Below, piece after piece: positions 1-64,000 of a stretch of 64,000 nt of DNA. Under the pieces are notes generated by a model. It was not told the DNA's origin. It saw only the letters and a program-made list of their open reading frames with translations, and did not search any database. This DNA is from Nemophila menziesii (taxonomy: Eukaryota > Streptophyta > Magnoliopsida > Boraginales > Hydrophyllaceae). Each line of letters opens with the position of its first letter. Position 1 is the first letter of the stretch. Position numbers and translations under genes: made by a program. The stretch lies in assembly GCA_029959085.1 (NCBI GenBank), contig JARWIR010000008.1:20136001-20200000 (forward strand), in the 5' to 3' direction.

Positions 1-2164
1 CCGTTGGGCTAGTAGAGGTATGCGCACACTTGCTCGCGACCCTCGTTATCAAGCAAAATGTTATTATATGTGAAAAAATAGGATAGTTGATGAGAGGTAT
101 AACATAATCACACTTATTTGGAAAACTTGCAAATTGGAAGAAGTCTTTATTGGATGTGTTATATAGAAAGGAGGTCAAGGAATATTTTTAGGTCTTGTGA
201 GTTTCTATTGGTTCCTGCAATGGGGGATAATACGGGATAAACAAAGGTAGTAGTTATTTTTATATATAGTGGTCGAAATGGTCGAATCTCTTAATATAGT
301 ACTGAATAATATAGGCATATTGTCGTTTAATTCACAAGTTGAAAGTTTGAATGTAGTTATTATTGAAATTTCGCAAGGATTATAATATATATATATATTC
401 AAAGAACTGGTTGTGAAAGATCTTCGAAAAAATAGATGAGTGCAGAAAAATTAAATTTTAGTAGAGGACATTATCTTGCGGATAAAAAACCAAGTTGAGA
501 GTTAGATCAAATAATTTGTAACCTTTTTAACTACAGGAATATCATATAAAGATGCGACTAGGTGAACAAGAGTAAATTTAGTGATATTTGTGTGTAAGAT
601 GATACAAAACAAAACCATCCAAAAATATCGTAGACAAGAATAATTTGATTCTTTCTGAATAAATTTTCGATATGGAGTTTTTCTTTGAAAAAGAATTTTG
701 GATATGCGAATCAACAAATAAGTGGAAAATATTGCGTATCAATAAAACAATAGTGTTCGATCACATTCAACGATAGCGATTTGTTTTGGTGTGTTAATGT
801 ATTTTATTAGTCAAAATTACCCCTGGCCACAATATGACCATACCATCCTATTCGGACTAGTCCGGCTCTTCAGCCAACTATCATCTGGCCTTTCCACCAT
901 ACATATCACTTGGAGTAAAAATTATTAAGTGACTTCTCAGCGGATTATCAGATGATCTCTCGGTCATAAAACTTATTTGGACGAAAGATCCCTAATTATC
1001 TAGTCTAGCACTTCAGCCGCCTACCAGCTGTCTTCTCAGTCGTTAAGTCACTTGTATATTAAATTCTTAAGTGTCTAATCTGGTTCTTCAGCCGATAATC
1101 AACTTCCCTCTCGGTCATAAAACCCATTTGGACAATCAACGCGTAGAGATTTTAGCTACACACCCATATATTTATATAACATGATTTTTATTTCGTTGAA
1201 AATTAGCAAAAGCCTCTGACTCTTTAACAAAACAATTATTCCACATTTTATGACAAGTCATCCATAAAACTAATCTAATGCCTCTTTTTATGCATACATA
1301 ATGTGCCTACAAATATCAGGGTCTATTAGACCAAAAGTCTAAGAATCTTTCCATGCGCTCTTCTTTGAGAATGGATTTTTACATGTTGTTTACCAACCAA
1401 AACGTTTTTACATAGCCTCTGAGGAGCCTTGAGTTGTGGCACACTACTAACCATATTATTTTACCTAAGAGTTTTCAAACCTTTAAGACTCTAGTAGCGT
1501 CCATGCCGACAATGACAAGTTGGGTTTATTGTATCAAACCTTTATTATCCAATATTTGTTGATATTGTGTTGACTTGAGCATTTCATTTTTTAGACCTCG
1601 ACTTGAGGCTTTATTGTATTAAGGCGTCGTGTAACCTTCTATATTTCGACAAATGTGGTGTACAATGATTGGTGCGTCATCGTTTATTGATCGTTTCTGA
1701 GGTCAAATCAGTTTCGTGAGACTATATGAAGGCCTTTTCTCTATATGATGGATATTCAATGAGAGATGAAAGGATGAATGACTAACATGTTTGATTTGTA
1801 ATTTATGTGTGCCATTTTATTGAGTCGAAGTTACCATACAATAGATTCATTTGAACTAATCACTTATTGAATAAATCTGAAAGTGCTTATTAATTTTAAT
1901 TTTGTTGGGGATTTTTGGTCAACCCCAACTATGAAAATATTTCTTTTATTGTATACTTTAAATTCACAAAGAAAACAAATTAAAACATTTATATAGTATA
2001 ATAGGTCTAAAATACAATTTGACAAATACATATATTATATATATTTCACTCATAAATGGAAGAATACAAACAAGGAGCAATAAAAAATAATGTAAAGGCT
2101 TGTAAGGCCATAAATGGTGACTTTTATTTCAACAGTGCACACAAGATCACGAGTTGTGATTTAT

Positions 2165-2773
2165 TTAGCAATGGAAGTAGCAATTGCAAAAATACTTCCA
2201 GTGTCCCCCATGTCCCCAGCGTTGCTTTTGGCATAATCCATACTGGTAACCCAAGTGCTTGCAGTGATAGCTACATTTGTAGCTTTGTAGGCAATTCCCA
2301 ACCCATTTGGGGCTTTGCTTCCAGCAGAATTTAGCATCCGCACCATTAATCTCTGCATGAAATTAAAATGAAAAGGTTGGGTCTTAGTTATTAAAAAAAC
2401 ATTCCGAGATATTAAAATAAATACAGAAAAAATTTATTCACATTAGCGCCATTTTGATTTATATACAATGAATGATACAAGGAAACCATGACAAAATTTG
2501 AATTAAAGTTATAGTACAAAAGTAGTTGACCATAGAGTTCAAAACAAAATTTAATGAACCGCCACGTACTGCAATAGATATTTATATTCTATAGGTAAAT
2601 TTAAAGCATGGCCGGAGAGAAATATGGATCTACAGATACATTGATATTATGCCTGTGAATATTGCATAGTTATTGATAAATAGGCCAACATGCTACGTAC
2701 CAGATGCAGCAACAATGATGAAGATGTATAACAGAGCTAGGAATGATGCTTTGCAAATCATAGACTTTGCCAT
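2165..2773 (-). CDS. Defensin-like secreted cysteine-rich peptide, copy in U1
   Basis: Two exons on the minus strand: exon 1 at 2701-2773 and exon 2 at 2165-2352, separated by a 348-bp intron with a GTACGT donor and CATGCAG acceptor. The product has 86 residues. Residues 1-24 (MAKSMICKASFLALLYIFII then VAAS) form a hydrophobic signal peptide. The mature part has eight cysteines, C34, C45, C51, C55, C65, C80, C82 and C86, spaced C-x10-C-x5-C-x3-C-x9-C-x14-C-x1-C-x3-C. That is the cysteine-stabilised alpha-beta pattern of plant defensins, and G63-L-C65 fits the GxC of the gamma-core. The intron splitting signal peptide from mature domain is also typical. The mature peptide is basic and rich in aromatic residues. 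A TATAAAA box lies at 2824-2830, 51 bp before the ATG. Such peptides act outside the cell, in defence or in cell-cell signalling such as pollination; the sequence does not say which. Confidence 0.9.
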
Positions 2774-2823
2774 ATTGATGATTTTGGTATTGCTTGTGAG
2801 AAATCATATCTTCAAAGATGTCA

Positions 2824-2830
2824 TTTTATA
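2824..2830 (-). promoter_or_regulatory. TATA box of the U1 defensin-like gene
   Basis: TATAAAA on the minus strand, 51 bp upstream of the ATG. The same heptamer is kept at the same distance in all eight gene copies, although the base just downstream of it varies (GACATC or GAACATC context). Confidence 0.55.
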
Positions 2831-3375
2831 GGGGGAGAACCAAAGTATTCATGAAATAAACAATTAATGAAAAGCTTTTCTGATCTTTTCAATGATATGG
2901 ATGTTTAACAATCCGTGGAGGACACCACAAGAAAAAAATAGTAGAATTGAACAAGTCTGAATATTGATTATGTGATAATGTTAAATAAATTATACACTAG
3001 TTTACCAAATCATGTTTGGAAATGATTAAATACCGTACGGTGTATTGTACCAGACTGGCACTAAGAGCAAGTAAACATATACTATTAAAAACCTTTTTTG
3101 TGATATTCTTATATTTATGCTATCTAAGAAAATTCAGGTAAAATGCATCTTTGAAAATGAATTGTTATTCTTTGAACAAAAAAAAAAAAAAAGAAGTGAA
3201 TTGTTATTGTATAGACCAGTAGCTAGTCTAAAATTTTTAACCTCAATTGTTCATAAAAAAATATATTCAATTTGACATCTTGAATATGTTTGTAAGCCAC
3301 TTTCAACTGATCATCCTTCTGTGGTTTTTACATAATAGTACAAAAATACCTAATATGTATGCCCACCGAAGAACC

Positions 3376-5160
3376 TGCTGTAAAATAAATCCTTTCGTCA
3401 GTTGCAGATCATATATTTTTTATTATTTCTTGAGTTCAATTTATTTTTATCTTGTTTCTATTGATCTCTCAGCTTAGAACTTTCCGATTAGCGCAAAATA
3501 TATGCAAAGGAAAATGTACAAGATATTTATCAAGTATGGCTTCTATATTTTTTAGTATAATATTTTCATCTTTAGGCTAGCAAACTGCGAAAGATATGAT
3601 AAAATTGCAAATGAATTGTAATTGTATGGGTTTTATAATAGGACCAGTATACAAAATGCATAGCAAGGATGTACAATATTGATTCTATACTAATAGAACA
3701 AGAATATTAAAAATACTTAATGAAGTATTATCCTTCCAAATTATTTACCAAAAGGGTTTTATCAAAAATAGATATTTTCCTTAACATACCCCCTCAGGTC
3801 GGAGTATATATTAATGGCACTAGACTTGCTTAGTAATATCTCAAACAATAGCAAACTCTCTGGCTTAGTGAATATATAAGTGTCTTCTATATTTTCTTAT
3901 GTAATGCGTGCATAACAATTCTTCTTGAACTTTCTATGTGGTGACGATCAATTTCCATATTCTTCTTACACTCATGAAATACAAGCTTGACACAAATTAT
4001 CGTCCATTGATTATCATAATAGAGTGTGTCTTCTTCCGGTGGCTCACCTTCCAATCATTTAAATGTTCTCCAAAACATTATCTTGCAGCATGTAGTTGCC
4101 ATTGACTGATATTCAGCCTCTGCGCCTGAACAAGATACAATTGTCAATTTCTTCTTTTTCCATGATATAGGTGCCTGCCCAATGAGATTACGATATCCGG
4201 TTATCAACGTTCTTGCAGCCTTAAATATAACTAACTGGGTATTGCAAAACTCCTTTAACTAAAATGTCACCATCGAAGGACGATGTATGCCTAGTCTAAG
4301 TGTATTTTTTTCATGTACTTTAGGATCTTTAGTAGTACCTCAAGGTGTGGTTTCGACGTCTATGCTTGCCCTGACTCAACTCAAGGACAACAAGTGAAAT
4401 TTCAATCCTTTTTATAGTTAGGTTGATTAGCCTACATGTAATACGTCTTTATGACAATAAATCAATGAACAAGTACTTTATTTGAATAATACAACATTTT
4501 ATTCAACTAGAACCCATAAATTTTTGGCACCCAAGAATAAAGCATTGTCCCATATGACTATAACATATGTTTGTTGAAACAAAGTGATCATTATTATCTT
4601 GCAAGTTATATCCCTGAGAAATACTTGAGTTTATACCAATCCTATGATTTAAATTTTTTGGATAGATATATTTATCATAAACCAACAAAGAAATAAAGTT
4701 AAGTGGATAATATTGGAAAAACATATATTATACTTTAATTTTTTATGTAACCCGATATCCTTGATGGAATTATATAGTTTGAGAAACCAATGTTTTGAAA
4801 CTTTGTTGAAAACCATGTATGGAATTGATTTAGTTTACGTACTATAGTCTCACTCTTTTATCAGAATACAAGTGGAAATTTTATATAAACATCCTCATAA
4901 AACTCTCTGTGTAAAAATTTCTTATGGACGTCGAGTTGGTGCAAGTGTTGTTCTTGCAAATCTAGCACACTGGGGAGAAAACAAACTATCGTTAATTTAA
5001 CAACATTGGACAATGTTTTTCTATAATCAACAATTTATATTCAGATATAACCCTTCTCAAACAACCATTATTTGTAACTCACTATCGTAAAATAAATTTT
5101 AAAATTTTTATTGTACACCCATTTGCAACTAGTGGGTTGTTTATAGGGTGGCATCGGTGC
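3376..5160 (-). mobile_element. Decayed Ty1/copia 3' part (LTR plus pol remnant) in U1
   Basis: Read on the minus strand, pol remains run from about 5160 to 3796. They include CKWVY near 5120, LHQLDV near 4930 (the copia reverse transcriptase region LHQLDVKNAFLHG), AEAEYQSMA at about 4105-4125 and YDNQW near 4010 (RNase H). In-frame stops (for example TGA after WRTFK) and frame changes show it is dead. After it comes a polypurine tract (CTGAGGGGGTA) and a 411-bp LTR, 3376-3786, that starts TGTTAAGG and ends ACAGCA. No 5' LTR, gag or integrase is evident, so the element was truncated before the unit was amplified. Its orientation is the same as the defensin gene, whose promoter lies about 0.55 kb downstream of the LTR end. 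Confidence 0.82.
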
Positions 5161-7623
5161 AAAATATCAAATGTTGGTCGTCTTTATGAGATTCAGTTTT
5201 TTGGTTAATCCCAACACAGTTGTGGATGTTTGAACACCTTGTGAAGAATTTGGAATATCTTTATGATTGTGAGATTATATATGAGCATTTTATGGTGTGA
5301 ATGAATGTAATTATAAAACAATTGGGTTACCTCAACTTGACAGGTCCTTGTTTTTTCTTCTAAGAGGTACATGATTTGAATATTTCCTTAAATATGGTAA
5401 CCTGATTCTAGCTTGCTTGGGGGTCACATGGATGCATATTCTCCGTTGGGCTAGTAGAGGTGTGCGCACACTTGCTCGCGACCCTCGTTATCAAGCAAAA
5501 TGTTATTATATGTGAAAAAATAGGATAGTCGATGAGAGGTATAACATAATCACACTTATTTGGAAAACTTGCAAATTGGAAGAAGTCTTTACTGGATGTG
5601 TTATATAGAAAGGAGGTCAAGGCATATTTCTTAGGTCTTGTGAGTTTCTATTGGTTCCTGCAATGGGGATAATACGGGATAAACAAAGGTAGTAGTTATT
5701 TATATATATTGGTCGAAATGATCGAATCTCTTAATGGAGTACTGAATAATATAGGCATATTGTCGTTTAATTCGCAAGTTGAAAGTTTGAATGTAGTTAT
5801 TATTGAAATTTCGCAAGGATTATAATATATATTTTCAAAGAACTGGTTGTGAAAGATCTTCGAAAAAAGAGATGAGTGCAGAAAAATTAATCTTCCGGAT
5901 AAAAAACCAAGTTGAGAGTTAGATCGAATAATTTGTAACCTTTTTAACTACAGGAATATCATATAAAGATGCGACTAGGTGAACAAGAGTAAATTTAGTG
6001 ATATTTGTGTGTAAGATGATACAAAACAAAACCATCCAAAATATCGTAGACAAGAATAATTTGATTCTTTCTGAATAAATTTTCGATATGGAGTTTTTCT
6101 TTGAAAAAGAATTTTGGATATGCGAATCAACAAATAAGTGGAAAATATTGAGTATCAATAAAACAATTTATAGATATGAGCTTGAAAGAGTATGGTTCGA
6201 CAACCTTAGAGGAAATAATAGTGTTCGATCACATTCAACGATAACGATTTGTTTTGGTGTGTTAATGTATTTGATTAGTCAAAATTACCGCTGGCCACAA
6301 TATGACCATACCATCCTATTCGGACTAGTCCGGCTCTTCAGCCAACTATCAACTGGCCTTTCCACCATACATATCACTTGGAGTAAAAATTATTAAGTGA
6401 CTTCTCAGCGGATTATAAGATGATCTCTCGGTCATAAAACTTATTTGGATGAAAGATCCCTAATTATCTAGTCTAGCACTTCAGCCGCCTACCAGCTGTC
6501 TTCTCAGTCGTTAAGTCACTTGTATATTAAATTCTTAAGTGTCTAATCTGGTTCTTCAGCCGATAATCAACTTCCCTCTCGGTCATAAAACCCATTTGGA
6601 CAATCAACGCATAGAGATTTTAGCTACACACCCATATATTTATATAACAGGATTTTTATTTCTTTGAAAAATAGCAAAAGCCTCTGACTCTTTAAAAAAA
6701 CAATTATTCCACATTTTATATAAAGTCATCCATAAAACTAATCTCATGCCTCTTTTTATGCATACATAATGTGCCCACAAATATCAGGGTCTACTAGACC
6801 AAGAGTCTAAGAATCTTTCCATGCGCTCTTCTTTGAGAATGGATTTTTACATGTTGTTTACCAACCAAAACGTTTTTACATAGCCTCTGAGGAGCCTTGA
6901 GTTGTGGCACACTACTAACCATATTATTTTACCTAAGAGTTTTCAAACCTTTAAGACTCTAGTAGCGTCCATACCGACAATGACAAGTTGGGTTTATTGT
7001 AATCAAACCTTTATTATCCAATATTTGTTGATATTGTGTTGACTTGAGCATTTCATTTTTTTAGACCTCGACTTGAGGCTTTATTGTGTTAACGCGTCGT
7101 GTAACCTTCTATATTTCGACAAATGTGGTGTACAATGATTGGTGCGTCATCGTTTCTGGGGTCAAATCACTTTCGTGAGACTATATTAAGGCCTTTTCTC
7201 TATATGATGGATATTCAATGAGAGATGAAAGGATGAATGACTAACATGTTTGATTTGTAATTTATGTGTGCCATTTTATTGAGTCGAAGTTACCTTACAA
7301 TCGATCCATTTGAACTGATCACTTATTGAATAAATCTGAAAGTGCTTATTAATTTTAATTTTGTTGGGGATTTTTGGTCAACCCCAACTATGAAAATATT
7401 TCTTTTATTGTATATTTTAAATTCACAAAGAAAACAAATTAAAACATTTATATAGTATAATAGGTCTAAAATACAATTTGACAAATACATATATTATATA
7501 TATTTCACTCATAAATGGAAGAATACAAACAAGGAGCAATAAAAAATAATGTAAAGGCTTGTAAGGCCATAAATGGTGACTTTTATTTCAACAGTGCACA
7601 CAAGATCACGAGTTGTGATTTAT

Positions 7624-8232
7624 TTAGCAATGGAAGTAGCAATTGCAAGAATACTTCCAGTGTCCCCCATGTCCCCAGCGTTGCTTTTGGCATAATCCAT
7701 ACTGGTAACCCAAGTGCTTGCAGTGATAGCTACATTTGTAGCTTTGTAGGCAATTCCCAACCCATTTGGGGCTTTGCTTCCAGCAGAATTTAGCATCCGC
7801 ACCATTAATCTCTGCATGAAATTAAAATGAAAAAGTTGGGTCTTAGTTATTTAAAAAACATTCTGAGATATTAAAATAAAAACAGAAAACATTTATTCAC
7901 ATTAGCGCCATTTTAATTTATATACAATGAATGATACAAGGAAACCATGACAAAATTTGAATTAAAGTTATAGTACAAAAGTAGTTGACCATAGAGTTCA
8001 AAACAAAATTTAATGAACCGCCACGTACTGCAATAGATATTTATATTCTATAGGTAAATTTAAAGCATGGCCGGAGAGAAATATGGATCTACAGATACAT
8101 TGATATTATGCCTGTGAATATTGCATAGTTATTGATAAATAGGCCAACATGCTACGTACCAGATGCAGCAACAATGATGAAGATGTATAACAGAGCTAGG
8201 AATGATGCTTTGCAAATCATAGACTTTGCCAT
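7624..8232 (-). CDS. Defensin-like secreted cysteine-rich peptide, copy in U2
   Basis: Exon 1 is 8160-8232 and exon 2 is 7624-7811, with a 348-bp intron. The signal peptide exon is identical to that of the U1 copy. The only coding change seen is F79S, just before C80 (codon TTT to TCT). All eight cysteines, both splice sites and the stop codon are intact. TATA box at 8283-8289. Confidence 0.9.
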
Positions 8233-8833
8233 ATTGATGATTTTGGTATTGCTTGTGAGAAATCATATCTTCAAAGATGTCATTTTATAGGGGGAGAACC
8301 AAAGTATTCATGAAATAAACAATTAATGAAAAGCTTTTCTGATCTTTTCAATGATATGGATGTTTAACAATCCGTGGAGGACACCACCAGAAAAAAATAG
8401 TAGAATTGAACAAGTCTGAATATTGATTATGTGATAATGTTAAATAAACTATACACTAGTTTACCAAATCATGTTTGGAAATGATTAAATACCGTACGGT
8501 GTATTGTACCAGACTGGCACTAAGAGCAAGTAAACATATACTATTAAAAACCTTTTTTGTGATATTCAAATATTTATGCTATCTAAGAAAATTCAGGTAA
8601 AATGCATCTTTGAAAGTGAATTGTTATTCTTTGAACAAAAAAAAAAAAAAGAAGTGAATTGTTATTGTATAGACCAGTAGCTAGTCTAAAATTTTTAACC
8701 TCAATTGTTCATAAAAAAATATATTTAATTTGACATCTTGAATATGTTTGTAAGCCACTTTCAACTGATCATCCTTCTGTGGTTTTTACATAATAGTACA
8801 AAAATTCCTAATATGTATGCCCACCGAAGAACC

Positions 8834-10617
8834 TGCTGTAAATAAATCCTTTCGTCAGTTGCAGATCATATATTTTTTATTATTTCTTGAGTTCAATTTA
8901 TTTTTATCTTGTTTCTATTGATCTCTCAGCTTAGAACTTTCCGATTAGCGCAAAATATATGCAAAGGAAAATGTACAAGATATTTATCATGTATGGCTTC
9001 TATATTTTTTAGTATAATATTTTCATCTTTAGGCTAGCAAACTGCGAAAGATATGATAAAATTGCAAATGAATTGTAATTGTATGGGTTTTATAATAGAA
9101 CCAGTATACAAAATGCATAGCAAGGATGTACAATATTGATTCTATACTAATAGAACAAGAATATTAAAAATACTTAATGAAGTATTATCCATCCAAATTA
9201 TTTACCAAAAGGGTTTTATCAAAAATAGATATTTTCCTTAACATATCCCCTCAGGTCGGAGTATAAATTAATGGCACTAGACTTGCTTAGTAATATCTCA
9301 AACAATAGCAAACTCTCTGGCTTAGTGAATATATAAGTGTCTTCTATATTTTCTTATGTAATGCGTGCATAACAATTCTTCTTGACCTTTCTAAGTGGTG
9401 ACGATCAATTTCCATATTCTTCTTACACTCATGAAATACAAGCATGACACAAATTATCGTCCATTGATTATCATAATAGAGTGTGTCTTCTTTCGGTGGC
9501 TCACCTTCCAATCATTTAAATGTTTTCCAAAACATTATGTTGCAGCATGTAGTTGCCATTGACTGATATTCAGTCTCTGCGCCTGAACAAGATACAATTG
9601 TCAATTTCTTCTTTTTCCATGATATAGGTGCCTGCCCAATGAGATTACGATATCCGGTTATCAACGTTCTTGCAGCCTTAAATATAACTAACTGGGTATT
9701 GCTAAACTCCTTTAACTAAAATGTCACCATCGAAGGACGATGTATGCCTAGTCTAAGTGTATTTTTTTTCATGTACTTTAGGATCTTTAGTAGTACCTCA
9801 AGGTGTGGTTTCGACGTCTATGCTTGCCCTGACTCAACTCAAGGACAACAAGTGAAATTTCAATCCTTTTTATAGTTAGGTTGATTAGCCTACATGTAAT
9901 TCGTCTTTATGACAATAAATCAATGAACATGTACTTTATTTGAATAATACAACATTTTATTCAACTAGAACCCATAAATTTTTGGCACCCAAGAATAAAG
10001 CATTGTCCCATATGACTATAACATATGTTTGTTGAAACAAAGTGATCATTATTATCTTTCAAGTTATATCCCTGAGAAATACTTGAGTTTACCCCAATCC
10101 TATGATTTAAATTTTTTGGATAGATATATTTATCATAAACCAACAAAGAAATAAAGTTAAGTGGATAATATTGGAAAAACATATATTATACTTTAATTTT
10201 TTATGTAACCCGATATCCTTGATGGAATTATATAGTTTGAGAAACCAATGTTTTGAAACTTTGTTGAAAACCATGTATGGAATTGATTTAGTTTACGTAC
10301 TATAGTCTCACTCTTTTATCAGAATACAAGTGGAAATTTTATGTAAACATCCTCATAAAACTCTCTGTGTAAAAATTTTTTATGGACGTCGAGTTGGTGC
10401 AAGTGTTGTTCTTGCAAATCTAGCACACTGGGAGAAAACAAACTATCGTTAATTTAACAACATTGGAAAATGTTTTTCTATAATCAACAATTTATATTCA
10501 GATATAACCCTTCTCAAACAACCATTATTTGTACCTCACTATTGTAAAATAAATTTTAAAATTTTTATTGTACACCCATTTGCAACTAGTGGGTTGTTTG
10601 TAGGGTGGCATCAGTGA
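8834..10617 (-). mobile_element. Decayed Ty1/copia 3' part in U2
   Basis: LTR 8834-9243 and pol remnant to about 10617. One A is missing in the LTR end (TGCTGTAAATAAATCC). The PPT reads GAGGGGATATG. Confidence 0.8.
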
Positions 10618-13110
10618 AAAATATCAAATGTTGGTCGTCTTTATGAGATTCAGTTTTTTGGTTAATCCCAACACAGTTGTGGATGTTTGAACACCTTGTG
10701 AAGAATTTGGAATATCTTTATGATTGTGAGATTATATATGATCATTTTATGGTGTGAATGAATGTAATTATAAAACAATTGGGTTACCTCAACTTGACAG
10801 GTCCTTGTTTTTTCTTCTAAGAGGTACATGATTTGAATATCTCCTTAAATATGGTAACCTGATTCTGGCTTGCTTGGGGGTCACATGGATGCATCTTCTC
10901 CGTTGGGCTAGTAGAGGTGTGCGCACACTTGCTCGCGACCCTCGTTATCAAGCAAAATGTTATTATATGTGAAAAAATAGGATAGTTGATGAGAGGTATA
11001 ACATAATCACACTTATTTGGAAAACTTGCAAATTGGAAGAAGTCTTTATTGGATGTGTTATATAGAAAGGAGGTAAAGGCATATTTCTTAGGTCTTGTGA
11101 GTTTCTATTGGTTCCTGCAATGGGGGATAATACGGGATACACAAAGGTAGTAGTTATTTTTATATATAGTGGTCGAAATGGTCGAATCTCTTAATGGAGT
11201 ACTGAATAATATAGGCATATTGTCGTTTAATTCGCAAGTTGAAAGTTTGAATGTAGTTATTATTGAAATTTCGCAAGGATTATAATATATATTTTCAAAG
11301 AACTGGTTGTGAAAGATTTTCGAAAAAAGAGATGAGTGCAGAAAAATTAAATTTTAGTAGAGGACATTATCTTGCGGATAAAAAACCAAGTTGAGAGTTA
11401 GGACGAATAGTTTGTAACCTTTTTAACTACAAGAATATCATATAAAGATGCGACTAGGTGAACAAGAGTAAATTTAGTGATATTTGTGTGTAAGATGATA
11501 CAAAACAAAACCATCCAAAATATCGTAGACAAGAATAATTTGATTCTTTCTGAATAAATTTTCGATATGGAGTTTTTCTGTGAAAAAGAATTTTGGATAT
11601 GCGAATCAACAAATAAGTGGAAAATATTGCGTATCAATAAATCAATTTATAGAAATGAGCTTGAAAGAGTATGGTTCGACAACCTTAGAGGAAATAATAG
11701 TGTTCGATCACATTTAACGATAGCGATTTGTTTTGGTGTGTTAATGTATTTGATTAGTCAAAATTACCCCTGGCCACAATATAACCATACCATCCTATTC
11801 GGACTAGTCCGGCTCTTCAGCCAACTATCAACTGGCCTTTCCACCATACATATCACTTGGAGTAAAAATTATTAAGTGACTTCTCAGCGGATTATAAGAT
11901 GTTCTCTCGGTCATAAAACTTATTTGGATGAAAGATCCCTAATTATCTAGTCTAGCACTTCAGCCGCCTACTAGCTGTCTTCTCAGTCGTTAAGTCACTT
12001 GTATATTAAATTCTTAAGTGTCTAATCTGGTTCTTCAGCCGATAATCAACTTCCCTCTCGGTCATAAAACCCATTTGGACACAACGCATAGATATTTTAG
12101 CTACACACCCATATATTTATATAACATGATTTTTATTTCGTTGAAAATTAGCAAATGCCTCTGACTCTTTAAAAAAACAATTATTCCACATTTTATATAA
12201 AGTCATCCATAAAACTAATCTCATGCCTCTTTTTATGCATACATAATGTGCCCACAAATATCAAGGTCTACTAGACCAAGAGTCTAAGAATCTTTCCATG
12301 CGCTCTTCTTTGAGAATGGATTTTTACATGTTGTTTACCAACCAAAACGTTTTTACATAGCCTCTGAGGAGCCTTGAGTTGTGGCACACTACTAACCATA
12401 TTATTTTACCTAAGAGTTTTCAAACCTTTAAGACTCTAGTAGCGTCCATACCGACAATGACAAGTTGGGTTTATTGTAATCAAACCTTTATTATCCAATA
12501 TTTGTTGATATTGTGTTGACTTGAGCATTTCATTTTTTAGACCTCGACTTGAGGCTTTATTGTGTTAACGCGTCGTGTAACCTTCTATATTTCGACAAAT
12601 GTGGTGTACAATGATTGGTGCGTCATCGTTTATTGATCGTTTCTGGGGTCAAATCACTTTCGTGAGACTATATGAAGGCCTTTTCTCTATATGATGGATA
12701 TTCAATGAGAGATGAAAGGATGAATGACTAACATGTTTGATTTGTAATTTATGTGTGCCATTTTATTGAGTCGAAGTTACCTTACAATCGATTCATTTGA
12801 ACTGATCACTTATTGAATAAATCTGAAAGTGCTTATTAATTTTAATTTTGTTGGGGATTTTTGGTCAACCCCAACTATGAAAATATTTCTTTTATTGTAT
12901 ATTTTAAATTCACAAAGAAAACAAATTAAAACATTTATATAGTATAATAGGTCTAAAATACAATTTGAAAAATACATATATTATATATATTTCACTCATA
13001 AATGGAAGAATACAAACAAGGAGCAATAAAAAATAATGTAAAGGCTTGTAAGGCCATAAATGGTGACTTTTATTTCAACAGTGCACACAAGATCACGAGT
13101 TGTGATTTAT

Positions 13111-13719
13111 TTAGCAATGGAAGTAGCAATTGCAAGAATACTTCCAGTGTCCCCCATGTCCCCAGCGTTGCTTTTGGCATAATCCATACTGGTAACCCAA
13201 GTGCTTGCAGTGATAGCTACATTTGTAGCTTTGTAGGCAATTCCCAACCCATTTGGGGCTTTGCTTCCAGCAGAATTTAGCATCCGCACCATTAATATCT
13301 GCATGAAATTAAAATGAAAAAGTTGGGTCTTAGTTATTTAAAAAACATTCCGAGATATTAAAATAAAAACAGAAAAAATTTATTCACATTAGCGCCATTT
13401 TAATTTATATACAATGAATGATACAAGGAAACCATGACAAAATTTGAATTAAAGTTATAGTACAAAAGTAGTTGACCATAGAGTTCAAAACAAAATTTAA
13501 TGAACCGCCACGTACTGCAATAGATATTTATATTCTATAGGTAAATTTAAAGCATGGCCGGAGAGAAATATGGATCTACAGATACATTGATATTATGCCT
13601 GTGAATATTGCATAGTTATTGATAAATAGGCCAACATGCTACGTACCAGATGCAGCAACAATGATGAAGATGTATAACAGAGCTAGGAATGATGCTTTGC
13701 AAATCATAGACTTTGCCAT
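13111..13719 (-). CDS. Defensin-like secreted cysteine-rich peptide, copy in U3
   Basis: Exon 1 is 13647-13719 and exon 2 is 13111-13298, with a 348-bp intron. It carries S79 as in U2, plus E25D caused by a base change in the first two bases of exon 2 (AG to AT), right at the signal-peptide/mature boundary. The acceptor CAG itself is unchanged. TATA box at 13770-13776. Confidence 0.9.
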
Positions 13720-14322
13720 ATTGATGATTTTGGTATTGCTTGTGAGAAATCATATCTTCAAAGATGTCATTTTATAGGGGGAGAACCAAAGTATTCATGA
13801 AATAAACAATTAATGAAAAGCTTTTCTGATCTTTTCAATGATATGGATGTTTAACAATCCGTGGAGGACACCACCAGAAAAAAATAGTAGAATTGAACAA
13901 GTCTGAATATTGATTATGTGATAATGTTAAATAAACTATACACTAGTTTACCAAATCATGTTTGGAAATGATTAAATACCGTACGGTGTATTGTACCAGA
14001 CTGGCACTAAGAGCAAGTAAACATATACTATTAAAAACCTTTTTTGTGATATTCTTATATTTATGCTATCTAAGAAAATTCATGTAAAATGCATCTTTGA
14101 AAGTGAATTGTTATTCTTTGAACAAAAAAAAAAAAAAAAGAAGTGAATTGTTATTGTATAGACCAGTAGCTAGTCTAAAATTTTTAACCTCAATTGTTCA
14201 TAAAAAAATATATTCAATTTGACATCTTGAATATGTTTGTAAGCCACTTTCAACTGATCATCCTTCTGTGGTTTTTACATAATAGTACAAAAATTCCTAA
14301 TATGTATGCCCACCGAAGAACC

Positions 14323-16100
14323 TGCTGTAAAATAAATCCTTTCGTCAGTTGCAGATCATATATTTTTTATTATTTCTTGAGTTCAATTTATTTTTATCTT
14401 GTTTCTATTGATCTCTCAGCTTAGAACTTTCCGATTAGCGCAAAATATATGCAAAGGAAAATGTACAAGATATTTATCAAGTATGGCTTCTATATTTTTT
14501 AGTATAATATTTTCATCTTTAGGCTAGCAAACTGCGAAAGATATGATAAAATTGCAAATGAATTGTAATTGTATGGGTTTTATAATAGAACCAGTATACA
14601 AAATGCATAGCAAGGATGTACAATATTGATTCTATACTAATAGAACAAGAATATTAAAAATACTTAATGAAGTATTATCCTTCCAAATTATTTACCAAAA
14701 GGGTTTTATCAAAAGTAGATATTTTCCTTAACATACCCCCTCAGGTCGGAGTATAAATTAATGGCACTAGACTTGCTTAGTAATATCTCAAACAATAGCA
14801 AACTCTCTGGCTTAGTGAATATATAAGTGTCTTCTATATTTTCTTATGTAATGCGTGCATAACAATTCTTCTTGAACTTTCTATGTGGTGACGATCAATT
14901 TCCATATTCTTCTTACACTCATGAAATACAAGCTTGACACAAATTATCGTCCATTGATTATCATAATAGAGTGTGTCTTCTTCCGGTGGCTCACCTTCCA
15001 ATCATTTAAATGTTCTCCAAAACATTATCTTGCAGCATGTAGTTGCCATTGACTGATATTCAGCCTCTGCGCCTGAACAAGATACAATTGTCAATTTCTT
15101 CTTTTTCCATGATATAGGTGCCTGCCCAATGAGATTACGATATCCGGTTATCAACGTTCTTGCAGCCTTAAATATAACTAACTGGGTATTGCTAAACTCC
15201 TTTAACTAAAATGTCACCATCGAAGGACGATGTATGCTAAGTGTATTTTTTTTCATGTACTTTAGGATCTTTAGTAGTACCTCAAGGTGTGGTTTCGACG
15301 TCTATGCTTGCCCTGACTCAACTCAAGGACAACAAGTGAAATTTCAATCCTTTTTATAGTTAGGTTGATTAGCCTACATGTAATTCGTCTTTATGACAAT
15401 AAATCAATGAACATGTACTTTATTTGAATAATACAACATTTTATTCAACTAGAACCCATAAATTTTTGGCACCCAAGAATAAATTGTCCCATATGACTAT
15501 AACATATGTTTGTTGAAACAAAGTGATCATTATTATCTTACAAGTTATATCCCTGAGAAATACTTGAGTTTACCCCAATCCTATGATTTAAATTTTTTGG
15601 ATAGATATATTTATCATAAACCAACAAAGAAATAAAGTTAAGTGGATAATATTGGAAAAATATATATTATACTTTAATTTTTTATGTAACCCGATATCCT
15701 TGATGGAATTATATAGTTTGAGAAACCAATGTTTTGAAACTTTGTTGAAAACCATGTATGGAATTGATTTAGTTTACGTACTATAGTCTCACTCTTTTAT
15801 CAGAATACAAGTGGAAATTTTATATAAACATCCTCATAAAACTCTCTGTGTAAAAATTTCTTATGGGCGTCGAGTTGGTGCAAGTGTTGTTCTTGCAAAT
15901 CTAGCACACTGGGGAGAAAACAAACTATCGTTAATTTAACAACATTGGAAAATGTTTTTCTATAATCAACAATTTATATTCAGATATAACCCTTCTCAAA
16001 CAACCATTATTTGTACCTCACTATTGTAAAATAAATTTTAAAATTTTTATTGTACACCCATTTGCAACTAGTGGGTTGTTTGTAGGGTGGCATCGGTGCA
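14323..16100 (-). mobile_element. Decayed Ty1/copia 3' part in U3
   Basis: LTR 14323-14733 and pol remnant to about 16100. A few small deletions, such as around 15236 and 15484, add to the shared damage. Confidence 0.8.
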
Positions 16101-18593
16101 AAATATCAAATGTTGGTCGTCTTTATGAGATTCAGTTTTTTGGTTAATCCCAACACAGTTGTGGATGTTTGAACACCTTGTGAAGAATTTGGAATATCTT
16201 TATGATTGTGAGATTATATATGAGCATTTTATGGTGTGAATGAATGTAATTATAAAACAATTGGGTTACCTCAACTTGACAGGTCCTTGTTTTTTCTTCT
16301 AAGAGGTACATGATTTGAATATCTCCTTAAATATGGTAACCTGATTCTGGCTTGCTTGGGGGTCACATGGATGCATCTTCTCCGTTGGGCTAGTAGAGGT
16401 GTGCGCACACTTGCTCGCGACCCTCGTTATCAAGCAAAATGTTATTATATGTGAAAAAATAGGATAGTTGATGAGAGGTATAACATAATCACACTTATTT
16501 GGAAAACTTGCAAATTGGAAGAAGTCTTTATTGGATGTGTTATATAGAAAGGAGGTAAAGGCATATTTCTTAGGTCTTGTGAGTTTCTATTGGTTCCTGC
16601 AATGGGGGATAATACGGGATACACAAAGGTAGTAGTTATTTTTATATATAGTGGTCGAAATGGTCGAATCTCTTAATGGAGTACTGAATAATATAGGCAT
16701 ATTGTTGTTTAATTCGCAAGTTGAAAGTTTGAATGTAGTTATTATTGAAATTTCGCAAGGATTATAATATATATTTTCAAAGAACTGGTTGTGAAAGATC
16801 TTCGAAAAAAGAGATGAGTGCAGAAAAATTAAATTTTAGTAGAAGACATTATCTTCCGGATAAAAAACCAAGTTGAGAGTTAGATCGAATAATTTGTAAC
16901 CTTTTTAACTACAGGAATATCATATAAAGATGCGACTAGGTGAACAAGAGTAAATTTAGTGATATTTGTGTGTAAGATGATACAAAACAAAACCATCCAA
17001 AATATCGTAGACAAGAATAATTTGATTCTTTCTGAATAAATTTTCGATATGGAGTTTTTCTTTGAAAAAGAATTTTGGATATGCGAATCAACAAATAAGT
17101 GGAAAATATCGCGTATCAATAAAACAATTTATAGATATGAGCTTGAAAGAGTATGGTTCGACAACCTTAGAGGAAATAATAGTGTTCGATCACATTCAAC
17201 GATAGCGATTTGTTTTGGTGTGTTAATGTATTTGATTAGTCAAAATTACCCCTGGCCACAATATGACCATACCATCCTATTCGGACTAGTCCGGCTCTTC
17301 AGCCAACTATCAACTGGACTTTCCACCATACATATCACTTGGAGTAAAAATTATTAAGTGACTTCTCAGCGGATTATAAGATGATCTCTCGGTCATAAAA
17401 CTTATTTGGATAAAAGATCCCTAATTATCTAGTCTAGCACTTCAGCCGCCTACCAGCTGTCTTCTCAGTCGTTAAGTCACTTGTATATTAAATTCTTAAG
17501 TGTCTATTCTGGTTCTTCAGCCGATAATCAACTTCCCTCTCGGTCATAAAACCCATTTGGACAATCAACGCATAGAGATTTTAGCTACACACCCATATAT
17601 TTATATAACATGATTTTTATTTCGTTGAAAATTAGCAAAAGCCTCTGACTCTTTAAAAAAACAATTATTCCACATTTTATATAAAGTCATCCATAAAACT
17701 AATCTCATGCCTCTTTTTATGCATACATAATGTGCCCACAATTATCAGGGTCTACTAGACCAAGAGTCTAAGAATCTTTCCATGCGCTCTTCTTTGAGAA
17801 TGGATTTTTACATGTTGTTTACCAACCAAAACGTTTTTACATAGCCTCTGAGGAGCCTTGAGTTGTGGCACACTACTAACCATATTATTTTACCTAAGAG
17901 TTTTCAAACCTTTAAGACTCTAGTAGCGTCCATACCGACAATGACAAGTTGGGTTTATTGTAATCAAACCTTTATTATCCAATATTTGTTGATATTGTGT
18001 TGACTTGAGCATTTCATTTTTTAGACCTCGACTTGAGGCTTTATTGTGTTAACGCGTCGTGTAACCTTCTATATTTCGACAAATGTGGTGTACAATGATT
18101 GGTGCGTCATCGTTTATTGATCGTTTCTGGGGTCAATCACTTTCGTGAGACTATATGAAGGCCTTTTCTCTATATGATGGATATTCAATGAGAGATAAAA
18201 GGATGAATGACTAACATGTTTGATTTGTAATTTATGTGTGCCATTTTATTGAGTCGAAGTTACCTTACAATCGATTCATTTGAACTGATCACTTATTGAA
18301 TAAATCTGAAAGTGCTTATTAATTTTAATTTTGTTGGGGATTTTTGGTCAACCCCAACTATGAAAATATTTCTTTTATTGTATATTTTAAATTCAAAAAG
18401 AAAACAAATTAAAACATTTATATAGTATAATAGGTCTAAAATACAATTTGACAAATACATATATTATATATATTTCACTCATAAATGGAAGAATACAAAC
18501 AAGGAGCAATAAAAAATAATGTAAAGGCTTGTAAGGCCATAAATGGTGACTTTTATTTCAACAGTGTACACAAGATCACGAGTTGTGATTTAT

Positions 18594-19199
18594 TTAGCAA
18601 TGGAAGTAGCAATTGCAAGAATACTTCCAGTGTCCCCCATGTCCCCAGCGTTGCTTTTGGCATAATCCATACTGGTAACCCAAGTGCTTGCAGTGATAGC
18701 TACATTTGTAGCTTTGTAGGCAATTCCCAACCCATTTGGGGCTTTGCTTCCAGCAGAATTTAGCATCCGCACCATTAATCTCTGCATGAAATTAAAATGA
18801 AAAGGTTGGGTCTTAGTTATTTAAAAAACATTTCGAGATATTAAAATAAAAACAGAAAAAATTTATTCACATTAGCGCCATTTTAATTTATATACAATGA
18901 ATACAAGGAAACCATGACAAAATTTGAATTAAAGTTATAGTACAAAAGTAGTTGACCATAGAGTTCAAAACAAAATTTAGTGAACCGCCACGTACTGCAA
19001 TAGATATTTATATTCTATAGGTAAATTTAAAGCATGGCCGGAGAGAAATATAGATCTACAGATACATTGATATTATGCCTGTGAATATTGCATAGTTATT
19101 GATAAATAGGCCAACATGCTACGTACCAGATGCAGCAACAATGATGAAGATGTATAACAGAGCTAGGAATGATGCTTTGCAAATCATAGACTTTGCCAT
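18594..19199 (-). CDS. Defensin-like secreted cysteine-rich peptide, copy in U4
   Basis: Exon 1 is 19127-19199 and exon 2 is 18594-18781; the intron is 345 bp, three shorter than in U1-U3. The protein has S79. Outside the coding part it shares several single-base variants with the U7 copy (for example in the intron and just upstream of the ATG), which ties U4 and U7 together. TATA box at 19250-19256. Confidence 0.9.
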
Positions 19200-19798
19200 A
19201 TTGATGATTTTGGTATCGCTTGTGAGAAATCATATCTTCAAAGATGTTCTTTTATAGGGGGAGAACCAAAGTATTCATGAAATAAACAATTAATGAAAAG
19301 CTTTTCTGATCTTTTCAGTGATATGGATGTTTAACAATCCGTGGAGGACACCACCAGAAAAAGTAGTAGAATTGAACAAGTCTGAATATTGATTATGTGA
19401 TAATGTTATATAAACTATACACTAGTTTACCAAATCATGTTTGGAAATGATTAAATACCGTACGGTGTATTGTACCAGACTGGCACTAAGAGCAAGTAAA
19501 CATATACTATTAATAACCTTTTTTGTGATATTTAAATATTTATGCTATCTAAGAAAATTCAGGTAAAATGCATCTTTGAAAGTGAATTGTTATTCTTTGA
19601 ACAAAAAAAAAAAAGAAAGTGAATTGTTATTGTATAGACCAGTAGCAAGTCTAAAATTTTTAACCTCAATTTTTCATAAGAATATATATTCAATTTGACA
19701 TCTTGAATATGTTTGTAAGCCACTTTCAACTGATCATCCTTCTGTGGTTTTTACATAATAGTACAAAAATTCCTAATATGTATGCCCACCGAAGAACC

Positions 19799-21574
19799 TG
19801 CTGTAAAATAAATCCTTTCGTCAGTTGCAGATCATATATTTTTTATTATTTCTTGAGTTCAATTTATTTTTATCTTGTTTCTATTGATCTCTCAGCTTAG
19901 AACTTTCCGATTAGCGCAAAATATATGCAAAGGAAAATGTACAAGATATTTATCATGTATGGCTTCTATATTTTTTAGTATAATATTTTCATCTTTAGGC
20001 TAGCAAACTGTGAAAGATATGATAAAATTACAAATGAATTGTAATTGTATGGGTTTTATAATAGAACCAGTATACAAAATGCATAGCAAGGATGTATATT
20101 GATTCTATTCTAATAGAACAAGAATATTAAAAAAATGAAGTATTATCCTTCCAAATTATTTACCAAAAGGGTTTTATCAAAAATAGATATTTTTCTTAAC
20201 ATACCCCCTCAGGTCGGAGTATATATTAATGGCACTAGACTTGCTTAGTAATATCTCAAACAATAGAAAACTCTATGGCTTAGTGAATATACAAGTGTCT
20301 TCTATATTTTCTTATGTAATGCGTGCATAACAATTCTTCTTGAACTTTCTAAGTGGTGACGATCAATTTCCATATTCTTCTTACACTCATTAAATACAAG
20401 CTTGACACAAATTATCGTCCATTGATTATCATAATAGAGTGTGTCTTCTTTCGGTGGCTCACCTTCCAATCATTTAAATGTTTTCCAAAACATTATCTTG
20501 CAGCATGTAGTTGCCATTGACTGATATTCAGCCTCTGCGCCTGAACAAGATACAATTGTCTATTTCTTCTTTTTCCATGATATAGGTGCCTGCCGAATGA
20601 GATTACGATATCCGGTTATCAACCTTCTTGCAGCCTTAAATATAACTTGCTGGGTATTGCTAAACTCCTTTAACTACAATGTCACCATCGAAGGAAATGT
20701 ATGCCTAGTCTAGGTGTATTTTTTTCATGTACTTTAGGATCTTTAGTAGTACCTCAAGGTGTGGTTTCGACGTCTATGCTTGCCCCGACTCAACTCAAGG
20801 ACAACAAGTGAAATTTCAATCCTTTTTATAGTTAGGTTGATTAGCCTACATATAATTTGTCTTTTTGACAATAAATCAATGAACATGTATTTTATTTGAA
20901 TAATACAACCTTTTATTCAACTAGAACGCATAAATTTTTGGCACCCAAGAATAATGCATTGTCTCATATGACTATAAAATATGTTTGTTGAAACAAAGTG
21001 ATCATTTTTATCTTGCAAGTTATATTCCTAAGAAATACTTGAGTTTACCCCAATCCTATGATTTAAATTTTTTGGATAGATATATTTATCATAAACCAAC
21101 AAAGAAATTAAGTTAAGTGGATAATATTGGAAAAACATATATTATACTATAATTTTTTATGTAACCCGATATCCTTGATGGAATTAGATAGTTTGAGAAA
21201 CCAATGTTTTGAAACTTTGTTGAAAACCATGTATGGAATTGATTTAGTTTACGTACTATAGGCTCACTCTTTTATCAGAATACAAGTGGAAATTTTATGT
21301 AAACATCCTCATAAAGCTCTCTGTGTAAAAATTTCTTATGGACATCGAGTTGGTGCAAGTGTTGTTCTTGCAAATCTAGCACACTCGGGAGAAAACAAAC
21401 TATCGTTAATTTAACAACATTGGAAAATGTTTTTCTATAATCAACAATTTATATTCAGATATAACCCTTCTCAAACAACCATTATTTGTACCTCACTATT
21501 GTAAAATAAATTTTAAAATTTTTATTGTACACCCATTCGCAACTAGTGGGTTGTTTGTAGGGTGGCATCGGTGC
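19799..21574 (-). mobile_element. Decayed Ty1/copia 3' part in U4
   Basis: LTR 19799-20201 (403 bp, with the small LTR deletion also found in U7) and pol remnant to about 21574. Confidence 0.8.
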
Positions 21575-24096
21575 AAAATATTAAATGTTGGTCGTCTTTA
21601 TGAGATTCAGTTTTTTGGTTAATCCCAACACAGTTGTGGATGTTTGAACACCTTGTGAAGAATTTGGAATATCTTTATGATTGTGAGGTTATATATGAGC
21701 ATTTTATGGTGTGAATGAATGTAAATATAAAACAATTGGGTTACCTCAACTTGATAGGTCCTTGTTTTTTCTTCTAAGAGGTACATGATTTGAATATCTC
21801 CCTAAATATGGTAACCTGATTCTGGCTTGCTTGGGGGTCACATGGATGCATATTCTCCGTTGGGCTAGTAGAGGTGTGCGCACACTTGCTCGCGACCCTC
21901 GTTATCAAACAAAATGTTATTATATGTGAAAAAATAGGATAGTTGATGAGAGGTATAACATAATCACACTTATTTGGAAAACTTGCAAATTGGAAGAAGT
22001 TTATATTGGAATTGTTATATAGAAAGGAGGTCAAGGAATATTTCTTAGGTCTTGTGAGTTTCTATTGGTTCCTGCAATGGGGGATAATGCGGGATAAACA
22101 AAGGTAGTAGTTATTTTTATATATAGTGGTCGAAATAATCGAATCTCTTAATGGAGTACTGGATAATATAGGCATATTGTCGTTTAATTCACAAGTCGAA
22201 AGTTTGAGTGTAGTGATTCTTGAAATTTCGCAAGGATTATAATATATATAGTCAACAGAACTGGTTGTGAAAATGTTCGAAAAAAGAGATGAGTGCAGAA
22301 AAATTAAATTTTAGTAGAGAAATTATTTTTAAAGAGGACATTATCTTGCGGATAAAAAACCAAGTTGAGAGTTAGATCGAATAATTTGTAACCTTTTTAA
22401 CTACAGGAATATCATATAAAGATGCGACTAGGTGAGCAAGAGTAAATTTAGTGATATTTGTGTGTAAGATGATACAAAACAAAACCATCCAAAATATCGT
22501 AGACAAGAATAATTTGATTCTTTCTGAATAAATTTTCGATATGGAGTTTTTCTTTGAAAAAGAATTTTGGATATGCGAATCAACATATTAGTAGAAAATG
22601 TTGCCTATCAATAAAACAATTTATAGATATGAGCTTGAAATAGTATGGTTCGACAACCTTAGAGGAAACAATAGTGTTCGATCACATTCAACGACAGCGA
22701 TTTGTTTTGGTGTGTTAATGTATTTGAATAGTCAAAATTACCCCCTGGCCACAATATGACCATACCATCCTATTCGGACTAGTCTGGCTCTTTAGCCGAC
22801 TATCAACTGGCCTTTCCACCATACATATGACTTGGAGTAAAAATTATTAAGTGACTTCTCAGCAGATTATCAGGATATCTCTCGGTCATAAAACTTATTT
22901 GGACGAAAGATCCCTAATTATCTAGTCTAGCACTTCACCCACCTACCAGATGTCTTCTCAATCGTTAAGTCACTTGTATATTAAATTCTTAAGTGTCAAA
23001 ACTGGTTCTTCAGCCGATAATCAACGTCCCTCTCGGTCATAAAACCCATTTGGACAATCAACGCATAGAGATTTTAGCTACACACCCATATATTTATATA
23101 ACATGATTTTAATTTCGTTGAAAATTAGCAAAAGCCTCTAACTCTTTAACAAAAAAATTATTCCACATTTTGTGACAAGTCATCCATAAAACTAATCTAA
23201 TGCCTCTTTTTATGCATACGTAATGTGCCCACAAATATCAGGGTCTACTAGACCAAGAGTCTAAGAATCTTTCCATGCGCTCTTCTTTGATAATGGATTT
23301 TTACATGTTGTTTACCAACCAAAACATTTTTACATAGCCTCTGAGGAGCCTTGAGTTGTGGCACACTACTAACCATATTGTTTTACCTAAGAGTTTTCAA
23401 ACCTTTAAGACTCTAGTAGCGTCCATACCGACAATGACAAGTTGGGTTTATTTTAATCAAATCTTTATTATCCAATATTTGTTGATATTGTGTTAACTTG
23501 AGTATTTCATTTTTTAGACCTCGACTTGAGGCTTTATTGTGTTAACACGTCGTGTAACCTTCTATATTTCGACAAATGTGTTATACAATGATTGGTGCGT
23601 CATCGTTTATTGATCGTTTCTGGGGTCAAATCACTTTGGTGAGACTATATGAAGGCCTTTTCTCTATATGATGGTTTTTCAATGAGAGATGAAAGGATGA
23701 ATGACTAACATGTTTGATTTGTATTTTATGTGTGCCATTTTATTGAGTCGAACTTACAATCGATTCATTTGAACTGATCACTTATTGAATAAATCTGAAA
23801 GTGCTTATTAATTTTAATTTTGTTGGGGATTTTTGGTCAACCCCAACTATGAGAATATTTTTCTTTTATTGTATATTTTAAATTCAGAAAGAAAACAAAT
23901 TAAAACATTTATATAGTATAATAGGTCTAAAATACAATTTGACAAAACAATTACGTAATACATATATTATATATATTTCACTCATAAATGGAAGAATACA
24001 AACAAGGAGCAATAAAAAATAATGTAAAGGCTTGTAAGGCCATAAATGGTGACTGTTATTTCAACAGTGTACACAAGATCACGAGTTGTGATTTAT

Positions 24097-24568
24097 TTAG
24101 CAATGGAAGTAGCAATTGCAAAAATACTTCCAGTGTCCCCCATGTCCCCAGCGTTGCTTTTGGCATAATCCATACTGGTAACCCAAGTGCTTGCAGTGAT
24201 AGCTACATTTGTAGCTTTGTAGGCAATTCCCAACCCATTTGGGGCTTTGCTTCCAGCAGAATTTAGCATCCGCACCATTAATCTCTTCAAGAAATTAAAA
24301 TGAAAAAGTTGGGTCTTAGTTATTTAAAAAACATTCCGAGATATTAAAATAAAAACAGAAAAAATTTATTCACATTAGCGCCATTTTAATTTATATACAA
24401 TGAATGATACAAGGAAATATAGATCTACAGATACATTGATATTATGCCTGTGAATATTGCATAGTTATTGATAAATAGGCCAACATGCTACGTACCAGAT
24501 GCAGCAACAATGATGAAGATGTATAACAGAGCTAGGAATGATGCTTTGCAAATCATAGACTTTGCCAT
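24097..24568 (-). CDS. Defensin-like secreted cysteine-rich peptide, copy in U5 (short intron, altered acceptor)
   Basis: Exon 1 is 24496-24568 and exon 2 is 24097-24284. The intron is only 211 bp because 137 bp are missing from its middle. The acceptor reads TTGAAG instead of CATGCAG: the invariant AG is kept but the preferred C at -3 is replaced by A, which may weaken splicing. The protein matches the U1 copy (F79). TATA box at 24619-24625. Confidence 0.85.
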
Positions 24569-25165
24569 ATTGATGATTTTTGTATTGCTTGTGAGAAATC
24601 ATATCTTCAAAGATGTTCTTTTATAGGGGGAGAACCAAAGTATTCATGATATAAACAATTAATGAAAAGCTTTTCTGATCTTTTCAATGATATGGATGTT
24701 TAACAATCCGTGGAGGACACCACCAGTAAAAGTAGTAGAATTGAACAAGTCTGAATATTGATTATGTGATAATGTTAAATAAACTATACACTAGTTTACC
24801 AAATCATGTTTGGAAATGATTAAATACCGTACGGTGTATTGTACCAGACTGGCACTAAGAGCAAGTAAACATATACTATTAAAAACCTTTTTTGTGATAT
24901 TTAAATATTTATGCTATCTAAGAAAATTCAGGTAAAATGCATCTTTGAAAGTGAATTGTTATTCTTTGAACAAAAAAAAAAGAAAGTGAATTGTTATTGT
25001 ATAGACCAGTAGCTAGTCTAACATTTTTAACCTCAATTGTTCATAAGAATATATATTCAATTTGACATCTTGAATATGTTTGTAAGCCACTTTCAACTGA
25101 TCATCCTTCTGTGGTTTTTACATAATAGTACAAAAATTCCTAATATGTATGCCCACCGAAGAACC

Positions 25166-26945
25166 TGCTGTAAAATAAATCCTTTCGTCAGTTGCAGATC
25201 ATATGTTTTTTATTATTTCTTGAGTTCAATTTATTTTTATCTTGTTTCTATTGATCTCTCAGCTTAGAACTTTCCGATTAGCGCAAAATATATGCAAAGG
25301 AAAATGTACAAGATATTTATCATGTATGGCTTCTATATTTTTTAGTATAATATTTTCATCTTTAGGCTAGCAAACTGCGAAAGATATGATAAAATTGCAA
25401 ATGAATTGTAATTGTATGGGTTTTATAATTGAACCAGTATACAAAATGCATAGCACGGATGTAAAATATTGATTCTATACTAATAGAACAAGAATATTAA
25501 AAATACTTAATGAAGTATTATCCTTCCAAATTATTTACCAAAAGGGTTTTATCAAAAATAGATATTTTCCTTAACATACCCCCTGGTCGGAGTATATATT
25601 AATGGCACTAGACTTGCTTAGTAATATCTCAAACAATAGAAAACTCTATGGCTTAGGGAATATATAAGTGTCTTCTATATTTTCTTATGTAATACGTGCA
25701 TAACAATTCTTCTTGAACTTTCTAAGTGGTGACGATCAATTTCCATATTCTTCTTACACTCATGAAATACAAGCTTGACACAAATTATCGTCCATTGATT
25801 ATCATAATAGAGTGTCTTCTTTCGGTGGCTCACCTTCCAATCATTTAAATGTTTTCCAAAACATTATCTTGCAGCATGTAGTTGCCATTGACTGATATTC
25901 AGCCTCTGTGCCTGAACAAGATACAATTGTCTATTTCTTCTTTTTCCATGATATAGGTGCCTGCCGAATGAGATTAGGATATCCGGTTATCAACCTTCTT
26001 GCAGCCTTAAATATAACTAACTGGGTATTGCTAAACTCCTTTAACTACAATGTCACCATCGAAGGACGATGTATGCCTAGTCTAGGTGTATTTTTTTCAT
26101 GTACTTTAGGATATTTAGTAGTACCTCAAGGTGTGGTTTCGACGTCTATGCTTGCCCTGACTCAACTCAAGGACAACAAGTGAAATTTCAATCCTTTTTA
26201 TAGTTAGGTTGATTAGCCTACATATACTTCGTCTTTATGACAATAAATCAATGAACATGTATTTTATTTGAATAATACAACCTTTTATTCAACTAGAACC
26301 CATAAATTTTTGGCACCCAAGAATAATCATTGTCCCATATGACTATAACATATGTTTGTTGAAACAAAGTGATCATTTTTATCTTGCAAGTTATATTTCT
26401 AAGAAATACTTGAGTTTACCCCAATCCTATGATTTAAATTTTTTGGATAGATATATTTATCATAAACCAACAAAGAAATAAAGTTAAGTGGATAATATTG
26501 GAAAAACATATATTATACTTTAATTTTTTATGTAACCCGATATCCTTGATGGAATTATATAGTTTGAGAAACCAATGTTTTGAAACTTTGTTAAAAATCA
26601 TGTATGGAATTGATTTAGTTTACGTACTATAGTCTCACTCTTTTATCAGAATACAAGTGGAAATTTTATGTAAACATCCTCATAAAACTCTCTGTGTAAA
26701 AATTTCTTATGGACATCGAGTTGGTGCAAGTGTTGTTCTTGCAAATCTAACACACTAGGGAGAAAACAAACTATCGTTAATTTAACAACATTGGAAAATG
26801 TTTTTATATAATCAACAATTTATATTCAGATATAACCCTTCTCAAACAACCATTATTTGTACCTCACTATTGTAAAATAAATTTTAAAATTGTTATTGTA
26901 CACCCATTTGCAACTAGTGGGTTGTTTGTAGGGTGGCATCGGTGC
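25166..26945 (-). mobile_element. Decayed Ty1/copia 3' part in U5
   Basis: LTR 25166-25576 and pol remnant to about 26945. The PPT region lost two bases (CCCCCTGGTCGG on the plus strand). Confidence 0.8.
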
Positions 26946-29278
26946 AAAATATCAAATGTTGGTCGTCTTTATGAGATGCAGTTTTTTGGTTAATCCCAAC
27001 ACAGTTGTGAATGTTTGAACACCTTGTGAAGAATTTGGAATATCTTTATGATTGTGAGGTTATATATGAGCATTTTATGGTGTGAATGAATGTAAATATA
27101 AAACAATTGGGTTACCTCAACTTGACAGGTCCTTGTTTTTTCTTCTAAGAGGTACATGATTTGAATATCTCCTTAAATATGGTAACCTGATTCCGGCTTG
27201 CTTGGGGGTCACATGGATGCATATTCTCCGTTAGGCTAGTAGAGGTGTGCGCACACTTGCTCGCGACCCTCGTTATCAAGCAAAATGTTATTATATGTGA
27301 AAAATAGGATAGTTGATGAGAGGTATAACATAATCACACTTATTTGGAAAACTTGCAAATTGGAAGAAGTCTTTATTGGATGTGTTATATAGAAAGGAGG
27401 TAAAGGCATATTTCTTAGGTCTTGTGAGTTTCTATTGGTTACTGCAATGGGGGATAATACGGGATACACAAAGGTAGTAGTTATTTTTATGTATAGTGGT
27501 CGAAATGGTCGAATCTCTTAATGAAGTACTGAATAATATAGGCATATTGTCATTTAATTCGCAAGTTGAAAGTTTGAATGTAGTTATTATTGAAATTTCG
27601 CAAGGATTATAATATATATTTTCAAAGAACTGGTTGTGAAAGATCTTCGAAAAAAGAGATGAGTGCAGAAAAATTAAATTTTAGTAGAGGACATTATCTT
27701 GCGGATAAAAAACCAAGTTGAGAGTTAGATCGAATAATTTGTAACCTTTTTAACTACAGGAATATCATATAAAGATGCGACTAGGTGAAAAAGAGTAAAT
27801 TTAGTGATATTTGTGTGTAAGATGATACAAAACAAAACCATCCAAAATATCGTAGACAAGAATAATTTGATTCTTTCTGAATAAATTTTCGATATGGAGT
27901 TTTTCTTTGAAAAAGAATTTTGGATATGCGAATCAACAAATAAGTGGAAAATATTGTATATCAATAAAACAATTTATAGATATGAGCTTGAAAGAGTATG
28001 GTTCGACAACCTTAGAGGAAACAATAGTGTTCGATCACATTCAACGATAGCGATTTGTTTTGGTGTGTTAATGTATTTGATTAGTCAAAATTACCCTGAC
28101 CACAATATGACCATACCATCCTATTCGGACTAGTCCGGCTCTTCAGCCAACTATCAACTGGCCTTTCCACCATACATATCACTTGGAGTAAAAATTATTA
28201 AGTGACTTCTCAGCGGATTATCAGAAGATCTCTCGGTCATAAAACTTATTTGGACGAAAGATCCCTAATTATCTAGTCTAGCACTTCAGCCGCCTACCAG
28301 CTGTCTTCTCAGTCGTTAAGTCACTTGTATATTAAATTCTTAAGTGTCTAATCTGGTTCTTCAGCCGATAATCAACTTCCCTCTCGGTCATAAAACCCAT
28401 TTGGACAATCAACGCATAGAGATTTTAGCTACACACCCATATATTTATATAACATGATTTTTATTTCGTTGAAAATTAGCAAAAGCCTCTGACTCTTTAA
28501 CAAAACAATTATTCCACTATTTATAAAAAGTCATCCATAAAAATAATCTAATGCCTCTTTTTATGCATACATAATGTGCCCACAAATATCAGGGTCTACT
28601 AGACCAAGAGTCTAAGAATCTTTCCATGCGCTCTTCTTTGAGAATGGATTTTACATGTTGTTTACCAACCAAAACGTTTTTACATAGCCTCTGAGGAGCC
28701 TTGAGTTGTGGCACACTACTAACCATATTATTTTACCTAAGAGTTTTCAAACCTTTAAGACTCTAGTAGCGTCCATACCGACAATGACAAGTTGGGTTTA
28801 TTGTAATCAAACCTTTATTATCCAATATTTGTTGATATTGTGTTGACTTGAGCAATTCATTTTTTAGACCTCGACTTGAGGCTTTATTGTGTTAACGCGT
28901 CGTGTAACCTTCTATATTTCGACAAATGTGGTGTACAATGATTGGTGCGTCATCGTTTATTGATCGTTTCTGGGGTCAAATCAGTTTCGTGAGACTATAT
29001 GAAGGCCTTTTCTCTATATGATGGATATTCAATGAGAGATAAAAGGATGAATGACTAGCATGTTTGATTTGTAATTTATGTGTGCCATTTTATTGAGTCG
29101 AAGTTACCTTACAATCGATTCATTTGAACTGATCACTTATTGAATAAATCTGAAAGTGCTTATTATTTTTAATTTTGTTGGGGATTTTTGGTCAACCCCA
29201 ACTATGAGAATATTTTTCTTTTATTGTATATTTTAAATTCACAAAGAAAACAAATTAAAACATTTATATAGTATAATA

Positions 29279-29930
29279 TCAGCCTGGCTATCGGACACGG
29301 GTTATCGGACCGGCGGTCTGGCCCGGACCAATAAGCACCGGCGACGGAACGGGGCCGGTATGATGTAGGTGGCCGGAACGGAACGGAACGTCAGTTCCTG
29401 GTTCGTGTGGTGTTTTCAGATGTTGAGTTTTAGCTTGGACCGAACCGTTCCGTGACTGATACGGACCGGTAACGGCCCGTTATTATTATTATTATTTTTT
29501 TTATATATATATAGGCCCAAACCTAATGTATGCCCAAAACCCACCGACGAAGACGCGTTCCCAAATCCCATTCCTCACCCTACCCTAATTCGTGAACGCC
29601 GTTACTCCGCTCATTCATGTAAAATGGAAATCGAAGGTTCTGATAAAGATGAAGAAGAAGAAGAAGAAGAAGAAGAAGAAGAAGAAGAAGAAGAAGAAGA
29701 AGAAGAAGAAGAAGAAGAAGAAGAAGAAGAAGAAGAAGAAGAAGAAGAAGAAGAAGAAGAAGAAGAAGAAGAAGAAGAAGAAGAAGAAGAAGAAGAAGAA
29801 GAAGAAGAAGAAGAAGAGGTGGATGAGGAGGAAGATGAAGATAACGCGAAATCTGAAGAAGATATTAATGGTGATTATGGTCGAATATGGCTCTTCGGAT
29901 GATATGATTTTACCTCTTTGGCTATGTAAC
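29279..29930 (+). mobile_element. hAT-like element fragment in variant unit U6
   Basis: Abrupt change at 29279 from AT-rich unit sequence to GC-rich sequence starting TCAGCCTGGCTATCGG, with repeated GGAACGG and CCGG words, as at the subterminal ends of many plant hAT elements. A short open frame at 29624-29902 (92 aa) starts MEIEGSDKDEEE, continues as a run of Glu from 56 GAA codons at 29651-29818, then VDEEEDEDNAKSEEDINGDY, and stops. It may be the acidic N-terminus of a transposase, but no zinc finger or catalytic region follows. No matching terminal inverted repeat was found downstream, so the hAT assignment rests on the terminal composition only. Confidence 0.45.
29651..29818. repeat. (GAA)56 trinucleotide repeat in U6
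   Basis: Uninterrupted GAA run of about 168 bp. The equivalent tract in U9 (55561-55590) has about 10 copies. Confidence 0.95.
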
Positions 29931-32777
29931 TAGTTAAGCCTGTCAGTCAATAACGGACATTACACGGGTATTACCTAGATCAGTATTCAAACCCCCCAGT
30001 CGGATGATCACTTCGCCACTAAAGTGAAAAGCCCAAATACTAAAAGCTAATTCTAGTTGTTCCTAAAATAATTAGTAATGAAAACAAAGTAATAACCAAT
30101 ATATAAAACTTAATCCTATTTAAATCTAAACAATCCCAAATTCAAAACATAGATTAATTAATTAAGGGTCATCCCTTTTATGCGATTCTCAAGTATAAAG
30201 AAATTTAGCTCATGACAAATTTAAAGACTAACATAAAAGAAAAGGAATTCATGTTCAAATACAAAAGATAAATAAATAACCTAAAGGGTTGAATGACTAT
30301 TGTTGGAAGAACAGAATTCCTCCAGCTTCTAGCTTCTTCTCTCCTTCGTGCTCTGACTTGAAAACCTTAAGTCTCTTGTGTAATTCTCTGAAGTGTGTGA
30401 AAGTAGGAGTTTAAGGGGTGTATTTATAGGTGTTGGAAGACCCTAGGTCGAATTTGCTTGGAGTGGAAGACAAGTTAAAGACTCTTAAATTCGTAGCCCT
30501 AAATTCTAGAAAAGGTAAGATTTTGCTGCTGATTTGATTTGGTCATATCTTTTTCAATACTTATCCGTTTGAGAAGTTCCAATATATGAAACTGCTTGTA
30601 TTGGAAAGAGCTTTCTATTGGTGTAGAACACTCGTCCAGAATCCATGCCAATCTTTAGTTATGAATTAATCTTCAAAACGTGGCTGGAATTTCAGATTCA
30701 CAAGGCAGCTTTATCTTTTCCTTCTTTGAATAAATCTTTCCTAAATCTTCTTATTTCCATGTAAATCTTCTTTCCTTTCATCTTTATCTTGACTTGGTCT
30801 CTAAGTAATTACCATTTATCTTTTAAAGCTTCACATTAAATAAATAATTAAACCGCATATGCTTAAAAAGAATAAATCAATAAATCAAGAAAACGAAATA
30901 GGAAAGTGCACTCTAAAAATAGAAACTCGAGTAAAAATCATTTTCTAACACTCTCAAATACACTAAGACTTTATTCTCACTTCTTCTCCTTGGATTGGTG
31001 GTGGTCCTTTGTGTGTTCTAAAATAAATGCTAATGTAATCGAACCACAACTGCAAGTGTACGGTTGTCCCAAGTAATAATAGTGATAATACAGATTCGTT
31101 CCAAGGACGGGATGGTTGACTACAATGTCTATCGATTAATGAATGATTGCACTTATGAAAGCAAATAAAGATAATATGTTTGATTGGTTTTTGTATTAAT
31201 GCTAAATGATAAAAGACTAGATGGAAAATGCAATTAAAAGCTAAGACGCAAGTAAAATGATGTAAAACGCAAGTATGAGAAGATAGCACTTGAGAACGCA
31301 AGGGGTCATCCTAATCCTATTTCATAACCTATGCTACTTAAGGGTTAAATTGGTCAATTACAATGGTCGGGATTCTAAATTCCTTATACCCCCGTCAGGA
31401 TGGACTATAAGACTATCCTAGAGTGTCACTAGTCCCGTCAGGGTAAATATGATCCACTTTTAGATGTTTAAGTTTAATTACCTCATTGGCCCTAGAATTA
31501 GCTAAGTTCGTCAGAATCAATAGCTTCTATTCTAGATTGAATAAATGGTTCTGTACCTAAACCCTCCTTCAGGATGATCCAATCGCCACTAATTGGAATA
31601 GCCTAGATACTAACACCTGTTCCTAGTTCATGACTCTAAAAACAGTAAATATTCTCAATTTATCGAAAAGGGTAAAAGACACAATCTAATTTAATTTAAC
31701 AGAAACCCAAATTCAACATATGAAATTCAATAAGATTTGGGAATTACCCATATAGCATTCTCAAGCACTAAAATGTGTTTAGCTCATATTAATTGAAAAC
31801 AAAACTAAATTAAATAAAAGGGAATTCATATTGTTTACAAAATTAAAGATAAAAGAACCTAATTTCCGGAATAGGAATGACTGAGAACGCAGATATAGAA
31901 CCTCTCCAGCTCTTGCAGCTTCTTCTTTCTTCCTTCTGTTGCTTCTCTCTGATGTTTAATCTTGTGGAATGTGAATTGTTGTGAAAATAGAGGTCAAAGG
32001 CTCCTTTTATAAGTGGAAAAACGGATTAGGGCTTGGACCTAAGAATAAAACACTAATTAAATGTCCAAGCCCAATTTCTAAGCCCAAAATCCCGTAACTG
32101 CTGATACACCTTTACTAAAACGGATTTTCCCGCTTCGTTATGACTCCGATTGACTTAGTTCCGGTTGCTAAAGTTCCGTAACTCGATAAGGAATGTTTTC
32201 TCTTCAAATGTCAGCGGCTAAACCATCTCTTAAGCACCTCGAAATCAGCAATCTATGGCCTGGAAAACAGATTTTCAGCTCTAAAAATAATTTCTTTCGG
32301 GATTTATCTTTAGGTCCTGACTCTATATCACGATCTTTGACTCTCTTCTCGGATTCCATTTCTAGCTAATATTCAAAACCTACAAACTTTCCACTAAAGT
32401 ACACAAGATTACGCGCAAAAGTTTAATAAATCAAAAATACTAGAAATAAAATGGAAATTCCGGATTATTGCATTTTTAACTCAAAAGTCTATCATATTAA
32501 TCAAATAAACACAAAAAATTATGTCTCTCAAGGGTCGAAAATGAGAACAATTAGGGAGACATCAATTGGTATTTCGTGAATTTCAAGAACCAATTAACTT
32601 TGCATTAAAAATAGTCAAATTTACGCACAAAAGCTCAGATTCTGCAAATAGTTAATTTCCAAGGGGAGGAAGTGTAATATGATCAATTAAGCCTAAAAGT
32701 CTATCAAATAAGTCATTTATTCACCTAAAAGGATGTCTCCAAAGGGCTAATAATTAGAACAAATAGGGAGACATCAA
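29931..32777 (-). mobile_element. LTR-like non-coding retroelement sequence, two related halves, in U6
   Basis: No protein-coding frame is recognised. The two halves, about 29960-30960 and 31330-32500, are diverged relatives: both have GATGATC followed by TCGCCACTAA, then GCCTAGATACTAA-like sequence, a TTCTCAAG...TTTAGCTCAT word, a CTCCAGCTTCT-rich stretch and a short TTTATA region. The far end holds two copies of an inverted repeat, GATGTCTCC and GGAGACATC (32732-32740 with 32767-32775; a decayed pair at 32521-32564). On the minus strand it would begin TGATGTCTCC, compatible with an LTR start. The stretch near 31030 (CAACTGCAAGTGTACGGTTG) resembles sequence common in plant LTR elements. Family uncertain. 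Confidence 0.4.
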
Positions 32778-35107
32778 TTATATATATGAGCATTTTATGG
32801 TGTGAATGAATGTAATTATAAAACAATTGGGTTACCTCAACTTGACAGGTCCTTGTTTTTTCTTCTAAGAGGTACATGATTTGAATATCTCCTTAGATAT
32901 GGTAACCTGATTCTGGCTTGCTTGGGGGTCGCATGGATGCATATTCTCCGTTGGGCTAGTAGAGGTGTGCGCACACTTGCTCGCAACCCTCGTTATCAAA
33001 CAAAATGTTATTATATGTGAAAAAATAGGATAGTTGATGAGAGGTATAACATAATCACACTTATTTGGAAAACTTGCAAATTGGAAGAAGTCTTTATTGG
33101 ATGTGTTATATAGAAAGGAGGTCAAGGAATATTTCTTAGGTCTTGTGAGTTTCTATTGGTTCCTGCAATGGGGGATAATACGGGATAAACAAAGGTAGTA
33201 GTTATTTTTATATATAGTGGTCGAAATGGTCGAATCTCTTAATATAGTACTGAATAATATAGGCATATTGTCGTTTAATTCACAAGTTGAAAGTTTGAAT
33301 GTAGTTATTATTGAAATTTCGCAAGGATTATAATATATATATTCAAAGAACTGGTTGTGAAAGATCTTCGAAAAAAGAGATGAGTGCAGAAAAATTAAAT
33401 TTTAGTAGAGGACATTATCTTGCGGATAAAAAACCAAGTTGAGAGTTAGATCAAATAATTTGTAACCTTTTTAACTACAGGAATATCATATAAACATGCG
33501 ACTAGGTGAACAAGAGTAAATTTAGTGATATTTGTGTGTATGATGATACAAAACAAAACCATCCAAAATATCGTAGACAAGAATAATTTGATTCTTTCTG
33601 AATAAATTTTCGATATGGAGTTTTTCTTTGAAAAAGAATTTTGGATATGCGAATCAACAAATAAGTGGAAAATATTGCGTATCAATAAAACAATATTGTT
33701 CGATCACATTCAACGATAGCGATTTGTTTTGGTGTGTTAATGTATTTTATTAGTCAAAATTACCCCTGGCCACAATATGACCATACCATCCTATTCGGAC
33801 TAGTCCGGCTCTTCAGCCAACTATCAACTGGCCTTTCCACCATACATATCACTTGGAGTAAAAATTATTAAGTGACTTCTCAGCGGATTATCAGATGATC
33901 TCTCGGTCATAAAACTTATTTGGACGAAAGATCCCTAATTATCTAGTCTAGCACTTCAACCGCCTACCAGCTGTCTTCTCAGTCGTTAAGTCACTTGTAT
34001 ATTAAATTCTTAAGTGTCTAATCTGGTTCTTCAGCCGATAATCAACTTCCCTCTCGGTCATAAAACCCATTTGGACAATCAACGCATAGAGATTTTAGCT
34101 ACACACCCATATATTTATATAACATGATTTTTATTTCGTTGAAAATTAGCAAAAGCCTCTGACTCTTTAACAAAACAATTATTCCACATTTTATGACAAG
34201 TCATCCATAAAACTAATCTAATGCCTCTTTTTATGCATACATAATGTGCCTACAAATATCAGGGTCTACTAGACCAAGAGTCTAAGAATCTTTCCATGCG
34301 CTCTTCTTTGAGAATGGATTTTTACATGTTGTTTACCAACCAAAACGTTTTTACATAGCCTTTGAGGAGCCTTGAGTTGTGGCACACTACTAACCATATT
34401 ATTTTACCTAAGAGTTTTCAAACCTTTAAGACTCTAGTAGCGTCCATGCCGACAATGACAAGTTGGGTTTATTGTATCAAACCTTTATTATCCAATATTT
34501 GTTGATATTGTGTTGACTTGAGCATTTCATTTTTTAGACCTCGACTTGAGGCTTTATTGTGTTAAGGCGTTGTGTAACCTTCTATATTTCGACAAATGTG
34601 GTGTACAATGATTGGTGCGTCATCGTTTATTGATCGTTTCTGAGGTCAAATCAGTTTCGTGAGACTATATGAAGGCCTTTTCTCTATATGATGGATATTC
34701 AATGAGAGATGAAAGGATGAATGACTAACATGTTTGATTTGTAATTTATGTGTGCCATTTTATTGAGTCGAAGTTACCATACAATAGATTCATTTGAACT
34801 AATCACTTATTGAATAAATCTGAAAGTGCTTATTAATTTTAATTTTGTTGGGAATTTTTGGTCAACCCCAACTATGAAAATATTTCTTTTATTGTATATT
34901 TTAAATTCACAAAGAAAACAAATTAAAACATTTATATAGTATAATAGGTCTAAAATACAATTTGACAAATACATATATTATATATATTTCACTCATAAAT
35001 GGAAGAAGACAAACAAGGAGCAATAAAAAATAATGTAAAGGCTTGTAAGGCCATAAATGGTGACTTTTATTTCAACAGTGTACACAAGATCACGAGTTGT
35101 GATTTAT

Positions 35108-35716
35108 TTAGCAATGGAAGTAGCAATTGCAAAAATACTTCCAGTGTCCCCCATGTCCCCAGCGTTGCTTTTGGCATAATCCATACTGGTAACCCAAGTG
35201 CTTGCAGTGATAGCTACATTTGTAGCTTTGTAGGCAATGCCCAACCCATTTGGGGCTTTGCTTCCAGCAGAATTTAGCATCCGCACCATTAATCTCTGCA
35301 TGAAATTAAAATGAAAAGGTTGGGTCTTAGTTATTTAAAAAACATTCCGAGATATTAAAATAAATACAGAAAAAATTTATTCACATTAGCGCCATTTTAA
35401 TTTATATACAATGAATGATACAAGGAAACCATGACAAAATTTGAATTAAAGTTATAGTACAAAAGTAGTTGACCATAGAGTTCAAAACAAAATTTAGTGA
35501 ACCGCCACGTACTGCAATAGATATTTATATTCTATAGGTAAATTTAAAGCATGGCCGGAGAGAAATATAGATCTACAGATACATTGATATTATGCCTGTG
35601 AATATTGCATAGTTATTGATAAATAGGCCAACATGCTACGTACCAGATGCAGCAACAATGATGAAGATGTATAACAGAGCTAGGAATGATGCTTTGCAAA
35701 TCATAGACTTTGCCAT
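35108..35716 (-). CDS. Defensin-like secreted cysteine-rich peptide, copy in U7
   Basis: Exon 1 is 35644-35716 and exon 2 is 35108-35295, with a 348-bp intron. It has F79 and a private N44H change directly before C45. The CACTA element begins about 600 bp upstream of this gene, so distal 5' regulatory sequence has been moved 9.3 kb away while the TATA box (35767-35773) is untouched. Confidence 0.9.
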
Positions 35717-36313
35717 ATTGATGATTTTGGTATCGCTTGTGAGAAATCATATCTTCAAAGATGTTCTTTTATAGGGGGAGAACCAAAGTATTCATGAAAT
35801 AAACAATTAATGAAAAGCTTTTCTGATCTTTTCAATGATATGGATGTTTAACAATCCGTGGAGGACACCACCAGAAAAAGTAGTAGAATTGAACAAGTCT
35901 GAATATTGATTATGTGATAATGTTAAATAAACTATACACTAGTTTACCAAATCATGTTTGGAAATGATTAAATACCGTACGGTGTATTGTACCAGACTGG
36001 TACTAAGAGCAAGTAAACATATACTATTAATAACCTTTTTTGTGATATTTAAATATTTATGCTATCTAAGAAAATTCAGGTAAAATGCATCTTTGAAAGT
36101 GAATTGATATTCTTTGAACAAAAAAAAAGAAAGTGAATTGTTATTGTATAGACCAGTAGCTAGTCTAAAATTTTTAACCTCAATTGTTCATAAGAATAAA
36201 TATTCAATTTGACATCTTGAATATGTTTGTAAGCCACTTTCAACTAATCATCCTTCTGTGGTTTTTACATAATAGTACAAAAATTCCTAATATGTATGCC
36301 CACCGAAGAACCT

Positions 36314-36845
36314 CACTACAGCAGGTCGAGGATTTACCGACGACAGCTGTCGCCGGTAAAAAGTTGAATTTCGTCGGTAAAACGGTTTACCGACGAGTGG
36401 TCGTCGGTATCCTGTCGTCCCTAGAAGTTTGTCGGTAAAATCAAGCTTACCGACAGCGTATTTGGCTCCTCGTCGATAAACATCATACTTTACCGACGAA
36501 ACATATTTTGTCGGTAAAATATATTTTACCGACGACTTTGTGTACAGTCGCCGGTAATTGGCCTTTGGTTACCGACGACTGAAAATAATATATTGTCGGT
36601 AAATAAGTTATTTACCCACGACTTCTTTGTCGGTATACTATTAAATAAAAGTTTTTTTTTTATATTTTAAATAGTTTACCGACGACATGCTTCACATCAA
36701 TGTCGTCGGTATAGCTTATTATTTTATTTTATTTTTAAAACTTTGCCGACGACATTCATCACATGAATGTCGTCGTTATACTTTTTTTTTATTTTTTTTT
36801 TAAACTTTACCGACGACATTCATGTGATGAATGTTGTCGGTATTC
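36314..36845. repeat. Left end and subterminal repeat cluster of the CACTA element
   Basis: Many copies of TTTACCGACGAC and its reverse complement GTCGTCGGTAAA, exact or with one change, as needed for binding of the TnpA-type protein in this family. Two long imperfect palindromes near 36743-36842 pair ACGACATTCATCACATGAA with its complement. Confidence 0.85.
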
Positions 36846-37149
36846 TTATTATTTTTTTTTAAAAAAAATTTTATTTTTATTTTTATTATCTTTATTTTTA
36901 TTTAATTTGGTTTTTCGTTTTTTTAAAAAAATAATATACTAGAAATCATGACTATAACGTGAAAACTGGAATTATATTCATAAAAAATAAATAAACTCGG
37001 GTAGTCAAAACCCGGGCAATAAAGTCAAACCCGGGAATAAAGTCAAACCCCGGGAATAAAGTCAAAATATTACATAAAAACTTAAGTAAAAGTCATGAAT
37101 ATAAACGTCAATAAAATCAAAGTCATAAACGTAGTAAAATATTAATCAA
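36846..37149. other. AT-rich stretch after the left subterminal cluster
   Basis: T-rich low-complexity sequence, then about three tandem copies of an 18-bp word AAAGTCAAACCCGGGAAT around 37003-37068. It probably is the 3' untranslated part and end of the TnpA-like gene; no gene seen. Confidence 0.5.
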
Positions 37150-38760
37150 TCACGGGCCCGAAAGATCTTCTCCTCGATCACTAGCTTCACTCTCTTCATC
37201 TTCATCTTCATCTTCATCTTCATCGGAGACCGGAGCGAGACCATTTTTTTCACGAGATTCGTTGAGGCCTTTGAGCATCTTCGCGAAAAAATCATCGGAC
37301 CTAGAGGAGGAGCTCGGTGGAGCATCGTCATCCGGCATAGGAGGTAATCCTTGGACTGCGCGGAGCTCGTTCATCCCGTCAAATATCCGCTGGATCTTTC
37401 TCGCGTTCTTCTTAGCGAGCTCGTCCGAAACAGGCGGCTTCGGGTCCTTCTTTTTCTTGAAGACAGCTCCGATTGACGGGATCCAGTGTCTGCTCTTAGC
37501 CGGTTTCATCACCTCCTGAACCGTCTCCTTTAACGCTCCTATCTGCTCCTCCACTGGAACATCATCAGCCGATTGGGACCCCGTCTCGATAACCCGATCC
37601 CTAAGCTTCTCCCGATAAACTCCCTGTAATAAAATTTCAAATAAATAATTAATAAAAATAACAAAGAAATAAATTTAAAGTTAAATAATTAATTTTAAAC
37701 AATAAAAAGTAAAATAAAATACTTACACTAGCCTGCTCCCATCTATCATCGACCCATTTGCCCTTCGCCCCGTCATAGCCCAAGTACTCGAAGTATCCGC
37801 CCATCGGTGGAAGTGGGACCTCCTCTTGGGTCTGCTCGTCGATAAAGCTCAGGGGCTCCTTCGTGTCAATCTTCAGCTTACCCTATAAAATATACATAAA
37901 AAATTATAATTATTAAAAATTTAAATTAAATAACTAATAACTTTTATTTTTACTTTAATAAATTATACCTCGATAATCTCGTGGCGGGTCTGGGTTTGGT
38001 TCCGAGAACCTGACTTGTTCGGCTTCTTCTGGTTCTTCCGATTCTGCTTATTAATCGCCGCCTGAGCCTGTTACGATTCAAGATAAAAAATTAATTAAAC
38101 ACTAATTTAATAATAAAATAATTAATTTAAGATTTTACCTTCTTCTGAGGGTCATTCATCATCTCAAGGGCAGCTTCCAATCCTCGGGAAGCACATCCGG
38201 GGGACACTCATCCGAATCGCCATAATCGACCTTCAAGTCATGCTTCCACCGTCTGTAAGCAGCGACTGAGACTGCGTTAGCTTCCCACTAATAAAGTTCC
38301 AATCTCGGCGGGCCCTCCACTCCTCGAGGTTGAAGAACTCCTCGAGTTTTCCGAGGATCGTGGTCTTAAGTGCAGGCGGGACAACACTCCATGAGGGGTA
38401 GTAGGGAGGGACCGTTTCTCGAACCGCGAGACCCACCACTTGGGCCACGTGTTTCCCATATTCACCGAATGGGTTCCACGTGTCGTCAAGAATACAAAAA
38501 TCTACCGGAAGGGGCCCACCTAACTTCTCCTTGGCATCGTTGGCGGTTTTGAGAGTCGAGACATTTCGGGGTCTCCTCTTTCGCTTAACTGTTTAAGAAA
38601 AGTATGTTAAATAAATTACTAACATATATTAATTGAATTTTCTAAAATAATAAATATTACCGGGTGGCTGGTTACAGTCATTGAGGTTTGGGGGTTGATT
38701 CCGGTTCGGGTCTTCACCGCTACCATCACCCCGGTGGTAATTGGACATCACATCGGCCAT
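37150..38760 (-). pseudogene. TnpA-like second protein of CACTA element (Ptta/En/Spm transposase family), five exons, frameshifted
   Basis: A spliced model reads through five exons: 38661-38760 (starts MADVMSNYHRGDGSG), 38139-38588, 37969-38067, 37727-37882 and 37150-37623, each with GT-AG borders and matching phase. Exon 2 holds the family-type stretch ending VVGLAVRETVPPYYPSW and later YRRWKHDLKVDY. Exons 3-5 give a charged linker (NKQNRKNQKKPNK), a region around GGYFEYLGYDGAKG, a possible coiled-coil and an acidic C-terminus with an Asp-Glu run. Exon 2 needs two extra bases to stay in frame: one near 38281 (after WNFI) and one near 38178 (after EDW). Each fits a single-base loss. The family binds subterminal repeats and aids transposition; the Transposase_24 assignment is from overall resemblance, not a search. 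Confidence 0.7.
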
Positions 38761-39713
38761 CTGTAATTTAAATAAAATTAATAAAATTGCATTTTAGACC
38801 TTTTTTTATTAAAAATTACAATAATACCCGTGTAAATTTGAAAAATAATATTTTTTAAGTCCTTATATTTTATATAATTACAAAAAAAACCCTAAAGTCC
38901 ATAGTATTATTTTTCTAAGTTTTTTAATTTGCAATTTAGTCCTTATACTTTAATTATATAAAAAAATACCCTAAAGTCCATATAAATTTTTTTCTAAGTT
39001 TTTTAATTTGCAATTTAGTCCTTATATTTGATATATTTAAAAAAAATACCCTAAAGTCATAAAAATTGCAAAGTTTATTAAATTGCATTCTAGTCCCTTA
39101 ATTTATCTTATTTACAAAAAAAAACCGTAAATTTCACAAACACCTAAATTAATAAACACAAACAAATTCGAAAACATGAATTCCATACCACATATTTACA
39201 GTTTAATCCAATAACATGAATAAATTAACAAAAAATCCAAAAATTGTTCAAAACCCTAATTTTGCCAAAAATCACAAAAACTTCTAATTACATGGTGTAT
39301 TTAACTAACTAAAACGTTTAAACAAACACTAACACTAACATAATAACTCGGAAATCATAAAACCCCATATACAAATCCGGAAAAAAAATTTAATTCTTAA
39401 AAAAAAAAAATAGAGTTTAGATAGGATTTCGTGTACCTATTACGTGAAATTTGTGTTGAGGATGTCCAGGAATCCATGCCACGCAAGAAAGGAAGAAGAA
39501 CAAAAACAACAAAAAAGTTAGGATTTAATTTAGAAAAATAGGAAAAAAAAATGGAAAAACCAATTGATTTTGGCATGAAAACACTTACATTTGATGTTGT
39601 TTGCTTGTGGGGATGCCTCGCGGTAGCTTGTTATTGCTCGGAATCGAATTTCTGGAGAGAGTTTTGAAGCTTTTGTGTTTCAGAAATGAGCTCGGTAGGG
39701 TTTAATAGAAGAA
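38761..39713. other. AT-rich region upstream of the TnpA-like gene
   Basis: Holds about three imperfect tandem copies of an 80-90 bp word with GCAATTTAGTCCTTATA and ACCCTAAAGTC, roughly 38850-39120. The rest is AT-rich. It may contain the 5' untranslated part and promoter of the TnpA-like gene; no other gene seen. Confidence 0.5.
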
Positions 39714-40028
39714 TTGTTTACCGACGACACGCAAGTCGTCGGTAAGTATGACACGCGTCAAACAGTCGTACGCATGACTGTTGCGTGTCCATGTTTACCG
39801 ACGACTTCTTTTCGCAAGTCGTCGGTAAATCCTTGGGCGGGAAAAATGAACCGCCCATTTTGGCCAATAAATTTTGGATTTGGGTTTACCGACGACTGAT
39901 TGACTTGAATATCGTCGTTAAAGTTTTACCGACGACATTCAATTCAAGAATGTCGTCGGTAAAGTTTTACCGACGACATTCAAGTCAAGCAGGTCGTCGG
40001 TAAATCTTTAAATGTCGTCGGTAAACCT
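39714..40028. repeat. Internal cluster of the subterminal motif in the CACTA element
   Basis: About nine exact copies of TTTACCGACGAC or GTCGTCGGTAAA in about 315 bp, alternating in orientation and forming palindromes such as CGACGACATTCAATTCAAG with its near complement. It lies between the two genes, upstream of the TnpA-like gene, rather than at an element end. Confidence 0.85.
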
Positions 40029-40106
40029 TTTTTTTTTTTTAAATTGGCTTCTTTTATTTTTTTATTCTTAATGGGATTAAGATATACATACACAAATTTT
40101 TACCTG

Positions 40107-40768
40107 GTCAACAGTTAGGGTCAAACTTGAGTGTTCGAGGTGTTTAGTCAACAGTTAGGGTCAAACTTGAGTGTTCGAGGTGTTTAGTCAACAGTTAGGG
40201 TCAAACTTGAGTGTTCGAGGTGTTTAGTCAACAGTTAGGGTCAAATGTTAGTGTTCGAGGTGTTTAGTCAACAGTTAGGGTCAAATGTTAGTGTTCGAGG
40301 TGTTTAGTCAACTGTTAGGGTCAAACTTGAGTGTTTGAGGTGTTTAGTCAACTGTTAGGGTCAAACTTGAGTGTTCGAGGTGTTTGGTCAACAGTTAGTG
40401 TCAAACTTGAGTGTTCGAGGTGTTTAGTCAACAGTTAGGGTCAAACTTGAGTGTTCGAGGTGTTTAGTCAACAGTTAGGGTCAAACTTGAGTGTTCGAGG
40501 TGTTTAGTCAACAGTTAGGGTCAAATGTTAGTGTTCGAGGTGTTTAGTCAACAGTTAGGGTCAAATGTTAGTGTTCGAGGTGTTTAGTCAACTGTTAGGG
40601 TCAAACTTGAGTGTTCGAGGTGTTTAGTCAACTGTTAGGGTCAAACTTGAGTGTTCGAGGTGTTTGGTCAACAGTTAGGGTCAAACTTGAGTGTTCGAGG
40701 TGTTTAGTCAACAGTTAGGGTCAAACTTGAGTGTTCGAGGTGTTTAGTCAACAGTTAAGGGTCAAACA
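40107..40768. repeat. 40-bp minisatellite with seven-monomer higher-order pattern
   Basis: About 16.5 copies of a 40-bp monomer beginning GTCAACAGTTAGGGTCAAAC. Four monomer types can be told apart: A (standard), B (ATGTTA in place of ACTTGA), C (ACTGTT in place of ACAGTT) and D (preceded by TGTTTGGTCA). The order is A, then AABBCCD, AABBCCD, then A and a partial copy, so a 280-bp block was duplicated after the monomers had diverged. Confidence 0.95.
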
Positions 40769-40810
40769 ATATCAAAATGCACTAAGACTAAAATACAAAT
40801 ACAAAATATC

Positions 40811-43800
40811 CTAATCAGTTTCATATCCACTAATATCAATAGGTTCATCATCGCTATTAACCTCTATAGGTTCTTCTTCATCAACATATTCCTCCCACGT
40901 GTCGGCTTCGATTTCCTGGTTTTCATCAATAACCATTTCAAAAGCCATCTCAATACAAAAATGAGCTGGGTCAATCTCGATCTCCTCGGTAGTAGCCAAG
41001 TTCTCTGGTTCGGAAACCGTCTCAGTGTTAACCAAAGGTATACTAATGCTCTCGTTGTTTGTAGATAGTGATTCCGAACCCCATAAGTCGGGACTCCATC
41101 CGTGACGATCATTTATTTCCCAAACGGCTTTCCAACCCTTCATTGATTTCTTCGCACTAATCTCGTCAATGTAGAATACTTTCTTGGCTTGCGATGCTAA
41201 AATGTATGGTTCGTCTTCCCACTCAAAGTTTGTCGTGTTAATAAAGGTTACCCCATGTTATGTCCTTGATTCAGCCATTTTGTACCATTTACAAACGAAT
41301 AAGACAACTGAGCACCCTTTAGTGTAATTAACCTCCAATATTTTCACTAATTCTCCATAACATGGTCTATCTTCGTACGTGGTACAAACTCCGTAATCCT
41401 GCGTCACTCTTTTTTCTACTTTACCCTTAGTTACCCACTTGACACCATTCACGACACATGAATCGTATCTGTCCACCGCACCAAAAGACATGCTGGCCAA
41501 GGATACCATCTCAGTGGTAGCTAATACATCACCTGACTCTTTCATCCCATGAACCTGTCATACATAAATAATACTAAGAACCTCGGACATAAGTAGATTA
41601 TGTTTAAACCAACGTATAAAGTACATACCTTTTCCAAAAACCAACCCTTAAACCGTTGACGATGCATAATCTCTATTTCGTCACCCGTTCCCGTAAGTGT
41701 GGATTTGTGTTCACTAAAATCATAAATGAATATAAATAAGTTAATGTAAATAAGTTAATGAATATTTATATTTATATATTTATATATTTATAAATATATA
41801 TATAAATATATTTATATATTTATATATTTATATATTTATATATTTATATATTTATATATTTATATATTTATATATTTATATATTTATATATTTATATATT
41901 TATATATTTATATATTTATATATTTATATATTTATATATTTATATATATATATATATATAAATATATATATATAAAGAAACGTTACTTACATCCTATATG
42001 GTTCGAGCTCGTCGCAGTTATTCAAAATATACCAACTGACGTGCTCCTTCTGAAGAGATGGTAAAGCAACTGACTCTTTCTTGCCAATAGGAGTACACTG
42101 AGAATTGAAAACGGATATCTCTTTTGGTTCTGGCAGTTGTTCGTTGTATCTCCCTGGATCGTTGAACTTTGTTTTTTCTTCACTAAGATACCGCGATATG
42201 AAAGTCAACGTCTCTTCCGCCACGTAACCCTCGGCTATGGAACCCTCAGGCCTAGCCGGGTTTCGAATATACTCTTTCAACTTCTTCAAATACCTTTCAA
42301 ATGGGTACATCCACCGCATTTGAACCGGGCCCCCTAACAACGCTTCATCGTATAAGTGAATCACTAAGTGGATCATGATATCAAAAAACGCGGGAGGTAA
42401 GATCATTTCTAAATTGCACATCACTTCAACCACTTTCGCCTTACCATCCACCAACTCTTTCCTACTCAGGTTCTTGTTACAAACGACTCTAAACACGTTA
42501 ACTAACCCAATAATTGCGTCGCTAATCGATTTATCATCTAGAAGCCCAGGGAGACAACAAACAAAAAGGTACTGCATCATAACATAACAATCATGAGATT
42601 TCATTCCAATGATCTTCCCCGTATCGGCGTGAACGTTATTCCTCATACTAGACGCGAATCCATCGGGAAACCTCTGTACCTCTAACCACTCAAGAAACAA
42701 CTTCCTCTTCTCCGCTGACAACGTATACTTTCCACGTTTTATAATCGTTTTCTTTCCTACTGTTGCCAACCACAATTCTTTCCTGAATTTCATTTTCTTA
42801 AGATCTTCACGCGCCTTCACGTTATCTTTGTTCGGTTTCCCATCGACTGCTATAAATGTACCGAGAAGAGCATCACACACGTTTTTCTCGCAGTGCATGA
42901 CATCAATGTTATGTTTCAACAGATTTTCGGACCAATAAGGTAAACGATAGAAAATACTCTTTTTCTTCCAATTCGTCTGGCGAGGACCTGTAGTCTTCGT
43001 CATCTTGCCTCCAAAATCCTTGTGTTTGCCGGGAAACACAATGGGAAGACCATCTAACTGTGTCTGAATACTAGCTGGACTATATTTCTTCGGTCGCTTA
43101 GTAAAATTGGTTGCCGGGTACGAAACATAATCTTTTCTAAACCGATGTCCGAAGGGTAACCAACGTCTATGGTCAAAGTAAACCACGCCTTTTGTCACAC
43201 CCAATGACGGTGTGGAATCCATGCATTCCGGGCAAGCCATGTAACCTTGACCCGACCATCCTGAAGTGTATGACCGAGCAGGGAAATCATTGGTGGTGGA
43301 CAACAGACAAACCTTCATAGTAAACTCTTGTTTTGTATGGGCATCATACGTAAGGATCCCGTTACTCCACAACTCGTCCAACTCATCTATCATAGGGCGG
43401 AGGTAAACATCCATGTCCTTACCGGGCGAACGAGGACCCAGAATCAACAAACAAAGCTGAAAAGTGGTTTCCTTTATGCATACCCACGGTGGCAACTTAT
43501 AGACGGTTAATATAACAGGCCACATGCTATACGAGTTGTTTTGCATAGAGAAAGGACAAAACCCGTCGATACCGAGACCCAAAAATACATTACGAGGTTC
43601 GCTAGCAAACTCAGGGTGTAGCGGTGCAAATCTCTTCCAACTATCACCATCAACAGGATGACGCAACACATCCGGATCGGCACTCTTACCGGTATGATGC
43701 CAAATCATGTCTTCAGCGGTGTGCTTTGAAGCGTATAGTCGATGTAACCTGGGAGCAATCGGAAAATAGCGGAGCTTCTTATGTGGTACTTTGATACCCT

Positions 43801-44509
43801 TCTTTGGGTCCCATCTAGACTCGCCACAAACTGGACACTTATCGAGGTCTTTATACTCTTTATAAAATATGGCACAATCGTTCAAACAAACATCGATGGT
43901 AATATACCCCATACCCAAGCTTTTCAACTTCTTGTTGCATGAATCATACGAATCGGGCAAAGTGTGAGGTTTGGGCAAAATACGACCAATCAACTCCAAT
44001 AGCTCGGTGAATGACGTGTTAGTCCACTTGTTCTTTACCTTTACGTGCATAAGCTTGGCAATGAAGTTCAATGAACTCATCGCTTTACAACCCGGATATA
44101 ATTCTGTCTCCAATTCGTTAAACAGTTTTTCGAAACTACTTGGAATTTCTGCGTCTCTCATCTCGGTGTCACCCTGATGACCGCCAACATCGTAACTGTG
44201 TCTCACATCGTCATAAACCTCGGCAATTTCATTAACTCTATTCGGAATAGGGATTTCTTCGGGAATGACCGGCTGCTCACCGTGTTTTATCCAAACCCGA
44301 TACGACTTCATAATCCCTTCATTATAAAGGTGGTTCGTAACCGTCTGAGAGGCTAATCGACAATTATTTTTACAATAGTTACACGGGCAATAAATAAGAT
44401 CTCCATATTGCGAATGTTGTTTTGCATATGCGATAAAACCCAAAACCCCAACAAGATAGTTTGGATCGAATAAATCTGTAGCATCCATCCAACTCTTATC
44501 CAAAGCCAT
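40811..44509 (-). CDS. TnpD-type CACTA transposase (Transposase_21 family), three exons, with one in-frame stop
   Basis: Exon 1 (41991-44509) codes for about 840 residues. Residues 4-80 match the transposase-associated domain with C41PC43NYC46. The Transposase_21 region follows, with CPVCGESRW at 225-233, GLGIDGF at 311-317 (candidate catalytic D315), [10 protein letters not shown] near 402-411, CPEC at 426-429 and DVMHCEKNV at 536-544. A DUF4218-like region spans about 636-760. The donor is GTAAGT at 41990-41985. Exon 2 is 41629-41713 (28 codons, [12 protein letters not shown] to GWFLEK) and exon 3 starts at 41554. Exon 3 is a DUF4216-like C-terminal part ending [16 protein letters not shown], then TAA at 41258-41260. 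The same frame stays open after that stop ([20 protein letters not shown]) to a natural end at 40811, so the TAA looks premature. The protein cuts and joins the element ends. The core is intact; the truncated tail may or may not matter. Confidence 0.9.
41758..41978. repeat. (TATATTTA)n microsatellite in transposase intron 1
   Basis: About 220 bp of an 8-bp TATATTTA repeat ending in a TA run, all inside the 277-bp intron between exons 1 and 2 of the transposase gene on the minus strand, close to the donor site. Confidence 0.95.
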
Positions 44510-45290
44510 CTCTTTACAACAATCTTAGATAACTTGTCAACTACATTCATATGAAAATAAAATAAATAATTATTACAACCCAATTGATAAAATGAAAATA
44601 AAATTACAACACAATGAATATAAATAACACAAATTACAAACCAATGGCTTGAATATAAATACAAACCAATAAATAAATAAAATTACAAATAAATAAATAA
44701 ATAAATAAAATTACATCATAATAAATAAATAAATAAACTTACAACACAATAAATATATAAACAATTTCACATAAATAAATACACAAATACAAAAATATAT
44801 GAAATAAATGAATGTATGCATGATTTATACACAATATATAACAAGACAATCAAAAAATATACAAAATAATAACCTATATATAGCAACTAATACACAATTC
44901 AAAATTCATGCATAAAAAAATGAATTAAAAAGTTTGAAAATTTAAGAAAATACCTTGAATTGGTGGAAGAAATTGGATATTGATGATGAAGTCCCAACCT
45001 TGATAATGTAATAATAAACCTAAACCCATAACATTGCAAGAATTACAACAAATATGATCATAAAAAAAAAAAATCAAGAATTTACCTAATATTTGTAGAT
45101 GAAATTGTGTGTTGATGATGCCCCACCTTGATTATAAGCTTGCAAATGGTTAGAGATGAATTGGAGAAGGTATTGCAAAAAATTTGAATGAGTTTGATTG
45201 ATGTTTTTGGGAGAAATTGGGAGAAAAAAATGGGGTTTTTGGGGTTTAAGGAGATAAAAATACAGACTGTCCAGCATATATGCACGTCAA
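44510..45290. other. AT-rich 5' region of the transposase gene
   Basis: No gene seen. It contains runs of AAATAAAT (near 44680-44730), and splice-like words near 44953 and 45085, so it may hold untranslated 5' exons of the transposase gene. Confidence 0.45.
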
Positions 45291-45576
45291 ATTTACCGAC
45301 GACACGTAAAGTCGTCGGTAAACATAACGCGTCGTCGCTAAAATATAAACTTTACCGACGACTTTTATATTTGTCGGTAAATTACCGACGACAATTCCAA
45401 GAAAAAAAAGCAATAACGACGGCGTTCTGTCATTTACCCACGAGTCTAGTCGTCGGTAAATTACAGGCGAAAGGATTCTCGTGGGTAATTACTTGTCGTC
45501 TGTAAATTGGAAAAGTTTACCGACGACATTACGTGTCGTCGGTAAACTGTCGTGGGTAAATCCCCGATCTGTAGTT
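45291..45576. repeat. Right subterminal repeat cluster and end of the CACTA element
   Basis: Repeated TTTACCGACGAC and GTCGTCGGTAAA words in both orientations, then the terminal TCCCCGATCTGTAGT. It matches the left end through the inverted GATTTACC...ACGACAG stretch. Confidence 0.85.
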
Positions 45577-47355
45577 GCTGTAAAATAAATCCTTTCGTCA
45601 GTTGCAGATCATATATTTTTTATTATTTCTTGAGTTCAATTTATTTTTATCTTGTTTCTATTGATCTCTCAGCTTAGAACTTTCCGATTAGCGCAAAATA
45701 TATGCAAAGGAAAATGTACAAGATATTTATCATGTATGGCTTCTATATTTTTTAGTATAATATTTTCATCTTTAGGCTAGCAAACTGTGAAAGATATGAT
45801 AAAATTGCAAATGAATTGTAATTGTATGGGTTTTATAATAGAACCAGTATACAAAATGCATAGCAAGGATGTACTATATTGATTCTATACTAATAGAACA
45901 AGAATATTAAAAAAATGAAGTATTATCCTTCCAAATTATTTACCAAAAGGGTTTTATCAAAAATAGATATTTTCCTTAACATACCCCCTCAGGTCGGAGT
46001 ATATATTAATGGCACTAGACTTGCTTAGTAATATCTCAAACAATAGAAAACTCTATGGCTTAGTGAATATACAAGTGTCTTCTATATTTTCTTATGTAAT
46101 GCGTGCATAACAATTCTTCTTGAACTTTCTAAGTGGTGACGATCAATTTTCATATTCTTCTTACACTCATTAAATACAAGCTTGACACAAATTATCGTCC
46201 ATTGATTATCATAATAGAGTGTGTCTTCTTTCGGTGGCTCACCTTCCAATCATTTAAATGTTTTCCAAAACCTTATCTTGCAGCATGTAGTTGCCATTGA
46301 CTGATATTCAGCCTCTGCGCCTGAACAAGATACAATTGTCTATTTCTTCTTTTTCCATGATATAGGTGCCTGCCGAATGAGATTACGATATCCGGTTATC
46401 GACCTTCTTGCAGCCTTAAATATAACTAGCTGGGTATTGCTAAACTCCTTTAACTACAATGTCACCATCGAAGGACGATGTATGCCTAGTCTAGGTGTAT
46501 TTTTTTCATGTACTTTAGGATCTTTAGTAGTACCTCAAGGTGTGGTTTCGACGTCTATGCTTGCCCTGACTCAACTCAAGGACAACAAGTGAAATTTCAA
46601 TCCTTTTTATAGTTAGGTTGATTAGCCTACATATAATTCGTCTTTATGACAATAAATCAATGAACATGTATTTTATTTGAATAATACAACCTTTTATTCA
46701 ACTAGAACCCATAAATTTTTGGCACCCAAGAATAAAGCATTGTCCCATATGACTATAACATATGTTTGTTGAAATAAAGTGATCATTTTTATCTTGCAAG
46801 TTATATTCCTAAGAAATACTTGAGTTTACCCCAATCCTATGGTTTAAATTTTTTGGATAGATATATTTATCATAAACCAACAAAGAAATAAAGTTAAGTT
46901 GATAATATTGGAAAAACATATATTATACTATAATTTTTTATGTAACCCGATATCCTTGATGGAATTAGATAGTTTGAGAAACCAATGTTTTGAAACTTTG
47001 TTGAAAACCATGTATGGAATTGATTTAGTTTACGTACTATAGGCTCACTCTTTTATCAGAATACAAGTGGAAATTTTATGTAAACATCCTCATAAATCTC
47101 TCTGTGTAAAAATTTCTTATGGACATCGAGTTGGTGCAAGTGTTGTTCTTGCAAATCTAGCACACTGGGGAGAAAACAAACTATCGTTAATTTAACAACA
47201 TTGGAAAATGTTTTTCTATAATCAACAATTTATATTCAGATATAACCCTTCTCAAACAACCATTATTTGTACCTCACTATTGTAAAATAAATTTTAAAAT
47301 TTTTATTGTACACCCATTTGCAACTAGTGGGTTGTTTGTAGGGTGGCATCGGTGC
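45577..47355 (-). mobile_element. Decayed Ty1/copia 3' part in U7
   Basis: LTR 45577-45981 and pol remnant to about 47355. The terminal T of the LTR end is at 36313, on the other side of the CACTA element, so the CACTA insertion cut within the last bases of this LTR. Confidence 0.8.
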
Positions 47356-49865
47356 AAAATATTAAATGTTGGTCGTCTTTATGAGATTCAGTTTTTTGGT
47401 TAATCCCAACACAGTTGTGGATGTTTGAACACCTTGTGAAGAATTTGGAATATATTTATGATTGTGAGGTTATATATGAGCATTTTATGGTGTGAATGAA
47501 TGTAAATATAAAACAATTGGGTTACCTCAACTTGACAGGTCCTTGTTTTTTCTTCTAAGAGGTACATAATTTGAATATCTCCCTAAATATGGTAACCTGA
47601 TTCTGGCTTGCTTGGGGGTCGCATGGATGCATATTCTCCGTTGGGCTAGTAGAGGTGTGCGCACACTTGCTCGCAACCCTCGTTATCAAACAAAATGTTA
47701 TTATATGTGAAAAAATAGGATAGTTGATGAGAGGTATAACATAATCACACTTATTTGGAAAACTTGCAAATTGGAAGAAGTTTATATTGGAATTGTTATA
47801 TAGAAAGGAGGTCAAGGAATATTTCTTAGGTCTTGTGAGTTTCTATTGGTTCCTGCAATGGGGGATAATGCGGGATAAACAAAGGTAGTAGTTATTTTTA
47901 TATATAGTGGTCGAAATAATCGAAACTCTTAACGGAGTATTGGATAATATAGGCATATTGTCGTTTAATTCACAAGTTGAAAGTTTGAGTGTAGTGATTC
48001 TTGAAATTTCGCAAGGATTATAATATATATAGTCAACAGAACTGGTTGTGAAAATCTTCGAAAAAAGAGATGAGTGCAGAAAAATTAAATTTTAGTAGAG
48101 AAATTATTTTTAAAGAAGACATTATCTTGCGGATAAAAAACCAAGTTGAGAGTTAGATCGAATAATTTGTAACCTTTTTAACTACAGGAATATCATATAA
48201 AGATGCGACTAGGTGAGCAAGAGTAAATTTAGTGATATTTGTGTGTAAGATGATACAAAACAAAACCATCCAAAATATCGTAGACAAGAATAATTTGATT
48301 CTTTCTGAATAAATTTTCGATATGGAGTTTTTCTTTGAAAAAGAATTTTGGATATGCGAATCAACAAATAAGTAGAAAATGTTGCCTATCAATAAAACAA
48401 TTTATAGATATGAGCTTGAAATAGTATGGTTCGACAACCTTAGAGGAAACAATAGTGTTCAATCACATTCAACGACAGCGGTTTGTTTTGGTGTGTTAAT
48501 GTATTTGATTAGTCAAAATTACCCCTTGGCCACAATATGACCATACCATCCTATACGGACTAGTTTGGCTCTTCAGCCGACTATCAACTGGCCTTTCCAC
48601 CATACATATGACTTGGAGTAAAAATTATTAAGTGACTTCTCAGCAGATTATCGGGATATCTCTCGGTCATAAAACTTATTTGGACGAAAGATCCCTAATT
48701 ATCTAGTCTAGCACTTCACCCGCCTACCAGATGTCTTCTCAATCGTTAAGTCACTTGAATATTAAATTCTTAAGTGTCTAAACTGGTTCTTCAGCCGATA
48801 ATCAACTTCCCTCTCGGTCATAAAACCCATTTGGACAATCAACGCATAGAGATTTTAGCTACACACCCATATATTTATATAACATGATTTTAATTTCGTT
48901 GAAAATTAGCAAAAGCCTCTAACTCTTTAACAAAAAAATTATTCCACATTTTATGACAAGTCATCCATAAAACTAATCTAATGCCTCTTTTTATGCATAC
49001 GTAATGTGCCCACAAATATCAGGGTCTACTAGACCAAGAGTCTAAGAATCTTTCCATGCGCTCTTCTTTGAGAATGGATTTTTACATGTTGTTTACCAAC
49101 CAAAACATTTTTACATAGCCTCTGAGGAGCCTTGAGTTGTGGCACACTACTAATCATATTGTTTTACCTAAGAGTTTTCAAACCTTTAAGACTCTAGTAG
49201 CGTCCATACCGACAATGACAAGTTGGGTTTATTGTAATCAAACCTTTATTATCCAATATTTGTTGATATTGTGTTAACTTGAGCATTTCATTTTTTAGAC
49301 CTCGACTTGAGGCTTTATTGTGTTAACACGTCGTGTAAGCTTCTATATTTCGACAAATGTGGTGTACAATGATTGGTGCGTCATCGTTTATTGATCGTTT
49401 CTGGGGTCAAATCACTTTCGTGAGACTATATGAAGGCCTTTTCTCTATATGATGGATATTCAATGAGAGATGAAAGGATGAATGACTAACATGTTTGATT
49501 TGTATCTTATGTGTGCCATTTTATTGAGTCGAACTTACAATCGATTCATTTGAACTGATCACTTATTGAATAAATCTGAAAGTGCTTATTAATTTTAATT
49601 TTGTTGGGGATTTTTGGTCAACCCCAACTATGAGAATATTTTTCTTTTATTGTATATTTTGAATTCACAAAGAAAACAAATTAAAACATTTATATAGTAT
49701 AATAGGTCTAAAATACAATTTGACAAATACATATATTATATATATTTCACTCATAAATGGAAGAATACAAACAAGGAGCAATAAAAAATAATGTAAAGGC
49801 TTGTAAGGCCATAAATGGTGACTTTTATTTCAACAGTGTACACAAGATCTCGAGTTGTGATTTAT

Positions 49866-50474
49866 TTAGCAATGGAAGTAGCAATTGCAAAAATACTTCC
49901 AGTGTCCCCCATGTCCCCAGCGTTGCTTTTGGCATAATCCATACTGGTAACCCAAGTGCTTGCAGTGATAGCTACATTTGTAGCTTTGTAGGCAATTCCC
50001 AACCCATTTGGGGCTTTGCTTCCAGCAGAATTTAGCATCCGCACCATTAATCTCTGCATGAAATTAAAATGAAAAAGTTGGGTCTTAGTTATTTAAAAAA
50101 CATTCCGAGATATTAAAATAAAAACAGAAAAAATTTATTCACATTAGCGCCATTTTAATTTATATACAATGAATGATACAAGGAAACCATGACAAAATTT
50201 GAATTAAAGTTATAGTACAAAAGTAGTTGACCATAGAGTTCAAAACAAAATTTAATGAACCTCCCCGTACTGCAATAGATATTTATATTCTATAGGTAAA
50301 TTTAAAGCATGGCCGGAGAGAAATATGGATCTACAGATACATTGATATTATGCCTGTGAATATTGCATAGTTATTGATAAATAGCCCAACATGCTACGTA
50401 CCAGATGCAGCAACAATGATGAAGATGTATAACAGAGCTAGGAATGATGCTTTGCAAATCATAGACTTTGCCAT
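49866..50474 (-). CDS. Defensin-like secreted cysteine-rich peptide, copy in U8
   Basis: Exon 1 is 50402-50474 and exon 2 is 49866-50053, with a 348-bp intron. The protein equals the U1 copy (F79). Although this unit is the block-level partner of U5, it lacks the 137-bp intron deletion and keeps the normal CATGCAG acceptor. TATA box at 50525-50531. Confidence 0.9.
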
Positions 50475-51071
50475 ATTGATGATTTTGGTATTGCTTGTGA
50501 GAAATCATATCTTCAAAGATGTTCTTTTATAGGGGGAGAACCAAAGTATTAATGAAATAAACAATTAATGAAAAGCTTTTCTGATCTTTTCAATGATATG
50601 GATGTTTAACAATCCGTGGAGGACACCACCAGAAAAAGTAGAAGAATTGAACAAGTCTGAATATTGATTATGTGATAATGTTAAATAAACTATACACTAG
50701 TTTACCAAATCATGTTTGGAAATGATTAAATACCGTACGGTGTATTGTACCAGACTGGCACTAAGAGCAAGTAAACATATACTATTAAAAACCTTTTTTG
50801 TGATATTTAAATATTTATGCTATCTAAGAAAATTCAGGTAAAATGCATCTTTGAAAGTGAATTGTTATTCTTTGAAAAAAAAAGAAAAAAAGTGAATTGT
50901 TATTGTATAGACCAGTAGCTAGTCTAACATTTTTAACCTCAATTGTTCATAAGAATATATATTCAATTTGACATCTTGAATATGTTTGTAAGCCACTTTC
51001 AACTGATCATCCTTCTGTGGTTTTTACATAATAGTAAAAAAATTCCTAATATGTATGCCCACCGAAGAACC

Positions 51072-52852
51072 TGCTGTAAAATAAATCCTTTCGTCAGTTG
51101 CAGATCATATGTTTTTTATTATTTCTTGAGTTCAATTTATTTTTATCTTGTTTCTATTGATCTCTCAGCTTAGAACTTTCCGATTAGCGCAAAATATATG
51201 CAAAGGAAAATGTACATGATATTTATCATGTATGGCTTCTATATTTTTTAGTATAATATTTTCATCTTTAGGCTAGCAAACTGCGAAAGATATGATAAAA
51301 TTGCAAATGAATTGTAATTGTATGGGTTTTATAATTGAACCAGTATACAAAATGCATAGCAAGGATGTAAAATATTGATTCTATACTAATAGAACAAGCA
51401 TATTAAAAATATTTAATGAAGTATTATCCTTCCAAATTATTTACCAAAAGGGTTTTATCAAAAATAGATATTTTCCTTAACATACCCCCAGGTCGGAGTA
51501 TATATTAATGGCACTAGACTTGCTTAGTAATATCTCAAACAATAGAAAACTCTATGGCTTAGGGAATATATAAGTGTCTTCTATATTTTCTTATGTAATG
51601 CGTGCATAACAATTCTTCTTGAACTTTCTAAGTGGTGACGATCAATTTTCATATTCTTCTTACACTCATGAAATACAAGCTTGACACAAATTATCGTCCA
51701 TTGATTATCATAATAGAGTGTGTCTTCTTTCGGTGGCTCACCTTCCAATCATTTAAATGTTTTCCAAAACATTATCTTGCAGCATGTAGTTGCCATTGAC
51801 TGATATTCAGCCTCTCTGCCTGAACAAGATACAATTGTCTATTTCTTCTTTTTCCATGATATAGGTGCCTGCCGAATGAGATTAGGATATCCGGTTATCA
51901 ACCTTCTTGCAGCCTTAAATATAACTAACTGGGTATTGCTAAACTCCTTTAACTACAATGTCACCATCGAAGGACGATGTATGCCTAGTCCAGGTGTATT
52001 TTTTTCATGTACTTTAGGATCTTTAGTAGTACCTCAAGGTGTGGTTTCGACGTCTATGCTTGCCCTGCCTCAACTCAAGGACAACAAGTGAAATTTCAAT
52101 CCTTTTTACAGTTAGGTTGATTAGCCAACATATAATTCGTCTTTATGACAATAAATCAATGAACATGTATTTTATTTGAATAATACAACCTTTTATTCAA
52201 CTAGAACCCATAAATTTTTGGCACCCAAGAATAATCATTGTCCCATATGACTATAACATATGTTTGTTGAAACAAAGTGATCATTTTTATCTTGCAAGTT
52301 ATATTCCTAAGAAATACTTGAGTTTACCCCAATCCTATGATTTAAATTTTTTGGATAGATATATTTATCATAAACCAACAAAGAAATAAAGTTAAGTGGA
52401 TAATATTGGAAAAACATATATTATACTTTAATTTTTTATGTAACCCGATATCCTTGATGGAATTATATAGTTTGAGAAACCAATGTTTTGAAACTTTGTT
52501 GAAAACCATGTATGGAATTGATTTAGTTTACGAACTATAGTCTCACTCTTTTATCAGAATACAAGTGGAAATTTTATGTAAACATCCTCATAAAACTCTC
52601 TGTGTACAAATTTCTTATGGACATCGAGTTGGTGCAAGTGTTGTTCTTGCAAATCTAGCACACTAGGGAGAAAACAAACTATCGTTAATTTAACAACATT
52701 GGAAAAAAAATTTATATAATCAACAATTTATATTCAGATATAACCCTTCTCAAACAACCATTATTTGTACCTCACTATTGTAAAATAAATTTTAAAATTT
52801 TTATTGTACACCCATTTGCAACTAGTGGGTTGTTTGTAGGGTGGCATCGGTG
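51072..52852 (-). mobile_element. Decayed Ty1/copia 3' part in U8
   Basis: LTR 51072-51482 and pol remnant to about 52852. Shares with U5 the reduced PPT region and base variants in the LTR. Confidence 0.8.
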
Positions 52853-55189
52853 CAAAATATCAAATCTTGGTCGTCTTTATGAGATGCAGTTTTTTGGTTA
52901 ATCCCAACACAGTTGTGAATGTTTGAACACCTTGTGAAGAATTTGGAATATCTTTATGATTGTGAGGTTATATATGAGCATTTTATGGTGTGAATGAATG
53001 TAAATATAAAACAATTGGGTTACCTCAACTTGACAGGTCCTTGTTTTTTCTTCTAAGAGGTACATGATTTGAATATCTCCTTAAATATGGTAACCTGATT
53101 CTGGCTTGCTTGGGGGTCACATGGATGCATATTCTCCGTTGGGCTAGTAGAGGTGTGCGCACACTTGCTCGCGACCCTCGTTATCAAGCAAAATGTTATT
53201 ATATGTGAAAAAATAGGATAGTTGATGAGAGGTATAACATAATCACACTTATTTGGAAAACTTGCAAATTGGAAGAAGTCTTTATTGGATGTGTTATATA
53301 GAAAGGAGGTAAAGGCATATTTCTTAGGTCTTGTGAGTTTCTATTGGTTCCTGCAATGGGGGATAATACGGGATACACAAAGGTAGTAGTTATTTTTATA
53401 TATAGTGGTCGAAATGGTCGAATCTCTTAATGGAGTACTGAATAATATAGGCATATTGTCGTTTAATTCGCAAGTTGAAAGTTTGAATGTAGTTATTATT
53501 GAAATTTCGCAAGGATTATAATATATATTTTCAAAGAACTGGTTGTGAAAGATCTTCGAAAAAAGAGATGAGTGCAGACAAATTAAATTTTAGTAGAGGA
53601 CATTATCTTGCGGATAAAAAACCAAGTTGAGAGTTAGATCGAATAATTTGTAACCTTTTTAACTACAGGAATATCATATAAAGATGCGACTAGGTGAACA
53701 AGAGTAAATTTAGTGATATTTGTGTGTAAGATGATACAAAACAAAACCATCCAAAATATCGTAGGCAAGAATAATTTGATTCTTTCTGAATAAATTTTCG
53801 ATATGGAGATTTTCTTTGAAAAAGAATTTTGGATATGCGAATCAACAAATAAGTGGAAAATATTGCGTATCAATAAAACAATTTATAGATATGAGCTTGA
53901 AAGAGTATGGTTCGACAACCTTAGAGGAAACAATAGTGTTCGATCACATTCAACGATAGCGATTTGTTTTGGTGTGTTAATGTATTTGATTAGTCAAAAT
54001 TACCCCTGACCACAATATGACCATACCATCCTATTCGGACTAGTCCGGCTCTTCAGCCAACTATCAACTGGCCTTTCCACCATACATATCACTTGGAGTA
54101 AAAATTATTAAGTGACTTCTCAGCGGATTATCAGAAGATCTCTCGGTCATAAAACTTATTTGGACGAAAGATCCCTAATTATCTAGTCTAGCACTTCAGC
54201 CGCCTACCAGCTGTCTTCTCAGTCGTTAAGTCACTTGTATATTAAATTCTCAAGTGTCTAATCTGGTTCTTCAGCCGATAATCAACTTCCCTCTCGGTCA
54301 TAAAACCCATTTGGACAATCAACGCATAGAGATTTTAGCTACACACCCATATATTTATATAACATGATTTTTATTTCGTTGAAAATTAGCAAAAGCCTCT
54401 GACTCTTTAACAAAACAATTATTCCACATTTTATAAAAAGTCATCCATAAAAATAATCTAATGCCTCTTTTTATGCATACATAATGTGCCCACAAATATC
54501 AGGGTCTACTAGACCAAGAGTCTAAGAATCTTTCCATGCGCTCTTCTTTGAAAATGGATTTTTACATGTTGTTTACCAACCAAAACGTTTTTACATAGCC
54601 TCTGAGGAGCCTTGAGTTGTGGCACACTACTGACCATATTATTTTACCTAAGAGTTTTCAAACCTTTAAGACTCTAGTAGCGTCCATACCGACAATGACA
54701 AGTTGGGTTTATTGTAATCAAACCTTTATTATCCAATATTTGTTGATATTGTGTTGACTTGAGCATTTCATTTTTTAGACCTCGACTTGAGGCTTTATTG
54801 TGTTAACGCGTCGTGTAACCTTCTATATTTCGACAAATGTGGTGTACAATGATTGGTGCGTCATCGTTTATTGATCGTTTCTGGGGTCAAATCAGTTTCG
54901 TGAGACTATATGATGGCCTTTTCTCTATATGATGGATATTCAATGAGAGATAAAAGGATGAATGACTAGCATGTTTGATTTGTAATTTATGTGTGCCATT
55001 TTATTGAGTCGAAGTTACCTTACAATCGATTCATTTGAACTGATCACTTATTGAATAAATCTGAAAGTGCTTATTATTTTTAATTTTGTTGGGGATTTTT
55101 GGTCAACCCCAACTATGAGAATATTTTTCTTTTATTGTATATTTTAAATTCACAAAGAAAACAAATTAAAACATTTATATAGTATAATA

Positions 55190-55561
55190 TCAGCCTGGCT
55201 ATCGGACACGGGTTATCGGACCGCCGGTCCGGCCCGGACCAATAAGCACCGGCGACGGAACGGGGCCGGTATGATGCAGGTGGCCGGAACGGAACGGAAC
55301 GTCGGTTCCTGGTTCGTGCGGCGTTTTCAGATGTTGAGTTTTAGCTTGGACCGAACCGGTCCGTGACTGATACGGACCGGTAACGGCCCGTTATTATTAT
55401 TATTTTTTTTTTTTATATATATAGGCCCAAACCTAATGTATGCCCAAAACCCACCGACGAAGACGCGTTCCCAAATCCCATTCCTCACCCTACCCTAATT
55501 CGTGACCGCCGTTACTCCGCTCATTCATGTAAAATGGAAATCGAAGGTTCTGATAAAGATG

Positions 55562-55592
<31 letters not shown>

Positions 55593-55704
55593 GGAAGAGG
55601 AGGAAGATGAAGATAACGCGAAATCTGAAGAAGATATTAATGGTGATTATGGTCGAATATGGCTCTTCGGATGATATGATTTTACCTCTTTGGCTATATA
55701 ACTA
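55190..55704 (+). mobile_element. hAT-like element fragment in variant unit U9
   Basis: Same fragment as in U6 with the same left junction. The acidic frame starting at the ATG near 55534 has only about 10 GAA codons (55561-55590), followed by GTGGAAGAG and the same short tail. Confidence 0.45.
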
Positions 55705-58549
55705 GTTAAGCCTGTCAGTCAATAACGGACATTACACGGGTATTACCTAGATCAGTACTCAAACCCCCCCAGTCGGATGATCACTTCGCCACTAAAGTGA
55801 ATAGCCCAAATACTAAAAGCTAATTCTAGTTGTTCCTAAAAGAATTAGTAATCAAAACAAAGTAATAACCAATATATAAAACTCAATCCTATTTAAATCT
55901 AAACAATCCCAAATTCAAAACATAGATTAATTAATTAAGGGTCATCCCTTTTATGCGATTCTCAAGTATAAAGAAATTTAGCTCATGACAAATTTAAAGA
56001 CTAACATAAAAGAAAAGGAATTCATGTTCAAATACAAAAGATAAATAAATAACCTAAAGGGTTGAATGACTATTGTTGGAAGAACAGAATTCCTCCAGCT
56101 TCTAGCTTCTTCTCTCCTTCGTGCTCTGACTTGAAAACCTTAAGCCTCTTGTGTAATTCTCTGAAGTGTGTGAAAGTAGGAGTTTAAGGGGTGTATTTAT
56201 AGGTGTTGGAAGACCCTAGGTAGAATTTGCTTGGAGTGGAAGACAAGTTAAAGACTCTTAAATTCGTAGCCCTAAATTCTAGAAAAGGTAAGATTTTGCT
56301 GCTGATTTGATTTGGTCATATCTTTTTCAATACTTATCCGTTTGAGAAGTTCCAATATATGAAACTGCTTGTCTTGGAATGAGCTTTCTATTGGTGCAGA
56401 CCACTCGTCCAGAATCCATGCCAATCTTTAGTTATGAATTAATCTTTAAAACGTGGCTGGAATTTCAGATTCACAAGGCAGCTTTATCTTTTCCTTCTTT
56501 GAATAAATCTTTCCTAAATCTTCTTATTTCCATGTAAATATTCTTTCCTTTCATCTTTATCTTGACTTGGTCTCTAAGTAATTACCATTTATCTTTTAAA
56601 GTTTCACATTAAATAAATAATTAAACCGCATATGCTTAAAAAGAATAAATCAATAAATCAAGAAAACGAAATAGGAAAGTGCACTCTAAAAATAGAAACT
56701 CGAGTAAAAATCATTTCCTAACACTCTCAAATACACTAAGACTTTATTCTCACTTCTTCTCCTTGGATTGGTGGTGGTCCTTTGTGTGTTCTAAAATAAA
56801 TGCTAATGTAATCGAACCACAACTGCAAGTGTACGGTTGTCCCAAGTAATAATAGTGATAATACAGATTCGTTCCAAGGACGGGATGGTTGACTACAATG
56901 TATATCGATTAATGAATGATTGCACTTATGAAAGCAAATAAAGATAATATGTTTGATTGGTTTTTGTATTAATGCTAAATGATAAAAGACTAAATGGAAA
57001 ATACAATTAAAAGCTAAGACGCAAGTAAAGTGATGTAAAACGCAAGTATGAGAAGATAGCACTTGAGAACGCAAGGGGTCATCCTAATCCTATTTCATAA
57101 CCTATGCTGTTTAAGGGTTAAATTGGTCAATTACAATGGCCGGGATTCTAAATTCCTTATACCCCCGTCAGGATGGACTATAAGGCTATCCTAGAGTGTC
57201 ACTAGTCCCGTCAGGGTAAATATGATCCACTTTTAGATGTTTAAGTTTAATTACCTCATTGGCCCTAGAATTAGCTAAGTTCGTCAGAATCAATAGCTTC
57301 TATTCTAGATTGAATAAATGGTTCTGTACCTAAACCCTCCTTCAGGATGATCCAATCGCCACTAATTGGAATAGCCTAGATACTAACACCTGTTCCTAGT
57401 TCATGACTCTAAAAACAGTAAATATTCTCAATTTATCGAAAAGGGTAAAAGACACAATCTAATTTAATTTAACAGAAACCCAAATTCAACATATGAAATT
57501 CAATAAGATTTGGGAATTACCCATATAGCATTCTCAAGCACTAAAATGTGTTTAGCTCATATTAATTGAAAACAAAACTAAATTAAATAAAAGGGAATTC
57601 ATATTGTTTACAAAATTAAAGATAAAAGAACCTAATTTCCGGAACAGGAATGACTGAGAACGCAGATATAGACCCTCTCCAGCTCTTGCAGCTTCTTCTT
57701 TCTTCCTTCTGTTGCTTCTCTCTGATGTTTAATCTTGTGGAATGTGAATTGTTGTGAAAATAGAGGTCAAAGGCTCCTTTTATAAGTGGAAAAACGGATT
57801 AGGGCTTGGACCTAAGAATAAAACACTAATTAAATGTCCAAGCCCAATTTCTAAGCCCAAAATCCCGTAACTGCTGATACACCTTCACTAAAACGGCTTT
57901 TCCCGCTTCGTTATGACTCTGATTGACTTAGTTCCGGTTGCTAAAGTTCCGTAACTCGATAAGGAATGTTTTCTCTTCAAAGGTAAGTGGCTAAATCATC
58001 TCTTAAGCACCTCGAAATCAGCAATCTATGGCCTGGAAAACAGATTTTCAGCTCTAAAAATAATTTATTTCGGGATTTATCTTTAAGTCCTGACTCTATA
58101 TCACGATCTTTGACTCTCTTCTCGGATTCCATTCCTAACTAATATTCAAATACTACAAACTTTCCACTAAAATACACAAGATTACGCGCAAAAGTTTAAT
58201 AAATCAAAAATACTAGAAATAAAATGGAAATTCCGGATTATTGCATTTTTAACTCAAAAGTCTATCATATTAATCAAATAAACACAAAAAATGATGTCTC
58301 CCAAGGGTCGAAAATGAGAACAATTAGGGAGACATCAATTGGTCTTTCATGAATTTCAAGAACCAATTAACTTTGCATTAAAAATAGTCAAATTTACGCA
58401 CAAAAGCTCAGATTCTGCAAATAGTTAATTTCCAAGGGGAGGAAGTGCAATATGATCAATTAAGCCTAAAAGTCTATCAAATAAGTCATTTATTCACCTA
58501 AAAGGATGTCTCCAAAGGGATAATAATTATAACAAATAGGGAGACATCA
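55705..58549 (-). mobile_element. LTR-like non-coding retroelement sequence in U9
   Basis: Counterpart of the U6 segment, nearly identical by eye. Here the first inverted repeat is perfect: GATGTCTCCC at 58293-58302 and GGGAGACATC at 58327-58336; the second pair is 58505-58513 and 58540-58548. No coding frame is recognised. Confidence 0.4.
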
Positions 58550-60931
58550 ATTATATATGAGCATTTTATGGTGTGAATGAATGTAATTATAAAACAATTG
58601 GGTTACCTCAACTTGACAGGTCCTTGTTTTTTCTTCTAAGAGGTACATGATTTGAATATCTCCTTAGATATGGTAACCTGATTCTGGCTTGCTTGGGGGT
58701 CACATGGATGCATATTCTCCGTTGGGCTAGTAGAGGTGTGCGCACACTTGCTCGCGACCCTCGTTATCAAGCAAAATGTTATTATATGTGAAAAAATAGG
58801 ATAGTTGATGAGAGGTATAACATAATCACACTTATTTGGAAAACTTGTGAATTGGAAGAAGTCTTTATTGGATGTGTTATATAGAAAGGAGGTCAAGGAA
58901 TATTTCTTAGGTCTTGTGAGTTTCTATTGGTTCCTGCAATGGGGGATAATACGGGATAAACAAAGGTAGTAGTTATTTTTATATATAGTGGTCGAAATGG
59001 TCGAATCTCTTAATGTAGTACTGAATAATATAGGCATATTGTCGTTTAATTCACAAGTTGAAAGTTTGAATGTAGTTATTATTGAAATTTCGCAAGGATT
59101 ATAATATATATTTTCAAAGAACTGGTTGTGAAAGATCTTCGAAAAAAGAGATGAGTGCAGAAAAATTAAATTTTAGTAGAGGACATTATCTTGCGGATAA
59201 AAAACCAAGTTGAGAGTTAGATCGAATAATTTGTAACCTTTTTAACTACAGGAATATCATATAAAGATGCGACTAGGTGAACAAGAGTAAATTTAGTGAT
59301 ATTTGTGTGTAAGATGATACAAAACAAAACCATCCAAAATATCGTAGACAAGAGTAATTTGATTCTTTCTGAATAAATTTTCGATATGGAGTTTTTCTTT
59401 GAAAAAGAATTTTGGATATGCGAATCAACAAATAAGTGGAAAATATTGCGTATCAATAAAACAATTTATAGATATGAGCTTGAAAGAGTATGGTTCGACA
59501 ACCTTAGAGGAAACAATAGTGTTCGATCACATTCAACGATAGCGATTTTTTTTGGTGTGTTAATGTATTTGATTAGTCAAAATTACCCCTGACCACAATA
59601 TGACCATACCATCATATTCGGACTAGTCCGGCTCTTCAGCCAACTATCAACTGGCCTTTCCACCATACATATCACTTGGAGTAAAAATTATTAAGTGACT
59701 TCTCAGCGGATTATCAGAAGATCTCTCGGTCATAAAACTTATTTAAACGAAAGATCCCTAATTATCTAGTCTAGCACTTCAGCCGCCTACCAGCTGTCTT
59801 CTCAGTCGTTAAGTCACTTGTATATTAAATTCTTAAGTGTCTAATCTGGTTCTTCAGCCGATATTCAACTTCCCTCTCGGTCATAAAACCCATTTGGACA
59901 ATCAACACATAGAGATTTTAGCTACACACCCATATATTTATATAACATGATTTTTATTTCGTTGAAAATTAGCAAAAGCCTCTGACTCTTTAACAAAACA
60001 ATTATTCCACATTTTATAAAAAGTCATCCATAAAAATAATCTAATGCCTCTTTTTATGCATACATAATGTGCCCACAAATATCAGGGTCTACTAGACCAA
60101 GAGTCTAAGAATCTTTCCATGCGCTCTTCTTTGAGAAAGGATTTTTACATGTTGTTTACCAGCCAAAACGTTTTTACATAGCCTCTGAGGAGCCTTGAGT
60201 TGTGGCACACTACTAACCATATTATTTTACCTAATAGTTTTCAAACCTTTAAGACTCTAGTAGCGTCCATACCGACAATGACAAGTTGGGTTTATTGTAA
60301 TCAAACCTTTATTATCCAATATTTGTTGATATTGTGTTGACTTGAGCATTTCATTTTTTAGACCTCGACTTGAGGCTTTATTGTGTTAACGCGTCGTGTA
60401 ACCTTCTATATTTCGACAAATGTGGTGTACAATGATTGGTGCGTCATCGTTTATTGATCGTTTCTGGGGTCAAATCAGTTTCGTGAGACTATATGAAGGC
60501 CTTTTCTCTATATGATGGATATTCAATGAGAGATAAAAGGATGAATGACTAGCATGTTTGATTTGTAATTTATGTGTGCCATTTTATTGAGTCGAAGTTA
60601 CCTTACAATCGATTCATTTGAACTGATCACTTATTGAATAAATCTGAAAGTGCTTATTAATTTTAATTTTGTTGGGGATTTTTGGTCAACCCCAACTATG
60701 AAAATATTTCTTTTATTGTATATTTTAAATTCACAAAGAAAACAAATTAAAACATTTATATAGTATAATAGGTCTAAAATACAATTTGACAAATACATAT
60801 ATTATATATATTTCACTCATAAATGGAAGAATACAAACAAGGAGCAATAAAAAATAATGTAAAGGCTTGTAAGGCCATAAATGGTGACTTTTATTTCAAC
60901 AGTGCACACAAGATCACGAGTTGTGATTTAT

Positions 60932-61403
60932 TTAGCAATGGAAGTAGCAATTGCAAGAATACTTCCAGTGTCCCCCATGTCCCCAGCGTTGCTTTTGGCA
61001 TAATCCATACTGGTAACCCAAGTGCTTGCAGTGATAGCTACATTTGTAGCTTTGTAGGCAATTCCCAACCCATTTGGGGCTTTGCTTCCAGCAGAATTTA
61101 GCATCCGCACCATTAATCTCTGCATGAAATTAAAATGAAAAAGTTGGGTCTTAGTTATTTAAAAAACATTCCGAGATATTAAAATAAAAACAGAAAAAAT
61201 TTATTCACATTAGCGCCATTTTAATTTATATACAATGAATGATACAAGGAAATATAGATCTACAGATACATTGATATTATGCCTGTGAATATTGCATAGT
61301 TATTGATAAATAGGCCAACATGCTACGTACCAGATGCAGCAACAATGATGAAGATGTATAACAGAGCTAGGAATGATGCTTTGCAAATCATAGACTTTGC
61401 CAT
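60932..61403 (-). CDS. Defensin-like secreted cysteine-rich peptide, copy in U10 (short intron)
   Basis: Exon 1 is 61331-61403 and exon 2 is 60932-61119. It has the same 137-bp intron deletion as the U5 copy (intron 211 bp) but the normal CATGCAG acceptor, and S79 rather than F79, so it combines features of different copies. TATA box at 61454-61460. A copia LTR starts about 680 bp upstream. Confidence 0.9.
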
Positions 61404-62002
61404 ATTGATGATTTTGGTATTGCTTGTGAGAAATCATATCTTCAAAGATGTCATTTTATAGGGGGAGAACCAAAGTATTCATGAAATAAACAATTAATGA
61501 AAAGCTTTTCTGATCTTTTCAATGATATGGATGTTTAACAATCCGTGGAGGACACCACCAGAAAAAAATAGTAGAATTGAACAAGTCTGAATATTGATTA
61601 TGTGATAATGTTAAATAAATTATACACTAGTTTACCAAATCATGTTTGGAAATGATTAAATACCGTAAGGTGTATTGTACCAGACTGGCACTAAGAGCAA
61701 GTAAACATATACTATTAAAAACCTTTTTTGTGATATTTAAATATTTATGCTATCTAAGAAAATTCACGTAAAATGCATCTTTGAAAGTGAATTGTTATTC
61801 TTTGAACAAAAAAAAAAAGAAAGTGAATTGTTATTGTATAGACCAGTAGCTAGTCTAACATTTTTAACCTCAATTGTTCATAAGAATATATATTCAATTT
61901 GACATCTTGAATATGTGTGTAAGCCACTTTCAACTGATCATCCTTCTGTGGTTTTTACATAATAGTACAAAAATTCCTAATATGTATGCCCACCGAAGAA
62001 CC

Positions 62003-62084
62003 TGCTGTAAAATAAATCCTTTCGTCAGTTGCAGATCATATGTTTTTTATTATTTCTTGAGTTCAATTTATTTTTGTTGTTTCT
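62003..62084 (-). mobile_element. Copia LTR remnant fragment in U10
   Basis: Only the terminal 82 bases of the 411-bp LTR remain before the array is cut by the insertion of another copia LTR. Confidence 0.75.
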
Positions 62085-62866
62085 GGTGTGTTAAATATGT
62101 AAACAAATAGATTTAACTAAATATAAATGCAGGAATTAAGAAATATAATTGATAAACTTACAGTATAGAATGCAAAAAGAAATTCCGAGGCTTGAACTTG
62201 GTTCAATGTCCTTAAGATCTATTCGCCCTGCTATGGTGCTCACAATTGATAGCGATGATCTCCCAGGATACAACGGACTCAAGTCAATCGATAGCAGCAC
62301 TACACAAAGATTGACAACGGCGAACTAAAAATGTATTGTCTTTCTCTCTCAAAACTTTTTAATATGTATATGCAAAAAACCCTAGTAAATATTTCAGATT
62401 TTATTTCTCTAATTCTTCTTGTAAAAAATGGTGGGAGGCCTCCCTATTTATAGAAATGACTAAGAGGCAATTCAACACCATTCAATGGGTACGTGACTGT
62501 TCAAATAGGAGACATTTAACCATTGAAGCATGACATGAAACAACACGTTGCTTCGGTGACAACAGGTTTGAGTTTACACATATAACGGTCACAAAATAGA
62601 ATTTTTGGTAACGTTTTCTTTAGTGTTTTATTTACACACACGTGACCAAAACAGATCTTATTTTGAATTACTTGTAACACGTCCTGTGTTGAAAACTCAT
62701 GATATGCAGATATATTTCTATGCATCTTTATTTTATTTTTTTTTTGTTCTCCAAAATATTTTATACTCAATTTCTCATTCACTTCTCAATGGTTTTAACC
62801 AAGTGAATATCAAACAATTGAGTCAACGTCGTTAGTCCACACTTGGAAAAATCCAATTGACTAACA
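62085..62866 (-). mobile_element. 3' LTR of a second Ty1/copia element
   Basis: About 782 bp. Read on the minus strand it starts TGTTAGTCAATTGG at 62866 and ends CAACA at 62085. A LTR promoter word TATAAATAGGGAGG lies at about 62439-62452 on the minus strand. On the 5' side is a polypurine tract (TGTGGGGGAT, 62867-62876), the usual last step before a copia 3' LTR. The left border is exactly where U10 sequence stops (after TTTATTTTT). The 5' LTR is outside the window, so the LTR pair cannot be compared. Confidence 0.85.
62445..62452 (-). promoter_or_regulatory. TATA box in the copia LTR
   Basis: TATAAATA on the minus strand, followed by GGGAGGCC, in the middle of the LTR as expected for the U3/R border region. 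Confidence 0.6.
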
Positions 62867-63074
62867 ATCCCCCACATGAATGGAAATTGACTAACCAACC
62901 AAAAACATAAAATGCAAAAACACGAGAGAGAAGACAGTAGAGAGATACTGCATCGAGAAAGGTAGCCAAAGACCTTGAACCTTGCCCTAGTGAGATCTAC
63001 CGGATATACTCGCCAACCAGTGAACGCGATGTCTTGAACTGTTCGGCTTTTTGTGCATACCAAGACAATAGAAA

Positions 63075-63264
63075 TCACACAGCACCCCTCGGTACATTCT
63101 TGAAGTTCTCATTGTTGTGTTCATTTTGGCCCTGAACAACTCCTGGTTTCATGAGTACTCTCGGAGAATTCAACCTAAAAAATTCTCGTAGAAGCGGATC
63201 CGCGATATTATCTTTTGACCTCACATAGTCAATCGAAATAACTCCATTAGAGAGTAGTTCTTTT

Positions 63265-63305
<41 letters not shown>

Positions 63306-64000
63306 GTAAATATTACTTTGTGCCCTTCCAATCGCTGATTGACTATCGCAATGAATACAAATAGATGGCACAGGCTTAGTCCAACATGGTATATCTTCTA
63401 AAAAATTTCGAAGCCACTCTGCTTCTTCTCCAGCTTTATCCAAAGCAATGAACTCAGATTCCATTGTGGATCGAGCTATGCATGTTTGCTTAGAAGATTT
63501 CCAAGATACGGCTGCACCTCCCAAAGTGAATACATAACCACTAGTAGATTTTGTTTCACTTGAATCTGATATCCAATTCGCATCGATGTATCCCTCTAAT
63601 ACAGCTGGATATTTTGTATAATGCAACTCATAGTTCTTAGTATATCTCAAATATCTAAGAACTCTTACAATAGCTATCCAATGGTTTTGCCCTGGATTGC
63701 TTGTATATCTACTCAACTTACTGACGGCATATGCAATATCGGGTCTTGTACAATTCATTAAGTACATTAGACTACCAATAATGCGCGAATACTCCAACTG
63801 AGCTATTCCTTCGCCAGTATTCTTAGTTAGATGTAAATTTACATCTATAGGAGTCTTCACTGGACTTGAGTCATATTTCTTGAATTTATCAAGAATCTTT
63901 TCAATGTAATGAGATTGAGATAGGATAAGTCCATCAGATGTTTTAATAATTTTCATTCCCAAAATGACATCTGCCAGTCCTAAATCTTTCATGTCGAACC
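63075..64000 (-). CDS. Ty1/copia pol polyprotein, C-terminal part (reverse transcriptase end and RNase H), partial
   Basis: Open frame entering at the window edge ([17 protein letters not shown], the copia reverse transcriptase word) and ending at 63075. Visible markers in order: [44 protein letters not shown], then RNase H with [69 protein letters not shown] and [12 protein letters not shown]. About 308 residues without a stop, so this copy is young compared with the remains in the tandem units, which belong to a different copia family. The stop lies about 200 bp before the polypurine tract. Whether the whole polyprotein is intact cannot be judged here. Confidence 0.9.

Follow-up and report, generated by a model that had tools for sequence, protein, structure and literature searches.

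A tandem array of at least eight nearly identical defensin-like genes in Nemophila menziesii

Layout of the array and structure of the gene copies

When the initial 5,441 bases were compared with the entire window (the whole stretch of 64,000 nucleotides of Nemophila menziesii DNA analyzed here), ten tandem unit starts emerged, and eight of the ten units bear a gene for a small, apparently secreted peptide (Table 1). The boundaries between units are arbitrary, since they are fixed by the start of the window. The seven full-length units measure 5,370–5,497 bases, unit 7 being measured minus its insertion; the ordinary unit of about 5.5 kb described in an earlier note on this DNA fits seven units (5.37–5.50 kb), while the full layout comprises ten unit starts and includes two units without the gene. 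Neither end of the array can be seen within the window, and on the right side the last unit is cut by a Ty1-copia element that extends past the window edge. The eight copies are therefore a lower bound, because the left end is not visible and the right end is cut by an element reaching off the window.

All eight copies lie on the minus strand and share one structure, namely an ATG, a 73-nt exon 1, a phase-1 intron bounded by GT and AG, and a 188-nt exon 2 including the stop codon, together specifying an 86-aa precursor. The sequence of exon 1 is identical in every copy, and the intron is 345–348 nt long in six copies and 211 nt in two. A TATAAAA begins 57 nt upstream of the ATG throughout. An AATAAA lies 36 nt past the stop codon in seven copies, the exception being copy 5, and a second AATAAA, which overlaps the stop codon, is kept in all eight. 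Neither frameshifts nor early stops were found in the coding sequence of any copy. These results bear out the earlier note, which had proposed at least eight tandem defensin-like copies, each with a signal-peptide exon, a GT-AG intron of constant phase and a TATA box. Copy 5 also carries the acceptor TTGAAG in place of ATGCAG; its coding sequence is intact, and the copy may be starting to decay.

Table 1. Coordinates of the repeat units, gene copies and inserted elements (positions within the window)
Feature	Position	Strand	Remarks
Unit 1	1-5441		self-comparison; units 1-5 back to back
Unit 2	5443-10898		self-comparison
Unit 3	10900-16380		self-comparison
Unit 4	16382-21855		self-comparison
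Unit 5	21857-27226		self-comparison
Unit 6	27228-32946		self-comparison; gene-less
Unit 7	32948-47636		split by CACTA element
Unit 8	47638-53134		unbroken
Unit 9	53136-58717		gene-less
Unit 10	58719-62084		ends early, at about unit position 3459
DEFL copy 1 (unit 1)	2165-2773	-	exon 1 2701-2773, intron 2353-2700, exon 2 2165-2352; F79
DEFL copy 2 (unit 2)	7624-8232	-	S79
DEFL copy 3 (unit 3)	13111-13719	-	D25 and S79
DEFL copy 4 (unit 4)	18594-19199	-	S79; intron 345 nt
DEFL copy 5 (unit 5)	24097-24568	-	F79; intron 211 nt by internal deletion
DEFL copy 6 (unit 7)	35108-35716	-	H44 and F79
DEFL copy 7 (unit 8)	49866-50474	-	F79
DEFL copy 8 (unit 10)	60932-61403	-	S79; 211-nt intron, same type as copy 5
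Insert in unit 6	29279-32780		3,502 bases; replaces about unit positions 2003-5274; 57-copy AAG repeat
Insert in unit 9	55190-58549		3,360 bases; same kind of replacement; about 19 AAG units
CACTA-type DNA transposon (unit 7)	36314-45575	-	9.3 kb; Transposase_21/tnp2, DUF4218, Transpos_assoc, DUF4216
Ty1-copia element end	62085-64000	-	extends past window; interrupts unit 10

The encoded peptide resembles plant defensins

In a six-frame translation of the window, the cysteine pattern C-x10-C-x5-C-x3-C-x9-C-x14-C-x-C-x3-C occurred eight times, each time at one of the genes, so the spacing given in the earlier note holds for every copy. A looser DEFL pattern retrieved the same eight occurrences from the window and none from 30 first-order Markov shuffles. 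The profile search that the earlier note had proposed returned matches to AtDEF-like (PF25052; 24.0 bits, E 4.9e-5, with 24.1, 23.8 and 23.3 bits for the remaining peptide variants) and to Gamma-thionin (PF00304; 19.4 bits, E 0.0013, top variant 20.3), although both matches fall below the curated gathering cut-offs of 25 and 25.1 bits, respectively. The predicted fold is beta-alpha-beta-beta (strand-helix-strand-strand), as in plant defensins; when it was submitted to Foldseek, ranks 1–13 were all plant defensins, none with an E-value below 0.001. The precursor carries an N-terminal hydrophobic stretch at residues 9–23 with a mean Kyte-Doolittle value of 2.65, a putative secretory signal, and the mature peptide is highly positively charged. 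A mature length of about 54–55 aa is likelier than the 62 residues suggested before, because the Gamma-thionin match opens at residue 33. No close relative was found in a protein search that relies on shared 5-residue words and would miss distant DEFLs, and the window contains no RNA family at gathering score and no tRNA.

Like the plant defensins of the PF00304 and AtDEF-like PF25052 families, the predicted gene combines a signal exon, one intron and a cysteine-rich exon, and its product is cationic, with eight cysteines including C-x3-C and C-x-C and the predicted strand-helix-strand-strand fold; unlike them, the peptide stays under both Pfam cut-offs. Its C5-C6 loop of 14 residues, rich in G, H and W, is longer than that of classical defensins. 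In all eight gene models a single phase-1 intron, predicted to be spliced, separates the signal part from the mature part, and this exon-intron-exon form is typical of plant defensin genes according to one report (PMC12024934). On the basis of the family matches and the predicted fold, which support the earlier description of a defensin-like gene, repeated in tandem, that appears to be spliced and to encode a secreted product, we call the putative gene a divergent defensin-like (DEFL) gene.

These data also bear on the proposal that the peptide is a reproductive signal of the pollen coat or ovule attractant type and not an antimicrobial. A weak match to the pollen coat protein family SLR1-BP (PF07333; E 0.23) would favor it, as would the precedent of Arabidopsis, where a species-specific DEFL cluster encodes the pollen-tube attractants AtLURE1 (PMC3525529). 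However, the SLR1-BP match, at 12.3 bits for a cut-off of 22.7, does not rise above noise, and the peptide has ordinary plant-defensin spacing, the corresponding predicted fold and a high positive charge. The AtLURE1 cluster resembles the array in being a recent local DEFL group, possibly formed with gene conversion, but its peptides have six cysteines, and its six genes (one a pseudogene) share 80–95% amino acid identity between copies (PMC3525529), whereas here eight cysteines and eight genes go with three variable residues. We consider a reproductive role improbable.

Open reading frames over exon 2

Two open frames overlap exon 2 of copy 1, one of 65 codons on the minus strand (2161–2358) and one of 92 codons on the plus strand (2056–2334); neither has a Pfam match. 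When the exon-2 peptide was recoded at random 20,000 times with synonymous codons, using third-base weights of our own choice, the shifted minus frame corresponding to the 65-codon frame stayed open in 28%, and two of the three antisense frames were open in 12% and 16%. Such openness being common among random recodings, overlapping coding at exon 2 is not needed, and the two frames are of the quality expected by chance, in line with the earlier note's view that they are wrong. They illustrate a route to missed annotation, in which short spliced coding exons lie under meaningless-looking open frames.

Exchange between units

Analysis of 124 shared two-state sites with the four-gamete test showed that failures climb with distance. 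Of 767 pairs lying closer than 250 bp, 36 failed, compared with 115 of the 320 pairs at 2.25–2.5 kb and 862 of the 2,726 pairs separated by at least 2.5 kb. Shuffling the order of sites raised the mean number of failing near pairs to 158, and no shuffle out of 500 came down to the observed 36. Units 5 and 8 differ from the other six at 68–86 positions per 1,924–1,978 bases of left flank (3.5–4.4%) but at 18–29 per 1,334–1,474 bases of gene core (1.3–2.1%), and from the five other units covered at 42–60 per approximately 2,020 bases of right flank. Among the 15 pairs excluding units 5 and 8, a hand count found that the core diverges less than the left flank in 12 and more in three, units 1 and 7 being the clearest contrary pair (core 27/1,473, left flank 16/1,930). 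Units 5 and 10 have the intron deletion in common, yet their left flanks differ at 79 of 1,978 bases. Taken together, the four-gamete, core-versus-flank and shared-deletion patterns show that gene conversion or crossing-over accounts for much of the uniformity of the array. Beside the TATA box the promoter exists in two haplotypes, TATAAAATGAC (copies 1, 2, 3 and 8) and TATAAAAGAAC (copies 4–7), whose distribution does not follow the F79/S79 split, a further sign of exchange. The inserts of the gene-less units 6 and 9 are 98.3% identical over 2,998 bases. The shared replacement means that one insert arose as a copy of the other or through exchange between the two units. Judged from these patterns, exchange between units is clear.

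A stronger form of this reading would have conversion repeatedly rewrite a core of about 1.5 kb, comprising promoter, exons and intron, even between units whose left flanks are about 4% divergent, with copy number as a selected dosage trait. The three contrary pairs led us to give the homogenized core less probability, and we regard the proposal as unlikely. DEFL clusters are commonly viewed as generators of diversity; if true, such a dose array would keep many copies in two isoforms, the opposite of the usual diversification.

Long, nearly identical tandem units are also a classic source of misassembly, so that one or two real copies might have been duplicated in the assembly. The units differ pairwise by 0.9–4.0% overall, with differing insertions and introns, which makes such an artefact highly improbable.

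Uniformity of the coding sequence and possible selection

Of the 5,477 columns compared across the eight units that bear the gene, 346 (about 6%) are variable, against three of the 261 coding positions. Two of the three changes, E25D and N44H, each occur in a single copy, and F79S is found in four of the eight, so that the F79 isoform (copies 1, 5, 6 and 7) and the S79 isoform are represented by four copies each; the copies were rightly called nearly identical. On average, two copies differ at 0.41% of coding positions, 1.50% of intron positions and 2.47% of flanking positions. A template shaped like the gene, moved along the unit, enclosed 16.4 variable positions on average, and each of the 3,611 placements at distances above 610 bp enclosed more than three. 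With coding counts based on 262 positions (the 261 coding bases and one intron base), the coding sequence is less variable than the rest of the unit (3/262 against 343/5,215, P = 7e-5), than the intron by itself (P = 0.044) and than the combined intron, UTR and core promoter (P = 0.032), all P values treating sites as independent, an assumption that shared ancestry and exchange violate. The unit-wide rate predicts 13.3 nonsynonymous changes where three were found (P = 0.0008), and the roughly 46 synonymous sites are unchanged as well (probability 0.054). The dN/dS comparison put forward in the earlier note is powerless at three sites, as three nonsynonymous and no synonymous changes have a probability of 0.55 under neutrality. 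Any constraint would show instead in the low diversity of the coding sequence as a whole, which exchange between units explains in part. It is plausible, though unproven, that the protein is under selection, and purifying selection could contribute to the uniformity of the genes.

These figures have to be weighed against a neutral, satellite-like amplification that happened to carry a DEFL gene and stayed uniform through recency and exchange, with no selected dose effect. The small divergence between units and the clear exchange are what this account expects, and it is also favored by the loss of the gene from two of ten units, by the one copy with a changed acceptor and a lost AATAAA, and by coding changes that are all nonsynonymous while synonymous sites are unchanged too. 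Against it stand the deficit of coding variation relative to the rest of the unit (with sites taken as independent), the somewhat lower variability of the coding sequence compared with intron, UTR and core promoter, and the absence of any frameshift or premature stop from all eight copies. We regard neutral amplification as a possible explanation that deserves appreciable weight, though well under even odds.

Interpretation and comparison with known arrays

Our preferred reading, to which we assign a probability of about 0.7, is that the array consists of working DEFL genes derived from a recent and still-exchanging tandem amplification of one gene; it and its rivals are not all mutually exclusive. 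A TATA box, a secretory exon, an intron and a mature-peptide exon are present in each unit that bears the gene, so that each copy could be transcribed on its own. Each copy is most likely a working gene, copy 5 being in doubt. The products would be almost identical cationic peptides of about 55 aa with eight cysteines, while unequal crossing-over and gene conversion would alter copy number, spread the F79/S79 variants and the short intron, and help to keep the copies uniform. The likeliest effect would be more of one secreted antimicrobial-type peptide, for which we infer splicing, expression, dose and activity, along with disulfides and selection on the peptide. That the array brings a dose benefit is less certain than that it consists of working genes.

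The array belongs to an otherwise ordinary, known peptide family and is notable for being amplified yet almost uniform. We found no published account of it in the open-licence literature. Many DEFL genes sit in tandem-duplicate clusters, as one study states (PMC5731061). The nearest arrangement that we found is the soybean Hps locus, which consists of an 8.6-kb tandem unit with one gene for a small cysteine-rich protein each, present in at least 27 ± 5 copies; two clones were 97.5% identical over 8 kb, and copy number goes with surface protein and seed lustre (PMC1421400). The two loci are alike in their reiterated unit (8.6 kb there, about 5.5 kb here) carrying a single small cysteine-rich gene, whereas HPS is hydrophobic and not a defensin, and a phenotype is reported for it (PMC1421400), against sequence evidence here. 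The array offers a compact natural system for testing whether small secreted peptides are amplified in plants for dose, as proposed for soybean Hps.

Transposable elements and other features of the window

The CACTA-type transposon in unit 7 contains an open 845-codon tnp2 frame and a 16.5-copy tandem repeat of 40 bp. Among the best 120 of 261 relatives of its transposase domain, the top two named come from Tanacetum and names from the daisy family are the most frequent, with Cannabis, Humulus and Ulmus close behind at similar identity. Several GTCGTCGGTAAA-like motifs were recognized in the element by eye, and its right end differs from the CACTA start present at its left end. In the Ty1-copia element, a long antisense stretch at 63078–63998 is open for reverse transcriptase and RNase H. 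The RVT_2 score is 27.8 bits (E 2.3e-6; cut-off 31.6), and both the RNase H portion and a probable LTR at the left were recognized by eye. In the left flank of unit 1, two adjoining stretches (857–982 and 1000–1133) are related to each other, being 68% alike.
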